NCBI RefSeq assembly: GCF_008017535.1
Contig: NZ_VRUA01000016.1
Coordinates: 1-64,000 of the forward strand
Direction: 5' to 3'
Source: Ottowia flava
GTDB lineage: Bacteria; Pseudomonadota; Gammaproteobacteria; Burkholderiales; Burkholderiaceae_C
Length of the DNA: 64,000 nucleotides
Position 1 is the first letter of the stretch. Each line of letters begins with the position of its first letter. The translations under genes and the position numbers were made by a program. Of this stretch, positions 1-64,000 are shown in pieces. The notes under the pieces were generated by a model, which ran no database searches, was not told the DNA's origin, and was given only the letters and a program-made list of their open reading frames with translations.

Positions 1-682
1 TGTCCTCGGCCTGCTGGAACAGCGGATGTTGCCCATCCTGGTTGCCGGGTTGACCGGAGAACGCGTCTTGCTCCCGCTGCGAGCCTCGGACGTCCGGCTG
101 GGGTTGAACCAGGTCGGGAACGCGCTGCAGGCGCCCGGCCATGCTAGCGAAGTAGGCTTCGGGGTTGTCCACCCGCAGCGGGCCCTTGTTGTTGGTGGCC
201 ACTCCAGGGCGCGACAACATGCCCATGTCGGCCAATCCGGGCCGCGGACGAGGAATGAATTCGGGACGGCCCCAGGGCGCGTCACCGCCGACGGGCAGGG
301 GTTGGCCGCCGCTCATCAGATCGGCTAATAGGCCCGAGGAGGCGCGCCCCAGGTACAGCGGCTTGGTCACCGCGTTGAACGGTTCGGGTTGAGCGCCGAG
401 GGCGGTGGCCGCTTGGGCTGCCACGTCGGGCAGCGGTGCGCCGGGGCCTGGCGCAAAGGTCCTGCCTCCCGGGCGCTGGATCAGCGGCTTGACGTAGCCG
501 GCGAAGTACGACTCGGGCTGCGCCTCAGGGGCGGTTGCCGCTGGGTCCGGCGCAGAGGGTGCGCCGTTCGGTCCAGGACCTGCAGCGGCTTGCGGGTCGC
601 TGGGCGCAGCCGGTGGGGGTGACGAGACTGGGGCCGGGTTCGCCAAGGCGGCGCCCGCGCCGGGGTTGGACGCGATTTGCAT
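1..682 (-). CDS. Partial Pro/Ala-rich protein of unknown function
   Basis: An open frame runs leftward from an ATG at 680-682 and leaves the window with no stop, so about 227 N-terminal residues are visible. A GGGAG Shine-Dalgarno sequence lies six bases before the ATG. The first 55 residues are almost entirely Ala, Pro, Gly and Ser. After that the sequence is more ordinary, with pieces such as SYFAGYVKPLIQRPGG and DNPEAYFASMAGRLQRV. I see no signal peptide, membrane segment or known domain. The composition would suit a disordered leader on a secreted, phage-like or structural protein, but that is inference. An IS481 remnant lies about 500 bp upstream, so this end of the window may be accessory DNA. 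The reading frame is likely real; the function is unknown. Confidence 0.6.
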   Translation of the reverse strand, partial: MQIASNPGAGAALANPAPVSSPPPAAPSDPQAAAGPGPNGAPSAPDPAATAPEAQPESYFAGYVKPLIQRPGGRTFAPGPGAPLPDVAAQAATALGAQPEPFNAVTKPLYLGRASSGLLADLMSGGQPLPVGGDAPWGRPEFIPRPRPGLADMGMLSRPGVATNNKGPLRVDNPEAYFASMAGRLQRVPDLVQPQPDVRGSQREQDAFSGQPGNQDGQHPLFQQAED

Positions 683-790
683 GAGAAGCTCCCTGAAGCA
701 CTGTTATGGTTCTGAGCGGCGATGTTCAACCGCTTTGTCACAAGTGTGTCGATAGCTTCGCCCTACCGCCATTGGGAGCGTTGGCAGCTG

Positions 791-816
791 GTAACGATCC
801 CAGCTGGGATGGTTAC
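791..816. promoter_or_regulatory. 26-bp near-perfect palindrome
   Basis: The halves GTAACGATCCCAG and CTGGGATGGTTAC are reverse complements except for one G/G mismatch (796/811), with no spacer. It lies about 110 bp upstream of the leftward partial gene. A long dyad with no loop and no T-tract suits a dimeric repressor operator better than a terminator. No cognate regulator is visible. Confidence 0.4.
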
Positions 817-890
817 TAGGGATCGTGGCAGGCGTGTGGGCCGTGCCAGACGATCAAGGGCGCGCTCGCAGTCGCTTGTTGCGACTTGCA

Positions 891-951
891 AAAATGCTAT
901 TAAAACGGGAGCGGCCTACGCAATTGGGTCGGAGGCCAGAAGTCCATTTCC
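891..951 (+). repeat. Interspersed ~60-bp repeat, copy 1 (diverged)
   Basis: Forward copy. The left half (ATGCTATTAAAACGGGAGC, then GGCCTACGCA) and the right half (GGAGGCCAGAAGTCCATTT) match the family pattern seen clearly at 21624-21689. Intergenic. Confidence 0.55.
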
Positions 952-1174
952 CTCACCAACCTACTGTACCCGGTCGAGCAGGAAATATCCCCAAGTCCGG
1001 ACCGCGCCGGACGCCAGCGACGGGTTGAAGCACCTGGCGAGCGCCCCCCGGTCGCGAGGAACGCCATCGGTAAACTCAGTTGGTTCTACCTGGTAGCGCC
1101 TACGCTGACTTGTTGCCCAAGTTTGGCGTCCACGGGGGAGCGGACTCGGGCTCGTACCCCGCCGACAACGCGCG

Positions 1175-1703
1175 GCAAAGGAGCGTCGCCGTTATGTGTT
1201 TGTGGCCATCGACAGGGCTACCCGCTGGATGTTCATCGCCATCAAACAACACAAGACAGCGGCGTCTGCTAAAGCGTTCGTGGCGGCCGTGCGCCGGACT
1301 ACCCCATTCAAGACCCGCGTCACCTGGAAGGACCACAGCCAAGCGCTCACCGATCGGCTGTTTGGCGGGCGCACCAGCCAGCCCACGGCCGAGCACGAGT
1401 TCGACCAGCTGTGCTAGGCGCCGGGCATTGAGCACCGCCTGAGCGAACCGAGGACACCGCAGACCAACGGCATGGTCGAGCGTTTCAATGGGCGGCTCAG
1501 CCAGGTGCTGCGCCCACACCACTTCAACGGCGCCGAGGACCTGGAGAAGACGCTGCACAGGTTTGTCTGGCTGTACAACCACCACTTGCCGCAGAAGGCA
1601 CTGGGACACGCTGCCGCCGGCGCAAGCGCTCAAAGCTTGGAAGATGAAAGCCCCTGACTTATTCCTCAAGAACGTGCGCAAGCATCCGGGACCCCACGTA
1701 GGC
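1175..1703 (+). pseudogene. IS481-type transposase remnant
   Basis: The translation reads like the integrase-core part of IS481-family transposases: RRYVFVAIDRATRWMF, then GIEHRLSEPRTPQTNGM, VERFNGRLSQVLR and LYNHHLPQKALGH. It is broken in three ways. The N-terminal helix-turn-helix half is missing. An in-frame TAG at 1415-1417 interrupts the core. A frameshift near 1607-1612 moves the C-terminal tail (ALKAWKMKAPDLF) into another frame. No terminal inverted repeats are recognisable. It lies less than 100 bp from the end of lolA. Inactive. Confidence 0.85.
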
Positions 1704-1795
1704 GGCGTCGCAGTCACGCCATGGCGCCTCACTCGTCGGGCAGGCCGATCTGGCGGTCAGGTCGCACGGCACCCCTTCCGCGATCAAGCCCTGCG

Positions 1796-2476
1796 CTACT
1801 GCTTGAGCACATCCGCCCCTTTGGGCGGCGTGAAGACGAACTGGCTGGTCGGCACGGCGGCGTTGACATCAAAACCCGAGAAAGTGAGCACCGAGCGCTG
1901 GCCAAAGCTGTCGAGAATGTCCAGGGTGCCCAGTTCCGGGCCCTTGCTGCCGGGCTTGAAGCCCACGCGGATGGTCTGCAGCTGGCCGTCACGCGACTTG
2001 GGCGTGGCTTTCACCCACTGCTGCCCGTCCTTTTCGGGTTCTTCGGCCAGGGTGAAGTCTTTTTCCAGCGCTTTGACGTCGGGCGCCGCGGCGACGATGG
2101 CGGCAGGCGTGCTGCCGAGAACCTGTTCCTGCTGGCGTGAGGTGACCTGGTTCAGGTCGACGTCGTACAGCCACAGCGTCTTGCCGTCGGCGACGATGGT
2201 CTGTTCAAACGGCTTGGCGTAGGTGAAGCGGAATTTGCCGGGGCGCTGGAATTCAAACGTGCCGGTTTGCGTCTTGCTGCGGCCGGGCTGGCCGTCCTTG
2301 CCGGGCGCAGTCACGACCTGGGTGAAGTTGGCCTTGCCGCTGCGCGTGTCCTTGACGAACTGCGCCAGGCTGTCCAGACCACCTGCCCACGCGGCGGGCG
2401 CGGCCAGCCCGAACACGACCGCGGTAGCGGCCAGACGGTGGCGAAACACGGAAGAGCGGATGCGGTGCAATGTCAT
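1796..2476 (-). CDS. lolA: Outer-membrane lipoprotein carrier protein LolA
   Basis: Periplasmic chaperone that takes lipoproteins released by LolCDE across the periplasm to the outer-membrane receptor LolB. The 226-residue product starts with a Sec signal peptide (hydrophobic AATAVVFGLAAPAAWA, cleavage after AWA). It then shows the typical LolA pattern: SLAQFVKDTRSGKANFTQVV, the beta-strand segment GTFEFQRPGKFRFTYAKPF, and the C-terminal FTPPKGADV. The ATG at 2476 is preferred because it places a normal-length leader before the hydrophobic stretch; an in-frame ATG nine codons upstream is possible. Neither has a strong Shine-Dalgarno sequence. It lies downstream of ftsK on the same strand, as in other Burkholderiales. 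The IS481 remnant lies just beyond its stop. Confidence 0.93.
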   Translation of the reverse strand: MTLHRIRSSVFRHRLAATAVVFGLAAPAAWAGGLDSLAQFVKDTRSGKANFTQVVTAPGKDGQPGRSKTQTGTFEFQRPGKFRFTYAKPFEQTIVADGKTLWLYDVDLNQVTSRQQEQVLGSTPAAIVAAAPDVKALEKDFTLAEEPEKDGQQWVKATPKSRDGQLQTIRVGFKPGSKGPELGTLDILDSFGQRSVLTFSGFDVNAAVPTSQFVFTPPKGADVLKQ

Positions 2477-2591
2477 GGCGTATTGGAGTGAAGGCGGGTG
2501 CAAAGGTTCGGCCAGCGACGAATTGAAACACCGACTTGCCTGCCGGACACATATGGCACCAAGACAGTCACGGTGCGTGGCTCGTCACACG

Positions 2592-2656
2592 CTTTATTTT
2601 CTACCAATTCAGGAGCTGCTCGCGCAATCTGGGTGCGGGCCAGCGGCCTAAAACAC
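2592..2656 (+). repeat. Interspersed ~60-bp repeat, copy 2 (diverged)
   Basis: Forward copy between the ftsK stop and the start of lolA. The core is GGAGCTGCTCGCGCA, followed by GGGTGCGGGCCAGCGGCC and AAAA. It abuts the ftsK stop codon by one base, so it may form part of the ftsK 3' end. Confidence 0.5.
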
Positions 2657-2657
2657 C

Positions 2658-5006
2658 TTATTCGGCGCCGCGCGACGGCGCCAGAATCTCGCGCTGGCCG
2701 CGCCCGTTCATCGCGCTGACCAGGCCGGCCTTTTCCATCGCGTCCAGCAGGTTGGCGGCCTTGTTGTAGCCGATCGACAGGTGGCGTTGCACCAGCGAAA
2801 TGCTGGCCTTGTTGTTGGACAACACAATCTGCACCGCCTTGTCGTAGAGCGGATCGGACTCGCCGCCGCCTTCGCCGCCAAAACCACCCTCGCCGTCTTC
2901 ACCATCGACCGTGCCGCCTTCCAGCACGCCTTCGATGTAGTTGGGTTCGCCCTGGGCCTTGAGGTACTCGACCACGCGGTGCACTTCGTCGTCGCTGACA
3001 AAGGCGCCATGCACGCGCTGCGGAAAGCCCGTGCCGCTGGGCATGTAGAGCATGTCGCCCATGCCCAGCAGCGCTTCGGCGCCCATCTGGTCGAGGATGG
3101 TGCGGCTGTCGATCTTGCTGCTGACCTGGAAGGCGATGCGCGTGGGGATGTTGGCCTTGATCAGGCCGGTGATCACGTCCACGCTGGGACGCTGGGTGGC
3201 CAGGATCAGGTGAATGCCCGCCGCGCGCGCCTTCTGCGCCAGGCGGGCGATCAGCTCTTCGATCTTCTTGCCGACCACCATCATCAGGTCGGCCAATTCG
3301 TCGATCACGACAACGACGTAGGGCAGGCGCTCCAGCGGCTCGGGGTCGTCCGGCGTGAGACTGAAGGGGTTGTAGATGAACTCGCCGCGCGCCTTGGCCT
3401 CGTCGATTTTCTGGTTGAAGCCGGCCAAGTTGCGCACGCCGGCCTTGCTCATCAGCTTGTAGCGGCGCTCCATCTCCGCCACGCACCAGTTCAGGCCGTT
3501 GGCGGCTTGGCGCATGTCGGTGACCACGGGCGCCAGCAGGTGCGGAATACCTTCGTAGACCGACATCTCCAGCATCTTGGGGTCGATCATCAGCACGCGC
3601 ACGTCCTTGGGCTCGGCCTTGTAGAGCAGCGACAGGATCATCGCGTTGATACCCACCGATTTTCCCGACCCAGTGGTACCGGCCACCAGCACGTGCGGCA
3701 TCTTGGCCAGATCGGCCACGACGGGTTTGCCCACGATGTCCTTGCCCAAGCCCACGGTCAACAGCGACTTGGCGTCGTTGTAAACCTGCGAGCCGAGGAT
3801 TTCGGACAGGCGGATGGTCTGGCGCTTGGCGTTGGGCAGCTCCAGCGCCATGTAGTTCTTGCCGGGAATGGTCTCGATCACGCGGATCGACACCAGCGAC
3901 AGTGAGCGCGCCAGGTCCTTGGCGAGGTTGACCACCTGCGAGCCTTTGACGCCCGTGGCGGGCTCGATCTCGTACCGGGTGATGACCGGGCCGGGCGCCG
4001 CGGCCACCACGCGCACATCGACGCCGAAGTCCTTGAGCTTTTTCTCGATCAGGCGGCTGGTCATCTCCAGCGTTTCGGGCGCCACGCTTTCCTGGTGCGC
4101 CGGTGCGCCGTCGAGCAGGTCGACCTGCGGCAGGTTGCTGTCGGGCAGTTCGGTGAACAAGGGTTTTTGCTTTTCCTTGGCCACGCGGTCGCTCTTGGGC
4201 ACGGTGGCGATGGTCGGCTCGATCAGCACGGGCGCGGGGTGCTGCTCTTCGATCACCTCGCGCTCGTGGTGGATCACCTCTTCGCGTTCGCGGGCCGCCT
4301 GCTTACCGGCGGCCACGTCCTGGGCGATTTCACGCCGCTCGCGGCGCGATTCGACCAGACCGTACAGGGCGCCGCCGATGCGCTCGGCCACCTGCGTCCA
4401 TGAGAAGCCGAACAGCAGCGACACGCCAAAGATCAGGGTCAGGATGCCCAGCAGCGCAGAGCCGGTGAAGCCGAGCCATTTCATCGCCAGCGGGCCGCCC
4501 AGGTAGCCCACAACCCCGCCGGCAGCGCCTGGCAAGGCGTCGTCCCAACGGTACAGGCGCGTCCATTCCAGGCCGCTGCTGGCCATCACCACCAGAATCA
4601 GGCCGATCCAGAACACCCAGTGCGCGGTTCGGATGCGTTCCCACACCGCGGCCCAGCCGCGCAACGGTCGTCGCGCTGGGCGGCTGCCGCGCAGCCAAGC
4701 CCGCACGCCGCGCAACCAGGCGCTGAGGGCCGCCGCCACGCACCACCAGGCCGAGAAGCCCATCAGCACGTACATCAGGTCAGCCAACCAGGCGCCGAGC
4801 TTGCCAGCCCAATTGCGCAGTGGACCACCAGCGCCGGAGGTGGACCAGGCCGCGTCTTGCGCCGAATAGCTCGACAAGGCCATCACCAGAAAGATGGTGC
4901 CGGCCAGGCCGATGACCAAAATCACTTCTTGCGCGAAGCGGCCGATGCCTGCGCGCGGCACGTCCGTGCCCGCGTCGGCGTTGAAGGTATTGAGAGGGTA
5001 AGCCAT
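2658..5006 (-). CDS. ftsK: DNA translocase FtsK
   Basis: Septal ATP-driven DNA pump that clears chromosome dimers and activates XerCD at dif during division. The 782-residue protein has four N-terminal membrane segments (about residues 28-46, 78-98, 129-147 and 180-200). A short linker of about 100 residues follows, rich in Arg and Glu. The motor carries Walker A (GTTGSGKS, about 443-450), Walker B-like stretches ([21 protein letters not shown]) and the FtsK signature [13 protein letters not shown]. The C-terminal gamma winged helix, which reads KOPS sites, runs from about residue 715 ([16 protein letters not shown] to NGRGQREIL). The length fits the short-linker FtsK of betaproteobacteria. 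It is followed by lolA and preceded by a separately transcribed Crp/Fnr gene. Confidence 0.97.
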
Positions 5007-5097
5007 GGGTTCAACTACAACTTTCGTAGCTTACCGCACAGGCCGCACCAGCGGAAGCAGCGGCTGAGCAGGCGCCGTGGCGCGGGGCCAGATTCCG

Positions 5098-5772
5098 TCA
5101 GCCCAGCGCGCTCAGGCGCTCTTTGACGACGATGGCGCCGTTGTCCTGCGTTTCGATGAAGCCGCGCTCTTCCAGGTCTTTCATCACACGGCTGACCATC
5201 TCGCGCGAAGCGCCGACCATCTTGGCGATGTCCTGGCGCGAAATGCGTTCGCGGATCAGCAATTCGCCCTCGGGCGTTTCGCTGGCAAATTCGAGCAGCG
5301 CACGCGCCACTCGCCCGTACACGTCCATCAGCGCCAGCGACTCGATCTTGCGGTCGGCGTGGCGCAGGCGTTGCACCAGGCCGCGCATGACGGCGTACGC
5401 CATGGAGGAATTTTCCGGCAGGCAGCGCGCAAATTCGAGGCGGCCCAGCATCAACACGTCAGTCTGGACCTCCGCCCGGACGGTGGCCGAATGCGGCTCG
5501 TTGTCAATCAAGCTCATCTCGCCGATGTGGTCGCCCGACTGCAGGGTGGCCAGAATGACTTCGCGTCCGCGGCTGTCGGCCGTGACGACGCGGGCCCGGC
5601 CGTTCAGAAGGATGAACAAGGCGTTCGACTTCTTGCCCTGCTCCACAATCACCTCGCCGCGCTTGAAGCGCCGCTTGATGACGGCATCCGCCACCGCGTT
5701 GGCCTGTGACTCGGTCAACATCGAAAACAGGGGTACCCGGCGAATCAGATCCAGGCTCGACAGCATCGTCAT
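5098..5772 (-). CDS. Crp/Fnr-family transcriptional regulator
   Basis: 224-residue DNA-binding regulator. Residues about 15-125 form a cyclic-nucleotide-type beta-barrel (RGEVIVEQGKKSNALFIL, GDHIGEMSLIDNEPHSATV). A long dimer helix follows, then a winged helix whose recognition part reads SRQDIAKMVGASREMVSRV. The N-terminal cysteine cluster of oxygen-sensing Fnr is absent, so it is not an iron-sulfur sensor. The GEMSLID stretch is near the phosphate-binding cassette of cAMP receptors, but the usual RAA is replaced by HSATV, so the ligand is uncertain. It is divergent from trxB and upstream of ftsK, a conserved arrangement in Burkholderiales. Targets are unknown. Confidence 0.9.
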   Translation of the reverse strand: MTMLSSLDLIRRVPLFSMLTESQANAVADAVIKRRFKRGEVIVEQGKKSNALFILLNGRARVVTADSRGREVILATLQSGDHIGEMSLIDNEPHSATVRAEVQTDVLMLGRLEFARCLPENSSMAYAVMRGLVQRLRHADRKIESLALMDVYGRVARALLEFASETPEGELLIRERISRQDIAKMVGASREMVSRVMKDLEERGFIETQDNGAIVVKERLSALG

Positions 5773-5858
5773 TTCAAATCCCTCCAGACATCAATCGACC
5801 GACCGAGTCCTTAAAATCTTCGAACTCAAGCGGTGCGAATATCCTATCGATGATGTGA

Positions 5859-6881
<1,023 letters not shown>

Positions 6882-6903
6882 TCTTAGCAACGGCGATTCA
6901 GGC

Positions 6904-6909
6904 TATAAT
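6904..6909 (+). promoter_or_regulatory. Likely -10 element for rpmB-rpmG
   Basis: A perfect TATAAT lies about 155 bp before rpmB, just after the trxB stop. No good TTGACA is found 16-18 bp upstream, so the promoter call rests on the -10 hexamer and on its position ahead of a ribosomal operon. Confidence 0.4.
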
Positions 6910-7064
6910 TTAAGGCTTAGCCGAAATCCGCGATTCGTTGCTACGAACGGACGTACAGGATTTCAGCAGGGTTACCGCCACCCTATTTCCTGGCGAGGTG
7001 AGGTCTCGGCGAGTTGCGGCGCAGCCTGCAGCGCCCAGCCAGACCGTGTGATCGGAGCGATTGA

Positions 7065-7298
7065 ATGGCACGCGTGTGCGAAGTCACGGGCAAAGGCCCG
7101 ATGGTGGGAAACAACGTTTCTCACGCCAACAACAAAACCAAGCGCAGGTTCCTCCCCAACCTGCAATACCGTCGCTTCTGGGTCGAGAGCGAAAACCGTT
7201 GGGTGCGCCTGCGTGTGTCCAGCGCTGCTCTGCGCCTGATCGACAAGAATGGCATTGACGCCGTGCTCGCAGACATGCGCGCCCGCGGCCAAGCCTGA
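7065..7298 (+). CDS. rpmB: 50S ribosomal protein L28
   Basis: Large-subunit ribosomal protein of 77 residues, the usual size. It opens with [20 protein letters not shown] and continues [13 protein letters not shown], both L28 signatures. Only one cysteine is present, so this is the zinc-free form. It is followed 23 bp later by rpmG, the common rpmB-rpmG pair. The spacer contains an AGGGAAAGGAACG ribosome-binding region for rpmG. Confidence 0.98.
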
Positions 7299-7321
7299 TT
7301 TAACAGGGAAAGGAACGCACC

Positions 7322-7492
7322 ATGGCTACCAAAGGTGGACGCGAAAAGATCAAGCTGGAATCGACGGCCGGCACCGGTCACTTCTACACGACCAGCAAGA
7401 ACAAGAAGACGATGCCTGAAAAGATGGCGATCATGAAGTTCGACCCCAAGGCGCGCAAGCATGTCGAATACAAGGAAGTCAAACTGAAGTAA
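7322..7492 (+). CDS. rpmG: 50S ribosomal protein L33
   Basis: 56-residue large-subunit protein. It begins [15 protein letters not shown], contains [14 protein letters not shown] and ends [11 protein letters not shown], all typical of proteobacterial L33. There are no cysteines, so it is the zinc-independent type. Its gene is short but unmistakable. A Shine-Dalgarno sequence (AAAGGAA) lies nine bases before the ATG. A strong terminator follows 21 bp after the stop and closes the operon. Confidence 0.98.
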
Positions 7493-7513
7493 TTCAGTCG
7501 TGATGACCGCCAG

Positions 7514-7550
7514 AAAGCCCGCTTGAACCATCAGGCGGGCTTTCTTTTTT
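7514..7550 (+). terminator. Rho-independent terminator after rpmG
   Basis: Stem AAAGCCCGC/GCGGGCTTT (7514-7522 with 7535-7543), with inner TGA/TCA pairing, followed by CTTTTTT. Confidence 0.9.
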
Positions 7551-7604
7551 GGCGTGGCGCTCTTGCGCAGGCAGCACGCCAGCTAGAATTGCACGTTGAC
7601 CGAA

Positions 7605-7692
7605 GGAAGAGTGGCAGAGTGGTCGATTGCACCGGTCTTGAAAACCGGCGACTCGCAAGGGTCCGTGAGTTCGAATCTCACCTCTTCCGCCA
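7605..7692 (+). tRNA. tRNA-Ser(TGA)
   Basis: 88-nt class II tRNA. Acceptor GGAAGAG pairs with CTCTTCC, and CCA is encoded (7690-7692). The anticodon arm CCGGT-CTTGAAA-ACCGG carries anticodon TGA. A long variable arm (CGACTCGCAAGGGTCCG region) precedes the GTGAG-TTCGAAT-CTCAC T-arm. It reads UCA and UCG codons. Confidence 0.97.
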
Positions 7693-7702
7693 CCCATTGA
7701 CG

Positions 7703-7741
7703 GCCCGCTCTAGCTTGCTAGCAGCGGGCTTTCTTTTTCTG
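7703..7741 (+). terminator. Rho-independent terminator after tRNA-Ser
   Basis: Stem GCCCGCT plus CTAGC, a two-base TT loop, then GCTAG and AGCGGGC with one bulged C, followed by TTTCTTTTTCT. Confidence 0.9.
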
Positions 7742-7826
7742 CCTCAAGTGCTGCAATGGCGATCCAGCGTTGAGGCTCCTCTCCCAATTCAATAGCAATA
7801 GTCCCTGCTAATACGGGACTTAGCCG

Positions 7827-7928
7827 CCCGCGCTTCTTTGCCTGCGCCACGCTTACCCCACGCTCGGTGAACAACTTGACTCCCTCGAGCTTGAACTCTC
7901 GACTGAATGTCCTTCTTCTTTCCATCAA
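7827..7928 (-). pseudogene. IS3-family OrfA fragment 1
   Basis: The first 34 codons from the ATG at 7928 read MMERRRTFSREFKLEGVKL then FTERGVSVAQAKKRG. This is the N-terminal helix-turn-helix start of IS3-family OrfA proteins. A good GGAGGTGATTG leader precedes it. After about residue 34 the similarity stops and the frame runs on into unrelated residues. Truncated and inactive. Confidence 0.75.
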
Positions 7929-7966
7929 TCACCTCCGGTTTCATCTTCCACCTTAACTAGGTGTCT

Positions 7967-8018
7967 TTGAAACCGGCAGCAGCCCAATCTGCGCTTCGCT
8001 GAATCTGGATTTCTTCAT
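7967..8018 (-). pseudogene. IS3-family OrfA fragment 2
   Basis: From an ATG at 8018, preceded by CGGAGTCTCTAC, the frame reads MKKSRFSEAQIGLLPVSK. The first eleven residues match the start of OrfA of the IS407-type IS3 group (MKKSRFxEAQI). The match ends abruptly near 7985, against the upstream leader of fragment 1. This is the 5' stub of a second element. Confidence 0.6.
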
Positions 8019-8073
8019 GTAGAGACTCCGTCTGGGGAATTCTCTACTTCCGGGTGGCTCAGGTTTTCAAGGG

Positions 8074-8412
8074 GACTTCAAAGACGGGCGCAAGCTGCGC
8101 ATGCTCACGGCGGTGGAGCTGTACACGCGCGAGTGCCTGGCCATCGATGTCGGCCAGAGCCTCCAAGGAGAGGATCTCCTGAGAACACACAATGAGATTA
8201 CGGGCAGCGAGGACTGCCCGGCAACATCAAGACCAACAACGGCAGCATGTTTCTCTCCAAGGTGATGGACAAGTGGGCCTACGAGCGAAGGGTAGAGCTC
8301 GACTTCAGCCGGTCAGGCAAGCCCACAGACAACGCTGCGGTGGAGAGCTTCAACGGTCGGCTGCGCCAAGAGTGCCTGAACGCGCATTGGCTATTGTCAT
8401 TGGCTGACGCAC
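8074..8412 (+). pseudogene. IS3-family OrfB (DDE transposase) fragment
   Basis: C-terminal half of an IS407-type OrfB. It reads DFKDGRKLRMLTAVELYTREC, then LAIDVGQSLQGED, and after a one-base deletion near 8208 GNIKTNNGSMFLSKVMDKW, then DNAAVESFNGRLRQECLN. The catalytic TDNGSEF motif has become TNNGSMF, so an active-site Asp is lost as well. Similarity stops after HWLLSLADA, just before tRNA-Arg. It lies opposite in orientation to the two OrfA stubs. Inactive. Confidence 0.85.
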
Positions 8413-8471
8413 TACACCTGCTGAATTCGCCCGCCGATGCGCCGAGCGGCCGATACAATGCCCACGCCTCG

Positions 8472-8546
8472 GCCGCGGTAGTTCAATGGATAGAACGAGC
8501 GCCTCCTAAGCGCTAGATACAGGTTCGATTCCTGTCCGTGGTACCA
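8472..8546 (+). tRNA. tRNA-Arg(CCT)
   Basis: 75-nt tRNA. Acceptor GCCGCGG pairs with CCGTGGT, with two G-T wobbles. The D-arm region is AGTTCAATGGATAGAAC. Anticodon arm AGCGC-CTCCTAA-GCGCT gives CCT. T-arm is ACAGG-TTCGATT-CCTGT, and ACCA ends at 8546. It reads the AGG codon, which is rare in GC-rich genomes of this kind. Confidence 0.93.
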
Positions 8547-8568
8547 GGCGCCTTACGTTGGAGCCCCC

Positions 8569-8859
8569 ATGTACGCACGCTGGACCACCCTCATCGCCGC
8601 CGCCGGCCTCGCCCTGGCAGCTGCCGGGTGCGCGGCCAACGACACCGGGCCCGTGGCGGGGTTCGATGGCTCATGGACGATCAGCAAGCGCGGCGTGGTG
8701 GCCAGCACGCCCGAACCGCTGACGCGCGCCGCGGCCGACGCGGCCAACGCGCACTGCGTGGCTCTTGGCAAGCGCTTTCGTCATGTCGACCTGAAGGAAA
8801 GCCCACCCGGCCTGTTGTCAGCCCACGCCGAAAGCGAACTCAAATTCGCCTGCGACTGA
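8569..8859 (+). CDS. Small lipoprotein of unknown function
   Basis: 96 residues. A lipoprotein signal (AAGLALAAAGC) puts the acylated Cys at about residue 21. The remaining 75 residues are soluble and read like a single small domain (FDGSWTISKRGVV, HCVALGKRFRHVDLKES, ending LKFACD) with two further cysteines that could pair. Family unknown to me. It probably sits on the periplasmic face of a membrane. It follows tRNA-Arg by 22 bp and stands alone. Confidence 0.75.
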   Translation: MYARWTTLIAAAGLALAAAGCAANDTGPVAGFDGSWTISKRGVVASTPEPLTRAAADAANAHCVALGKRFRHVDLKESPPGLLSAHAESELKFACD

Positions 8860-8861
8860 TC

Positions 8862-8922
8862 AAGTTTGCTATATTTTTAGTAGCCGCCTGCGCTTACTCA
8901 GAGCGCGCTACAACCTTATTTC
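8862..8922 (+). repeat. Interspersed ~60-bp repeat, copy 3
   Basis: Forward copy. TTTGCTATATTTTTAGTAGC and CGCCTGCGCTTA form the left half; AGAGCGCGCTACAACCTT is the right half. It lies between the convergent lipoprotein and LuxR genes and supplies the last ten or so codons of the LuxR protein (VVARSE-stop). Confidence 0.65.
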
Positions 8923-9259
8923 CTCCGAAACTCTCGGCCGCCACGAGCGCTTGGGCAGCGACCACGGCGGCCGTACGGTTGCGGGCGCGCAAGGCGCGGA
9001 AGATGGCCCCCAGGTGGATCTTCACCGTCCCCTCGCGGATGCCCAGCGTGTGTGCGATCTGCTTGTTGGACTGGCCGATGGACAGCAAGTTGAGCACTTC
9101 AATCTGGCGTTGGGTCAGCAGCCCATGCAAAGGCGCGCTGCCCGGGTTGATCGAGACTGTAGAGGGGGCAACTGGCGTGCCGAGTTCGGCCAGGACAGGT
9201 GGCGTCGCGCCGTCGGCCTCGGCAATCGGGCGTTCAACGGGGGCGATGTCGGAGGTCAT
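8894..9259 (-). CDS. LuxR-type helix-turn-helix regulator
   Basis: About 121 residues from the ATG at 9259. A low-complexity N-terminus of about 50 residues precedes a complete GerE/LuxR DNA-binding domain: LTQRQIEVLNLLSIGQSNKQ, then IAHTLGIREGTVKIHLGAIF. No receiver or autoinducer-binding domain is present, so it is a stand-alone LuxR-type HTH protein. The start is uncertain; the frame stays open to a TTG at 9358. Its C-terminus is built from an interspersed repeat. A perfect 31-bp dyad lies about 110 bp upstream and could be its operator. Confidence 0.8.
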   Translation of the reverse strand: MTSDIAPVERPIAEADGATPPVLAELGTPVAPSTVSINPGSAPLHGLLTQRQIEVLNLLSIGQSNKQIAHTLGIREGTVKIHLGAIFRALRARNRTAAVVAAQALVAAESFGGNKVVARSE

Positions 9260-9367
9260 GGTGGCGCTGGCGGCTGGTTGTCTGGCTATGTCTTGTGTCA
9301 CACACAGTAACCCTGCGCAGACCGGCACGCAAGCGCCGAATACGCGCTGGAGTAGCAAATAGCACAG

Positions 9368-9398
9368 TCAGTGTGCACACATGTTGTGTGCACACTGA
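9368..9398. promoter_or_regulatory. Perfect 13-bp inverted repeat
   Basis: TCAGTGTGCACAC, spacer ATGTT, then GTGTGCACACTGA, with all 13 pairs matching. No T-tract follows on either strand, so an operator is more likely than a terminator. It sits between the 3' end of the flavodoxin-like gene and the 5' end of the LuxR gene, both on the minus strand. Confidence 0.55.
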
Positions 9399-9457
9399 GG
9401 CAGCCCAGCGCCAGCCTGCCTCAGTAGGGCATCGGCTGACGCCGCTCACCCTTCGGC

Positions 9458-10015
9458 TCAGGCGCGGCCCAGTCGCTGCAACGTGCTGGCAACGCGCGCG
9501 CCGAGCGCCTTGGCCGTGTCGAGATCGCCTTGCACCATCTCCGCAGGGCTGGCGTCAGCCGGCGAAGTCACCATGACGCCGGCAAAGCCGCCAACGTAGT
9601 TCGGGTCGCCCCGACCCGCAGCCTTGGTGTTGGAGGGCACGACGCCGTTGCCGACCCACAGTCCACCGTGCTGCATCGACAGGTGGTAGAGGTAATCGAG
9701 CGTGCCGTGCTTGTCGCCGTTCATGGTGGCACTGTTGGTGAAGCCGGCGAACAGCTTGTCGCGCCAGCCGCCGGCGGCCCAGACCTTACTGGAGGCGTCG
9801 GCCACGCGTTTGAACTGCCAGCTGGGGCCGCCCATGTAGGTCGGGCTACCGAGGATGATGGCGCCGGCAGCGGCCAGCTTGTCCCAGCCGCCCTCGGGCA
9901 GTTCGCCCTCGGCGCTGATCGACAGCAATTCGGCACCAGCGCCTTCGGCCACGGCCTCGGCCACGCGCTGGGTGTGCCCGTAACCGGAATGGAAGAGAAC
10001 AACGATATTTTTCAT
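9458..10015 (-). CDS. Flavodoxin-like NAD(P)H-dependent quinone reductase
   Basis: 185-residue WrbA/flavodoxin-fold protein. It begins with the FMN phosphate loop (VVLFHSGYGHTQRVAEAVA) and keeps the second FMN loop GSPTYMGGPSWQFK and the AGFTNSATMNGDK segment. It probably reduces quinones or related electrophiles with two electrons in the cytoplasm. The ATG at 10015 gives the usual MKNIVVL start; an ATG two codons upstream is possible. It is the last gene of a minus-strand run pirin-DoxX-flavodoxin, divergent from a LysR gene. This grouping is common in proteobacteria and suggests response to oxidative or electrophile stress. Confidence 0.9.
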   Translation of the reverse strand: MKNIVVLFHSGYGHTQRVAEAVAEGAGAELLSISAEGELPEGGWDKLAAAGAIILGSPTYMGGPSWQFKRVADASSKVWAAGGWRDKLFAGFTNSATMNGDKHGTLDYLYHLSMQHGGLWVGNGVVPSNTKAAGRGDPNYVGGFAGVMVTSPADASPAEMVQGDLDTAKALGARVASTLQRLGRA

Positions 10016-10048
10016 GTGCAAGTTCTTGAATTCAACGACTAGAGGTGT

Positions 10049-10456
10049 TCAGCGGCCGCGCTTGGCGTCCACGCTGAAGGCACCGGCGCCAAAGGCGGCG
10101 AAAGCCAGCAGACCGCCCGCGATGGCCAGGTTCTTGGTGAACATCAGCGTCTGCGTCATGACCTGTTCGGTCGGCACGGCCCAGTAGTTGTGGAAGAAGA
10201 AGCCAGCCGCCAGGGTGAATACCGCCAGGATCAGCGCGGCCCAGCGCGTCTGAAAGCCCACGAGCAGGAGCAAGCCGGCGCCCACTTCCACGAGGATGGC
10301 CAGCGCAGCGCCGATTTCGGGCACGGGCAGGCCCTTGGACGAGATGTAGCCCACGGTGCCGGCAAAGCCGCCGATCTTGCCGATGCCGGCAGGAATGAAC
10401 ATGTAGGCGATCAGCAGGCGGCCGATCAAGGCCAGGGGGTTTTGAAGAGAGGTCAT
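10049..10456 (-). CDS. DoxX-family membrane protein
   Basis: 135 residues with four predicted membrane helices. It starts LIGRLLIAYMFIPAGIGKIGG, the typical DoxX opening. GAALAILVEVGAGLLLLVG and ALILAVFTLAAGFFFHNYW follow, then a last helix near AIAGGLLAFAAFGAG. DoxX proteins are inner-membrane proteins tied to redox stress and thiol balance; the exact reaction is not settled. It lies 33 bp before the flavodoxin-like gene. A strong hairpin separates it from pirin. Confidence 0.9.
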   Translation of the reverse strand: MTSLQNPLALIGRLLIAYMFIPAGIGKIGGFAGTVGYISSKGLPVPEIGAALAILVEVGAGLLLLVGFQTRWAALILAVFTLAAGFFFHNYWAVPTEQVMTQTLMFTKNLAIAGGLLAFAAFGAGAFSVDAKRGR

Positions 10457-10554
10457 GGTGAGGGTCCTTGGTAAAAAAAGTGAGAGGGTTGAGGGAAGTT
10501 GTTGGTTTCAGGGGTTGGGGGAGCCCGCCAAGGCGGCGAGCACCCTTGAACGCT

Positions 10555-10588
10555 GCACGGCACGCCTGCCAAAGCCGGCGTGCCGTGC
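10555..10588. promoter_or_regulatory. 12-bp stem hairpin between pirin and DoxX genes
   Basis: GCACGGCACGCC (10555-10566) pairs perfectly with GGCGTGCCGTGC (10577-10588) around a ten-base loop. No U-tract follows on the minus strand. It may protect an mRNA 3' end, act as a partial terminator, or adjust expression of pirin against DoxX. Confidence 0.5.
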
Positions 10589-10637
10589 CTACGGTCGAAC
10601 CGAGGGCACCAGGGCCCGCAGGCCGAGGCGATGCGGT

Positions 10638-11339
10638 TCAAGGTGCCAGGTCGAACACGAGCACCTCGGCGTTCTTGCCGTGGTCCAGCTGGAGCGCGCT
10701 TTCGCCTTCCAACAGCGCGGCGTCACCGCCGCTCAGGTGCTGACCGTTCACGTCGAGCTCGCCGCGCACCAGGTGCACGTAAGCCTTGCGCTTGGGGTCG
10801 AGCTTCAGCGACGCCTGCTCGGCGCCGTCCAGCAGCCCGGCGTACATCGAAGCGTCGGCGTGGATCTTCACCGCGCCCGCATCGGGCTGACCGGAAGCCA
10901 CCAGCCGCAGCTGGCCGCGCTTGTCGGCCTCGGGCACCGTCTTCTGCTCGTAGCTGGGAGGAATGCCGCGCTGGTTCGGCTCGATCCAGATCTGCAGGAA
11001 GTGCGTGGTTTCGCCCTTGGCGTGGTTGAACTCGCTGTGTTGAACGCCGGTGCCGGCACTCATGCGCTGGACGTCACCGGGCGGAATGCCCTTGACGTTG
11101 CCCATGCTGTCGCGGTGCGCCAGGTTGCCTTCGAGCACGTAGCTGATGATTTCCATGTCGCGGTGGCCGTGTTCGCCAAAGCCCATGCCGGGGGCGACGC
11201 GGTCTTCGTTGATGACGCGCAGATTGCCCCAGCCCATGTGCGCGGGGTCGTAGTAGCCAGCGAACGAGAAGCTGTGGTTCGACTTCAGCCAGCCATGATC
11301 GGCATAGCCACGGTCCTGGGATTTTCTGAGGGTGATCAC
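10638..11339 (-). CDS. Pirin-family cupin protein
   Basis: 233-residue two-cupin protein, starting from a GTG at 11339. The GTG is preferred because it gives the family start VITLRKSQDRGYADHG and has AAAGGA eight bases upstream. The metal-binding cupin is clear: HSFSFAGYYDPAHMGWGNLR, then GFGEHGHRDMEIISYVLEG and AGTGVQHSEFNH, with the His residues and Glu expected of pirins. Some bacterial pirins are quercetin 2,3-dioxygenases; others act as redox-dependent partners of enzymes. It leads the operon with DoxX and the flavodoxin-like gene. Confidence 0.92.
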   Translation of the reverse strand: MITLRKSQDRGYADHGWLKSNHSFSFAGYYDPAHMGWGNLRVINEDRVAPGMGFGEHGHRDMEIISYVLEGNLAHRDSMGNVKGIPPGDVQRMSAGTGVQHSEFNHAKGETTHFLQIWIEPNQRGIPPSYEQKTVPEADKRGQLRLVASGQPDAGAVKIHADASMYAGLLDGAEQASLKLDPKRKAYVHLVRGELDVNGQHLSGGDAALLEGESALQLDHGKNAEVLVFDLAP

Positions 11340-11404
11340 GGGTGCAATCCTTTCTTCCTGTGTGCCGTTGCGGTCCGGGCGAGACACCGACCGGGGCAAC
11401 TGCA

Positions 11405-11419
11405 CTTGACATGGTCAAG
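11405..11419. promoter_or_regulatory. LysR-type operator (T-N11-A dyad)
   Basis: CTTGAC-ATG-GTCAAG is a perfect dyad. The T at 11406 and A at 11418 are separated by exactly 11 bases, the classic LysR box geometry. It lies in the divergent region between the pirin operon (66 bp upstream of its GTG) and the LysR gene, where an autoregulating LysR protein normally binds. Confidence 0.65.
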
Positions 11420-11496
11420 ACTGTACGCCGGGTAAGCACCCATGAGGCTTTGTCATGTTGACGTCATCATTCAAATAATTCAAACATTCAACCGCC

Positions 11497-12435
11497 ATGA
11501 CGGACAAACCGACTGATCTGCTGAACCCCGATGCATTTCGCATCCTGAATGCCATCGCCCGCAACGGCACGTTCGCTGGGGCCGCCCGCGAACTGGGCGT
11601 CGTACCCAGCGCACTGACATACCGGGTGCGGCAGATCGAGGACGCGCTGGACGTCCTGCTGTTTGACCGGTCCTCGCGCCAGGCGCGCCCCACCGAGGCA
11701 GGCGCCGAACTGCTGGCTCAGGGCGAACGGCTGCACCGCGAGGTCAACGCCGTGGTCAACCGGGTCAAGCGCGTGGCCACCGGCTGGGCGCCTCAGTTCA
11801 CGATCGCTGCCGACGGGCTGATCTCACAGTCGGCGCTGATGGAACTGGTAGAAGCCTTCTATGCGCTCAATCCCCCCACGCGTCTGCGCCTGCGCGACGA
11901 AATCCTGAGCGGCACCGTGGGCGCCGTGGCCTCGGGCCAAGCCGATCTGGCGCTCGGGGCCATCCTCGAGCCTTCGAGCGCGGCCAACCTGAAGGCCTTG
12001 CCGCTGGGTCAGGTGCGCTTTGTGTACGCGGTCGCGCCGCACCACCCGCTGGCCGCAGCGCCGGAGCCGCTGTCGGACGTCGACCTGCTGAAATACCGGG
12101 GCATCGTCGTGGCCGATTCAGTCCAGAGCGGCGTCACCCAGTCGTTTGGGCTGCTCGAGGGACAGGACACGCTCACCGTCTCGAGCCTCGCGGCCAAGCT
12201 GGATGCGCAGGTGCGCGGCCTGGGCGCGGGTTTCCTGCCAGAGCCGATCGCCCGCCCCTATCTGGCCACCGGCCGGCTGGTCGAACGCCGCGTCGAGCGC
12301 TGCACGCGCGTGGCGCAACTTTCGTACGCCTGGCGCGCAGACGGCAACCCCGGCAAGGCGCTGGAGTGGTGGTTGGATCAACTCAAGAGCCCGATCACGC
12401 GTCGCGCGCTGCTGGAACAGCACGGCAGCGTGTAG
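11497..12435 (+). CDS. LysR-family transcriptional regulator
   Basis: 312 residues. The N-terminal winged helix reads FRILNAIARNGTFAGAAREL, then GVVPSALTYRVRQIEDAL, with TEAGAELLAQGERL leading into the linker helix. The rest is the two-lobed periplasmic-binding-like effector domain. It is transcribed away from pirin-DoxX-flavodoxin and very probably controls that operon through the T-N11-A dyad between them. The effector is unknown. The FAD-protein gene starts 10 bp after its stop, so the two may be cotranscribed. Confidence 0.93.
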   Translation: MTDKPTDLLNPDAFRILNAIARNGTFAGAARELGVVPSALTYRVRQIEDALDVLLFDRSSRQARPTEAGAELLAQGERLHREVNAVVNRVKRVATGWAPQFTIAADGLISQSALMELVEAFYALNPPTRLRLRDEILSGTVGAVASGQADLALGAILEPSSAANLKALPLGQVRFVYAVAPHHPLAAAPEPLSDVDLLKYRGIVVADSVQSGVTQSFGLLEGQDTLTVSSLAAKLDAQVRGLGAGFLPEPIARPYLATGRLVERRVERCTRVAQLSYAWRADGNPGKALEWWLDQLKSPITRRALLEQHGSV

Positions 12436-12445
12436 AGTAGGCGGC

Positions 12446-13510
12446 ATGAGCACAGCCCGCCGACCCTCTAGACATTTCGCCATCGTCGGTGCCGGCATCG
12501 CCGGACTGAGCTGTGCCCGGACGCTGCGGCAGGCCGGCCAACAGGTCAGCCTGTTCGATTGCGCTGACGCCGTGGGCGGCCGCATGGCCACCGAAGATTC
12601 GCCGTTCGGCAGCTTCGACACTGGCGCGCAGTACTTCACCGTGCGCGACGCCCGGTTCACCCGGGCACTCGAAGCCACGGCCCCCGACATTGCGCGCCGC
12701 TGGAGCGCCAGCGCGGTGCGCGTGCTCGACCCTGAAGGCCGCGTGGTCGAAGCGCCGCCCCCACCGCGCGAGGCCCACTGGGTCGCCACGCCCACCATGC
12801 GTGCCCTGCCCGAGCGCTGGGCCGCACCATTGGCCGCCGATGGCGCGCTGTCGCTGGACACCCGGGTGCTGCGCATCGAACGCGACGCGATGGACCCCAC
12901 GCGCTGGCAGCTGCTGACCCAACCGGGCGCCGACGCGCACCCCATCCGAGCCGGGTTTGACAGCGTTATCCTGGCTCTGCCCGCGTCAGACGCGCGCGAG
13001 CTGCTATCCAATTCGCAGCTGCTCACCGATCTGGCCAAGCCGTTGGAAGCCGTTGATGTGGCGCCTTGCTGGACGCTCACGGTCGCCTACCCCAACGCGG
13101 CGCAGCCAGGTCTCTACACGCTGGGCCCGCAGTGGAACGCGGCGCGCAGCACACACCACCGCGTGAGCTGGCTGACGCGCGAATCGTCCAAGCCTGGCCG
13201 CGGCCAGGTGGAGCGCTGGACCATTCAGGCCAGCCCCGAATGGTCGCGCGAGCACGAGGGCGACGATGCGCAGCGGGTCACCGAGAAACTGCGCAAGGCC
13301 TTCGCCGAGATCACCGGCATCCGCGCCACGCCCACGTACGCCCATGCCCAGCTGTGGCATCACGCCCAGACGATGAAGCCGTTGGGCCGGCCCTTCGTGT
13401 GGGATGCGCCGCGCCAGATCGGCCTGTGCGGCGACTGGTGCATTGGCAACCGGGTCGAGCACGCGTTCATCTCCGGTCTCGACTTGGCGTTGGCGGCGCT
13501 GGCGCGCTGA
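12446..13510 (+). CDS. FAD-dependent amine-oxidase-like protein
   Basis: 354 residues, start MSTARRPSRHFAIVGAG at the ATG 10 bp after the LysR stop. The dinucleotide-binding motif is VGAGIAGLSCARTLRQAG, followed by the GGRMATEDSPFGSFDTGAQYF segment (given here across residues about 40-62). The C-terminal FAD motif is GLCGDWCIGNRVEHAFISG. This layout matches small renalase-like NAD(P)/FAD proteins of proteobacteria. Renalases oxidise isomeric NAD(P)H; whether this one does is not known. Cytoplasmic, with no signal peptide. Confidence 0.85.
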   Translation: MSTARRPSRHFAIVGAGIAGLSCARTLRQAGQQVSLFDCADAVGGRMATEDSPFGSFDTGAQYFTVRDARFTRALEATAPDIARRWSASAVRVLDPEGRVVEAPPPPREAHWVATPTMRALPERWAAPLAADGALSLDTRVLRIERDAMDPTRWQLLTQPGADAHPIRAGFDSVILALPASDARELLSNSQLLTDLAKPLEAVDVAPCWTLTVAYPNAAQPGLYTLGPQWNAARSTHHRVSWLTRESSKPGRGQVERWTIQASPEWSREHEGDDAQRVTEKLRKAFAEITGIRATPTYAHAQLWHHAQTMKPLGRPFVWDAPRQIGLCGDWCIGNRVEHAFISGLDLALAALAR

Positions 13511-13624
13511 GGCGGCGTTCACAGGGCCACATCAATCGCCCTGCGTTCACCGGCCGCGAAGGCCTTCGCGCAGGTCCGCTCAGCATTCCGCCGCCCCATT
13601 TCAGCCAACCATACTGGCAGGCTC

Positions 13625-14587
13625 ATGGTCACAGGCCGCTTCGCCCCTTCCCCCACCGGCCCGCTGCACGCCGGCTCGCTGGTCGCCGCGCTCGCCAGCT
13701 GGCTGGACGTGCGCGCCCAGCGCGGACGCTGGCTGGTGCGCATTGAGGATGTCGACCTGCCGCGCTGCGTGCCCGGTGCGGATCGCCTGATCCTGCAGCA
13801 GCTGGCCGCCTGCGGCCTGGTGCCCGACGAGCCGCCGGTCTGGCAATCGCTGCGCGGCCCGCACTACGAAGCGGCCCTGCGGCGCCTGGTCGACGGTGGG
13901 CTGGCCTACGGCTGCGCCTGCTCGCGCAAGGACATCGCGCTGGCGCAGGCGGCGCTGGGGCGTTCGCCGGAGCGCGGTGTTGAACTGCCCTACCCTGGCA
14001 CCTGCCGGCCAGAGCGCGGCGGCTTGCGAGGCCTCACACCTAGGGCATGGCGCTTGCACATCGATCGTTGTGAACAAAACTGGCCTCCAAGGCTTGTGGG
14101 AGCTGCGCAAGCAGCTATCCATTTGGAAGCAAATCACCGCGGCACCGTCAACTGGTCAGACCGGCGACTGGGCCCGCAGCGGCAGGCCGTGGCCGAAGCG
14201 GTCGGCGATTTCGTGCTGCGCCGCGCGGACGGCCTGTGGGCCTACCAGTTGGCCGTCGTGGTGGACGACGCGGCCCAGGGCGTCACGCACATCGTGCGCG
14301 GCGAAGACCTCATCGACAACACGCCACGCCAGCTCGTGCTGCAGCGCGCATTGGGCCTGCCCCACCCAACCTACCTGCACACGCCGCTGGTGCTGGCCGA
14401 AGACGGCGAAAAGCTGAGCAAGCAGAACGGCGCTCTGGCGCTCGACACCTCCGACCCGCTGCCGCGGCTGCGCGCCGCCGCCGAACACCTCGGTCTGCCC
14501 GCCAACAACGCCGACACAGTCCCCGATGCCCTGGCGCAATGGGTCGGCGCGTGGCGCGAACGCTGGGCAACCCACGCTGACGCTTGA
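13625..14587 (+). CDS. gluQ: Glutamyl-Q tRNA(Asp) synthetase
   Basis: GluRS paralogue lacking the anticodon-binding domain; it attaches glutamate to queuosine in tRNA-Asp. The 320-residue product has the HIGH-equivalent PLHAGS at residues 13-18, RIEDVDLPR, the zinc-site cysteines (CACSRKD and TCRP) and the KMSKS-equivalent KLSKQ near residue 263. Compared with the E. coli protein as I recall it, the segment between the zinc site and the FVLRRADG strand is about 20 residues longer. That extra part is encoded by an interspersed repeat (14070-14135) read in frame. The gene converges on tRNA-Lys and its terminator. Confidence 0.92.
14070..14135 (-). repeat. Interspersed ~60-bp repeat, copy 4, inside gluQ
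   Basis: Reverse-oriented full copy. The complement reads AAATGGATAGCTGCTTGCGC, then CAAGCCTTGGAGGCCAG and TTTTGTT. It lies wholly inside gluQ without a stop or frameshift and encodes about 22 residues ([20 protein letters not shown]). Confidence 0.8.
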
Positions 14588-14660
14588 GCGCACCGCCTCG
14601 ATCAGCTCCAGGTGTGAGAGGCCGAGGAGCACCGCGTGTTCAACCAGACGACGAGCCCAA

Positions 14661-14691
14661 AAGAAAAGGCCCTGTATCGCTACAGGGCCTT
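14661..14691 (-). terminator. Rho-independent terminator for tRNA-Lys
   Basis: An 11-bp perfect stem, AAGGCCCTGTA/TACAGGGCCTT (14666-14676 with 14681-14691), with a TCGC loop. On the minus strand it is followed by TTCTT. It also lies downstream of the converging gluQ. Confidence 0.88.
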
Positions 14692-14700
14692 CGGTGTGGG

Positions 14701-14776
14701 TGGTAGGACGTGCAGGATTCGAACCTGCGACCAACGGATTAAAAGTCCGCTGCTCTACCAACTGAGCTAACGTCCC
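14701..14776 (-). tRNA. tRNA-Lys(TTT)
   Basis: 76-nt tRNA on the minus strand. Acceptor GGGACGT pairs with ACGTCCT. D-arm is AGCTCAGTTGGTAGAGC. Anticodon stem CGGAC-TTTTAAT-CCG carries TTT. T-arm is GCAGG-TTCGAAT-CCTGC, and CCA is encoded (14701-14703). Confidence 0.97.
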
Positions 14777-14818
14777 ACATTTCCCGCAACGCTTTGGCGT
14801 GTGCTGGAAAGCCTCGAA

Positions 14819-15628
14819 TTATAGCGCGCTTTTTTTGGGGTCTCGAGAAATTTCATCCAGCACCCATCCGGCCGCACAAAAACCGAAGCTGGCCGTGACG
14901 GCAACGGTGGATCCGTAGCCGCTGCAATTAAGTGAGCCGTCGACCCCCTCATCGCTTTCACAGGCTTCGGGCATCACCACGGTCTCACGGCTGAATACGG
15001 CCGGCACGCCGATGCGCTGACCGGCCTTGGGCGCGCGATGGTGCCGGCGCAGTCGGTAGCGCACTTGCGCGATCAGCGGGTCGTGCGTGACGTCGGCCAG
15101 ATCGGCGATGTCGACACGCTCGGCGTGCCGCTTGCCACCAGCCGCGCCCACGGTGATGAAACACCGGCCCTGCGCGCGCGCCCAGGCCGCCATGGCGACC
15201 TTGGCGCGCACCTGGTCGCAGGCGTCGATCACGGCGTCCACGGGCGCTGGCAGCAGGCCGGGCCAGTTGTCGGGTTCGACGAAATCGTCCACCGCATGAA
15301 CCACGCAGCCGGGGTGAATGCCGGCGATGCGCTCGCGCATGGCCTCCACCTTCGCTTGGCCGAGCGTGTCGGTCAGCGCATGGATCTGCCGGTTGACGTT
15401 GGATTCGGCGATGTGGTCCAGATCGACCAGCGTGAGCGCCGCCACGCCGCTGCGCGCCAGCGCCTCCGCTGCCCAGGACCCGACGCCGCCGATGCCAACC
15501 ACGGCCACGTGCGCCGCGCGGATGCGGGCCGCGCCGGCCTCGCCATACAGACGCGCCAAGCCGCCGAAGCGGCGCTCGGCATCGGCCGCATCGTCGGCGA
15601 TGGGGAGAGGGTTCACGGAAGCGTTCAT
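14819..15628 (-). CDS. tcdA: tRNA threonylcarbamoyladenosine dehydratase
   Basis: E1-like (ThiF/MoeB superfamily) enzyme that uses ATP to dehydrate t6A37 of tRNA to the cyclic form ct6A. The 269-residue product has the nucleotide-binding AAHVAVVGIGGVGSWAAEAL, the strand TLVDLDHIAESNVNRQ, and AVIDACDQVRAKVAM, all diagnostic of TcdA/CsdL. The C-terminal part keeps the family stretch SLNCSGYGSTVAVTASFGF. The ATG at 15628 gives a normal N-terminus; an upstream ATG would add 40 atypical residues. It follows tRNA-Lys in the same direction after its own 3' end, with divergent valS upstream. Confidence 0.93.
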   Translation of the reverse strand: MNASVNPLPIADDAADAERRFGGLARLYGEAGAARIRAAHVAVVGIGGVGSWAAEALARSGVAALTLVDLDHIAESNVNRQIHALTDTLGQAKVEAMRERIAGIHPGCVVHAVDDFVEPDNWPGLLPAPVDAVIDACDQVRAKVAMAAWARAQGRCFITVGAAGGKRHAERVDIADLADVTHDPLIAQVRYRLRRHHRAPKAGQRIGVPAVFSRETVVMPEACESDEGVDGSLNCSGYGSTVAVTASFGFCAAGWVLDEISRDPKKSAL

Positions 15629-15750
15629 CGGTTGGAAACCAGGCCTGACCTGTGCGACCGCACGGTTGGCGCCGATGGGCGCAGGCTGGGCGCGCATTTT
15701 AGTCAGGGGCGTGGAGCGGGGCGCAGCGGTGCGCGGCAGCGCTGGCATTC

Positions 15751-15819
15751 AAAAACTACTAATTTAATAGCTTCCCGCGCACATTCATGTAGGGCTGCAG
15801 CCCTATTTGGCTTGAATAC
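15751..15819 (+). repeat. Interspersed ~60-bp repeat, copy 5
   Basis: Forward copy in the tcdA-valS divergent region. ACTAATTTAATAGCTTCC and CGCGCA form the left half; GTAGGGCTGCAGCCC, then TATTTGGCTTGAAT, form the right half. Confidence 0.75.
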
Positions 15820-15953
15820 TCGATCCTTTGCGCGCCCGCACGCGGCACAGGGTGCGTCGGTAGAATGTCCCGTTTTCTGCCGCCTGCGCGGGCACTTGAG
15901 CCAGACAGCGCAGGGGCGTCGCCCTTCACGGCCGCTTCGGCCCATTCTTCACC

Positions 15954-18812
15954 ATGTCTGATCAGCCCGCGCAACCTGGCCTCGCCGCCCTGTCCAAGTC
16001 GTTCGAACCCACCGCCATCGAGGCGCAATGGGGCCCGGAGTGGGAACGCCGTGGCTACGGCCGCGCTGGCGCGCGCGGCACCGGCGTGCCAGACGCTGAC
16101 GCCGCCGCGCGTGGCGAGAATTTCGCCATCCAGCTGCCGCCGCCCAATGTGACGGGCACGCTGCACATGGGCCATGCGTTCAACCAGACGATCATGGACA
16201 GCCTGACGCGCTACCACCGGATGCGCGGCTTCAACACGCTGTGGGTGCCGGGCACCGACCACGCGGGCATCGCCACGCAGATCGTGGTCGAGCGCCAGCT
16301 GCAGGAGCAGAAGCAAAGCCGGCACGATCTGGGCCGCAAAAACTTCGTGGCGCGCGTTTGGGAATGGAAGCAGCAGTCGGGCGACACCATCACGCGCCAG
16401 ATGCGCCGCATGGGCGCCAGCGTGGACTGGGGCCACGAGTACTTCACCATGGACGACAACCTGTCCAAAGTGGTGACCGACACCTTTGTGCGCCTGTATG
16501 AGCAGGGCCTGATCTACCGCGGCAAGCGCCTGGTCAACTGGGACCCTGAACTGAAGTCGGCCGTGAGCGACCTGGAAGTGGAAAGCGAAGAGGAAGACGG
16601 CTTCCTTTGGCACATTGCCTACCCGCTGGCCGATGGCAGTGGTAAGCAGCTGGTGGTCGCCACCACGCGCCCCGAGACCATGCTGGGCGACGTGGCGGTG
16701 ATGGTGCACCCGGAGGACGAGCGCTACCAGCACCTGATCGGCAAAACCGTGACGCTGCCGCTGGTGGGGCGTGAGATCCCGGTGATCGCCGACGACTACG
16801 TGGACCGCGAATTCGGCACCGGCGTGGTGAAGGTCACGCCCGCGCACGACGCCAACGACTACGCCGTCGGCCAGCGGCACCAGTTGCCGATGATCGGCGT
16901 GCTGAACCTGGACGCCACCATCAACGACGAGGCGCCGGCCGCGTACCGCGGGTTGGACCGCTTTGTCGCCCGCAAGGCCGTGGTGGCCGATCTTCAAGCC
17001 CAGGGCCTGCTGGTCGAAACCAAGCAGCACAAGCTGATGGTGCCGCGCTGCGCGCGCACCGGCCAGGTGATCGAGCCGATGCTGACGGACCAGTGGTTTG
17101 TCGCCATGACCAAGGTCAGCCCGCAGGACCCGACCGGCAAGAGCATTGCGCAAAAAGCCATCGACGTGGTGGCCAGCGGGCAGGTGCGCTTCGTGCCGGA
17201 AAACTGGGTCAACACCTACAACCAGTGGATGAACAACATCCAGGACTGGACCATCAGCCGCCAGCTGTGGTGGGGCCACCAGATTCCCGCCTGGTACGGC
17301 GAGGATGGGTCCATTTTTGTAGCAACGGACGAGGATGCGGCGCGGGCCAAGGCCGCAGCGGCCGGGTACAACGGCGCCCTGACGCGCGACCCGGACGTGC
17401 TGGACACCTGGTATTCGTCGGCGCTGGTGCCCTTCTCGTCGCTGGGTTGGCCGCAGCAAACGGAGGATCTGGCGTTGTACCTGCCTTCGTCCGTACTGGT
17501 GACCGGGCACGACATCATTTTCTTCTGGGTCGCCCGGATGATCATGATGACGACGCACTTCACTGGCCAGGTGCCCTTCCGCGACGTGTACATCCACGGC
17601 CTGGTGCTGGACGCGCACGGCAAGAAGATGAGCAAGAGCGAAGGCAACGTGCTGGACCCGGTCGACTTGATCGACGGCATCGCGCTGGAGCCGCTGCTGG
17701 CCAAGCGCACCACCGGCCTGCGCCGCCCCGAGACCGCACCCAAGGTGCGCACCAACACGCAGAAGGAATTCCCCGAAGGCATTCCGGGCTACGGCGCCGA
17801 TGCGCTGCGCTTCACCTTTGCCGCCATGGCCACGCTGGGCCGCACCATCAACTTCGACAGCAAGCGCTGCGAGGGCTACCGCAACTTCTGCAACAAGCTC
17901 TGGAACGCCAGCCGCTTCGTGCTGATGAATTGCGAAGGTCACGATGTGGGTCTGGAAGGCGATTCAGCGCCCGAGCGATCCGCCGCCGACCGCTGGATCG
18001 TCAGCCTGCTGCAGAAGACCGAGGCCGCCGTGGCCAAGGGCTTTGATGATTACCGCCTGGACTTGGCGGCCAACGCCATTTACGACTTCGTCTGGAACGA
18101 GTTCTGCGACTGGTACCTGGAGATCGCCAAGGTGCAGATCCAGACCGGCAATGCCGAGCAGCAGCGCGCCACGCGCCGCACGCTGGTGCGCGTGCTGGAA
18201 GCCATCTTGCGCCTGGCGCACCCGATCATCCCGTTCGTGACCGAAGCCTTGTGGCAAGCCGTCGCGCCGGTGGCGGGCAAGTCGGGCGACTCGGTGATGG
18301 TCGCGCCCTACCCGCAAGCGCAGACCGCCAACATCGACGAAGCCGCCGAAGCTGAGATGGCGCACCTGAAGGCGCTGGTCGACGCCTGCCGCACGCTGCG
18401 CGGCGAAATGAACGTATCGCCCGCGCAGCGCCTGCCGCTGTACGTGACGGGTGACGAAGCCTTTCTGCGCACCATGGGCCCCACGCTGCAGGCGCTGGCC
18501 AAGCTGAGTGAAGTCAAACTGTTCGCCACCGAAGCCGAATGGGCCGCCGCCGCTGGCGCCGCGCCTGTGGCCGTGGTGGGCGACGCACGCATGGCGCTGT
18601 TCATGGAGATCGATGTCGCGGCCGAAAAGCAGCGCCTGGACAAAGAAATCAAGCGCCTGGAAGGCGAAGTGACCAAGGCGCAGGGCAAGCTGGGCAACGA
18701 AGCCTTTGTCGCCAAGGCCCCGCCTGCAGTGATCGAGCAGGAGAAAAAGCGCGTCGCCGATTTCAGCGACACCCTGGACAAACTGAAGGCGCAGCGCGCG
18801 CGCCTGGGCTGA
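15954..18812 (+). CDS. valS: Valyl-tRNA synthetase
   Basis: Class I synthetase that charges tRNA-Val and hydrolyses mischarged Thr-tRNA in its editing domain. 952 residues, full length. The HIGH-type motif is [13 protein letters not shown] (about residues 62-74) and the KMSKS loop is KKMSKSEGN (about 557-565). The CP1 editing insert lies between them, with [19 protein letters not shown]. The anticodon-binding domain follows, and the protein ends in a coiled-coil arm rich in Lys and Glu (about 875-952) typical of ValRS. It stands alone on the plus strand. Confidence 0.98.
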
Positions 18813-18846
18813 TTGGCACGCGCCGTCAGCGGCGCCTGCCCTTGGA

Positions 18847-19827
18847 TCAGGCCAGCGGCATCGGCTCGCTGTCCATGGGCCCAGTCTCGCTGCGCATCTG
18901 GCTCATCATCAGCGTCTCGTGGATGCGGTCGACCAGGTACCAGCTACCGCGCAGTTGCGATTCGTGCGTATAGGGGGCCAAGCGAGGGGTGATGCAGACG
19001 TTCTGCAGGCCCTTCAACGGCGAGTGGGCGTCTTGCAGTTCCTCTTCGTCGCTGTCCAGCATCAGCGCGCCAATGCGGCGCGCGCGCAGCGCCGCCGCCA
19101 GAGCGGGCAAGTCGAACAGGCACGAGCGGCTGATGCTCGTCCACAGCTGACCTGGCTTGCACGCGGCGAGGAAGCGGTCCCCCACCAAACCACGGTAGCG
19201 TGTCGCGTAGATCAGCTGCATCGAGACGGCATCAGCCACCTCGAGCATCTCCGCCAGCCCCATGGATTGCACGCCAAGGCGGCGCCACAGCTCCGCATTG
19301 CGGTGAACGGCCGGGTCGTAACCCACCACACGCACGCCCAGGGGCACCAGCATGGTGGCCAGCACATGCGCGGGCGGCGCGAGTCCCAGCAAGCCCACCA
19401 CACTGTCGTTGATCTCCCGCCCCGGCGCTGGCCGGACGTGCGCGTTGCATTCGGAAGCCCGTGGGTCACCCTGGTGGGCGCCTGAGCGAAACAGCGTCAG
19501 CAGCGTGGAAAGCAGGTATTCGGCGCTCGCCCGCACCGTTGCGCTGGAAGCCTGAATCACCCGAACACGCCGCTTCTGGCAGGCCTCGAAGTCCACGTTT
19601 TCCGTGCCGTCGTGGATGCGCGCGATCGCCACCAGTCGGGGCGCCTGCTCCAACAAGGCGTTGTTGATCTTGAAACGGGGCGGGACCACCAAGGCATCCG
19701 CCTGCGCGAGCTGCGTGTTCAAGGCGCCCGAGTCGTCCGCCCACCCTGGCAGATAATCCACTGAATGCCGCGACGCGAGCCAGTAGCGGGCGTCAGGGGC
19801 AAGGTCCTCCAGCAGAAGAATGTGCAC
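18847..19827 (-). CDS. Degenerate D-2-hydroxyacid dehydrogenase-like protein
   Basis: 326 residues with the fold signature of NAD-dependent 2-hydroxyacid dehydrogenases: IARIHDGTENVDFEACQKRR, RASAEYLLSTLLTLFR, and LKGLQNVCITPRLAPYT. Two functional features look damaged. The dinucleotide loop, normally GLGxIG, reads GLLGLAPPAHV, so the second and third glycines are gone. The catalytic His of the TPHxA motif is replaced by Arg (ITPRLAPYT). The EP pair of the normal active-site strand is replaced by an acidic run (DSDEEELQD). It may bind another ligand or be a non-catalytic paralogue. The frame is intact and the start is ATG at 19827. Confidence 0.75.
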   Translation of the reverse strand: MHILLLEDLAPDARYWLASRHSVDYLPGWADDSGALNTQLAQADALVVPPRFKINNALLEQAPRLVAIARIHDGTENVDFEACQKRRVRVIQASSATVRASAEYLLSTLLTLFRSGAHQGDPRASECNAHVRPAPGREINDSVVGLLGLAPPAHVLATMLVPLGVRVVGYDPAVHRNAELWRRLGVQSMGLAEMLEVADAVSMQLIYATRYRGLVGDRFLAACKPGQLWTSISRSCLFDLPALAAALRARRIGALMLDSDEEELQDAHSPLKGLQNVCITPRLAPYTHESQLRGSWYLVDRIHETLMMSQMRSETGPMDSEPMPLA

Positions 19828-19860
19828 GCGTTCCTCCGTGGTGTCGGATAGAGAGCCTGT

Positions 19861-19882
19861 CCCGGCCTTGCAGCCGGGTTTT
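19861..19882 (+). terminator. Hairpin with T-tract upstream of galU
   Basis: CCCGGC-CTTGCA-GCCGGG followed by TTTT on the plus strand. No plus-strand gene ends just before it, so it could attenuate a galU transcript. It may also be a coincidental structure. Confidence 0.4.
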
Positions 19883-19915
19883 GCGAATTTGTAACTTTAC
19901 CACCTACCCCTCCAC

Positions 19916-20803
19916 ATGCCGATGCCCCACCAGGTCTATGTCGCTGTTTTTCCTGTAGCCGGCCTGGGCACGCGCTTCCTGCCGGCGACGAAGGCCAGCC
20001 CCAAGGAAATGCTGCCCATCGTCGATAAGCCGCTCATTGAATACGCGGTGGAAGAGGCCTATGCGGCCGGTGTGCGGCACATGGTGTTCGTGACCGGGCG
20101 CAGCAAACGAGCGATCGAAGACCACTTCGACACCGCATACGAGTTGGAAAGCGAACTGGAGGCGGCCGGCAAGAGCGCCCTGCTCGACGTCGTGCGGGCC
20201 GTGCAGCCAGCCGACATGGTGTGCACCTACGTGCGCCAGCCGCGCTCGCTGGGCTTGGGGCACGCCGTCCTGTGCGCGGCACATATCGTGGGCAACCAGC
20301 CGTTCGCCGTGTTGCTGGCAGACGACCTAATGGTCGGTCCACCCGATGGCTTGCCGGTGCTCGCGCAGATGACGCACGCTTACGAGACGCTGGGCCGTTC
20401 GGTGCTGGCGGTGCAGGAAGTGCCCGAGGACCAGGTCAGCCGCTACGGCATCGTCGCGGGCTCCCCGGCGGGCGATCGGCTGATCAGCATCGAGCGCATC
20501 GTGGAAAAACCGAAGCGCGCCGATGCGCCCTCGCGCATGGGCGTGGCGGGCCGCTACATCCTCACCCCGCGCATCTTCGACGAAATACGCAACCAGACGC
20601 CGGGCGCCGGCGGCGAGATCCAGCTGACGGACGCCATCGCCCAGCTGATGACCAAAGAGCGCGTCTACGCATACCAGTACAGCGGCAAGCGCTACGATTG
20701 TGGTAGCAAAGAAGGTTTTTTGCAGGCTACTGTCGAACTGGCTCTGCAGCACCCGCAGATGGGCGAGCCGTTCCGCGCCTACCTGAAGACGCTGGCGCTC
20801 TGA
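19916..20803 (+). CDS. galU: UTP-glucose-1-phosphate uridylyltransferase
   Basis: Makes UDP-glucose from UTP and glucose 1-phosphate for surface polysaccharides. 295 residues. The nucleotide-binding signature [20 protein letters not shown] lies at the N-terminus, followed by [25 protein letters not shown] carries the metal-binding Asp pair, and [13 protein letters not shown] is the usual sugar-site stretch. Two in-frame ATGs (19916 and 19922) are both possible, with no clear Shine-Dalgarno sequence before either. Divergent from the dehydrogenase-like gene. Confidence 0.96.
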
Positions 20804-20831
20804 GCGCTTGGCGCACTTGGGCCTCGCCGGC

Positions 20832-21059
20832 TCAGCGGCGGCGCAGCAGGTGGATGTACTCGTCGCCCACGGTCTGCTGCTCGACCAGCGCATGGCCGGT
20901 CTGCTTGCAAAACGCCTGAAAATCGCGCACCGATCCGGCGTCGGTGCACAGCACCTTCAGCAGCTCGCCGCTTTGCAGTTCGGCCAGCGCCTTCTTGGCT
21001 TTGAGGATGGGCAGCGGGCAGTTCAGGCCGCGCGCATCCACTTCCTTCGCAATGTCCAT
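20832..21059 (-). CDS. TusA/SirA-like sulfurtransferase protein
   Basis: 75-residue single-domain protein with the TusA-type motif LNCPLPILKAKKAL near the N-terminus. The Cys of CPxP is the persulfide carrier in this family. The remainder (GELLKVLCTDAGSVRDFQAF and the C-terminal EQQTVGDEYIHLLRR) fits the two-layer alpha/beta fold. TusA proteins relay sulfur for tRNA thiolation or other sulfur transfer; YeeD/YedF relatives have different partners. It ends a minus-strand run cysM-Nudix-TusA, which gives a loose sulfur theme. Confidence 0.85.
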   Translation of the reverse strand: MDIAKEVDARGLNCPLPILKAKKALAELQSGELLKVLCTDAGSVRDFQAFCKQTGHALVEQQTVGDEYIHLLRRR

Positions 21060-21073
21060 CGGGCGATTGTCGG

Positions 21074-21622
21074 TCAATCCAGCCCGCGGCGCCGTTCGGC
21101 GTTTTCTTCGGCGGTAAAGAACACCGGCTCGTGCCCGCGCGTGCGCAGCCAGTCGGCCAGCGCGTAGCCGGTGCCGGCGGGCCAGCACTTGAGCTCGTCC
21201 AGTTCGTACAGGCGCCAGTCGACCAGCTCGGGCGACAGGCGCACTTCGCCTTCACACACCGCGTGGTAGGCGATGATGACCTGGTTCATGCGCAGAAACT
21301 CGTAGGCGCCGACCAGCTTCAGCTCGCGCACATCCAGGTTGGTCTCTTCCTTCACCTCGCGCGCCACGCCTTCCTGAGGCGACTCGCCCGCCTCCATGAA
21401 GCCGGTGATCAGCGCGAACATCTTCGCCGGCCAGGCCGCGTTGCGCGCCAGCAGCACCTTGCCCTGGTACTCGACGATGGCGGCCAGCACCGGCGTCGGG
21501 TTGTTCCAGTGCGTGTAACCACAGGCCGGGCAGCGCAGCCGCTCCTTGAGGCCGCCGTCTTCTTCGGCGGCCAGCATCTGCAGCGGCGTGGCGCAACGGG
21601 GGCAGTAGTTGAAGTCGGTCAT
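21074..21622 (-). CDS. Nudix hydrolase with zinc ribbon (NudC-like)
   Basis: 182 residues. An N-terminal zinc ribbon (YCPRC at 7-11, then LRCPACGYTHW) precedes a Nudix domain. The Nudix box is GFMEAGESPQEGV, then AREVKEET, and the final Gly position of the motif is Asn (EETNLDV). This ribbon plus Nudix layout resembles NudC NADH pyrophosphatase/decapping enzymes, but the protein is much shorter (NudC is about 257 residues). The SQPWPFPxS NudC signature is also not seen (here NAAWPAKMFALI). It is therefore a short relative with unknown substrate. It lies 14 bp from the TusA-like gene. Confidence 0.85.
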   Translation of the reverse strand: MTDFNYCPRCATPLQMLAAEEDGGLKERLRCPACGYTHWNNPTPVLAAIVEYQGKVLLARNAAWPAKMFALITGFMEAGESPQEGVAREVKEETNLDVRELKLVGAYEFLRMNQVIIAYHAVCEGEVRLSPELVDWRLYELDELKCWPAGTGYALADWLRTRGHEPVFFTAEENAERRRGLD

Positions 21623-21623
21623 T

Positions 21624-21689
21624 TTGCTTTTATTTTGATAGCTGCCCGCGCAGATTCCTCTAGGGCCAGAGGCAGATTTGATTCAAAAC
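21624..21689 (+). repeat. Interspersed ~60-bp repeat, copy 6 (reference copy)
   Basis: Clearest copy. Left half: TTTATTTTGATAGCTGC, then CCGCGCAGATT. Middle: CCTCTAGGG. Right half: CCAGAGGCAGATTTGATT and CAAAA. CTGCC and GGCAG can pair as part of an imperfect dyad. It fills the gap between the Nudix gene and the cysM stop codon exactly. Confidence 0.85.
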
Positions 21690-22592
21690 TCAGGCAGGAA
21701 ACACGCCGGTGGACAAATAACGGTCCCCGCGGTCGCACACCACAAAGACGATGGTGGCGTTCTCGCTGCGCGCCGCCACCTGCTGCGCAACCCAGGCCGC
21801 CCCACCGGACGAGATGCCGCCGAAGATACCCTCCTCCCGCGCCAGGCGCCGCGCCATGTCTTCTGCGTCCAGCTGGTCGACCAGCACCAGCTCGTCAATC
21901 GCCTTGGGGTCGTAGATTTTCGGCAGGTATTCCTCAGGCCATTTGCGGATGCCGGGGATGCGCGAACCCTCGGCGGGCTGTGCGCCCACGACCCTGATCG
22001 CGGGATTGCGCTCCTTCAGATAGCGCGACACGCCGGTGATCGTGCCCGTGGTGCCCATCGCACTGACGAAGTGGGTGATGCGGCCCTGCGTCTGCTCCCA
22101 CAGCTCGGGGCCGGTGGTTTCGTAGTGGATGCGCGGGTTGTCCGCGTTGGCGAACTGGTCGAGCATGCGGCCCTTGCCTTGCGCCACCATCTTGTCGCCG
22201 AGGTCGCGTGCGTACTCCATGCCGCCCGAGCGTGGGGTCAGAATCAGCTCAGCGCCAAACGCCTTCATGGTCTGCGCCCGTTCCACCGACAGGTCCTCCG
22301 GCATGATCAAAATCATGCGGTAGCCCTTGATCGCCGCAGCCATCGCCAGGGCGATGCCGGTGTTGCCGCTGGTCGCCTCGATCAGCGTGTCGCCAGGCTG
22401 GATCTCGCCGCGCTCCTCGGCGCGCCGGATCATCGACATCGCCGGTCTGTCCTTCACCGAGCCCGCCGGGTTGTTGCCCTCCAGCTTGGCCAGCACCACA
22501 TTGCCGCGCGCCGTGTTGACCTGTGCATCGATGCGCTGCAGCCGCACCAGCGGCGTGCGCCCGATGGCGTCCTCAATCGTCGGGTAGTTCAT
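21690..22592 (-). CDS. cysM: Cysteine synthase B (O-acetylserine sulfhydrylase)
   Basis: PLP enzyme that joins O-acetylserine with sulfide or thiosulfate to make cysteine or S-sulfocysteine. 300 residues from the ATG at 22592 (MNYPTIEDAIGRTPLVRL). The PLP lysine lies in NNPAGSVKDRPAM. The substrate loop is EATSGNTGIALAMAAAIKGY, and the PLP phosphate loop is AMGTTGTITGVSRYL. The short C-terminus and ERGEIQPGDTLIE segment place it with CysM rather than CysK. Its downstream flank is an interspersed repeat; tRNA-Leu lies divergently upstream. Confidence 0.94.
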   Translation of the reverse strand: MNYPTIEDAIGRTPLVRLQRIDAQVNTARGNVVLAKLEGNNPAGSVKDRPAMSMIRRAEERGEIQPGDTLIEATSGNTGIALAMAAAIKGYRMILIMPEDLSVERAQTMKAFGAELILTPRSGGMEYARDLGDKMVAQGKGRMLDQFANADNPRIHYETTGPELWEQTQGRITHFVSAMGTTGTITGVSRYLKERNPAIRVVGAQPAEGSRIPGIRKWPEEYLPKIYDPKAIDELVLVDQLDAEDMARRLAREEGIFGGISSGGAAWVAQQVAARSENATIVFVVCDRGDRYLSTGVFPA

Positions 22593-22633
22593 GTTTCGCA
22601 CTGTGCCATAATTTCCGGCTCAGCTATCGCGCT

Positions 22634-22720
22634 GCCCGGGTGGCGAAATCGGTAGACGCAGCAGACTCAAAATCTGCCGGTGGCAACACCGTGCCGGTTC
22701 GATTCCGGCCCCGGGCACCA
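22634..22720 (+). tRNA. tRNA-Leu(CAA)
   Basis: 87-nt class II tRNA. Acceptor GCCCGGG pairs with CCCGGGC, followed by ACCA. The anticodon stem GCAGA-CTCAAAA-TCTGC carries CAA. The variable arm is GGTGGCAACACC-type, and the T-arm is GCCGG-TTCGATT-CCGGC. Confidence 0.97.
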
Positions 22721-22804
22721 GTGCTGTCACGCGAGGCACGCACTCTTCAAGCGACTTCGGCTGCGCAAAAGCGCTTCCTTTTCAGACGCGCTGGCCGTCA
22801 GCAA

Positions 22805-24199
22805 CTAACACTCGGTCCTGGCCTCCTCCGCACCCTCGCCTTGCCGCTCCAGCGCCCAGGCCAGCACGAAACCCACCGCGAGCACGGCCACGCCTGCCAT
22901 GGCGCCCGCCTTCACGTAGACCAAAGACGACCACAGCATGTAGCCGCAGACCGCGGCAAACAGCAGGGGCAGCAAGGGATACAGCGGCACGCGGAATGGC
23001 CGGACCGTGTCAGGCTCCTTGATCCGCAGAACGATCAGGGCAACAGTGCACAGCAGGAAGAAAAACCAGAACACCGGCGCCGTGTAGTCCACCATGGCCT
23101 GAAACCCGCCGCGCAGACTGGCGCCAAACGCCACCAACAGCAGGGCCAATGCGGACTGGACGTACAGCGCCACGACCGGCACCCCACGCTCGCCCTCCCA
23201 GCGCCCGAGGGCATGCAAGCCGCGCCAGTCGCGACCAACCGCAAAACTCGTGCGTGCGCCGACGATCATCGTGGCGTTGATTGAGGTCAACGCGGCCACC
23301 GCCACCATGATCGCGATGAGCGTCTCGCCGGTTCGGCCGAAGGCCACGCGCAACAGGTCGGCCGCCACCGCTTCGCTTTGGGCCATGCCCTGCAGGCCCA
23401 GCCCGTACACATAGGCCAGATTCACCAGCACGTAGAGCAGCGTGATCAAGCCGAGGCTGATGGTCAATGCGTGCAGCATGCCGCGGCGCGAGCCGCGCAG
23501 TTCCGCACTGAGGTAGGCCGCTTCGTTCCAGCCGCCATAGGTCAGCAACACAAAGACCATGGCCAGACCCAGCATGCCCAGGCCGGGCATCCCGCCCGAG
23601 GCGCCGCTTTCCGCTGGCACCGATCCCGTCACGCCAGGCATGGCATGGCCCGTGTCGAGCCACAGCCACGCACCGGCGACAACCACCAGCACCAAACCCA
23701 GCACCTCGGCCAGCGTCAGCCAGGTCTGCGTGCCCGCGCTGGTGTGGATGCCGCGCGCGTTAAGCCAGGTCAGCAGCATCACGGCCAAGGTGCCCCAGAA
23801 GGCCGCGCCGTACTCACCGAGCGGCACCAGCGCGTTGACGTAGTCGCCAAAGACGAATGCCAGCAGCGCGATCGACCCGGTGGTGATCACGGAAAAGCGG
23901 GCCCACGCAAACAGGAACGCCATGCGCTTGCCGTAGGCCCGGTGAAGGAAGTGGTAGTCGCCGCCGACGTGCGGCCAAGCGGCCGCGAGCTCGGCATAGC
24001 ACAGGGCGCCGACCAGCGAGACCAATCCACCCAGCACCCATGCGCCAATCATCCAGGCCACGGAATCCGTGAACTGGGCAACCAGGGACGGCGCCTTGAA
24101 AATGCCCGCGCCGATGACGATGCCCACGATGATGGCCACGGCTTCGTGCAGCCGCAGGCTCGGCTGCGGTTGCAGCGTTTCAGAGGCCGGGGCAGTCAT
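22805..24199 (-). CDS. APC-family amino acid permease
   Basis: 464-residue inner-membrane transporter with about 12 helices. The first helix has the APC signature VAIIVGIVIGAGIFKAPSLV (GIGIG-type unwound segment where substrate binds). GALCYAELAAAWPHVGGDYHF follows, the conserved E-A-P-x-G-G-x-Y loop in a variant form. The final helices are hydrophobic up to VGFVLAWALERQ. APC permeases take up amino acids or polyamines by proton symport or exchange; the substrate is not readable here. Its ATG overlaps the stop of nothing upstream, but its own start lies at 24199 and the methyltransferase gene ends at 24196, a four-base ATGA overlap that shows translational coupling. Confidence 0.9.
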   Translation of the reverse strand: MTAPASETLQPQPSLRLHEAVAIIVGIVIGAGIFKAPSLVAQFTDSVAWMIGAWVLGGLVSLVGALCYAELAAAWPHVGGDYHFLHRAYGKRMAFLFAWARFSVITTGSIALLAFVFGDYVNALVPLGEYGAAFWGTLAVMLLTWLNARGIHTSAGTQTWLTLAEVLGLVLVVVAGAWLWLDTGHAMPGVTGSVPAESGASGGMPGLGMLGLAMVFVLLTYGGWNEAAYLSAELRGSRRGMLHALTISLGLITLLYVLVNLAYVYGLGLQGMAQSEAVAADLLRVAFGRTGETLIAIMVAVAALTSINATMIVGARTSFAVGRDWRGLHALGRWEGERGVPVVALYVQSALALLLVAFGASLRGGFQAMVDYTAPVFWFFFLLCTVALIVLRIKEPDTVRPFRVPLYPLLPLLFAAVCGYMLWSSLVYVKAGAMAGVAVLAVGFVLAWALERQGEGAEEARTEC

Positions 24200-25149
24200 T
24201 CGGCGCCCAGCGACTCTGCCTCGCTTTCCGGCGCGGGGCCGGAGCCGCCAATGGGTGGCGCAAGGCCTGTGCGGCGCCCGGCGAAGGGTGTGCGGGCACC
24301 GTTCGCCGTCAGGTCGTACACCACCCCCCGCATCTCATCGCCGCTCAAATGGCCGACGAAGCGGCGCAGATGACCATCCTCATCGATGAAACCGAAGCGG
24401 ATCTGCGAGCCCGCCACTTTGGGCTCGCGCACACCGGTCTGGAATTGTGCGAAGGTCAGCGTTCCCCTGAAGTCCTGGAACGTCTGCTCCACATGAAGCT
24501 TCACCGTCACGGGTCCGGTTCTCTGGGAGAAGCTCAGTTCCCAGTCACCGCCGGCATTGGCCGGCACCAGCCACAGGTGCACTGCCGCGTGCCCGACGCG
24601 CGACGTCTCATCCGGCTGCCAGCGGCCCATGCGGAATTCGTGCGACACCACGCGCGTGCCCGGTTTCAGCGCCATGATGCGGGGACGCAGCCGCAGGTTG
24701 AGGTGCGGCAGCAGGTACATGGTGATGACCGTGGCGCGAGAGAAGTCGGACTCGAAGATGTCCGCTTTTTCGAACCGGGCGCGCTCACCCACGCCGGCCT
24801 GCGCGGCCAGCCGGCGCGACAGTTGAACCATGTCCGGGTTGTATTCGATGCCCAGGCCCTGCGCACCTTCGCGCGCGGCGGCAATCACAATCTTGCCGTC
24901 GCCGGAACCCAGGTCAATCAGAAAATCCTGCGGGGTCAACTGGGCCAGGCGCAGCATGCGGTTGACCTGCACATCGGGCGTCGGTATCCAGATCACGTCC
25001 TTGCCGAACTGGCCACGCTGAGGCTGGTAGCTGCCGCTCTCGGAAGTGGGCGCTTGCGCCAGTGCCGGTTGGGACGAAAGCCATCCGCTGGCCACCAGTG
25101 CGGCCGATCCGGCCAGCCAGTCTCGTCGATGCCTCTGCCATGGCGTCAT
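24196..25149 (-). CDS. Tat-signal-bearing SAM-dependent methyltransferase
   Basis: 317 residues. The N-terminus MTPWQRHRRDWLAG, then SAALVASGWLSSQPALAQA, has a twin-arginine (RRDWL) followed by a hydrophobic stretch and an AQA cleavage site. That is the pattern of a Tat export signal. The next part is a class I methyltransferase: FLIDLGSGDGKIVIAAAREG (motif I) and GLGIEYNPDMV (the acidic residue for ribose), with ARFEKADIFESDF. A C-terminal beta-rich region (VTVKLHVEQTFQDFRG) is not part of the usual fold. Export would put the enzyme where SAM is not expected, so the real location and ligand are open. Cotranscribed with the APC permease. Confidence 0.82.
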   Translation of the reverse strand: MTPWQRHRRDWLAGSAALVASGWLSSQPALAQAPTSESGSYQPQRGQFGKDVIWIPTPDVQVNRMLRLAQLTPQDFLIDLGSGDGKIVIAAAREGAQGLGIEYNPDMVQLSRRLAAQAGVGERARFEKADIFESDFSRATVITMYLLPHLNLRLRPRIMALKPGTRVVSHEFRMGRWQPDETSRVGHAAVHLWLVPANAGGDWELSFSQRTGPVTVKLHVEQTFQDFRGTLTFAQFQTGVREPKVAGSQIRFGFIDEDGHLRRFVGHLSGDEMRGVVYDLTANGARTPFAGRRTGLAPPIGGSGPAPESEAESLGAE

Positions 25150-25251
25150 CGCCCCGTGCTCCTTCGCGGTTCATTCGGGTGGGTGATCAGCAGACGGCGC
25201 GCCGCCGCCAAGGTCAGGTACCGGGAAACAGCACCCAGTACAACCATACCA

Positions 25252-25310
25252 TCAATGAAATCGACCTGTAACGCTTGACCTATCTACGCAGTCAGCTATT
25301 TTTTTTCTAG
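25252..25310 (-). repeat. Interspersed ~60-bp repeat, copy 7
   Basis: Reverse copy. The complement reads AAAAAAAATAGCTGACTGCG, then TACAGGTCGATTTCATTGA. Its left part supplies the final codons of the SDR gene (LLEKK-stop). Confidence 0.7.
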
Positions 25311-26261
25311 CAAACCGCTGGCAGGTGAAGCATGGCGCAGCCGCAGACCCAGCTCGCGCTTGAGCCGCGTGTTGTCGAGGCGACGCGATTCGCTCATGAA
25401 AGACAGTAGGGTTGGGCTCATGTGCTCCATCGCCCACGCGCGTGCGACCCGCGGCGGCCTGTCCAGGCCCAACAGATCAGCCGCCAGGTCGAAGTACTCG
25501 CCCATCTTCAGCTGGCTGTCGTCGTTCGTGTTCACGGTGCGCAGCGGCAGGCCCCGCCACAGCGCCAGCACGCAGGCGCGCGCCAGGTCGTCGGCGTGGA
25601 TGTGGTTGGTGTAAACGTCGTCGTCCGCCGCCAGCACTGGCGTGCCGGCCAGCAAGCGCGCGCGCGGCGTGCCGCCCGCGCGATCCGGTGCGTAGATGCC
25701 CGGGATGCGCAGCACGCTCGCGCGCACTCCGGCGCGGCGTCCGAAGTCACGCACCCGGCGCTCGGCTGCCACGCGGCGGGCGGCGCGCGGCGTCAAAGGG
25801 CGCAGCGCAGTGGTCTCGGACACCAGGGCGCCCGCGCAATCGCCGTACACGCCACTGGTGGAGGCGTAGACCAGCGCCCGCGGCGGCGTTCGGCGCGCCA
25901 GCGCCCGCAGAAGCGCCGCTGTGCGCGCGTCGTCCCCACCCTGCGCCGGCGGCGGCGCCAGATGAACCACGTGGGTGGCCACCCCGGCCAGGCGCCGCAG
26001 GCTGACGGGATCGTCCAGGTCTCCCCGCAGGCGTTGCACAGCGGTCACTCCCGGCCGCTCCGGCGTCCCTGCGGCGCCGGGGTCAGATGGACCAAGCTCC
26101 CCGCGCACCAGCGCCGCCAGGCGAACCCGCGGGGCGAGCAGCCGCGCGACACGCACGCCGACATCGCCGTAGCCGACGATCAGCACGCGCGCCCGACGGA
26201 AGCGACTGGGCAGCGCCCCCAGGGGAAAAAGGTTTGAGGGCAAAATCGGAAGGTTTGGCAT
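25296..26261 (-). CDS. SDR-type NAD(P)-dependent epimerase/dehydratase-like protein
   Basis: 321 residues with an extended SDR Rossmann fold. The nucleotide-binding motif is VLIVGYGDVGVRVARLL (GxGxxG). HVVHLAPPPAQGG, VYASTSGVYGDCAG and NHIHADDLARACVLAL are SDR landmarks. The catalytic Tyr is present (VYGD), but the YxxxK lysine is not found; the segment reads TPRAARRVAAERRVRD. This matches YeeZ-like atypical SDR proteins, whose function is unclear. Its last codons come from an interspersed repeat. It diverges from the ferredoxin reductase gene with only 29 bp between start codons. Confidence 0.82.
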   Translation of the reverse strand: MPNLPILPSNLFPLGALPSRFRRARVLIVGYGDVGVRVARLLAPRVRLAALVRGELGPSDPGAAGTPERPGVTAVQRLRGDLDDPVSLRRLAGVATHVVHLAPPPAQGGDDARTAALLRALARRTPPRALVYASTSGVYGDCAGALVSETTALRPLTPRAARRVAAERRVRDFGRRAGVRASVLRIPGIYAPDRAGGTPRARLLAGTPVLAADDDVYTNHIHADDLARACVLALWRGLPLRTVNTNDDSQLKMGEYFDLAADLLGLDRPPRVARAWAMEHMSPTLLSFMSESRRLDNTRLKRELGLRLRHASPASGLLEKK

Positions 26262-26290
26262 ACAGAGAGACCCGCGAGGATAACCAAGCC

Positions 26291-27334
26291 ATGGCGTTCA
26301 CCATCACCGTTCAGCCCAGCGGCCGCAGTTTCGAGGCCGAGGTTGGCGAAACCATGCTCACCGCCGGCATCCGGCAGGGCATCGGTCTGCCGTACGGCTG
26401 CAAGGACGGCGCTTGTGGTTCGTGCAAGTGCAAGAAGCTGTCTGGCAGCGTCACGCATGGCCCACACCAGGAAAAGGCGCTGAGTGCCCAGGAAGAAGCC
26501 GAGGGTTACGTGCTGACGTGCTGCGGCACGCCCACCAGCGACGTCGTGCTGGAGTCGCGCCAGGTGACGCACGCCGGCGCCTTTCCCATCAAGAAGATGC
26601 CGGCGCGCGTGGCGCAGCTGGAGCGCCTGTCGCACGACGTGATGCGCGTGAAGATGCAGTTGCCGGCCAACGACATCATCCAGTACCACGCCGGCCAGTA
26701 CATCGAGTTCATCCTGCGCGACGGCACGCGCCGCAGCTACAGCATGGCCAACGCACCGCACACGCTGGTGGAAAGCGGCGCGCCCATGGTCGACCTGCAC
26801 ATCCGGCACATGCCGGGTGGCAAGTTCACCGAGCACGTTTTCAGCGCCATGAAGGAAAAGGAAATCCTGCGCGTCGAAGGGCCGTACGGCAGCTTCCACC
26901 TGCGCGACGATTCGCCCAAGCCCGTCGTCATGCTGGCCTCCGGCACCGGCTTTGCGCCGATCAAGGCGATCCTGGAGCATATGCAGTTCATGGGCATCAC
27001 GCGCGACACCGTGCTGTACTGGGGCGGCCGCCGCCCGCCAGACCTGTACATGGACGCCTGGGTGCGCGAGGCGATGGCCGCCATGCCGCACCTGCACTAC
27101 GTGCCGGTGGTGTCCGACGCGCTGCCGGAGGACGGCTGGGCGGGCCGCACCGGCTTCGTGCACCTGGCCGTGCTGGAAGACCTGCCCGATCTGTCCGGCC
27201 ATCAGGTGTACGCCTGCGGGGCGCCGATTGTGGTCGACTCGGCGCGCCGCGACTTCACCCTGCGCGGCTCGTTGCCCGAAGAAGAGTTCTACGCCGACGC
27301 CTTCACCACCGAGGCGGACAAGGCAGGTCCTTGA
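26291..27334 (+). CDS. 2Fe-2S ferredoxin/FAD/NAD reductase (CDP-6-deoxy-glucoseen reductase-like)
   Basis: 347-residue electron-transfer flavoprotein. Residues about 1-90 form a plant-type ferredoxin with the cluster ligands YGCKDGACGSCKCKK and LTCCGTP. An FNR-type FAD domain follows (GQYIEFILRDGTRRSYSMAN, with RxYS), then an NAD domain (VMLASGTGFAPIKAIL and the terminal YACGAPIVVD). The order 2Fe-2S, FAD, NAD is that of phenol hydroxylase reductases and AscD-like CDP-6-deoxy-3,4-glucoseen reductases. Burkholderiales often carry a copy with no oxygenase nearby, as here. The ATG at 26291 is chosen because it starts the ferredoxin fold directly. Confidence 0.9.
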   Translation: MAFTITVQPSGRSFEAEVGETMLTAGIRQGIGLPYGCKDGACGSCKCKKLSGSVTHGPHQEKALSAQEEAEGYVLTCCGTPTSDVVLESRQVTHAGAFPIKKMPARVAQLERLSHDVMRVKMQLPANDIIQYHAGQYIEFILRDGTRRSYSMANAPHTLVESGAPMVDLHIRHMPGGKFTEHVFSAMKEKEILRVEGPYGSFHLRDDSPKPVVMLASGTGFAPIKAILEHMQFMGITRDTVLYWGGRRPPDLYMDAWVREAMAAMPHLHYVPVVSDALPEDGWAGRTGFVHLAVLEDLPDLSGHQVYACGAPIVVDSARRDFTLRGSLPEEEFYADAFTTEADKAGP

Positions 27335-27350
27335 CGCCGACCCGAGATTG

Positions 27351-27410
27351 ATACAATTTTGATAGCTGGCCGCGCAGATTGCTGTAGGGCTGGCACCGTT
27401 TTTTATTGAG
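27351..27410 (+). repeat. Interspersed ~60-bp repeat, copy 8
   Basis: Forward copy between the reductase and the Bug gene. Left half: ACAATTTTGATAGCTGGC and CGCGCAGATT. Right half: CTGTAGGGCTGGCACC and TTTTTTATTGA. It ends ten bases before the Bug ATG. Confidence 0.8.
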
Positions 27411-27419
27411 AGAGTACGT

Positions 27420-28385
27420 ATGCAACGCCGTCACCTGATGTTGGCCAGCTTGGCCATCGCCGCCAGCACCACCGCCTTCGCCCAGTCGAACAAACCGATC
27501 CGCCTGATCGTGCCGTACGCGGCCGGCGGGCCGCTGGACATCACCTCGCGCGCACTGGCCGAGCGGGTCAAGGATTCGCTGGGCACAGTGGTGGTCGACA
27601 ACAAGCCCGGCGCCGGCGGCAACCTGGGCAGCGACCTGGTCGCCAAGGCCGCGCCGGACGGCACCACGATCGGTCTGTCCGCCGTGGCCACGCACGCCAT
27701 CAACCCCTGGCTGTTCGCCAAGATGCCGTACGACGCGGCCAAGGATTTCGCGCCCATCACGCAGATGGTGCGGGTGCCCAACGTGTTGGTGATGAACGCC
27801 GACACCGCGGCGCGCCTGAAGATCAACACCCTGGCCGATCTGATCGCCTACGCGAAGAAGAACCCCGGCAAGCTGAACTACGGCTCGGGCGGCAACGGCT
27901 CGGCTGGCCACCTGGCGGGCGAAATGTTCAAACAGGGTGCGGGCATCTTTGCGGTGCACATTCCCTACAACGGCGGCAACCCGGCGCAACTCGCGCTGCT
28001 GTCGGGGCAGGTGGACTTCAACATCGACAACCTCGCCACCGCCGCGCCGAACATCAAGTCGGGCAAGCTGAAGGCGCTGGCGGTGACCACGGCCAAGCCC
28101 TCGCCCATGCTGCCAGGCGTGCCCGCGATGGCACAGACGATCAAGGGCTTTGAGGTTGACACCTGGTGGGGTCTGGTCGCCCCCGCCGGGACGCCGCGCG
28201 ACGTGATCGACAAACTGAACGCGGCCTTCACCACGGCCCTCAAGGCCCCGGAAACGCAGGAGCGCTTTCACAAACTGATGGCCGAGCCCGTGCCCACCAC
28301 GCCAGAACAATTCGGCCAATTGATGGACAAGGAGCGGGCGCGCTACCAGGACGTGGTGAAGCGCTCGGGCGCGAAGGTGGACTGA
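27420..28385 (+). CDS. Bug-family (TctC-type) periplasmic binding protein
   Basis: 321 residues with a Sec signal peptide (LMLASLAIAASTTAFAQ). Bug proteins bind small carboxylates, usually for tripartite tricarboxylate transporters. The family marks are present: PIRLIVPYAAGGPLDITSRA, NKPGAGGNLGSDLVAKAAPDG, and the ligand-binding HIPYNGGNPAQLALLSGQVD segment (here split around residues 180-200). No TctA/TctB membrane genes are adjacent, typical of the many orphan Bug proteins in Bordetella and Comamonadaceae. The ligand is unknown. A bidirectional terminator follows. Confidence 0.93.
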   Translation: MQRRHLMLASLAIAASTTAFAQSNKPIRLIVPYAAGGPLDITSRALAERVKDSLGTVVVDNKPGAGGNLGSDLVAKAAPDGTTIGLSAVATHAINPWLFAKMPYDAAKDFAPITQMVRVPNVLVMNADTAARLKINTLADLIAYAKKNPGKLNYGSGGNGSAGHLAGEMFKQGAGIFAVHIPYNGGNPAQLALLSGQVDFNIDNLATAAPNIKSGKLKALAVTTAKPSPMLPGVPAMAQTIKGFEVDTWWGLVAPAGTPRDVIDKLNAAFTTALKAPETQERFHKLMAEPVPTTPEQFGQLMDKERARYQDVVKRSGAKVD

Positions 28386-28423
28386 GCAGCTCTTACGCGG
28401 CGCGTCCACCGTGTCGCCTTTAC

Positions 28424-28452
28424 AAAAGAACCCCGCCAAGGCGGGGCTTTTT
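28424..28452. terminator. Bidirectional terminator between Bug gene and livK
   Basis: CCCCGCC-AA-GGCGGGG flanked by AAAAGAA on the left and CTTTTTG on the right, so it works on both strands for two converging genes. Confidence 0.9.
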
Positions 28453-28491
28453 GCTGTGCGGCGTGGCAGCCGAATGGAGCCGCCGCCTCGA

Positions 28492-29640
28492 TCAGTTCAG
28501 CGGCGTGCGCACACCGTTCTTGTACACGCTCAACGTCACGGCGGGCTTGGTCAGCTCGCCTTTGTTGGTGAACTGGATCTGCGCCGTCACGCCTTTGTAG
28601 TTGGTCTTGGCGAGCTGCGGCACGTAGACTTTCGGGTCGACCGAGTTGGCGCGCTTCATGGCATCGACCAGCACCATCGTGGCGTCGTACGAATAAGGGC
28701 TGTAGATCTGGAACTGGCCGGGGAACTTGGCGTCGTAGCGCTTCTTCCAGTCTTGGCCACCGGCCATCTTCTCGACCGCGATGCCGCCCGTGGCGCAGGT
28801 CACATTGCCGACCGCTGGCGACTTGCTGGCCAGCTCGGACAGCTTCTCCGTGCAGCTGCCGTCGCCGCTGAAGAACTTGACGTTGCCCAGACCGAGTTGG
28901 TCCAGCTGACGCAACATCGGGCCGGACTGCGAGTCCAAGCCACCGTAGAAGATGGCATCGGGCTTCTTGCCGCGGATGTTCGTCAGGATAGCCATGAAGT
29001 CGGTGGCCTTGTCGGTGGTGAACTCGGACGCCACCACATTCATGCCCTTCTTCTTGGCGGTTTCCTTGAACACATCGGCCAGGCCCTGGCCGTACGCCGT
29101 GCGGTCGTCGATCACGGCCACGTTCTTCAGCTTGAGCGCATCGGCAGCGTAGATGGCCAGTGCGGCGCCCAAGGCGTTGTCGTTGGCGATCAGGCGGTAC
29201 GTGGTCTTGTAGCCGGGTTTGGTCACGTCGGGGTTGGTGGCCGCCGTGGTGATGTGAGGCACGCCGCAGTTGTGGTAGATGCTGGACGCAGGGATGGTCG
29301 TGCCCGACTGCAGGTGGCCCACCACGCCAGCGACCTTCATGTCGCACAGCTTTTGCGCGACGGCGGTGGCCTGCTTCGGATCGCCCGCGTCGTCTTCCGC
29401 GACCAGCTCGAACTTGATCTTCTTGCCGCCAATGGTCAGGCCCTGGGCATTCAGTTCGTCAATGGCCATGCGCACGCCGTTCTCGGTGTCCTTGCCAATG
29501 TGGGCAATGCCACCGGACGTGGGGCCCGCGTGCGCGATCTTGACGACCTGCGCATCCTGCGCATGGGCGCTGGCCATCGCGAGCAGTGCGCCAATCGAAG
29601 CGGCAGTCAAGGCAAAGCGGACAGGGGGCAGATAAGCCAT
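28492..29640 (-). CDS. livK: Branched-chain amino acid ABC transporter, binding protein
   Basis: 382-residue periplasmic binding protein. The signal peptide (FALTAASIGALLAMASAHA) is followed by the Leu/Ile/Val-binding fold: VVKIAHAGPTSGGIAHIGKD, then VGHLQSGTTIPASSIYHNCG and the GDGSCTEKLSEL region. It is the last gene of a minus-strand liv operon (livH-livM-livG-livF-livK), 105 bp after livF. It has its own Shine-Dalgarno sequence (AGGAGATC). The substrate may be Leu/Ile/Val, or another amino or aromatic acid, since the family is broad. Confidence 0.92.
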   Translation of the reverse strand: MAYLPPVRFALTAASIGALLAMASAHAQDAQVVKIAHAGPTSGGIAHIGKDTENGVRMAIDELNAQGLTIGGKKIKFELVAEDDAGDPKQATAVAQKLCDMKVAGVVGHLQSGTTIPASSIYHNCGVPHITTAATNPDVTKPGYKTTYRLIANDNALGAALAIYAADALKLKNVAVIDDRTAYGQGLADVFKETAKKKGMNVVASEFTTDKATDFMAILTNIRGKKPDAIFYGGLDSQSGPMLRQLDQLGLGNVKFFSGDGSCTEKLSELASKSPAVGNVTCATGGIAVEKMAGGQDWKKRYDAKFPGQFQIYSPYSYDATMVLVDAMKRANSVDPKVYVPQLAKTNYKGVTAQIQFTNKGELTKPAVTLSVYKNGVRTPLN

Positions 29641-29745
29641 GGTGGTGATCTCCTAACTAAAAACAGGATGCGCCACGCGCCCCGAGATGGGCGGTGGCAT
29701 GGCGGGCCGCATGGTACACCCGCGGCCTAACAGGGACGGCGACGC

Positions 29746-30462
29746 TTACTCGCCCAGATAGGCGGCACGCACTTTCGGGTTGGCCAGCAGTTCTTGCCCG
29801 CCGCCCGACATGGTGATCAGGCCCGATTCCATGACGTAGCCGCGGTCAGCCAAAGCCAGCGCGCGGCTGGCGTTCTGCTCCACCAACAGGATCGTCACGC
29901 CTTGGGCGTACACGTCGCGCACGACCTCGAAGACCTTGTCGACCATGATGGGGGACAGCCCCATCGATGGCTCGTCCAGCAGCAGCAGCTTGGGCCGGCT
30001 CAACAGCGCACGGCCCATGGCGAGCATCTGCTGTTCGCCACCGGACATCGTGCCGGCGAGCTGGTCCTTGCGCTCCCGCAGGCGGGGAAAGATCGTGAAC
30101 ACCTTCTCAATGTCCTCGCCGATCGCTGCCTTGTCGCGCCGGGTGTAGGCGCCCATCTGCAGGTTTTCAGTGATGGTCATCCGAGTGAACACGCCGCGGC
30201 CTTCCGGCACCATGGCCAGACCCTGGCGCACCAAGTCCCACGGCCCCTGCCCCTTGATCGACTTGCCCAAATACTCGATGTCACCACCCGCCAGCGGCAG
30301 CGTGCCGGTGATCGCCTTCATTGTGGTGGTCTTGCCCGCGCCGTTGGAGCCGATCAGCGACACCAGTTCACCTTCGCGCACTTCAAAATCCACGCCTTTG
30401 ACAGCCTGAATACCCCCGTAGGCCACCTCCAGGCCCGATACCTTCAACAACACCTGGGCCAT
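29746..30462 (-). CDS. livF: Branched-chain amino acid ABC transporter ATPase LivF
   Basis: 238-residue ATPase, cytoplasmic side of the transporter. Walker A is GSNGAGKTTTMKAI, the ABC signature is MSGGEQQMLAMGRAL and Walker B is LLLLDEPSMGLSP. The short length and the QNASRALALADRGYVME segment after the H-loop glutamine identify LivF rather than LivG. Its start follows the livG stop by one base, so the two are translationally linked. Confidence 0.95.
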   Translation of the reverse strand: MAQVLLKVSGLEVAYGGIQAVKGVDFEVREGELVSLIGSNGAGKTTTMKAITGTLPLAGGDIEYLGKSIKGQGPWDLVRQGLAMVPEGRGVFTRMTITENLQMGAYTRRDKAAIGEDIEKVFTIFPRLRERKDQLAGTMSGGEQQMLAMGRALLSRPKLLLLDEPSMGLSPIMVDKVFEVVRDVYAQGVTILLVEQNASRALALADRGYVMESGLITMSGGGQELLANPKVRAAYLGE

Positions 30463-30463
30463 G

Positions 30464-31237
30464 TCAATGATCTCCCGTGCCCAGATAGGCTTCGATGACT
30501 TTCGGATTCTTCTGCACGTCGGCGGGCGTGCCTTCGGCGATCTGCTTGCCGTAGTCCAGCACCGTGACCCGGTCGCACAGACCCATGACCAGCTTCACGT
30601 CGTGCTCGATCAGCAAAATAGTGCGGTTGTCCTTGCGAATGCGGTCGATCAATTCGCGCAATTGCACCTTCTCGGTCGCGTTCATCCCGGCTGCCGGCTC
30701 GTCCAGGGCGATGAGTTGGGGGTCGGTTGCCAGTGCCCGCGCAATCTCCAGTCGGCGCTGGTCGCCGTACGACAGCGTGCGCGAGCGAAATTGGGCGTAT
30801 TTGCCGATACCGACATAGTCGAGCAATTGCTGTGCGCGCTCGGTGATGGCGTCTTCCTCGGCCTTGAAACTGGGCGTGCGAAAGATCGCACCCAACAGGC
30901 CGGAATGCGTGCGCACATGGCGCCCGACCATGACGTTCTCCAGCGCGGTCATGTCCGCAAACAGGCGGATGTTCTGGAACGTCCGGGCAATGCCCGCCTT
31001 GGCCACCTGGTGAACCGCCTGCGGTTTGTAAGGCTTGCCATCAAGTTCAAAAGTGCCGCTGTCAGGCGTGTACAGCCCGGTCAGCACGTTGAAGAACGTC
31101 GTCTTGCCAGCGCCGTTGGGCCCGATCAGGCCATAGACTTGGCCGCGCTGGATGGTGATGCCCACGTCTGTGAGTGCTTGCAGGCCGCCGAAGCGCTTCG
31201 AAACGCCCTGCACCTTGAGTACGGTGTCGTTGCTCAT
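30464..31237 (-). CDS. livG: Branched-chain amino acid ABC transporter ATPase LivG
   Basis: 257-residue ATPase, partner of LivF. Walker A is GPNGAGKTTFFNVLTG, the signature is LSYGDQRRLEIARALATD and Walker B is LIALDEPAAGMNATE. The helical insert FQNIRLFADMTALENVMVG is characteristic of LivG. It lies 18 bp after livM in the operon. Confidence 0.95.
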   Translation of the reverse strand: MSNDTVLKVQGVSKRFGGLQALTDVGITIQRGQVYGLIGPNGAGKTTFFNVLTGLYTPDSGTFELDGKPYKPQAVHQVAKAGIARTFQNIRLFADMTALENVMVGRHVRTHSGLLGAIFRTPSFKAEEDAITERAQQLLDYVGIGKYAQFRSRTLSYGDQRRLEIARALATDPQLIALDEPAAGMNATEKVQLRELIDRIRKDNRTILLIEHDVKLVMGLCDRVTVLDYGKQIAEGTPADVQKNPKVIEAYLGTGDH

Positions 31238-31255
31238 GTGTGGTGTTCCGTTCGC

Positions 31256-32446
31256 TCAGGAATTGATCGGGTACTGGCGAATTTCGGTATTGCCAGGCGA
31301 TGCATCCGCAGGGAAATCGATGCCCGGCGGGTTCTGCTGGGCCGTCGTTGGCACGTCCTTGCCCGGGCCGGGAATCTTGCGTGCCTTGCCGTGCTCGGGT
31401 GATGGCCACAGACCGCGTGGGCGGATCAACATTACCGAAATCATGGCCAGTGCGATCAGCAGCTGGCGCAGGATGGCCGAGTCCAGACGACCATCCGTCA
31501 TTGCCTGCAGCGGCCCCGCCACGTAGCGCAGCACCTCAGGCAGCGAAGCCAGCAAGACGGCGCCGAGGATGACGCCCGGGAGATGCCCGATGCCCCCCAG
31601 CACCACCATGGCGACGATCATGACTGACTCCATCAGGCTGAACGACTCGGGCGACACAAAGCCCTGGAAGGCCGCAAACATGGCGCCGGACACGCCGCCA
31701 AATGAAGCGCCCATGCCGAACGCCAGCAGTTTCAGGTTGCGGGTGTTCAGGCCCATCGCCTTGGCGGCGATTTCGTCCTCGCGGATCGCCATCCAGGCAC
31801 GGCCGATTCGCGAATCCTGCAGGCGGCTGCAGATGATCACGGTGACGATGACCAGCGCCAGGAACAGGTAGTAGTACAGCGATACCGAGGCGATTTCATA
31901 GCCGCCGATGGTGAGGGGTTTGCCCAAGTCAAGCCCGAAGATCTTGACCGAATCGATTTGGTTCAGCCCCTTGGGCCCGTTAGTGATGTTGTACGGGTGA
32001 TCCAGGTTGTTCAGGAAGATCCGGATGATCTCGCCAAAGCCAAGCGTCACGATGGCCAGGTAATCACCACGCAGCTTGAGCACTGGAATGCCCAAGAGCA
32101 CCCCAGTCATGGCCGCCAAGCCCAGCGCCAACGGGATCACCATCCAGAGTGACGTGTGAAACCCATTCGGAAACGCGGCAGCGATGGCCGGAAAGGTGTC
32201 GGTCAGGTGCGGCGAGGCGAGCAGGCCGTAAAGGTAGGCGCCCACCGCGAAGAAGGCCACGTAACCGAGGTCCAGCAGGCCGGCGTAGCCGACCACGATG
32301 TTCAGACCCAGCGCCAGCATCACGTAGAGCAGCGCGATGTCGGCGATGCGCACCCAGGCGTTGCCGAAGCTTTGCAGGATCAGCGGCGCCACCAACAGGG
32401 CGATGCCGCACACCAGAAAGGCGATCAGTTTGTTTTTCTGCGTCAT
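31256..32446 (-). CDS. livM: Branched-chain amino acid ABC transporter permease LivM
   Basis: 396-residue inner-membrane permease with about ten helices. It includes YVMLALGLNIVVGYAGLLDL (family signature, GLNIVVGYAGLLDLGYVAF) and VVLGGIGHLPGVILGAVLL. The C-terminus extends about 45 soluble, Pro-rich residues past the last helix (LWPSPEHGKARKIPGPGKD), a modest extension of unknown role. It pairs with LivH to form the pore and lies 15 bp after livH. Confidence 0.94.
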   Translation of the reverse strand: MTQKNKLIAFLVCGIALLVAPLILQSFGNAWVRIADIALLYVMLALGLNIVVGYAGLLDLGYVAFFAVGAYLYGLLASPHLTDTFPAIAAAFPNGFHTSLWMVIPLALGLAAMTGVLLGIPVLKLRGDYLAIVTLGFGEIIRIFLNNLDHPYNITNGPKGLNQIDSVKIFGLDLGKPLTIGGYEIASVSLYYYLFLALVIVTVIICSRLQDSRIGRAWMAIREDEIAAKAMGLNTRNLKLLAFGMGASFGGVSGAMFAAFQGFVSPESFSLMESVMIVAMVVLGGIGHLPGVILGAVLLASLPEVLRYVAGPLQAMTDGRLDSAILRQLLIALAMISVMLIRPRGLWPSPEHGKARKIPGPGKDVPTTAQQNPPGIDFPADASPGNTEIRQYPINS

Positions 32447-32461
32447 GGTCGTCCTCCCCGG

Positions 32462-33391
32462 TCAGGCACGGTCGGCCACACGCTCACCCAGCAGGCCAGA
32501 CGGCCGCAGGGTCAACACGATGATCAGCACGATGAAGGCAAAGATGTCGGTGTAGTGGCTGCCCAGCAGGCCACCCGTCAACGTACCGATGTAGCCGGAG
32601 CCGATCGCCTCGATAAGGCCAAGGAGCAACCCCCCCAGCACGGCCCCCCCGAGATTGCCGATACCCCCAAATACCGCGGCCGTGAAGGCCTTCAGACCTG
32701 GCAGGAAGCCCATGGTGTGCTGCACCGTGCCGTAATTCGACGCGTACATCACGCCGGCAATGGCCGCCAGAATGGCGCCGATGATGAAGGTGGCCGAAAT
32801 CACCATGTCGGGCTTGACACCCATGAGACCCGCAACGCGGGGGTTTTCAGCGGTGGCCCGCATGGCGCGGCCGATGCGGGTGTAGTTCACCAGGTACATC
32901 AGCGTGGCGAGCGACACCGCGGTCACGCCCAGGATCATGATCTGGGTCGGCGTGATGTAGGCGCCGCCGATATTGAAAGGAGCGCTTGGCAGCAGCGTCG
33001 GGAAGGGCTTGTAGTTCGGCTTCCAGATGATCATGGCCAGCGTCTGCAGCAGGATCGACATGCCGATGGCAGTGATCAGGGGCGCCAGCCTGGGGCTGTT
33101 GCGCAGCGGCTTATAGGCCAGCTTCTCAATCACGAAGTTCAACGTGGCGGCCACGATGCAGGCGATCAGCATGGCCAGAATCAGGATCACCCAGCCGGGC
33201 GCGCCGGGCATCGCCGACTGCATGATGCCGATCACGGACCACGCGGTGACGGCGCCAATCATCAGCACCTCTCCGTGCGCGAAATTGATGAGTTGAATGA
33301 TGCCGTACACCATGGTGTACCCGAGGGCAATCAAGGCGTACATGCTGCCAAGCACCAGACCATTGATGATCTGCTGTAGCAATACTTCCAT
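32462..33391 (-). CDS. livH: Branched-chain amino acid ABC transporter permease LivH
   Basis: 309-residue permease with about eight helices, first gene of the liv operon. It opens LLQQIINGLVLGSMYALIAL, then GYTMVYGIIQLINFAHGEVL, the textbook LivH start. FGGIGNLGGAVLGGLLLGLI is the conserved late loop. The rarA terminator lies upstream in the spacer, so the liv operon has its own promoter in 33392-33497; I could not pick out a convincing -35/-10 pair. Confidence 0.95.
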   Translation of the reverse strand: MEVLLQQIINGLVLGSMYALIALGYTMVYGIIQLINFAHGEVLMIGAVTAWSVIGIMQSAMPGAPGWVILILAMLIACIVAATLNFVIEKLAYKPLRNSPRLAPLITAIGMSILLQTLAMIIWKPNYKPFPTLLPSAPFNIGGAYITPTQIMILGVTAVSLATLMYLVNYTRIGRAMRATAENPRVAGLMGVKPDMVISATFIIGAILAAIAGVMYASNYGTVQHTMGFLPGLKAFTAAVFGGIGNLGGAVLGGLLLGLIEAIGSGYIGTLTGGLLGSHYTDIFAFIVLIIVLTLRPSGLLGERVADRA

Positions 33392-33497
33392 GGAACACTT
33401 CCTCTCTCTTCCGCTGCGCCCATGATCAATGGGACGACGGGGTTGGTTGGCGAAACCGCCGAGCGCCTTGTGGGTCGCTCAGTGGCATCCACCTAGC

Positions 33498-33530
33498 AAA
33501 AAACCCGCCAGGTGACCTGCGGCGGGTTTC
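33498..33530 (-). terminator. Rho-independent terminator for rarA
   Basis: AAACCCGCC (33501-33509) pairs with GGCGGGTTT (33521-33529) around AGGTGACCTGC, whose AGGT/ACCT can also pair. On the minus strand it is followed by TTTTTT, about 120 bp beyond the rarA stop. Confidence 0.85.
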
Positions 33531-33650
33531 GACGTACCAAAATTCTAGCTACTGGAACGCTGTCGTCGCGGCGCATGTTCCCCGGGGTTTTCCCTCTTTT
33601 CATCTTGACGATGTCGCGTAGGCGACTGCGCCGACACGGTGCGGCGTACC

Positions 33651-34976
33651 CTACTCAGAGCGGCCCGCCTCACGGTTGCGCCGCCGCAATTCGGTCAATT
33701 TTTCACCGATCCGAATCTCCAACCCTCGTGGCACGGGCTGGTAAAACTGTTGGGGCAGTATGCCCTCGGGCAGGTAGTTCTCACCTGCGGCAAAAGCGTC
33801 CTGCTCGTCGTGTGCGTAGCGATACCCCTTGCCGTAGTCCAGATCGCGCATCAATTTGGTGGGTGCGTTGCGTAGATGCATCGGAACGGGGCGCGTCGTG
33901 TCTTGTTTGACAAACGCCTTGGCCGCCTTGTACGCGTTGTAGACCGCGTTGCTCTTCGGTGCAACAGAAAGATACACAATACATTCGGCCAGTGCCAATT
34001 CCCCCTCGGGCGAGCCCAGGCGTTCGTAGACCTCGGCCGCATCCAGCGCCAGGCGCAGCGCGCGCGGGTCGGCCAGGCCAATATCCTCGCTGGCCATGCG
34101 CACCATCCGGCGCGCCAAGTAGCGCGGGGCGGCCCCGCCATCGAGCATGCGCACCAGCCAGTACAGCGCGGCGTCAGGGTCGCTACCGCGTACCGCCTTG
34201 TGCAGCGCGCTGATGGTGTCGTAGAACTGCTCGCCGCCTTTGTCGTAGCGGCGCAGGCGCTCGCCCAGCACGCGCTGCAGCCACGCGGCGTTGATGGTGT
34301 CCAGCCGCTCGGCACGGGCGGCCACGGTGAGGGTCTCCAGCGTGTTCAAAAGCCGCCGCGCATCACCATCGGCATAGGCGATGAGCTGCTGCTGCGCTTC
34401 GCTTTCGATAGCTGGCTGCGCAGGTTCGGCGCTGGCCCGATCCAGAATCTTCTTTAAGTCATCTTCCCCAAGCGGTTGCAGCACGTACACCGCAGCGCGC
34501 GACAGCAGGGCCGAGTTGACTTCAAACGAAGGGTTTTCGGTGGTCGCGCCGATGAAGGTGAACAATCCGCTTTCGACATGCGGCAAGAACGCATCCTGTT
34601 GGCTCTTGTTGAAGCGGTGGACCTCGTCCACAAACACGATCGTGCCTTGCGGTGTCAAGCTGTCGCGCGCCTTCTGCGCCAGTTCGACCGCCTCGCGGAT
34701 GTCCTTGACACCGCCCAGCACCGCGCTGACCGGGATGAACTGCGCATCAAACGAATCCGCCATCAAGCGCGCGATCGTGGTCTTGCCGGTGCCCGGTGGC
34801 CCCCACAGGATCAGGCTGTGCGGCTGGCCCGACTCGAACGCGATGCGCAGCGGCATGCCTTCGCCCAGCAAATGCTGCTGGCCCACCACTTCGCCCAACG
34901 TACGTGGGCGCAGCCGCTCGGGCAGCGGCACGTGCAGCGAAGCGGAATCAGCGGGAGGGACTTTGGCGCCGGGCAT
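33651..34976 (-). CDS. rarA: Replication-associated recombination protein A
   Basis: AAA+ ATPase (MgsA/WRNIP1 family) that acts at stalled replication forks with SSB. 441 residues from the ATG at 34976. PLPERLRPRTLGEVVGQQHL precedes Walker A (GPPGTGKTT) and Walker B (FVDEVHRFNKSQQDAF). FIGATTENPSFEVNSALLSR is the sensor region, and the C-terminal tetramer domain has CIVYLSVAPKSNAVYNAY. The start is uncertain since the frame is open to 35072 and no good ribosome site is seen. An interspersed repeat (34401-34456) lies within the coding sequence and encodes SAEPAQPAIESEAQ in a region where relatives vary in sequence. Confidence 0.95.
   Translation of the reverse strand: MPGAKVPPADSASLHVPLPERLRPRTLGEVVGQQHLLGEGMPLRIAFESGQPHSLILWGPPGTGKTTIARLMADSFDAQFIPVSAVLGGVKDIREAVELAQKARDSLTPQGTIVFVDEVHRFNKSQQDAFLPHVESGLFTFIGATTENPSFEVNSALLSRAAVYVLQPLGEDDLKKILDRASAEPAQPAIESEAQQQLIAYADGDARRLLNTLETLTVAARAERLDTINAAWLQRVLGERLRRYDKGGEQFYDTISALHKAVRGSDPDAALYWLVRMLDGGAAPRYLARRMVRMASEDIGLADPRALRLALDAAEVYERLGSPEGELALAECIVYLSVAPKSNAVYNAYKAAKAFVKQDTTRPVPMHLRNAPTKLMRDLDYGKGYRYAHDEQDAFAAGENYLPEGILPQQFYQPVPRGLEIRIGEKLTELRRRNREAGRSE
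34401..34456 (+). repeat. Interspersed ~60-bp repeat, copy 9, inside rarA
   Basis: Forward copy on the plus strand, antisense to rarA. GCTTTCGATAGCTGGC and TGCGCAGGTTC, then GCTGGCCCGATCCAGAA. The rarA frame stays open across it. Confidence 0.6.
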
Positions 34977-35078
34977 GCGGCATTCTATGAACGCTGGACT
35001 GAACCGCCCCCGGCTTTTGAGGAGGCCAATCCATCTGAGAGGATTTAGCCATGGGCTGCTGCCGGGGAACACAGAGGG

Positions 35079-35103
35079 AAACCGGGGAACAACACCCCGG
35101 TTT
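35079..35103. repeat. Hairpin and CCGGGG repeats upstream of rarA
   Basis: AAACCGGGG (35079-35087) pairs perfectly with CCCCGGTTT (35095-35103) around AACAACA. A third related unit (GCCGGGGAACA) lies at about 35061 and a fourth (TCCCCGGTTTTTTCCCC) at about 35126. The 275-bp gap between rarA and ssrA therefore contains several alternative hairpins. The last one has a T-run and might stop plus-strand transcription. Confidence 0.45.
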
Positions 35104-35203
35104 GCGGACTGTACCTCGACTTGGTCCCCGGTTTTTTCCCCAGTTTTGCGTTGGCAGCAAGCGGACTCACACGCACGAAGATGGACGCTAACCCGTTGTC
35201 AAA

Positions 35204-35240
35204 GAAAAAGGCCGTGCACCGGATGTAAGCGCACGACCTT
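35204..35240 (-). terminator. Rho-independent terminator for ssrA
   Basis: On the minus strand, GGTCGTGCGC pairs with GTGCACGGCC (ten pairs with two G-U) around a nine-base loop, then CTTTTTC. It begins 14 bp after the tmRNA 3' end. Confidence 0.85.
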
Positions 35241-35251
35241 AGATGATGTAA

Positions 35252-35627
35252 TGGTGGAGCTGGGGGGACTTGAACCCCCGTCCGCAAATCTTCCACGCCC
35301 AGTTCTACATGCTTAGCGGTCTGATTTGAGTCTCACCACCTGAACCGCGCAGTCGCACGCTGTACAGGCAGCCAGTACCCTTGAATCTCGCCTGCGCCCA
35401 AGGTACCCGGGCACAAGCCAGCCGATGTGAATTCCCCCGCAGCCGGGACGGCTTGCGCCGCCCTTGCCCAGCCCATCGGCCTGCTGTTGCGAGGCTCACC
35501 GGTGTTTAAGCGGCGAGTGCGAAACGTTCGTCGTTTGCAGTTAGTTTTTTTCAGCGGTTTAGCGAGGTGACTGAACCTCGGCATGCCCTGAGGCGATTCC
35601 AACCCACGTCGAAACCAATGCAGCCCC
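35252..35627 (-). ncRNA. ssrA: Transfer-messenger RNA (tmRNA)
   Basis: 376-nt RNA that rescues stalled ribosomes with SmpB. The 5' end GGGGCTG (35627 leftward) pairs with CAGCTCC before the encoded ACCA. The tRNA-like T-arm is CGGGGG-TTCAAGT-CCCCC. The tag frame reads ANDERFALAA-stop, a typical betaproteobacterial tag. The 5' segment ATTGGTTTCGACGTGG is the standard start. It lies between gph and rarA on the same strand. Confidence 0.97.
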
Positions 35628-35641
35628 GGATGGAACCTATT

Positions 35642-36322
35642 TTAGTCCTTGTCGAGCCATTTCAAGAGCTCAAGGGGCGAATGAATGACCGCGTCCGCCC
35701 CCCAATCGCGCGGATCGGTGTCCGGCCCGAGATAGCCGTACGCAGCGGCAACGGTGCGCAGCCCGGCAGCCCGCCCGGCCTGGATATCGCGCGCGTCGTC
35801 CCCCACATAGATGGTCTGTCGAGGATCGAGGTGTGCCGCCTGCAAGGCAGCGAAGATCGGTGCAGGATGGGGTTTGGTGTGAGGCGTCGTGTCGCCGCAG
35901 ATGACGGTGCATGCGTCCTGAAACATGCTGAACGCCCCCATGGTGGGCAGAGTGAATCGACTGGCCTTGTTGGTCACGATGCCCCAGCGCGCGCCCCTCG
36001 AGGACAAGCCCGCCAGCAACTGAGGCACGCCATCAAAACTCAAGGTCTGGCGCAGCAGGTGCCGGTCGTAGGCTTCCAAGAACTCTTCACGCAGGGCAGC
36101 GTAGTCGGCCTGTTCGGGCGTGACACCGAGCGCCACATGCAGAACGCCGCGGGCGCCGGATCCCGCATGCGGACGGTAGATATCCAGGTCAAGCGGTGGC
36201 AGCTTGCGCGCGTGTCGAAGTGCATTGCCAGCCAAGGCGAGATCTGGTGCGCTGTCGATCAACGTGCCATCCAAGTCGAACAGCACGGCGCATATATCGA
36301 CTGGCGGGCTATTCACGCTCAT
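35642..36322 (-). CDS. gph: Phosphoglycolate phosphatase
   Basis: HAD-superfamily enzyme that removes phosphate from 2-phosphoglycolate formed during DNA repair or oxygenation reactions. 226 residues. HAD motif I is VLFDLDGTLIDSAPDLA, motif II is GIVTNK, and motifs III and IV are TKPHPAPIF and YVGDDARDIQAG. The family stretch YRPHAGSGARGVL is close to that of other Gph proteins. Its ATG overlaps the ubiG stop by three to four bases, so it is coupled to ubiG, as in many Burkholderiales. Confidence 0.94.
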   Translation of the reverse strand: MSVNSPPVDICAVLFDLDGTLIDSAPDLALAGNALRHARKLPPLDLDIYRPHAGSGARGVLHVALGVTPEQADYAALREEFLEAYDRHLLRQTLSFDGVPQLLAGLSSRGARWGIVTNKASRFTLPTMGAFSMFQDACTVICGDTTPHTKPHPAPIFAALQAAHLDPRQTIYVGDDARDIQAGRAAGLRTVAAAYGYLGPDTDPRDWGADAVIHSPLELLKWLDKD

Positions 36323-37026
36323 TCTGGCCGGCGCGCAGCGACCATGTAATTCACATCCGTATCCGCCGTCAGGCGAAAACGCCGAGTGACCGGATGAAAG
36401 GTCAGGCCACTGCTGCGAACGAGATCCAGGCCGGCTGCCCGGCAGAACGACGCCAGTTCATGGGGCCGAACCAGCCGTGCGTACTCGTGTGTTCCTCGCG
36501 GCACCATGTTGGCAAGGTACTCGGCACCAACGATGGCAAGCAAAAACGATTTAACGTTGCGGTTGATGGTAGAGAAAAACACCCAACCACCAGGACGGAC
36601 GAGCCGGGCGCAGGCGCTGACAACCGATGAGGGATCGGGCACATGCTCCAGCATTTCCATGCAGGTGACCACATCAAAAGCATCTGGTGACTCATCTGCG
36701 AGCGCCTCTGCCGCTACCAGACGGTAGGCCACTCCTGGAGTTTGTGCTTCCATCGCATGCAGTTGAGCGACCTTGAGGGACTTTTCCGCCAGATCGATGC
36801 CAAGCACCTCGGCGCCACAGCGCGCCATGGCATCCGCCAGAATGCCACCGCCGCACCCGACATCGAGCACGCGCGCGCCCCCCAGTGGGCGGATGCCATC
36901 GATCCAGTCAAGCCTGAGGGGATTGATCTGATGCAAGGCGGCAAACTCGCCGTCCATGTCCCACCATTGATGGGCCAAGGCAGAAAATTTGGCCAGTTCA
37001 GCTTGGTCTGCGTTCACTTCGCTCAT
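36319..37026 (-). CDS. ubiG: Ubiquinone biosynthesis O-methyltransferase UbiG
   Basis: SAM-dependent enzyme for both O-methylations in ubiquinone synthesis. 235 residues from the ATG at 37026 (MSEVNADQAELAKFSAL), which matches the family N-terminus. AHQWWDMDGEFAALHQINPL is the UbiG opening. Motif I is VLDVGCGGGILADAMARCG and the late motif VTCMEMLEHVPDP. An in-frame ATG at 37059 overlaps the upstream stop (ATGA) and could be the true start, adding 11 residues. That overlap couples it to the unknown secreted protein upstream. gph follows. Confidence 0.94.
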   Translation of the reverse strand: MSEVNADQAELAKFSALAHQWWDMDGEFAALHQINPLRLDWIDGIRPLGGARVLDVGCGGGILADAMARCGAEVLGIDLAEKSLKVAQLHAMEAQTPGVAYRLVAAEALADESPDAFDVVTCMEMLEHVPDPSSVVSACARLVRPGGWVFFSTINRNVKSFLLAIVGAEYLANMVPRGTHEYARLVRPHELASFCRAAGLDLVRSSGLTFHPVTRRFRLTADTDVNYMVAARRPE

Positions 37027-37055
37027 GAGCCCATTTTCCCACGCGCTTGTGGCGA

Positions 37056-38330
37056 TCATTCAGGCATTGCAGAGCGGGCCCTTGCTGGCATGGACAAGCC
37101 GCTCGTCTGCGCGAAGCGCACACGCTCTGCGTGGACCTCGGCCTCCGTTATGCAAAGCTTGGGGGCGGGCTCTTTGCGCCTCTGCCAATGCGCCCTGTAA
37201 GCGGCGCTCTGGTACGGATCGGAGACCACATACCCCGCCGCACCTGAGCATTGGCCCGAGGCGGTGCACTCACGCCAGGTCGCCCCATAGACAACCCTTC
37301 CGTCACGCGTCAGGCCTGGAAACGCGCTGACCAAAGTGCGTTCGCGCGCATGGTCCAGTCGAAACGCAGTCTTTAGCGCTCGATCAAAAACATATGCGCT
37401 CCCCAGATCACTGTAGGTCAACCATGTCGGTCCGGACGCAGATTTGGATGGGTAGCCAAACACCGCCTTGCTCGGCGACGAGCCAAGATCGGCTCGCAGG
37501 TCGCACGGGTGCTCCTTGGCCAATGGCTCCATTGCCAGTCCGTAGACGCGCATGCTGGGCTGGCCTTTCAGAGGCGACTGGGGGATGGCGGAAAACTCCA
37601 TTCCGTCGATGGAAATCATTGGCAGCGCAAAAGCCCCGCCATCCTCGCCTCGCCGTTGACCACAGATGAAGCGCGGACCACTTGACCGAACGACCCTCGC
37701 GGTTCGGCCATCATCGCGCACCTCGATCGTCTCAAGTTGCAACGGCCCGACGCCCTGACTGTCGGAATCGGCATTCTGAGGCCAACTGAGCGATCGGATG
37801 AAGACCGTCTGGGCTCCAAGTGAAGCCTCGTTCCCTGAAGGATTAGCGACCAACAGTTCGGACGCCGCTGCGTAAAAACCTGTCATGCCACCCCGAAATA
37901 CGGGCCTTGCCCGATTTTGGTCATGCAGCACTTCAGCAAAACGATAGTGTTCTCCCGACACGTCGACTAGGTAGCGCCAAGTCTGCTGAACCGGAAATGC
38001 CTCGTTGGAAAATGGCGTCTTGTAGACGCGAACGGGTCCGTCGGAAGTTTCGGATAATTCCATCAGACTGACGGTGCCGACCTGTTCGCCGGAGTAGGAG
38101 CGAAGAATGAAACGGCCATCCGGACTGATGCGCTCATAAGTGCCCAGCGCGGGAAGGCCTTGGGTACCACGGCCGACCACTGCGCTGTCAAGGGCGTGGT
38201 AGGAGATCGCCGCAATACACCTATTTTCCTCCCTGTCTCCTTGCGCTTGTGCATCATACATTTGAGTGAGCCCGGCGACCGCGAGCACGGGCACGAGCAC
38301 ACGAAAGCCAAGTCGTGCCGTGCCCCTCAT
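37056..38330 (-). CDS. Exported protein of unknown function, possible beta-propeller
   Basis: 424 residues from the ATG at 38330, chosen because it overlaps the upstream stop codon by four bases (ATGA). A Sec signal peptide is present (VLVPVLAVAGLTQMYDAQAQ). The mature part has recurring strand-turn units such as YERISPDGRFILRSYSGEQ, LVDVSGEHYRFAEVL and AFPGLTRDGRVVYGATW, which suggest a WD40/PD40-like propeller. Several cysteines (CIAAIS, FICGQRR, CDLRADL, CTASGQCSG) could form disulfides in the periplasm. I do not recognise a named family. It sits in a coupled run unknown-unknown-ubiG-gph. By eye its base composition is less GC-rich than that of its neighbours. Confidence 0.75.
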   Translation of the reverse strand: MRGTARLGFRVLVPVLAVAGLTQMYDAQAQGDREENRCIAAISYHALDSAVVGRGTQGLPALGTYERISPDGRFILRSYSGEQVGTVSLMELSETSDGPVRVYKTPFSNEAFPVQQTWRYLVDVSGEHYRFAEVLHDQNRARPVFRGGMTGFYAAASELLVANPSGNEASLGAQTVFIRSLSWPQNADSDSQGVGPLQLETIEVRDDGRTARVVRSSGPRFICGQRRGEDGGAFALPMISIDGMEFSAIPQSPLKGQPSMRVYGLAMEPLAKEHPCDLRADLGSSPSKAVFGYPSKSASGPTWLTYSDLGSAYVFDRALKTAFRLDHARERTLVSAFPGLTRDGRVVYGATWRECTASGQCSGAAGYVVSDPYQSAAYRAHWQRRKEPAPKLCITEAEVHAERVRFAQTSGLSMPARARSAMPE

Positions 38331-38848
38331 TTGCACCCCTCGCCCGCCAGTTGTCCTAGCCTGCTATGCAGTGTGTCTGCCCAAAAATCACTGGGCATCA
38401 CGCCCAAGATGGGCCAAGGATGCACCGCGCCGCAGCGACCAACCAACGCTGAAGGCGTATGGTTCAACAGACCACAGTCGGCTGCCGTTGTCTGGGCGAT
38501 CAAACCAATGTCAGTGAGACCGTCTGAAGCCACTTTGGTCAAGGCCTGTGCCCACTCTCCATCAGGAATTCTGGGATCGCGCATTGCCAACACCTGAAAT
38601 CCGTCGTCCTCAGCAGTAACTTGCATTCGACGCCACTCCTGCAGCGCGAGAGGCATGCGCGGCGACAGAACGACCAGTACCGTTGGCTGACTGCCTTTGA
38701 AGAGCGTGCTTAAAGCGCGTTGACACAATGCACGAGACTCTTGCGGCGCGTCGGCGAGCGCGCACACACATGAACCGGCAGCTAACCCTACCACCAAGCG
38801 CAAGACAGAGCGCCAGAACCCACGACTGGCATTGGCCATCTGCTTCAC
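38327..38848 (-). CDS. Exported protein of unknown function
   Basis: 173 residues. It starts MKQMANASRGFWRSVL, with a hydrophobic stretch (LVVGLAAGSCVCALADA) that looks like a Sec signal peptide or a lipoprotein-like leader. The mature part begins with a strand-helix unit (TVLVVLSPRMPLALQEWRRM), then FQVLAMRDPRIPDGEWAQAL, which resembles the start of a thioredoxin-like or receiver-like alpha/beta fold. This is only an impression. Four or more cysteines are present. It shares a four-base overlap with the 424-residue exported gene, so the two are probably made together and may act together. Function unknown. Confidence 0.7.
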   Translation of the reverse strand: MKQMANASRGFWRSVLRLVVGLAAGSCVCALADAPQESRALCQRALSTLFKGSQPTVLVVLSPRMPLALQEWRRMQVTAEDDGFQVLAMRDPRIPDGEWAQALTKVASDGLTDIGLIAQTTAADCGLLNHTPSALVGRCGAVHPWPILGVMPSDFWADTLHSRLGQLAGEGCK

Positions 38849-38853
38849 CGTTC

Positions 38854-38893
38854 AAATAAAAAAGCCTTGAGGGCAAACACCCTCAAGGCTTTT
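38854..38893. terminator. Strong bidirectional terminator after ompA
   Basis: A 13-bp perfect stem, AAAGCCTTGAGGG (38861-38873) with CCCTCAAGGCTTT (38880-38892), and a CAAACA loop. The minus strand continues TTTATTT. It ends the ompA transcript just ahead of the unknown two-gene operon. Confidence 0.92.
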
Positions 38894-38914
38894 GTCGAGC
38901 AAACTCAGTGGGAA

Positions 38915-39553
38915 TTACTGAGCGCGCGTGCCGACCACTTCCACTTCCACGCGACGGTTCTTGGCGCGGCCTTCGGCGGTGCGGTTGTCAGCCACAGGCT
39001 GCTTCTCACCCTTGCCTTCGGTGTAGATGCGGTTGCGCTCGATGCCCTTGGACACCAAGTAGGCCTTCACGGCTTCAGCGCGGCGAACCGACAGCTTCTG
39101 GTTGTAGGCGTCAGAGCCAACGGAGTCGGTGTGACCCACGGCGATAATGACTTCCAGGTTGATGCCCTTAATCTTGCCGACCAGATCGTCCAACTTGGCG
39201 CGGCCTTCCGGCTTCAGCACAGACTTGTCGAAGTCAAAGAAGGCGTCAGCAGCGTACGTCACCTTCTGGGCAGCCACAGGAGCGGGTGCCGGAGCGGGAG
39301 TCGGAGCAGCCACAGGAGCGGGTGCCGGAGCAGCAGCGGGAGGAGCCTGCAGGGCGCCATCACAGCCAGGAGCAGCCGTGGCGGGCGTCCAGTAGGCATC
39401 GCGCCAGCACAGTTCGTTCGTGCCGTTTTTCCAGATCAGGTTGCCGTGGCCGTTACGCCAGTTGTCAGAGTTGATCGTCGAGCCAGCTGCGAAGGCGGAA
39501 CCAGCCACGGTTGCAACAGCGAACAGGGTCGCCACTTTGTTCAGTTTCTTCAT
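38915..39553 (-). CDS. OmpA-family outer-membrane/peptidoglycan-binding protein
   Basis: 212 residues with an excellent ribosome site (GAGGAGAACC before the ATG at 39553). Signal peptide: MKKLNKVATLFAVATVAGSA, cleaved after AFA. A short N-terminal part (NWRNGHGNLIWKNGTNELCW) lacks an eight-stranded barrel. An Ala/Pro linker (APAPAPVAAPTPAPAP-type, residues about 70-96) follows, then a full OmpA C-terminal domain: FFDFDKSVLKPEGRAKLDDL, GHTDSVGSDAYNQKLSVRRA and the final AKNRRVEVEV. It anchors the outer membrane to peptidoglycan. This short Comamonadaceae type is normally abundant. It diverges from gyrA. Confidence 0.92.
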   Translation of the reverse strand: MKKLNKVATLFAVATVAGSAFAAGSTINSDNWRNGHGNLIWKNGTNELCWRDAYWTPATAAPGCDGALQAPPAAAPAPAPVAAPTPAPAPAPVAAQKVTYAADAFFDFDKSVLKPEGRAKLDDLVGKIKGINLEVIIAVGHTDSVGSDAYNQKLSVRRAEAVKAYLVSKGIERNRIYTEGKGEKQPVADNRTAEGRAKNRRVEVEVVGTRAQ

Positions 39554-39694
39554 GGTTCTCCTCATGGGGAAAAAAGCCGCAGCCGGGCTGCGATAAATCG
39601 GACGCTTCAAGTGACCACCACCGAAAACGCTGCGTCGATTGTGCCACACGTCCTTCTGCATTCTTAGCAGAACGGGCGCCCGCGCCGTCAGACA

Positions 39695-39713
39695 AAGCCC
39701 GAATTCCGGGCTT
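39695..39713. promoter_or_regulatory. Dyad in the ompA-gyrA divergent region
   Basis: AAGCCCG-AATTC-CGGGCTT, seven perfect pairs, about 75 bp before gyrA. It could be an operator or part of a supercoiling-sensitive promoter region. No T-tract. Confidence 0.35.
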
Positions 39714-39789
39714 GTGTTGCTCTGATACGACAAGCGATTCAGCCTAAAATTGACGGCTTGCTCACCGCCTGCCTTGCTTCTATATCTAT

Positions 39790-42447
39790 ATGACTTCGTT
39801 CGCCAAAGAAACACTTCCGATCAGCCTGGAAGAGGAAATGCGGCGAAGCTACCTGGATTACGCCATGAGCGTGATCGTCGGGCGCGCCCTCCCAGATGCC
39901 AGAGACGGGCTCAAGCCGGTCCACCGACGCGTGTTGTTTTCCATGCACGAGGCCAACAACGTCTGGAACCGGCCTTACGTGAAGTGCGCGCGCGTGGTGG
40001 GGGACGTGCTTGGTCGCTTCCATCCGCACGGTGACTCGGCAACCTATGAGGCGCTCGTGCGCATGGCACAGGATTTCTCCCTGCGCCACCCCCTGATTGA
40101 TGGGCAGGGGAATTTCGGATCGGTTGATGGCGACAGTGCGGCCGCTTATCGCTATACGGAATGTCGACTGGAAAAGATCGCTGGCGAGATCCTTGCGGAC
40201 ATCGACAAGCAGACCGTCGACATGGTGCCCAACTACGACGGCAAGGAGTTAGAGCCCACGGTGCTGCCAACGCGGCTGCCCAACCTGCTGATCAACGGCT
40301 CTGGCGGCATCGCGGTCGGCATGGCCACGAACATTCCGCCGCACAACCTGAACGAAGTGGTCGATGCCTGCCTGCATCTGCTTCACCACTCGGACGCGAC
40401 CATCGAGGAACTGATGGAAATCGTGCCGGCGCCCGACTTCCCGACGGGCGGCATCATCTACGGCATCCAGGGTGTCAAGGATGGTTACCGCACCGGCCGC
40501 GGCCGGGTCGTGATGCGCGCCAAGGCGCACTTCGAAGACATCGACAAGGGCCAGCGCCAGGCCATTGTGGTGGACGAGATCCCCTACCAGGTCAACAAGA
40601 AGACGCTGCAGGAGCGCATGGCCGAGCTGGTGCACGAAAAGAAGCTCGAAGGCATCAGCCACATCCAGGACGAATCTGACAAGTCCGGCATGCGGTTGGT
40701 GATCGAGCTCAAACGCGGCGAGGTTCCTGAGGTCGTTCTCAACAACCTCTACAAGCAGACCCAACTGCAGGACACCTTCGGCATCAACATGGTGGCCCTG
40801 GTCGATGGACAGCCCAAGCTGTGCAACCTGAAGGAGTTGCTGCAGGTCTTCCTGCAACACCGCCGTGAGGTGGTAACGCGGCGCACTGTGTTCGACTTGC
40901 GCAAGGCGCGCGATCGCGGCCACGTGCTTGAAGGCTTGGCGGTGGCACTGGCCAACATCGACGAGTTCATCCGGATCATCCGAGAATCGCCTACACCGCC
41001 AGTTGCCAAGACCGAACTGATGGCGCGCACCTGGGACAGCGCGCTGGTGCGGGAGATGCTGACGCGCACGCGCGAGGATGGGGCGACCATCAGCGCTGAC
41101 GACTACCGCCCCGAATCGCTGGGGCGTGACTTCGGCCTGCAGCAGGACGGCCTGTACCGCCTGTCGGACACGCAGGCGCAGGAAATTCTGCAGATGCGAC
41201 TGCAGCGGCTGACCGGCCTGGAGCAGGACAAGATCATCGCGGAGTACAAGGAGGTCATGGCCGAGATCGAGGATCTGCTCGACATTCTGGCCAAGCCTGC
41301 ACGCGTCTCTACGATCATCGGCGAGGAACTGGCCGCCTTGAAGACCGAATTCGGTCAGACCAAGGAGGGCGCACGCCGCTCCATCGTGGAGCACAACGCG
41401 CAGGACCTCGCGACGGAAGATCTGATCACCCCCACCGACATGGTGGTCACACTCAGCCACAGCGGCTACATCAAGGCTCAGCCCCTCTCTGAGTACCGCG
41501 CGCAGAAGCGCGGTGGTCGAGGCAAACAGGCCACCGCCACCAAGGAAGACGACTGGATCGACCAGCTGTTCATCGCCAACACGCACGACTACATCCTGGG
41601 CTTTTCCAACCGCGGCCGGCTGTACTGGCTCAAGGTGTGGGAGGTGCCCTCCGGCTCGCGCGGCTCGCGCGGGCGCCCGATCGTCAACATGTTCCCGCTG
41701 GCCGAAGGCGAGAAGATCAACGTGGTGCTGCCGCTGACCGGCGACGCACGCACCTTCCCCGAAAACCGCTACGTCTTCATGGCCACATCGATGGGCACCG
41801 TCAAGAAGACGGCACTGCCGGAGTTCAGCAACCCACGCAAAGCCGGCATCATCGCGGTCGACCTGGACGAGGGCGACTTCCTGATCGGCGCAGCGCTGAC
41901 CGATGGCGTGCACGATGTCATGCTGTTTTCTGATGGTGGTAAGGCTGTGCGCTTCGACGAGAACGACGTGCGCCCGATGGGCCGCAACGCCCGCGGTGTT
42001 CGCGGCATGCAGTTGGAAGAAGGTCAGGGTGTCATTGCGCTGCTGGTGGCGCCTGGAGATGCGAGCGCCGAAGACTCGGAACCAATGGCCCGCAACAGTG
42101 TTCTAACTGCCACTGAAAACGGTTACGGTAAACGCACCAACATTACCGAGTACACACGTCACGGGCGTGGTACCAAGGGCATGATCGCGATTCAACAAAG
42201 CGAGCGCAACGGCAAAGTCGTCGCAGCGACGCTGGTCGGCGTTGATGATGAGATCATGCTGATCACCGACAAGGGTGTGCTGGTGCGCACCCGGGTGGCC
42301 GAGATCCGCGAGATGGGCCGAGCCACCCAGGGTGTCACGCTGATTTCGTTGGACGACGGCGCCCAACTCAGCGGCCTGCAACGCATCGTCGAGAACGACG
42401 CGCAAGAAGCCGAGGCCGAACCCGACGACGAACAACCCCAGGATTAA
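39790..42447 (+). CDS. gyrA: DNA gyrase subunit A
   Basis: Breakage-reunion subunit of gyrase. 885 residues, full length. The N-terminus ([20 protein letters not shown]) is standard. The catalytic Tyr is at 122 in AYRYTE. The quinolone region has Ser83 and Glu87 ([12 protein letters not shown]). The GyrA box in the C-terminal DNA-wrapping domain is QKRGGRGK, and an acidic tail ends the protein. Residues about 51-150 ([20 protein letters not shown], then [20 protein letters not shown]) differ from what I recall of Burkholderiales GyrA (GDVIGKYHPHGD, AAAMRYTE), while the flanks are standard. The DUF2059 gene follows by two bases. Confidence 0.97.
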
Positions 42448-42449
42448 CG

Positions 42450-43040
42450 ATGGAGCAACCCTTGAAGAACGCCACTTTTTCCAAACTGCCATTTGCTATT
42501 CTTTTTGCAGCTGTCTGCGCAGTTTCCACGGGAGCTCACGCCCAAAATGACAGCAAACGTGCGCTCGCCGTCAAGCTGGCCCAGATGCAGCAGAAGGCCG
42601 ACGGCGAAGCGATGATCGAGCAGCTGACCGGCACCGCTGTGCAGCCCCTGCTGGCTGGCTGGTCGCAGCGCCTCGACGAAACCGTTCCTCCGGCACGCCA
42701 GAAAGAAGTGCGCGACAAGCTGGACGTCGAACTCAAGAAGTTCGCCGACAGCACGCACAAGGCCGTCGAAGCCCAGACAGCCAAGGCCGCAGAGGCCGCG
42801 CTGGTGCCCATCTTCATGGAAAAGCTGACCGAGGACGAGCTCAAGACCATCGTCGCCTATATGGAGTCGCCCGTCAGCGCCAAATTCCAGGCCCTCGGCC
42901 CGGATGCCACCAACGCCTGGGCCAAGCGCATCATCGACGCGACCAAGCCGCAAGTCGAAAGCGGCGCCAAGACGTTCGAAGCTGCCGCCAACCGCATCGT
43001 GAGCAGCTCTGGCGGGTCGTCCGCCCCTGCCAAGAAATAA
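42450..43040 (+). CDS. DUF2059 exported protein
   Basis: 196 residues. The signal peptide core (LPFAILFAAVCAVSTGAHA) is followed by a helical DUF2059-type domain: ALAVKLAQMQQKADGEAMIE, then LTEDELKTIVAYMESPVSAK, the conserved motif of this family. It ends in a Ser/Ala-rich tail. Function of DUF2059 proteins is unknown; they are periplasmic. It starts two bases after the gyrA stop and is probably cotranscribed with gyrA. The DNA for the signal peptide core resembles the left half of the interspersed repeat. Confidence 0.85.
   Translation: MEQPLKNATFSKLPFAILFAAVCAVSTGAHAQNDSKRALAVKLAQMQQKADGEAMIEQLTGTAVQPLLAGWSQRLDETVPPARQKEVRDKLDVELKKFADSTHKAVEAQTAKAAEAALVPIFMEKLTEDELKTIVAYMESPVSAKFQALGPDATNAWAKRIIDATKPQVESGAKTFEAAANRIVSSSGGSSAPAKK
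42491..42530 (+). repeat. Interspersed repeat, left half only (copy 10), in DUF2059 signal peptide
   Basis: ATTTGCTATTCTTTTTGCAG, then CTGTCTGCGCAGTTTCC, matches the left half (TTTGCTAT, then TTTnnTAGCYGCYYGCGCA). The right half is absent. It encodes FAILFAAVCAVS of the signal peptide. Partial match, so lower confidence. Confidence 0.45.
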
Positions 43041-43110
43041 TCGTCCAGAATCGACGGTTTTCGTATACGCCGGCCCTCGGGCCGGCGTCCTTGCTGGATT
43101 CGCGCGCCGC

Positions 43111-44217
43111 ATGAGTTCTTCTCCCATACAGTCCGACGCCCTCGCCAAGTTGCGCGTTCAGATCGACAGTCTGGACGCCCAACTGCTGTCCCTGCTCAAC
43201 CAGCGCGCCCGCGTCGCCGAGGAGGTGGGCGAGCTCAAACGCCATGAAGGCACACCCTTCTTCCGCCCCGACCGCGTGGCGCAGGTCATCGCCAAGATCC
43301 AGGGCAACAATACGGGGCCGCTGCAAAACCAGCACGTGGCCGCGATCTGGCGCGAGATCATGTCGGCCTGCCTGGCCCTCGAAGTCCCGCAGCGCGTGGC
43401 GGTGCTGGGGCCGGAAGGCACCTTCACCGAGCAGGCGGCGATCGAATTCTTCGGCAGCGCGGCCAATCTGGTGTACTGCAGCTCCTTCGACGAGGTTTTC
43501 CACGCCACGGCCGCGGGAACGTCGCAGTTCGGCGTGGTCGCGGTCGAAAATTCCACCGAAGGCGCGGTGACGCGCTCGTTCGACCTGTTCCTGCATTCGC
43601 CTGTGCACGTGGTTGGCGAAGTCAGCCTGCTGGTACGTCACAACCTGCTGCGCCAGGTCAACACGCTCGACCGGGTCGAGGCCGTACTGGCGCATCCGCA
43701 GGCCCTGATGCAGTGCCAGCGCTGGCTGACCGAGCATCTTCCGCACGCAGAGCGCCGTGCCGTGGGCAGCAATGCCGAGGGCGCTCGCCTCGCCGCCAGC
43801 AACCCCGCCTGGGCCGCGCTGGCCAGCGACCGGGCTGCCGCGCAGTTTGGTCTGCACATCGTCGGCCACGCGATCCAGGACGAGGCCTACAACCGCACCC
43901 GCTTTTCGGTCATCTGCCTGCCACAGACCTTGGGAATGCCGACGGCGACCGGACGGGACTGCACGAGCATCGTCGTGTCGGTGCCCAACACACCGGGATC
44001 AGTCCACGACATGCTGACACCGTTGAAAAAGCACGGTGTGTCCATGACGCGCTTCGAGTCCCGCCCTGCCAAATCGGGCCAGTGGGACTACTATTTCTAT
44101 ATCGATATCGCCGGTCACCCGTCCGAGCCGCATGTGCAGGCGGCGTTGGCCGAGCTTCAGGCCCAATGCGCGTTCTATAAGGTGCTGGGGGCATATCCAC
44201 TGGGACAAGATGTTTGA
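43111..44217 (+). CDS. pheA: Chorismate mutase/prephenate dehydratase (P-protein)
   Basis: Bifunctional phenylalanine enzyme. 368 residues. An AroQ-type chorismate mutase occupies about 1-95 (LRVQIDSLDAQLLSLLNQRA, then RVAEEVGELKRHE). The prephenate dehydratase domain follows (VAVLGPEGTFTEQAAIEFFG, VAVENSTEGAVTRSFDL, and NRTRFSVI). The C-terminal ACT domain carries SVPNTPGSVHDMLTPLKKHG and the ESRP feedback motif (RFESRPAKSG), so inhibition by phenylalanine is expected. Its stop overlaps the tyrA start by eight bases. In related genomes serC and hisC often lie in this cluster; neither is here. Confidence 0.96.
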   Translation: MSSSPIQSDALAKLRVQIDSLDAQLLSLLNQRARVAEEVGELKRHEGTPFFRPDRVAQVIAKIQGNNTGPLQNQHVAAIWREIMSACLALEVPQRVAVLGPEGTFTEQAAIEFFGSAANLVYCSSFDEVFHATAAGTSQFGVVAVENSTEGAVTRSFDLFLHSPVHVVGEVSLLVRHNLLRQVNTLDRVEAVLAHPQALMQCQRWLTEHLPHAERRAVGSNAEGARLAASNPAWAALASDRAAAQFGLHIVGHAIQDEAYNRTRFSVICLPQTLGMPTATGRDCTSIVVSVPNTPGSVHDMLTPLKKHGVSMTRFESRPAKSGQWDYYFYIDIAGHPSEPHVQAALAELQAQCAFYKVLGAYPLGQDV

Positions 44218-45082
44218 TCAACTGGGACTGATTGGCTGTGGTCTCATGGGCGGCTCGTTCGCCCTGGCGCTCAAGCGCGCCGGACTGGTGCGCCGCGTGG
44301 TGGGCTACAGCAAATCTCCTTCCACCACGGCGCGCGCGCTTCAGCTGGGCGTGATCGATGTCGAAGCACCCTCCGCCCTGCTCGCCGTGTCGGGCGCCGA
44401 TCTGGTGCTGCTGGCCGTCCCCGTGGCAGCGACCGAAAACACGCTCAAGGCCATCCGTCACCTGCTCGATCCGCGCATGTTGATCATGGACGTCGGCTCC
44501 ACCAAGCGCGATGTGGTCGATGCGGCACGCCGGGTCTTAAAGCACGACGTCGGCCTGTTCGTGCCGGCGCACCCGATCACCGGGCGCGAGGTCTCCGGCG
44601 TGGAAAACGCCGACGCGTCGCTTTACGCCGGCCGGCACGTCATCCTGACGCCGATCGAACGCACCCAGACCGCCAAGATCGACAAGGCTGAAGCGCTGTG
44701 GCGCGCGCTCGGCTGCAACGTCGAGAGCATGTCCCCCGAATCGCACGATGCGGCGTTCGCCACCGTCAGCCACTTGCCGCACATGATTGCATTCGCCTTG
44801 ATAAACGGCATCACCGCGCAGGAGGACGGCGAGAAGTTCCTGTCGCTCGCTGGGCCCGGCTTTCGCGACTTCAGCCGCATCGCCGCCAGCGACCCTCAGC
44901 TGTGGCGCGACGTGCTCATCGCCAACCGCGAAGAGCTGGCGCGCCAGACCGATCTGTTCAAGCAGGCGCTGGGCGACTTCGAACGCCTAATCGCCAACGG
45001 CCAAGCCGACGAACTGGAACGCCTGATCAACCGCGCCAGCCACGCCCGCGCCAACTGGCGCCTGACGCCCGGCTCGCGCTGA
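44210..45082 (+). CDS. tyrA: Prephenate dehydrogenase
   Basis: NAD(P)-dependent oxidative decarboxylation of prephenate (or arogenate) for tyrosine synthesis. 290 residues from the ATG at 44210, which lies within the pheA 3' end and starts directly with the Rossmann motif LGLIGCGLMGGSFALALKRA. MDVGSTKRDVVDAARR, VPAHPITGREVSGVENADAS and SPESHDAAFATVSHLPHM are family marks, including the catalytic His in SHLPH. No ACT domain is present. aroA-cmk follows. Confidence 0.95.
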   Translation: MFDQLGLIGCGLMGGSFALALKRAGLVRRVVGYSKSPSTTARALQLGVIDVEAPSALLAVSGADLVLLAVPVAATENTLKAIRHLLDPRMLIMDVGSTKRDVVDAARRVLKHDVGLFVPAHPITGREVSGVENADASLYAGRHVILTPIERTQTAKIDKAEALWRALGCNVESMSPESHDAAFATVSHLPHMIAFALINGITAQEDGEKFLSLAGPGFRDFSRIAASDPQLWRDVLIANREELARQTDLFKQALGDFERLIANGQADELERLINRASHARANWRLTPGSR

Positions 45083-45145
45083 AAGCGCGGGCGTCGCGCC
45101 CGGCGCTGACGGCCTCACCGCACCGTTTTCATTCCTCCTGCCGCC

Positions 45146-47152
45146 GTGTACGACACCGAATTTCTCGACATTCCCGCCTTGCGCAGTGTGCGCGGTAGCG
45201 TGCGCCTACCCGGATCCAAGAGCATCTCCAACCGGGTCCTGCTGCTGGCCGCGCTGTGCGAAGGCCGCACCGTCGTGCACGACCTGCTGGATTCGGACGA
45301 CACGCGCGTCATGCTGGACGCCCTGCGCGCGCTGGGCTGTGGTGTGCAGGTCGACGGTTCCCGCGCCACGATTGATGGCCTGGGCAACCGCCCACGGCAA
45401 CCGCAGGCCGAGCTGTTCCTGGGCAATGCTGGCACGGCGATGCGCCCGCTCACCGCCGCACTGGCGGTGCTGGGCGGCGACTACCAGCTGCGCGGCATCC
45501 CGCGCATGCACGAGCGCCCCATCGGCGATCTGGTCGACGCCCTGCGGGCGCTGGGCTGCACCATCGACTACCTCGGCACACCGGGTTACCCGCCGTTGCG
45601 CATCGGCCAACCCGCAGTGCGGCTGGACCAGCCGATCGGCGTGCGCGGCGACGTGTCCAGTCAGTTCCTCACGGCGCTGCTGCTGGCTTTGCCGCTGGCG
45701 GCCAGTCAACCAGGCAGACGCGATGTCGTGATCGAGGTCGTGGGCGAGCTGATCTCGCGCCCCTATGTCGAGATCACGCTGCAGCTGCTGGCACGCTTTG
45801 GCGTGCAGGTGCAGCGCGAGGGATGGTCGCGTTTCACCATCCCGCAGGGCAGTCGCTACCGCTCGCCGGGTGATATCCATGTTGAAGCCGACGCATCGTC
45901 TGCTAGCTATTTCATAGCTGCTGGCGCAATATCAGAGCCCGGCAGAGGGCCAAATGGCTTGAAAATCGAAGGCGTAGGCGAACAATCCATACAGGGCGAC
46001 ATCCGCTTTGTAGACGCCGCCCGCGCCATGGGCGCGGAGATCGACAGCGGGCCCAACTGGCTGCAGGTACGCCGCGGCGCGTGGCCACTGAAGGCCATTG
46101 ACCTGGACTGCAACCACATCCCCGACGCGGCCATGACGCTGGCCGCCATGGCGCTCTACGCCGACGGCCCCAGCACGCTGCGCAACATCGCTTCCTGGCG
46201 CGTCAAGGAAACCGACCGCATCGCCGCCATGGCGACCGAGTTGCGCAAGCTGGGCGCCCAAGTCGAAGAAGGCACGGACTTCATCCGCGTCACCCCGCCT
46301 GATTCGACCACAGGCTGGCGCGCCGCCTCGCTGCACACCTACGACGACCACCGCATGGCCATGTGCGGCTCGCTTGCCGCGTTCAATCCGGCCCGCTTGC
46401 CGGTGCGCATTCAGGATCCGCGCTGCGTCGGAAAGACCTTTCCCGACTATTTCGAAACGCTGTTCGCCATCGCCGAACCCTCGACACCTGTGCCTGTGCT
46501 GTGCGTGGACGGCCCGACCGCTTCGGGCAAGGGCACCCTGGCGGCGGCGGTAGCGCACCGGCTGGGGTACCACTATCTGGACTCTGGCGCGCTCTACCGG
46601 CTGACCGGCCTGGCCGCCCGACAGGCCCAGTTGGAGCCCGAGCCCGTCAACGAAGCAGAAATTGCTGCGCTGGCGCGGCAGTTGCCGGTGCAGTTCCGAG
46701 CCGACCGGGTATGGCTGGCTGGCGAGGAAGTCACTGAACAGATCCGGTCCGAAGCCGCTGGAATGGACGCTTCCCGCGTTTCCGCATTGCCCAGCGTGCG
46801 CGAGGCGCTCCTGAATTTGCAGCACAGCTTTGCCCGCCTGCCGGGCTTGGTGGCCGACGGTCGCGACATGGGCACGCAGATCTTCCCCTTCGCCCCGCTC
46901 AAGGTGTTCCTGACCGCCGACGCCGCCCAACGCGCCGATCGCCGCCATAAGCAGTTGATTTCCAAGGGAATTTCCGCTAATATTGACAGTCTTCGCGCCG
47001 ACTTGGCTGCACGCGACGCCCGCGATTCGTCCCGGAGTGTCGCGCCACTCCAACCAGCGCAAGATGCCCTGCTTCTGGACAATTCACAGCTGTCGGTCGA
47101 GGAATCGGTTGACCGGGTGCTTGGCTGGTGGCAGGCGCGGCAACCGTTCTAG
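45146..47152 (+). CDS. aroA-cmk: Fused 3-phosphoshikimate 1-carboxyvinyltransferase / cytidylate kinase
   Basis: 668 residues joining two enzymes. Residues about 1-445 are EPSP synthase ([48 protein letters not shown]-type late motif as [14 protein letters not shown]). Residues about 452-668 are CMP kinase ([33 protein letters not shown]). The parts join with almost no linker ([20 protein letters not shown]). The start is a GTG with no clear Shine-Dalgarno sequence. The fusion is known in Comamonadaceae. An interspersed repeat at 45905-45966 lies inside the AroA part and encodes [20 protein letters not shown]. In E. coli the matching place reads ASYFLAAAAI, so the repeat coincides with a conserved segment and adds a few residues after it. 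Confidence 0.95.
45905..45966 (+). repeat. Interspersed ~60-bp repeat, copy 11, inside aroA
   Basis: Forward, in frame. AGCTATTTCATAGCTGC, then TGGCGCAATA, then GGCAGAGGGCCAAATGGC and TTGAAAA. All parts of the family pattern are present. Encodes [20 protein letters not shown]. Confidence 0.75.
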
Positions 47153-47182
47153 AGCCCTCAAGGCTCGCGCTGTCGCAGCACG

Positions 47183-47215
47183 GCCAGACTCGGATTTCAT
47201 CCCGTCTGGTTTTTT
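47183..47215 (+). terminator. Terminator after aroA-cmk
   Basis: CCAGAC/GTCTGG stem (47184-47189 with 47204-47209), inner GGAT/ATCC pairing, and TTTTTT from 47210. It separates the aromatic operon from rpsA. Confidence 0.75.
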
Positions 47216-47377
47216 CCGCTCCGTCTGGCCTCCCTCCTGCACGTTCCAGTGCATTGGGTCAGCCGGTTGTTCAACCCTTAACCCGCGGCCCTGTGGCCGT
47301 CACCTTCCGACCGCAGTCTTTTAGAAGCGATAGCAATCCCGCCATCGCAAACCTGTGTGTGCGGACAAGGAAATTTC

Positions 47378-49057
47378 ATGTCTGAATCTTTTGCCCAGTT
47401 GTTCGAGGAATCCCTGCAGCGCACCGAAATGCGCCCGGGTGAAGTCATCACCGCCGAGGTGGTGCGCGTCGAACACAATTTCGTCGTGGTCAACGCTGGC
47501 CTCAAGTCCGAGGCCTATATCCCAATTGAGGAGTTCAAGAACGACCAGGGCGGCCTCGAAGTCGAACCCGGCCAGTTCGTCCCGGTGGCCATTGGCTCCA
47601 TCGAAAACGGCTACGGCGACACCATCCTGAGCCGCGACACCGCCAAGCGTCTGGCTTCGTGGCTGGCGCTGGAAAAAGCCCTGGATTCGGGCGACTTCGT
47701 CACCGGCACGACCGCTGGCAAGGTCAAGGGCGGCCTCACGGTGCTGGTCAACGGCATCCGCGCCTTCCTGCCGGGCTCACTGGTCGACACGCGTCCCACC
47801 AAGGACCTGACGCCCTACGAAAACAAGACCCTCGAGTTCAAGGTCATCAAGCTGGATCGCAAGCGCAACAACGTGGTGCTGAGCCGCCGCGCCGTGGTCG
47901 AAGCCTCGATGGGCGAAGAGCGCGCCAAGCTGATGGAGACCCTGAAGGAAGGCGCCATCGTGAACGGCGTGGTCAAGAACATCACCGAGTACGGTGCGTT
48001 CGTGGACCTCGGCGGTATTGACGGCCTGCTGCACATCACCGACATGGCATGGCGTCGCGTGCGCCACCCGTCGGAAGTGGTGCAGACCGGCCAGGAAATC
48101 CAGGCCAAGATCCTCAAGTTCGACACCGAGAAAAACCGCGTGTCGCTGGGCCTCAAGCAAATGGGCGACGACCCATGGCTGGGCGTGTCGCGCCGCTACC
48201 CCTCAGGGACGCGCATGTTCGGCAAGGTCACGAACATCGCCGACTACGGTGCGTTCGTCGAGCTGGAGCCCGGCATCGAAGGCTTGGTCCACGTGTCCGA
48301 AATGGACTGGACCAACAAGAACGTGGCCCCGTCCAAGATCGTGTCGCTGGGCGACGAGGTCGAAGTCATGGTGCTCGAGATCGACGAAGACAAGCGCCGC
48401 ATCTCGCTGGGCATGAAGCAGACGCGTGCCAACCCATGGCAGGAGTTTGCCCAGAACACCAAGCGCGGCGACCGTGTGAAGGGCCCGATCAAGTCGATCA
48501 CCGACTTCGGCGTGTTCGTGGGTCTGGCTGCCGGCATCGACGGCCTGGTGCACCTGTCCGACCTGTCCTGGAACGAGCCCGGCGAAGCCGCCGTGCGCAA
48601 CTACAAGAAGGGCCAGGACGTTGAGGCCATCGTGTTGGCCGTGGACGTTGACCGCGAGCGCATCAGCCTGGGCATCAAGCAGCTGGACCAGGACCCGTTC
48701 ACGACGTTCGTCACCGTCAACGACAAGGGCCAGACCGTCACCGGTACCGTTCACTCGGTCGATGCCAAGGGTGCCGAGATTGATCTGGGCAACGAAATCA
48801 TGGGCTATCTGCGTGCGTCGGAAATCAGCCGCGACCGTGTCGAGGACGCCAGCCAGGTGCTGAAGGTCGGCGATGAGGTGAATGCCGTGGTGGTGAACGT
48901 CGACCGCAAGTCGCGCAACATCCAGCTGTCGATCAAGGCCAAGGACGCCGCCGACCAGCAGGAAGCCATGGCCAACCTGAGCCAGAACACCGGCACCGCC
49001 GGCACCACCAGCCTGGGCGCCCTGCTGCGTGCCAAGCTCGACAACAACGAGAAGTAA
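47378..49057 (+). CDS. rpsA: 30S ribosomal protein S1
   Basis: mRNA-binding ribosomal protein needed for translation initiation. 559 residues from the ATG at 47378 ([15 protein letters not shown]), with AAGGAAA upstream. Six S1 RNA-binding repeats follow, recognisable by recurring units such as [40 protein letters not shown] and [20 protein letters not shown]. The leader is about 160 bp after the upstream terminator and may carry autoregulation, as in E. coli; no structure is clear to me. ihfB follows by 38 bp. Confidence 0.98.
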
Positions 49058-49095
49058 GCGTGTGAACGGTCGGTTCTACCCGGCCGTGTCGACCT

Positions 49096-49413
49096 ATGAC
49101 ACGATCAGATCTGGTGGAAATGCTGGCCGAACGCTTCGGCCAACTCACGCACAAGGATGCCGACGCGGCCGTCAAGACCATTCTTGATGCCATGGCGGAC
49201 GCCTTGGTGCGTGGCCACCGGATCGAGATCCGTGGCTTTGGGAGTTTCGCGATCAACCGGCGCCCTCCGCGCATGGGCAGAAACCCCCGCACGGGCGAGA
49301 GCGTGCCGATTCCTGAACGCAGGGTGCCCCACTTCAAGCCAGGCAAAGCCTTGCGCGAAGCCGTGGGCAGCCAGCCGGTCGAGGGGCACGAATTGCCCGG
49401 CAATGCAGGATGA
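49096..49413 (+). CDS. ihfB: Integration host factor subunit beta
   Basis: 105-residue DNA-bending protein, partner of Ihf[21 protein letters not shown] is the classic start. The DNA-binding arm reads [20 protein letters not shown] and [20 protein letters not shown]. The Pro at the arm tip that intercalates is present (RNPRTG). The order rpsA-ihfB is conserved across proteobacteria. LapA follows. Confidence 0.97.
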
Positions 49414-49470
49414 GCCGGTCGCAGCGTCGCCAATAGAAACTAGAATCTTCCCGAACCTCGTGGAAGATTC

Positions 49471-49773
49471 ATGTCCAAGCTCACAAGGCTGCTGAAGTGG
49501 ATACTGAAGGCAGCCATTTTTTTTGCCCTTTTCGCCTTTGCCCTGAATAACCAGCAGGACGCCACCGTGCACCTGCTCTTCGGCCACCAGTGGCGCGCGC
49601 CCATGATGTTGATCGTTCTGGTGGCCTTCGCTTCCGGCCTGGTGGTCGGTGTGCTGGGCATGCTGCCGGGATGGTGGGCCAAGCGCAACGCGCGCCCTCC
49701 ATCAGGTACTGAACGCCATTCCAACATGGCCCCGTTGGACGACACCTTGATTCCACCGCCCCATGGAGTTTGA
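49471..49773 (+). CDS. lapA: LapA-family (DUF1049) membrane protein
   Basis: 100 residues with two membrane helices (LKAAIFFALFAFALNNQQD and MMLIVLVAFASGLVVGVLGM). This is the two-helix LapA architecture; it works with LapB in controlling LPS synthesis through FtsH and LpxC. The gene overlaps lapB by 11 bases. Classic ihfB-lapA-lapB order. Confidence 0.92.
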   Translation: MSKLTRLLKWILKAAIFFALFAFALNNQQDATVHLLFGHQWRAPMMLIVLVAFASGLVVGVLGMLPGWWAKRNARPPSGTERHSNMAPLDDTLIPPPHGV

Positions 49774-50923
49774 TCTCAGTTGGTTGCTGCTGGGCGTCCC
49801 GATCGTTTTTGCGCTGGGCTGGCTGGCCTCCCGCTTCGACCTGAGACAGTTGCGCATCGAAAACCGCCAGGCGCCCAAGGCCTATTTCAAAGGCTTGAAC
49901 TATCTGCTGAATGAGCAGCAGGACCAAGCCATTGATGCCTTTATCGAGGCTGTGCAGCGCGACCCGGACACCACCGAGCTGCACTTCGCGCTCGGCAACC
50001 TGTTTCGTCGCCGAGGCGAGTACGAGCGCGCGGTACGCGTGCACGAACACCTGCTGTCACGCGCAGACCTGCCCTTGTCCGATCGCGAGCGTGCCCAGCA
50101 CGCCCTAGCCCTGGACTTCCTCAAGGCCGGCCTGTTGGACCGGGCAGAGGAAGCGCTGCGCAAGCTGGACGGCACCCGCTACCAGGATCAGGCCTGGCTG
50201 ACCTTGCTGTCCCTCTACGAACGCGGGCGCGACTGGCCGCAGGCGACCGCCGTCGCACAACGCCTGGCGCAGCGTCAACAAGGGGATTTCGCCCACCGGC
50301 TGGCTCATTACCTGTGCGAGCAGGCCGCCACGGCGCAGGCCAAGCACAAGGACTTTCAGCGCGCTCAGCAGTTGCTTCGTGACGCGATAGCTCAGGCCCC
50401 CGACGCGGCTCGTCCGCGGATCCAGTTGGCCGGGTCCATGGCGGCGCAAGGCGACAGCGCCACCGCCTTCGCTCACCTGCTGGAATTGGAAGACCACGCC
50501 CCCCAGGCGCTGCCTCTGGTCGCAAGCGAACTGGTCCGTATCGGCAACGAGCTCGGCGAACTGGAACGCGCGCGGAGCGTCCTGCGGCGCCGGTACGCCG
50601 TCGATCCCTCGGTCGATATCGCGGACGCTCTGGTCCAGGCAGACGTCGCCTCAGGGGTTTCCTTGAAGCAGGCCCGCGAAGGCTATGTCCGACACATGGT
50701 GCAGGAGCCTTCGCTGATCGCCGCAGCGCGCTGGCTCAGCCAGGAGAGTTTTGCGCACGATGGCGCGCACGAAGCCGTGCAGCGGTCGGTCGAAGACGCT
50801 GCCAGGCCCCTGGCGCGGTACCGCTGCGCGGCTTGCGGCTTCGAGGCCCAGGGCTACTTCTGGCAATGCCCTGGATGCCAGGCGTGGGACAGCTTCCCGC
50901 CCCGTCGAATCGAAGAGCTGTAG
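49763..50923 (+). CDS. lapB: LPS assembly protein B
   Basis: 386 residues. One N-terminal membrane helix (LSWLLLGVPIVFALGWLASR) is followed by a series of TPR repeats (NYLLNEQQDQAIDAFIEAVQ, ELHFALGNLFRRRGEYERAV). A C-terminal rubredoxin-type zinc ribbon (YRCAACGFEAQGYFWQCPGC) completes the LapB/YciM layout. LapB adapts LpxC to FtsH proteolysis and so sets LPS level. Its start lies within lapA. Confidence 0.96.
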   Translation: MEFDLSWLLLGVPIVFALGWLASRFDLRQLRIENRQAPKAYFKGLNYLLNEQQDQAIDAFIEAVQRDPDTTELHFALGNLFRRRGEYERAVRVHEHLLSRADLPLSDRERAQHALALDFLKAGLLDRAEEALRKLDGTRYQDQAWLTLLSLYERGRDWPQATAVAQRLAQRQQGDFAHRLAHYLCEQAATAQAKHKDFQRAQQLLRDAIAQAPDAARPRIQLAGSMAAQGDSATAFAHLLELEDHAPQALPLVASELVRIGNELGELERARSVLRRRYAVDPSVDIADALVQADVASGVSLKQAREGYVRHMVQEPSLIAAARWLSQESFAHDGAHEAVQRSVEDAARPLARYRCAACGFEAQGYFWQCPGCQAWDSFPPRRIEEL

Positions 50924-51005
50924 CCACGGTGTCAACCTGACGCGGTGACTTGCCGTTACAGAGAGGTCGCACCATGTCGGTCGCGACAACCAAGGAGGGA
51001 CACCC

Positions 51006-51380
51006 ATGCTGAAGAAATTGCTGGCCGCATTGGCCATGTCGTACGCCGCGCTCTCGTTTGCAGCGGTCGATGTCAACACCGCGTCCGCCGCTGAACTTGA
51101 TAGCGTCAAGGGCATCGGCCCCGCCATGTCGACGCGCATCATGGACGAGCGCAAGAAAGCCCCTTTCAAGGACTGGCCTGACCTCATTGCGCGCGTGAAG
51201 GGTGTCGGTGGCAAGAACGCAGCGAAGTTTTCCACGGGTGGTCTGACCGTCAACGGCTCTGGCTATAGCGGAGCCCCCGCTGCGAAGGCCCCCAGCCAGC
51301 CCGCCCCCGCCGCAGCCAAGACCGCTGCGCCTGTGGCCCCGGTGGCAGGCGCCAAAGCCACTGCGCCAACCAAACCCTGA
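51006..51380 (+). CDS. comEA: ComEA-type helix-hairpin-helix protein
   Basis: 124 residues with a signal peptide (LLAALAMSYAALSFAA) and one double helix-hairpin-helix domain: VDVNTASAAELDSVKGIGPA and FKDWPDLIARVKGVGGKNA. The C-terminal third is Ala/Pro/Lys-rich low complexity. ComEA proteins bind incoming DNA in the periplasm during natural transformation. Many bacteria carry short stand-alone versions, so competence is only suggested. A CAAGGAGGGACACCC ribosome site precedes the ATG. No other competence gene is adjacent. Confidence 0.85.
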   Translation: MLKKLLAALAMSYAALSFAAVDVNTASAAELDSVKGIGPAMSTRIMDERKKAPFKDWPDLIARVKGVGGKNAAKFSTGGLTVNGSGYSGAPAAKAPSQPAPAAAKTAAPVAPVAGAKATAPTKP

Positions 51381-51461
51381 GAACTTTTTCCTGCACCGCG
51401 GCGCGCGCACCCCGCACGTTGCAAAGTGCTTCGCGAGCGGCTCCGGCCGCTCGCTGCCGTT

Positions 51462-55154
<3,693 letters not shown>

Positions 55155-55166
55155 GGTGTTCCGGTA

Positions 55167-55230
55167 GATTTGAATGATATTGGCCTTGCGCCGTACAACC
55201 ACCTGCGCAAGCAGCTACTGAATTTATAGT
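55167..55230 (-). repeat. Interspersed ~60-bp repeat, copy 12
   Basis: Reverse copy. The complement reads AAATTCAGTAGCTGCTTGCG, then GCGCAAGGCCAATATCATT and CAAAT. CTTGCGC and GCGCAAG can pair. It lies between the MarR gene and the hydantoinase start and forms the MarR stop codon region. Confidence 0.8.
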
Positions 55231-55757
55231 GAAGAGGCGGCGCGCGCCGCCTGGTCGTACAGGCCGGACATGGTCCGAAGCAGGCGCGCCAGCTCGCCCA
55301 GCTGCGGGTTGAGCTGGGCGTCCACGCTGTCCATCAGGCAGGCTTCGCGCACGGCGCGGTAGCGCGCCACCGCGGCTTCGCCCGCCTCGGTGGGCAGGTA
55401 GAACACGTCCTTGCCCTGCTTGTCGCTGCGCAGCAGCCCCGCGGCCACCAGCTTCTTGAGGGCATAGGCCACAACGTGCGTGTCCTCGTAGTTCAGCACG
55501 AAGCAGATGTCGGCCAGCTTCTTGTTGCGCGCGCGGTGGTTGACGTGGTGCAACACCAGCACGTCGGTCACCGTCAGGTCGGGCACGCCCGCGGCGGCCA
55601 TGCAGCGCACCATCCAGCGGCTGAAGGCGTTCCACGCGACGATCATGCCGAACTCGAACTCCGATGCCTCCACGCTGCGCGGTGAGACCAGGTGCGATGA
55701 CGACACGATGCCCGGTGAGACACCGGCGGTGGCGGAAGCGAGGGGTGTATCCGGCAT
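55224..55757 (-). CDS. MarR/winged-helix regulator
   Basis: 177 residues from the ATG at 55757. A winged-helix domain is visible: VTDVLVLHHVNHRARNKKLA, then DICFVLNYEDTHVVAYALKK and the wing LLRSDKQGKDVFYLPTEAGE. This pattern matches predicted MarR-like winged-helix proteins found beside hydantoinase/TRAP genes in Burkholderiales. It probably represses or activates the adjacent hydantoinase and/or the divergent dctPQM operon. Its stop lies in an interspersed repeat. Confidence 0.8.
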   Translation of the reverse strand: MPDTPLASATAGVSPGIVSSSHLVSPRSVEASEFEFGMIVAWNAFSRWMVRCMAAAGVPDLTVTDVLVLHHVNHRARNKKLADICFVLNYEDTHVVAYALKKLVAAGLLRSDKQGKDVFYLPTEAGEAAVARYRAVREACLMDSVDAQLNPQLGELARLLRTMSGLYDQAARAASSL

Positions 55758-55761
55758 CAGG

Positions 55762-55776
55762 GTATTCCCGAAATAC
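55762..55776. promoter_or_regulatory. Candidate operator upstream of MarR gene
   Basis: GTATT-CCCGA-AATAC, five perfect pairs, five bases before the MarR start and in the divergent region with the dctP promoter. A short dyad of this kind could serve a MarR dimer. Confidence 0.35.
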
Positions 55777-55798
55777 GAGGTAATTTGTTGAGATTTTG

Positions 55799-55828
55799 TT
55801 GACACTTTAGCGAAGCCCTTTCTAGACT
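55799..55828 (+). promoter_or_regulatory. Promoter for dctPQM
   Basis: TTGACA (55799-55804), an 18-bp spacer, then TAGACT (55823-55828). Transcription would start near 55835, leaving a leader of about 95 nt before the strong AAGGAG site of dctP. Confidence 0.6.
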
Positions 55829-55928
55829 TCAAGTCCGCTGCGTTGTCGGCATGCGCGTTTTCACCCTTTACGCTCGATGCCCGCGCCGCGATGCTCAAGC
55901 GATCCACGAACCCCCTGAAGGAGTGCAC

Positions 55929-56915
55929 ATGAAGTTGACCCGACGCACCGTCGCCACCCTGTCCGGCCTGCTGCTCGGCGGCCTGGCGACCACCGCCGGC
56001 GCGCAGACCAAGTGGGACCTGCCCACGGCCTACCCCGCCAACAACTTCCACACTGAAAACCTGGCCCAGTTCGTCAAGGACGTGGACGCGGCCACCGGCG
56101 GCAAGCTCAAGATCCAGATCCACGACAACGCCTCGCTGTTCAAGGCACCCGAGATCAAGCGCGCCGTGCAGGGCGGGCAGGCGCAGGCCGGCGAATTCCT
56201 GATGGTCAACTTCCAGAACGAATGGCCGGTGTGGGGGCTGGATGGCATTCCGTTCCTGGCCACCAGCTACGACCAGTCGATGAAGCTGTACCAGGCCAGC
56301 AAACCCGCCGTGCAGAAGAAGCTGGCCGAGCAGGGCATGGTGCTGCTGTACGCCGTGGCGTGGCCGCCGCAGGGCATCTTCAGCAAGAAACAGGTGGCCA
56401 GCGCCGCCGACATGAAAGGCATCAAGTGGCGCGCCTACAGCCCGGCCACGGCGCGCATAGGTGAACTGGTGGGCGCCCAGCCGGTGACCGTGCAGCAAGC
56501 CGAGCTGTCGCAGGCCATGGCCACCGGCGTGGTCGAAAGCTACATGAGCTCGGGCTCCACCGGCTACGACACCAAGACCTACGAGCACCTGAAGTTCTTC
56601 GCCGACACCCAAGCATGGCTGCCCAAGAACGCGATCGTTGCCAACAAGAAGGCCTTCGACGCGCTCGACCAGGCCACGCGCGACGGCCTGCTGAAGGCAT
56701 CGGCCGAAGCCGAAAAGCGCGGCTGGGCCACCAGCGAGAAGAAAACCGGCGAGTACCTCGACCTGCTCAAGAAGAACGGCATGACCGTGTACCCGCCGTC
56801 GGCCCAACTGAAAGGCGACATGCAGAAGGTCGGCGAGACCATGCTGAAGGAATGGATCGACAAGGCCGGCCCTGAGGGCAAGGCCGTGGTCGACGCCTAC
56901 CGCGCGGCCAAGTAA
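55929..56915 (+). CDS. dctP: TRAP transporter substrate-binding protein (DctP)
   Basis: 328-residue periplasmic binding protein. The signal peptide reads VATLSGLLLGGLATTAGAQ. DctP family marks include WDLPTAYPANNFHTENLAQF, then PLFKAPEIKRAVQGGQAQAG-type ligand lobe (here residues about 75-95) and IKWRAYSPATARIGELVGAQ with the conserved Arg that binds a carboxylate. A GAAGGAG site lies before the ATG. It captures an organic acid for DctQM. The ligand is unknown; its neighbours suggest oxoproline or a related cyclic acid. Confidence 0.93.
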   Translation: MKLTRRTVATLSGLLLGGLATTAGAQTKWDLPTAYPANNFHTENLAQFVKDVDAATGGKLKIQIHDNASLFKAPEIKRAVQGGQAQAGEFLMVNFQNEWPVWGLDGIPFLATSYDQSMKLYQASKPAVQKKLAEQGMVLLYAVAWPPQGIFSKKQVASAADMKGIKWRAYSPATARIGELVGAQPVTVQQAELSQAMATGVVESYMSSGSTGYDTKTYEHLKFFADTQAWLPKNAIVANKKAFDALDQATRDGLLKASAEAEKRGWATSEKKTGEYLDLLKKNGMTVYPPSAQLKGDMQKVGETMLKEWIDKAGPEGKAVVDAYRAAK

Positions 56916-56999
56916 ACGCACCATGTCCCGCGCGACGCCCTCCCGGCCAGCCGGCGAGGGCGTCGACGTTTCTACCGTTTGATCTCACTGGCCCAGCGC

Positions 57000-57512
57000 A
57001 TGCGCCGATTCCTTGATTTTCTCTACGATGCCGCCGCCTGGCTCGCAGCACTGTCCATGATCGGCGTGCTGGTCATGGTGCTGACCTCGATCCTCGGGCG
57101 CCTGCTGCACTTTCATCTGCCAGGGACCGACGCCTACGCGGGCTACAGCATGGCCGCGGCCGGCTTTCTGGCCCTGGCACACACCCTGAAGAAGGGTGAA
57201 CACATCCGCGTCACCTTGCTCATCGGGCGCCTGCAAGGTGGCCCGCGCCGCGCGATGGAAATGTGGGCCTTGACGGCGGCGGTGCTGCTGGCCGGCCTGT
57301 TTGCTTTCTACGCGTGCCGGCTGGTGCTGGTTTCGCACGAATTCAACGACGTGTCCACGTCCAACGACGCCACGCCGCTGTGGATTCCACAGCTGAGCAT
57401 GGCGATTGGCACCGTGCTGCTGTTCGTCGCCTTTGTCGACGAATGGGTGCAGGAGCTGCGCGGGCGCCGCGTGCACGACGATCACGCCGAGGAGGCGCTG
57501 CACAATGAGTGA
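57000..57512 (+). CDS. dctQ: TRAP transporter small permease (DctQ)
   Basis: 170 residues with four helices (AAWLAALSMIGVLVMVLTSI, AYAGYSMAAAGFLALAHTL, ALTAAVLLAGLFAFYACRLV, QLSMAIGTVLLFVAFVDEW). KKGEHIRVTLL is the DctQ signature. The ATG at 57000 is preferred over an upstream TTG. Its stop overlaps the dctM start by eight bases, so the two are made in step. Confidence 0.93.
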   Translation: MRRFLDFLYDAAAWLAALSMIGVLVMVLTSILGRLLHFHLPGTDAYAGYSMAAAGFLALAHTLKKGEHIRVTLLIGRLQGGPRRAMEMWALTAAVLLAGLFAFYACRLVLVSHEFNDVSTSNDATPLWIPQLSMAIGTVLLFVAFVDEWVQELRGRRVHDDHAEEALHNE

Positions 57513-58800
57513 CTTCGCCATCACCGGCCTGCTGATCGCCTCGCTGTTCCTGCTGCTCGGCAGCGGGGTCTGGATCGGCCTCACGCTCACAGGCGTCGCC
57601 TGGATCGGCATGCAGCTTTTTTCGGCTCGCCCCGCGGGCGACGCCATGGCGGTGACCATCTGGGGATCGGCCTCCAGTTGGACGCTCACCGCCCTGCCCT
57701 TGTTCGTGTGGATGGGCGAAATACTCTTTCGCACCAAACTCAGCGAAAGCATGTTCCGCGGCCTGGCGCCCTGGGTCACCTGGCTGCCCGGCCGGCTGCT
57801 GCACACCAACGTGATCGGCTGCGCGATCTTTGCGGCGGTGTCGGGCTCGTCGGCTGCGACCTGCGCGACCATCGGCAAGATGTCGCTGCCGGAACTCGCC
57901 AAGCGCGGCTACCCCGAAGGCATCACCATCGGGTCGCTGGCGGGGGCTGGCACGCTGGGCCTGCTGATCCCGCCATCGATCATCATGATCGTCTACGGTG
58001 TAGCCGCCGATGTCTCCATCGCCAAGCTGTTCATCGCGGGCGTTCTGCCCGGCATCCTGCTGGCGCTGCTCTTCTCGGGCTACCTCATGGTCTGGGCCCT
58101 CATGAATCCGGGCAAGGTGCCGCGCCCCGACCGCACGCTGAGCTTTGCCGAAAAGCTGCACGAATCGCGCCACCTGATTCCCGTGGTGATCCTGATTGCC
58201 GCAGTGCTCGGCTCCATCTACTCCGGCGTGGCCACGGCGACCGAAGCCGCCGCCGTGGGCGTGGTCGGCTCGCTGCTGCTGTCGCTGGTGCAAGGCAGCT
58301 TATCTTGGGAAACCTTCAAGACATCGCTGCTGGGCGCCACGCGCCTGTACTGCATGATCGCGCTGATCCTGGCGGGCGCCGCCTTCCTGACGCTTGCAAT
58401 GGGCTACATCGGCCTGCCGCGCCACCTGGCCGAGTACATCGGCAGCCTGGGCCTCTCGCCCTTCATGCTGGTCATTGCGCTGGCCGTGTTTTACATCGTG
58501 CTCGGCTGCTTCCTTGACGGCATTTCCATGGTGGTGCTGACCATGGGCGTGATCCTGCCCACCGTTCAGGCCGCCGGATTGGATCTGATCTGGTTCGGCA
58601 TCTTCGTGGTCATCGTGGTCGAGATGGCGCAGATCACCCCGCCGGTGGGCTTCAACCTGTTCGTGCTGCAGGGCATGACCAAGAAAGACATCGCCTACAT
58701 CGCGCGTGTGACCATGCCCTTCTTCTTCCTGATGTGCGCCATGGTTCTGCTGCTGTGGTTCTTCCCGCAGATCGCCACCTGGATGCCGGGACACATGTAA
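57505..58800 (+). CDS. dctM: TRAP transporter large permease (DctM)
   Basis: 431 residues with about 12 helices. ALPLFVWMGEILFRTKLSES, then VSGSSAATCATIGKMSLPEL and GAGTLGLLIPPSIIMIVYGV are diagnostic of DctM. AQITPPVGFNLFVLQG near the end is the second conserved pore loop. It uses a sodium gradient to move the ligand delivered by DctP. rdgC follows after 79 bp. Confidence 0.95.
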   Translation: MSDFAITGLLIASLFLLLGSGVWIGLTLTGVAWIGMQLFSARPAGDAMAVTIWGSASSWTLTALPLFVWMGEILFRTKLSESMFRGLAPWVTWLPGRLLHTNVIGCAIFAAVSGSSAATCATIGKMSLPELAKRGYPEGITIGSLAGAGTLGLLIPPSIIMIVYGVAADVSIAKLFIAGVLPGILLALLFSGYLMVWALMNPGKVPRPDRTLSFAEKLHESRHLIPVVILIAAVLGSIYSGVATATEAAAVGVVGSLLLSLVQGSLSWETFKTSLLGATRLYCMIALILAGAAFLTLAMGYIGLPRHLAEYIGSLGLSPFMLVIALAVFYIVLGCFLDGISMVVLTMGVILPTVQAAGLDLIWFGIFVVIVVEMAQITPPVGFNLFVLQGMTKKDIAYIARVTMPFFFLMCAMVLLLWFFPQIATWMPGHM

Positions 58801-58879
58801 CGCGCTGACACTGCGCGCTCCCCTATGATGCCGGTCCGGTCCGCCCACCGTGCGGACGCTGATCGAGAGTGAGAGATTC

Positions 58880-59896
58880 GTGTTCAAGAATGTGATGCTG
58901 TACCGCCTGGAGCCGGGCTGGCCGACCTCCGCGCAGCAGCTGGAAGAAGCGCTGGCCACCGAACCCTTTGCCGAGTGCAGCGCCACCCAACAGCGCGCCA
59001 CCGGCTGGGTGCCCCCGAGGGGCGAAGCGCACGGGGCGTTGGTCGAAGTGGTTGATGGCCAGTGGATCGCGCGTTTCGTCATCGAGACCAAGTCCGTTCC
59101 TGGCGACGCGGTGCGCCGCCGCACGGACGAGGCCGTGGCCGAGATCGAGAAAACCACTGGCCGCAAACCCGGCAAGAAGGAAGTGCGCGATTTGCGCGAC
59201 GACGCACTCAACGCCCTGCTACCGCAGGCCTTCCCGCGCCGCGCCCAGGTCACCGCCTGGATCGACCCCGAACAGCATTGGCTGGTGCTCGACACCGGCG
59301 CGCAAGGCAAGGCCGACGAGCTGATCACCAGCCTGGTGCGCGTGGCTGGCCAAGGCTTTGGCGTGCGCCTGCTGCAGACCACGCAGACGCCACAGGCCGT
59401 CATGTCGGCTTGGCTGGCGGCGGAATCGGCGGACGAGCTGCCCGACGCCTTCCACGTCGAGCGCGAATGCGAACTCAAAGGCAGTGGCGACGAGCCGGCC
59501 GTCGTCAAGTTCACCCGCCACGACCTGGTGACCGACGAAGTGCGCCAGCACATCGCCGAAGGCAAGCTGCCGACCAAGCTGGCCCTGGGCTGGCAGGGCC
59601 GCGTGGGCTTCATGCTGACGCAGGCGCTGCAGCTCAAGAAGATCACGTTTGAAGAAGGCGTGTTCGAGGAAGGCGCCACCAGCAAAGACGACGACCGATT
59701 TGACGCCGACGTGGCCCTGGCCACCGGCGAGCTGAGCGGCCTGATCACCGACCTGATCGAAGCGCTGGGCGGCGAGGCCGACCCAGCCGCCTTCCCCACG
59801 CCGCCCGACGCGCCGCAGGTGGCCACGACCACCGCCAAAGCGCCCACCGCCGCGGTGGCGACCACGGCCGCAGACGACGACGGCCCGCCGTTCTGA
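58880..59896 (+). CDS. rdgC: Recombination-associated protein RdgC
   Basis: Ring-shaped DNA-binding protein that limits RecA. 338 residues from a GTG at 58880 (FKNVMLYRLEPGWPTS), matching the family start; an upstream frame lacks support. TGRKPGKKEVRDLRDDALNA and LDTGAQGKADELITSLVRVA are RdgC marks. The C-terminus has a low-complexity Ala/Thr tail. GAGAG lies before the GTG. No operon partner is evident. Confidence 0.94.
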   Translation: MFKNVMLYRLEPGWPTSAQQLEEALATEPFAECSATQQRATGWVPPRGEAHGALVEVVDGQWIARFVIETKSVPGDAVRRRTDEAVAEIEKTTGRKPGKKEVRDLRDDALNALLPQAFPRRAQVTAWIDPEQHWLVLDTGAQGKADELITSLVRVAGQGFGVRLLQTTQTPQAVMSAWLAAESADELPDAFHVERECELKGSGDEPAVVKFTRHDLVTDEVRQHIAEGKLPTKLALGWQGRVGFMLTQALQLKKITFEEGVFEEGATSKDDDRFDADVALATGELSGLITDLIEALGGEADPAAFPTPPDAPQVATTTAKAPTAAVATTAADDDGPPF

Positions 59897-59930
59897 GCGG
59901 CGCCGCCCGCCGCGCCTCGCCTTTTAAGCC

Positions 59931-60317
59931 ATGCCCGCCGTCCTCGCCATCTGCCTGGGCGCCTGCGCGGGCGCCCTGCTGCGCTGGCACCTCGGCCTGT
60001 GGCTGAACCATGCCGGCGCGCTGATGCCCTGGGGCACGCTGGCGGCCAACCTGATCGGCGGCTACCTGATTGGCCTGTTCATCGGCGTGCTCCAGCAGCA
60101 CCCCGGCATCGACCCGACGTGGCGCCTGCTGCTGGTCACCGGCTTCCTGGGCGCACTGACCACCTTTTCCAGCTTCAGCATGGAAGTGGTCGACATGCTG
60201 ATGCTGGAGCGCTGGGTGCAGGCGCTGATGACGGCGACCGCGCACCTGGCGGGGTCCTTGCTGATGACCTACGTCGGCATCAAGACCGCTGCGCTTTTCA
60301 TAGCTGCCCGCGCATGA
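59931..60317 (+). CDS. crcB: Fluoride exporter CrcB/Fluc
   Basis: 128-residue dual-topology membrane channel that expels fluoride. LAICLGACAGALLRWHLGLW, then AANLIGGYLIGLFIGVL and GFLGALTTFSSFSMEVVDML (with the fluoride-track Phe residues) are standard. Four helices. No fluoride riboswitch is visible in the 34 bp before it. Its last codons (FIAARA) are made by an interspersed repeat. Confidence 0.94.
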   Translation: MPAVLAICLGACAGALLRWHLGLWLNHAGALMPWGTLAANLIGGYLIGLFIGVLQQHPGIDPTWRLLLVTGFLGALTTFSSFSMEVVDMLMLERWVQALMTATAHLAGSLLMTYVGIKTAALFIAARA

Positions 60318-60350
60318 TCTCTTAGGACCACAGACCGATTTGCTTGTAGA
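60291..60350 (+). repeat. Interspersed ~60-bp repeat, copy 13
   Basis: Forward copy. GCTTTTCATAGCTGCC and CGCGCATGATCTC, then AGGACCACAGACCGATTTGC. It spans the crcB stop codon (TGA in CGCGCATGA) and the start region of the next gene. Confidence 0.75.
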
Positions 60351-61335
60351 AGACGCCCCCCTCAGCGCCGACGAACTGGCCCACCTGAAGTTGGTGGCGC
60401 CGAGCTTGCTGGCAGGCCAGCGCTGGGGATTCTGGCTGCTGGCGAACGCGGTGGCGCTGGCGTGGATTGGCGCGCTGTTGGTCGTCGCCGCGCCCAACCC
60501 GGACGGCTTTCGCCGCGAGCTGGTGCTGCCGTTGCTCACGGCCTGGCTGGGACTGAACGGCTTTTTCTTCTGGCTGCGCCACGTCAACCGCGGCGTGCGT
60601 GGCGACGTTGCCGCGCCGCGCAAACAGATCATCCGGGGCGACGCGGACGGTTTGGCCGCCAGCGGCAACGCCCTGACCTACACGGTAGGCGGCGAGGGCT
60701 GGCGCGCCTACCCGGCCTTGCCCCTGGGCTCGGGCTTCGTGGTCGGGCGCCTGCGCATCGAAACGGTGGCCGGCGTGGGCGGCACCGCCGTCACCGTGCA
60801 GCGGACCAGCCGGGGCGAGCGCCTGCTGGGCGTGCGCTACCCCGACTGGGACGACACCGCCACCTTGCACCACGAGGCGGGCCTGAACGCGGCCGAACAG
60901 CGCCTGCTGACGCGCCGTGCGCACCGCACCGGCTTGTTCCTGGCCCTGGGCGTGGGCGGCGTCGGGCTGCTGTTGGGCCTGCCACGTGGCATGTCGCCCT
61001 GGCTGGCGCTGTGGCTGCTGCCGATAGTGGCGCTGTACATCCTGGCACACATGGCCGACGGGCCGCAGCACTGGGTCGGCTGGGTGGCCGCGCAAGGCCC
61101 GGTCACCGAAACCCTGCGCGCGACCTGGCGCGGACCCCGCAACCGAATCGAACGCGGGTCCTGGGTGCGCGTGGCCGGGCAGCTGTTTCCGGTGTCGGAA
61201 TTGCCCGCATTGGGCGCAACCGTGCGTCTGCGCGCTCGCCTGCGTGCCGATGGCTTTGCGGGGGAAACCACCGAGTTTGAAACCCTGTCGGCCGCCGCGG
61301 TTCCGCCCGCCGCCGACGCACAATGGGGCGCATGA
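60340..61335 (+). CDS. Membrane protein of unknown function
   Basis: 331 residues. Two N-terminal helices (LLANAVALAWIGALLVVAA, LVLPLLTAWLGLNGFFFWL), a soluble middle of about 110 residues, then two more helices (TGLFLALGVGGVGLLLGLP, LALWLLPIVALYILAHM) and a soluble beta-rich C-terminus. No family comes to mind. The start is uncertain: the frame opens at a TTG inside an interspersed repeat and no ATG lies early in the frame. A GTG near 60392 is an alternative. Its stop overlaps the PhyH gene by four bases (ATGA), so the two are coupled. Confidence 0.7.
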   Translation: MLVEDAPLSADELAHLKLVAPSLLAGQRWGFWLLANAVALAWIGALLVVAAPNPDGFRRELVLPLLTAWLGLNGFFFWLRHVNRGVRGDVAAPRKQIIRGDADGLAASGNALTYTVGGEGWRAYPALPLGSGFVVGRLRIETVAGVGGTAVTVQRTSRGERLLGVRYPDWDDTATLHHEAGLNAAEQRLLTRRAHRTGLFLALGVGGVGLLLGLPRGMSPWLALWLLPIVALYILAHMADGPQHWVGWVAAQGPVTETLRATWRGPRNRIERGSWVRVAGQLFPVSELPALGATVRLRARLRADGFAGETTEFETLSAAAVPPAADAQWGA

Positions 61336-62192
61336 GCCCGCCCGACCTGAACGCCCGCGCCGAGCGCGTCGTCACCCCTGAATTGGCCGCAGCCTTCGCC
61401 CGCGATGGCGCCGTGTGCCTGCGCCAGCTGCTGAACGCCGACGAAGTCGCCCTGCTGCGCGCCGGCATCGATGCCAACATCGCCACGCCCAGCCCGCGCG
61501 CCAAGGTCGCCAGCCGGCCGGACGACCCGGGCTTTTTCATTGAGGACTTCTGCAACTGGCAGGACAACGCGGCCTACCGCGACGTCATCACCCAGTCGCC
61601 CCTTGCCGCGGCCGCGGCCCGCCTGATGGGCAGCCAGCAGGTGCGCCTGTACCACGACCACATGCTGACCAAGGAGCCGGGCACGCGCCAGAAGACGCCC
61701 TGGCACCAGGACCAGCCCTACTACAACATCGACGGGCAGCAGAACGTCAGTTTCTGGATCCCGGTCGACCCGGTGGCGCGCCCGTCCACGCTGGAATTCG
61801 TCGCCGGTTCGCACCGCGGCCCGTGGCTGATGCCGCGCACCTTCATGGACCACCAGGCCAAATGGTTTCCCGAAGGCAGCCTGGCCGACCTGCCCGACAT
61901 CGAGGCGGACCGCAACGCCTTCCCCATCGTCGGCTGGGCGGTGGCGCCGGGCGACGTCATCGCCTTTCACATGCTCAGCCTGCACGCCGCGGGCGGCGTG
62001 GCGGGCGGTGCGCGGCGCCGCGTGTTTTCCGTGCGCATGCTGGGCGACGACATCACACACGCGCCGCGCAGCTGGGTCACCTCACCGCCGTTCCCCGGCC
62101 TGGCCGATCGCCTCCCGGCCGGCGTGCCGATGCAGGACGCGCTGTTCCCCTTGCTGTGGCCGACGCTGGACGGCGCGCTGAACGCTACATAA
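61332..62192 (+). CDS. Phytanoyl-CoA dioxygenase (PhyH) family protein
   Basis: 286-residue Fe(II)/2-oxoglutarate oxygenase. The iron-binding HxD is in TPWHQDQPYYNID; the distal His is in AFHMLSLHAAGG; and the 2-oxoglutarate Arg follows in GARRRVFSVR. VSFWIPVDPVARPSTLEFVA is also a family mark. The ATG at 61332 overlaps the stop of the upstream membrane protein; another ATG lies three codons earlier. PhyH relatives hydroxylate a wide range of acyl and small-molecule substrates; this one is unknown. An interspersed repeat abuts its stop. Confidence 0.88.
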   Translation: MSPPDLNARAERVVTPELAAAFARDGAVCLRQLLNADEVALLRAGIDANIATPSPRAKVASRPDDPGFFIEDFCNWQDNAAYRDVITQSPLAAAAARLMGSQQVRLYHDHMLTKEPGTRQKTPWHQDQPYYNIDGQQNVSFWIPVDPVARPSTLEFVAGSHRGPWLMPRTFMDHQAKWFPEGSLADLPDIEADRNAFPIVGWAVAPGDVIAFHMLSLHAAGGVAGGARRRVFSVRMLGDDITHAPRSWVTSPPFPGLADRLPAGVPMQDALFPLLWPTLDGALNAT

Positions 62193-62248
62193 ACCGTAGC
62201 TGGCTGCGCAGATGGTTCTAGAGCCGGAGGCCGATTTTCCTTAAAACG
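62191..62248 (+). repeat. Interspersed ~60-bp repeat, copy 14
   Basis: Forward copy. AACCGTAGCTGGCTGCGCAG, then TTCTAGAGCCGGAGGCCG and ATTTTCCTTAAAA. It lies between the convergent PhyH and modE genes and starts at the PhyH stop. Confidence 0.8.
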
Positions 62249-62255
62249 ACCCGAC

Positions 62256-63029
62256 TCAGGCGGTCAACGCCACCACCACCGCGCTTTCGTCCAGCTCGGC
62301 CACCGCGCGACTGCCGCTGCGCAATCGGTTGGGTCGCGCAGCAAAGCCGACCAATTGCAGGCCGCCCGCCAGCGTCACCACCGCCTCATCGCGCTGCACG
62401 CCGCGCGACAGGCGCGCCACCTTGCCAGCCAGCCGGTTGACCGGCACGGTGGCGCCGCGCGCGCGCGCCGCCACATCGGTCAGCGACGCCACGCGCACCG
62501 CCGTCGCCTTGCACAACGCCAGCACCGGCAAGCCGGGTGCCAGCGCCAGCAGCTCGGCACTTTCGCGGGTGATCAGCGACGCCAACTCGCCCCCATCGGC
62601 CAGGGCCAGCACGACGCGCACCATGGGGTCGCGCGCGCCATCGCTTTCCAGCCGCGCCACGCGGCAGGGCAGGTGGTTGCGCATGCTGGTGCGCGGACCG
62701 GCCAGCGCGGCGGCCGAGGGCGCGTTGATGCGCTCCAGCACGCCGCGGCGCGCCACGTCCATCTGATGCGCGGCTTCCAGCAGGCGCACGCCGGCGGGCG
62801 TCAGGCGCGCACCGCCGCCACCGCTGCCACCCACCGCGCTGTCCACCAGCGGCATGCCGGCCAGGTTGGTCAGCGTGTGGATGGCCTGCCAGGCCGCCTT
62901 GTAGCTGATGCCGGCCGTGCGCGCGGCCTGCGAGATGGAGCCCTGCTCGCCCACCAGTTGCAGGATCTGCAGGCGTTTGTCGGCCTGGGCATAGCCCATG
63001 TTCTGGGGGGAAAGCGCGCGTCGAACCAT
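62256..63029 (-). CDS. modE: Molybdate-responsive regulator ModE
   Basis: 257 residues from the ATG at 63029. The N-terminal winged helix reads LQLVGEQGSISQAARTAGIS, then YKAAWQAIHTLTNLAGMPLV and the SGGGGARLTPAG wing. Two C-terminal molybdate-binding (Mop/TOBE) domains follow (SMRNHLPCRVARLESDG, then SLTDVAARARGATVPVNRLA). ModE with bound molybdate shuts off mod transport genes. It diverges from modA with a Mo-box in between. Confidence 0.93.
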   Translation of the reverse strand: MVRRALSPQNMGYAQADKRLQILQLVGEQGSISQAARTAGISYKAAWQAIHTLTNLAGMPLVDSAVGGSGGGGARLTPAGVRLLEAAHQMDVARRGVLERINAPSAAALAGPRTSMRNHLPCRVARLESDGARDPMVRVVLALADGGELASLITRESAELLALAPGLPVLALCKATAVRVASLTDVAARARGATVPVNRLAGKVARLSRGVQRDEAVVTLAGGLQLVGFAARPNRLRSGSRAVAELDESAVVVALTA

Positions 63030-63085
63030 GGGGGGATTCTGGCGCAGCCGCTCGCGCGCCCCATGCGACGGGCGGCTGCTACACT

Positions 63086-63108
63086 CGCTATTCCGTTTAT
63101 GAATAGCG
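63086..63108. promoter_or_regulatory. Mo-box (ModE operator)
   Basis: CGCTATTC, seven-base spacer, GAATAGCG: an eight-pair perfect dyad close to the known ModE site (CGnTATAT, spacer, ATATAnCG). It lies 57 bp before modE and 46 bp before modA, in the right place to repress both. Confidence 0.8.
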
Positions 63109-63153
63109 CATCGCTTCAGCAGCGCTGCGACCGACCGTCCCAAGGATCTGCCC

Positions 63154-63912
63154 ATGTCCCGCTCCCTGCGCCGCCTGATCGCCCTTTTCGCCGCTTGCGC
63201 CGCCTCGTTCACGCTGCACGCCGAAACGGTGAACGTTGCCGTCGCCGCCAACTTCACCGAACCGGCCAAGGCCCTGGCAGCGATCCTGGAAAAGACCACC
63301 GGCCACACGGCCAAGCTGTCGTTTGGCGCCACCGGGGCGTTTTACTCCCAGATCAAGAACGGTGCGCCGTTTGACGTGCTGATGGCCGCCGACGACGAGC
63401 GGCCCGCCCGCCTGGAAAAAGAAGGCGACACCGTGCCCGGCTCGCGCTTCACCTACGCCACTGGCCAGCTGGTGCTGTGGTCGGCCAAGCCTGGTTATGT
63501 CGACGACAAGGGCGAAGTGCTGAAAGCCAACCAGTTCAACAAGCTGGCCGTTGCCAACCCCAAGAACGCGCCCTACGGCGCGGCTGCGATGGAGGCCATG
63601 GAAAAACTGGGCCTGATGGCGACGCTGCAGCCCAAGCTGGTCACCGGCGAAAGCATTGGCCAGACCTACAACTTCATCGCCACGGGCAACGCCGAGGTTG
63701 GCTTTGTCGCGCTGTCGCAGGTGCTGTACAACGGCCAACTCAAGGGCGGCTCGATGTGGATCGTGCCCGAGCGGTTGCACGCACCCATCGTGCAGGACGC
63801 GGTCACGCTCAAGCGCGCGGCCGGCAATCCCGCGGCCAAGGCCTGGATGGACCTGATGAAGACGCCCAAGACCAAGGAATTCATCCGCACCTACGGCTAC
63901 GCCGTCAAGTGA
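63154..63912 (+). CDS. modA: Molybdate ABC transporter binding protein ModA
   Basis: 252 residues with a signal peptide (LIALFAACAASFTLHA). VNVAVAANFTEPAKALAAIL is the ModA start; LSFGATGAFYSQIKNGAPFD and VLMAADDERPARL are ligand-site segments, with GESIGQTYNFIATGNAEVGF later. It captures molybdate for ModBC, expected to follow beyond the right edge. Repression by ModE through the Mo-box is likely. Confidence 0.94.
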   Translation: MSRSLRRLIALFAACAASFTLHAETVNVAVAANFTEPAKALAAILEKTTGHTAKLSFGATGAFYSQIKNGAPFDVLMAADDERPARLEKEGDTVPGSRFTYATGQLVLWSAKPGYVDDKGEVLKANQFNKLAVANPKNAPYGAAAMEAMEKLGLMATLQPKLVTGESIGQTYNFIATGNAEVGFVALSQVLYNGQLKGGSMWIVPERLHAPIVQDAVTLKRAAGNPAAKAWMDLMKTPKTKEFIRTYGYAVK

Positions 63913-63936
63913 GCAGGCGCGCATTCGGCGCGTCAC

Positions 63937-63995
63937 CTTTGAATCTTTGGCGCCGCCAGCCTTTGCTGGGTATGCGCAGCCAGCTACCATTCGAT
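63937..63995 (-). repeat. Interspersed ~60-bp repeat, copy 15
   Basis: Reverse copy after modA. The complement reads AATGGTAGCTGGCTGCGCAT, then AAAGGCTGGCGGCGCC and AAAGATTCAAAG. It may extend to the window edge. Confidence 0.75.
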
Positions 63996-64000
63996 GAGCA

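What the first reader, a model, noticed from the sequence alone, without database searches (positions are those of the whole stretch)
891..63995. A family of ~60-bp interspersed repeats, about 15 copies in 64 kb
Copies at 891, 2592, 8862, 14070, 15751, 21624, 25252, 27351, 34401, 42491 (half), 45905, 55167, 60291, 62191 and 63937. The shared pattern is an AT-rich start (TATTTTGATAGCTGC), CYGCGCA, a variable middle, then GAGGCCAGATTTGATT and CAAAA. Eleven run forward and four reverse. Most have imperfect dyads (CTGCC/GGCAG or TTGCGC/GCGCAA). I recall similar segments in other Comamonadaceae, so the family may be known in part. Its mechanism of spread, perhaps a REP-like or MITE-like element moved by a transposase elsewhere, is not obvious.
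Basis: seen in the sequence. Interest (0 to 1): 0.75.

Follow-up and report, generated by a model that had tools for sequence, protein, structure and literature searches.

The report
Dispersed repeats with genome-specific centres
This bacterium carries roughly a thousand copies of a 64-letter DNA repeat whose two ends are shared with several related genera while its middle can differ from genome to genome and seems to change in step across a genome, even in a copy fixed inside a gene; how this happens is unknown.

Summary
The repeat is real: 15 of 15 reported copies match the family profile (E<=1.4e-4); its core occurs 555 times genome-wide against 5 in a control. The genus is probably Ottowia. 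The unit is about 64 bp with rigid spacing: arm GCTAn8ATAGC, an imperfectly palindromic centre, GGCCnATTTn6AAA. One copy is an in-frame insertion in gluQ (window 14073-14130), present in 32 and absent from 18 of 50 relatives' loci. In 12 of 12 genomes tested the gluQ insert, as a probe, finds a dispersed family in its own genome. Seven share a GCGC-type centre; five have mutually divergent centres that hit almost only their own genome. A profile of the arms alone finds the family in all 12 and in none of 4 genomes lacking the insert. At shared Ottowia sites arms keep ancestry while centres tend to follow the species. No pair among 140 sampled copies of a relative exceeds 83% identity, so recent transposition is not seen there. 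The RAYT-like gene shows no consistent link. Most likely an old insertion-derived family of trans-recognised sites evolving in concert; the factor is unknown.

The parts
896..953 (+). copy of the repeat (profile match)
   Evidence: E 1.2e-4
2601..2652 (+). copy; no element in the orthologous gap of G146, G015 and G570; G230 has a match nearby in opposite orientation
   Evidence: E 1.2e-6
8868..8922 (+). copy; orthologue in G146
   Evidence: E 2.6e-7
14073..14130 (-). copy inserted in frame in gluQ
   Evidence: E 1.6e-9; filled/empty comparison
13625..14587 (+). gluQ (glutamyl-Q tRNA(Asp) synthetase-like) ORF hosting the insert
15756..15812 (+). copy; orthologue in G146; fits own species profile best
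   Evidence: E 8.1e-12
21626..21683 (+). best copy; same site filled in 12 Ottowia genomes compared (this one included), empty in G582, G594, G592, G576, G575
   Evidence: E 3.9e-15; (G230)
25254..25311 (-). copy; no element at the two orthologous places that could be mapped (G230, G570)
   Evidence: E 6.4e-7
27352..27406 (+). copy; orthologues in other Ottowia, empty in G574; against G579 arms kept, centre different
   Evidence: E 6.9e-10
34396..34449 (+). copy antisense inside rarA, no length difference from relatives without a match
   Evidence: E 1.6e-5
33651..35072 (-). rarA (replication-associated recombination protein A) ORF
42495..42550 (+). copy at the 5' end of an ORF (42450-43040)
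   Evidence: E 3.5e-6
45902..45959 (+). copy
   Evidence: E 1.4e-4
55173..55229 (-). copy
   Evidence: E 9.8e-9
60290..60344 (+). copy
   Evidence: E 5.4e-8
62184..62241 (+). copy
   Evidence: E 1.3e-10
63952..63991 (-). copy at the window edge
   Evidence: E 1e-5

Best explanation
The family is an old, insertion-derived set of hundreds to about a thousand dispersed sites per genome. SHOWN: each site has constant AT-rich arms (GCTAn8ATAGC ... GGCCnATTTn6AAA) around a centre of about 28 bp; centres fall into divergent genome-wide dialects; copies often sit at the same places in related species; in the genomes with divergent dialects the copy in gluQ carries that genome's dialect. INFERRED: one factor per genome recognises the sites and copies track that recognition, so the consensus drifts in concert. 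The most likely form is a self-recognition or DNA-uptake-type signal (or another chromosome-wide recognition site) kept near consensus by recognition-driven recombination, with the arms supplying a bend or A-tract context. Ongoing transposition is not needed to explain the present copies.
For: gluQ insert alone as probe: 2-35 hits in the own sample in 12 of 12 genomes; for the five divergent dialects (G054, G042, G132, G020, G063) own 3, 8, 6, 6, 35 and all 11 other samples together 1, 1, 0, 0, 0; reversed own sequence 0 in 12 of 12 (the G063 sample is loci chosen by its centre). Profiles grown from those five find 8-37 copies at home and 0-5 in the other 11 samples together. In G063 and G047 (10 motif-selected copies each) the centre outside the motif is 0.78 and 0.69 identical within, 0.35 between; left arms 0.45 and 0.58 within, 0.48 between; their gluQ centres are 0.85 and 0.79 like the own genome, 0.31 and 0.43 like the other. 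Arms-only profile trained on GCGC-dialect copies: 9-35 hits per sample in 12 of 12 gluQ-filled genomes (4 of them gave training rows), reversed 0-4, and 0 in 4 of 4 gluQ-empty genomes. Orthologous Ottowia copies fit best the own-species profile, trained on other sites, in 14 of 19 cases, 13 of 16 without rarA. G000 against G146 at 21626: left arm 13/13, tail 0.78, centre 0.27; G000 against G579 at 27352: 0.92, 0.78, 0.33. Element in Y if in X 30 of 41, if not in X 11 of 137 ordered pairs. G146: 140 copies, highest pair 0.83, median 0.59. A consensus of one dialect matched 0 phage records and 2 plasmid records weakly.
Against: No binding protein, uptake receptor or driver was found; only Y1 transposases were searched. 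Among the seven GCGC-type genomes the gluQ probe is not specific for its own genome: the own sample gave the most hits only for G146 and G015; for G120, G072, G004, G121 and G000 another sample gave more, and of 8 gluQ copies scored against seven profiles 4 chose their own (two of the eight were held against a congener's profile). Five of 19 orthologous copies do not fit their species best. 8 of 30 ordered orthologous pairs have opposite orientation, 10 of 69. Ten of 16 pairs in the arm/centre table come from one site with a T-rich arm, and at that site species of the same dialect type (G587, G015, G230) keep both arm and centre (0.73-0.87). Known uptake signals are much shorter (recalled) and do not arrive as a 64-bp insertion. 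Invariant core columns are partly owed to selection of copies by the profile.
Confidence: 0.42

Rival explanations
1. In-place copying: a master copy or an RNA/ssDNA template rewrites the centres of dispersed copies, using the constant arms for annealing, so that the family is homogenised by conversion.
For: Diverse arms flank a more homogeneous centre in G063 and G047; centre different between kept arms at sites 21626 and 27352; the loop between the GCGC blocks occurs in both orientations about its own axis (7-mers: reverse complement 194 of 11342 ordered pairs, reverse 12, complement 4), as if single-stranded hairpins were copied; exact core matches lean to the lagging strand in G146 (48 of 73, p=0.0095, or 64 of 98, p=0.003, with two choices of boundary).
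Against: No template locus or reverse transcriptase was searched for; the strand test used 100 listed of 146 matches and boundaries set after seeing GC skew, and the profile-based counts lean less; several dialects outside the GCGC type share TGACC, which looks like gradual drift rather than wholesale replacement.
Confidence: 0.22
2. Recurrent targeted insertion: each lineage has its own mobile family with the same ends, which inserts again and again into the same preferred sites, so shared sites are parallel events.
For: gluQ tree (49 rows): the empty state needs at least 9 changes, 2 of them forced by well-supported branches; empty sites exist; REP families differ between species (recalled; passages of PMC3116915 and PMC8049555 seen).
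Against: Same position in gluQ in all filled loci and same strand wherever the profile still detects the element; left arms at shared site 21626 keep more identity than random copies (0.73 against 0.50) although centres hardly do (0.52 against 0.47); no near-identical pairs among 140 copies; no linked RAYT.
Confidence: 0.2
3. Neutral relics of an ancient REP- or MITE-like burst, now decaying.
For: Star-like divergence without recent duplicates; presence at shared sites.
Against: Rigid spacing with few indels; five invariant columns in 107 copies (selected by profile); dialect-specific centres at the fixed gluQ site.
Confidence: 0.08
4. RNA-level element (terminator, attenuator or small RNA) under selection.
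For: Imperfect dyads; 59 of 86 copies outside ORFs by crude ORF calls.
Against: Orientation relative to genes is even (tandem same 18, tandem opposite 18, convergent 14, divergent 8); no covarying consensus structure in 107 copies; no Rfam match to the copies in the window at gathering scores or around the best copy at E<=1.
Confidence: 0.04

Closest known systems
REP sequences / REPINs with RAYT (TnpA-REP)
   Same: High-copy, mostly intergenic, imperfectly palindromic short repeats that differ between species and persist; a Y1 gene is present in most genomes.
   Different: Single unit of about 64 bp, not paired inverted REPs; no consistent RAYT neighbourhood; one genome with 147 core hits has no RAYT match; constant arms across genera with divergent centres.
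DNA uptake sequence dialects of Neisseriaceae (PMC3630211: search listing and start of abstract seen)
   Same: Many dispersed copies on both strands, kept at shared sites, a genome-wide dialect that differs between lineages.
   Different: Uptake sequences are 10-12 bp (recalled) and not known as 64-bp insertions; centres here differ over some 28 bp; no uptake test done.
Rickettsia palindromic elements (recalled)
   Same: Short palindromic repeat also found as in-frame insertion inside proteins.
   Different: Different sequence, length and lineage; genome-specific centres not described for them as far as I recall.
MITEs
   Same: Short non-coding insertion-derived repeats with empty sites.
   Different: Only weak TTT/AAA ends, no target duplication defined, no parent transposon known (not searched beyond Y1).

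Membership tests
REP/REPIN-RAYT | short extragenic imperfect palindrome in high copy | tested here: met
   27 of 86 copies fall in a crudely called ORF, the rest outside
REP/REPIN-RAYT | cognate RAYT gene flanked by the repeats | tested here: not met
   4 of the 30 best RAYT-like loci have a copy within 150 bp; the own genome is one of the four
REP/REPIN-RAYT | RAYT present where the repeat is abundant | tested here: not met
   G270: 147 core hits, no match; matches in 284 of 299 regardless of core count
REP/REPIN-RAYT | GTAG-type head tetranucleotide | tested here: inconclusive
   base before TAG is A in 82% and G in 18% of copies; motif definition from the abstract start of PMC3733652 and recall
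MITE | unit insertion with empty sites | tested here: met
MITE | terminal inverted repeats and target-site duplication | tested here: inconclusive
   weak TTT...AAA ends only; duplication not resolved in gluQ or at site 21626
MITE | parent transposon with the same ends | not tested
   only Y1 transposases were searched
DNA uptake sequence | dispersed, both strands, genome-wide dialect | tested here: met
DNA uptake sequence | promotes uptake or transformation via a receptor | not testable with these tools
   needs an assay
DNA uptake sequence | short motif arising in place, not a unit insertion | tested here: not met
   net insertion of 63-66 bp in gluQ
Rickettsia palindromic element-like | in-frame insertion in a protein gene | tested here: met
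   gluQ
structured RNA | covarying stem, strand bias with genes, Rfam family | tested here: not met

The most novel reading that the evidence does not exclude
A genome-wide read-and-rewrite system: hundreds of dispersed sites with constant arms whose central cassette is copied in place from the genome's current template (ssDNA, cDNA or hairpin), so that the whole set, including copies inside genes, switches dialect together.
Probability: 0.15. Interest if true: 0.95.

Novelty: new variant of a known kind. Interest (0 to 1): 0.8.

Why it matters
Short dispersed repeats are usually seen as mobile debris or fixed signals. Here hundreds to about a thousand short sites per genome keep a constant frame across at least ten genera (12 genomes) while their centres form genome-wide dialects, and the gluQ insert is a fixed marker that reads out a genome's dialect. 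That makes the question of how dispersed bacterial repeats stay alike directly testable: look for the factor by affinity capture with the dialect as bait, or look for a template. If the sites are self-recognition signals, the dialects would mark barriers to gene exchange in a large environmental group.

Tried and rejected
RAYT as driver: rejected as a general explanation, though in this genome copies do lie beside the gene (L003). RNA structure: no consensus. Rfam: none. Patchy presence as gain and loss: I first took the TAGCTGCNNGCGC counts as copy numbers and low counts as decay; this was wrong. The five low-count genomes with the gluQ insert that I sampled (G054, G042, G132, G020, G063) carry other dialects. 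The correlation of gluQ score with count (Spearman 0.78, n=28 filled loci, three Ottowia loci and one frame-disturbed locus left out) and the intact GCGC core (14 of 18 against 0 of 10) therefore measure agreement of dialect. TAGCTGAAAGTGACC as THE second dialect: it is one of several. AA/TT alternation at columns 58-59 (103 of 107 copies) could be selection for A-tracts or small inversions; not resolved. Strand bias: suggestive only. Ancestry of the rarA copy: unexplained. Papers: the results listed by the searches (lists capped; open-licence library only) showed no description of this family; PMC3733652 and PMC12306157 were searched for names of Comamonadaceae genera and related words with 0 occurrences. 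No paper was read beyond listings, abstract starts and passages.
Full report
OBSERVATION. All 15 copies exist at the stated places, 11 forward and 4 reverse. A profile grown from them and from relatives matches 15 of 15 at E<=1.4e-4 in the window and nothing in shuffled or reversed sequence at E<=0.01. In the whole 4.12-Mb genome ATAGCTGCYNGCGCA with at most one mismatch occurs 555 times against 5 for the pattern read backwards. Window density (15 in 64 kb) suggests roughly a thousand copies; the sampled relative G146 has 140 in 500 kb.

ANATOMY. 109 copies at E<1e-6 from the own genome and four same-genus relatives share one frame without net indel, and 153 profile alignments at E<=0.01 hold no gap. 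That profile was trained without gaps; with gap-tolerant single-sequence queries 3 of 31 and 2 of 31 alignments have one, and 20 of 61 in a set where my typed consensus had an extra T. The unit runs TTTGCTAn8ATAGC, a centre of about 28 bp, GGCCnATTT, and about six bases later AAA. In Ottowia the centre is TGCYNGCGCn11GCGCTRGA with species variants. The loop between the two GCGC blocks occurs in both orientations about its own axis (7-mers in columns 35-41: reverse complement 194 matching pairs, reverse 12, complement 4, identity 326, of 11342). Tail columns 58-59 are TT or AA in 103 of 107 copies. No covarying consensus RNA structure appears, and orientation relative to genes is even (gene calls there are crude).

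INSERTION. The copy at 14073-14130 lies in gluQ (window 13625-14587). Across 50 gluQ loci (30 best hits plus 20 chosen) the segment is 23-42 residues long in 32 loci (one, L231, frame-disturbed), most often 25, and 3-11 residues in 18. The usual difference of 21-22 residues, 63-66 bp, equals the element. At window site 21626 the gap between two genes holds the element in 12 Ottowia genomes compared and lacks it in G582, G594, G592, G576 and G575 (G230). So the unit inserts, and some insertions are old.

AGE AND TURNOVER. In five Ottowia regions, orthologous intergenic gaps hold the element in 30 of 41 ordered pairs if the partner has it and in 11 of 137 if not (27 further pairs had gaps under 30 bp and were not judged). 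By flank mapping 69 of 79 mapped pairs are occupied, 6 empty, 4 ambiguous; orientation is the same in 59 of the 69, and in 22 of the 30. In G146 no two of 140 copies exceed 0.83 identity and the median is 0.59, so recent multiplication is not seen there.

DIALECTS. The core count TAGCTGCNNGCGC ranges from 0 to 600 over 299 genomes of the GTDB family and is at most 7 in the 271 genomes of other families sampled from the class. I first read low counts as loss. That was wrong. The gluQ inserts of low-count genomes carry other centres, for example TAGCTGAAAGTGACC in G047 and G063, and that motif (<=1 mismatch) occurs 25 and 23 times in those two genomes. The longer G063 centre occurs 98 times with at most 3 mismatches and never in the reversed control. 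Using each genome's gluQ insert alone as probe, a dispersed family is found in the genome's own sample in 12 of 12 genomes tested (of 32 filled loci; samples of 64-100 kb; the G063 sample consists of loci chosen by its centre and so is enriched). For the five divergent dialects (G054, G042, G132, G020, G063) the hits in the own sample are 3, 8, 6, 6, 35 and in the other 11 samples together 1, 1, 0, 0, 0; reversed controls are 0. Profiles grown from these seeds give the same picture. The other seven genomes (three Ottowia, G120, G072, G004, G121) share a GCGC-type centre. Among them the gluQ probe does not single out its own genome: the own sample gave most hits only for G146 and G015, and gluQ copies chose their own profile in 4 of 8 cases scored. 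So dialect fidelity at gluQ is shown between divergent dialects, not within the GCGC type.

CONSTANT ARMS. A profile of the arms alone, with the centre ignored and trained only on GCGC-type copies, finds 9-35 sites per sample in all 12 gluQ-filled genomes (reversed 0-4, at the lowest of four thresholds) and none in 100 kb from each of four gluQ-empty genomes. The arms therefore mark the family across dialects; the other 34 of the 50 genomes with gluQ loci were not tested this way. Within a genome the arms are diverse and the centre less so: in G063 left-arm identity is 0.45 and the centre outside the search motif 0.78; in G047 0.58 and 0.69; between the two 0.48 and 0.35 (10 motif-selected copies each).

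CHANGE IN PLACE. At shared Ottowia sites, copies fit the profile of their own species, trained only on copies at other sites, best in 14 of 19 cases (13 of 16 without the coding rarA copies). At site 21626 left arms average 0.73 identity over 66 pairs (random copies 0.50) while centres average 0.52 (random 0.47). G000 and G146 share 13 of 13 arm bases and 0.27 of the centre; at site 27352 G000 and G579 share 0.92 and 0.33; but species of like dialect (G587, G015, G230) share arm and centre alike. The gluQ centres of G063 and G047 resemble their own genome at 0.85 and 0.79 and the other genome at 0.31 and 0.43. The weak points are few independent sites, a T-rich arm at site 21626, and a gluQ tree in which the empty state needs at least nine changes (two forced), so repeated gain or loss at gluQ is not excluded.

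MECHANISM. Shown: unit insertion, long residence, rigid frame, divergent genome-wide dialects, gluQ copies of the divergent dialects agreeing with their genome. Inferred: a trans-acting recogniser per genome and change in concert. Recognition-driven drive, as for uptake signals, explains site conservation, both strands, dialects, star-like divergence and scarcity on phages and plasmids (one dialect only). In-place copying explains the mosaic of diverse arms and like centres and the inverted loops better. Repeated targeted insertion explains the shared frame but not the inherited arms. I rank them 0.42, 0.22 and 0.20.

COMPARISON. REP/REPIN-RAYT shares form but fails the tested link to the transposase gene. 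Uptake-sequence dialects share the evolutionary pattern but not length or insertion. Rickettsia palindromic elements (recalled) share insertion into proteins. The listed results of my searches hold no description of this family, within the open-licence library only.

Noticed in passing
window 34396-34449: Copy antisense in rarA; 10 of 80 named loci (Ottowia, Acidovorax, Giesbergeria, Simplicispira, a Rhodoferax MAG and unnamed MAGs) match at that place, yet rarA is no longer than in relatives without a match; origin unexplained.
   Followed up: partly
L003 1459-2160: The genome's one Y1 (RAYT-like) gene has element copies on both sides, the near one just after its stop codon; most relatives examined do not show this.
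   Followed up: yes
window 35252-35627: tmRNA gene (minus strand), and four tRNA genes elsewhere in the window.
   Followed up: no
L185 (G146 gluQ): gluQ match in G146 holds one in-frame TGA, possibly a pseudogene or assembly error.
   Followed up: no
alignment A2 (107 copies, window copies included), columns 58-59 and 14-16: A-tract blocks occur as AA or TT with few mixed forms, as if strand did not matter or short segments had inverted.
   Followed up: partly
G146:C1: Strand of exact core matches changes with the sign of GC skew (48 of 73 on the lagging side); 100 of 146 matches were listed and boundaries were chosen after seeing the data.
   Followed up: partly
G015:40154 vs G146:44958; window 2600 vs G230:45271: Orthologous gaps that hold the element in opposite orientations.
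   Followed up: no
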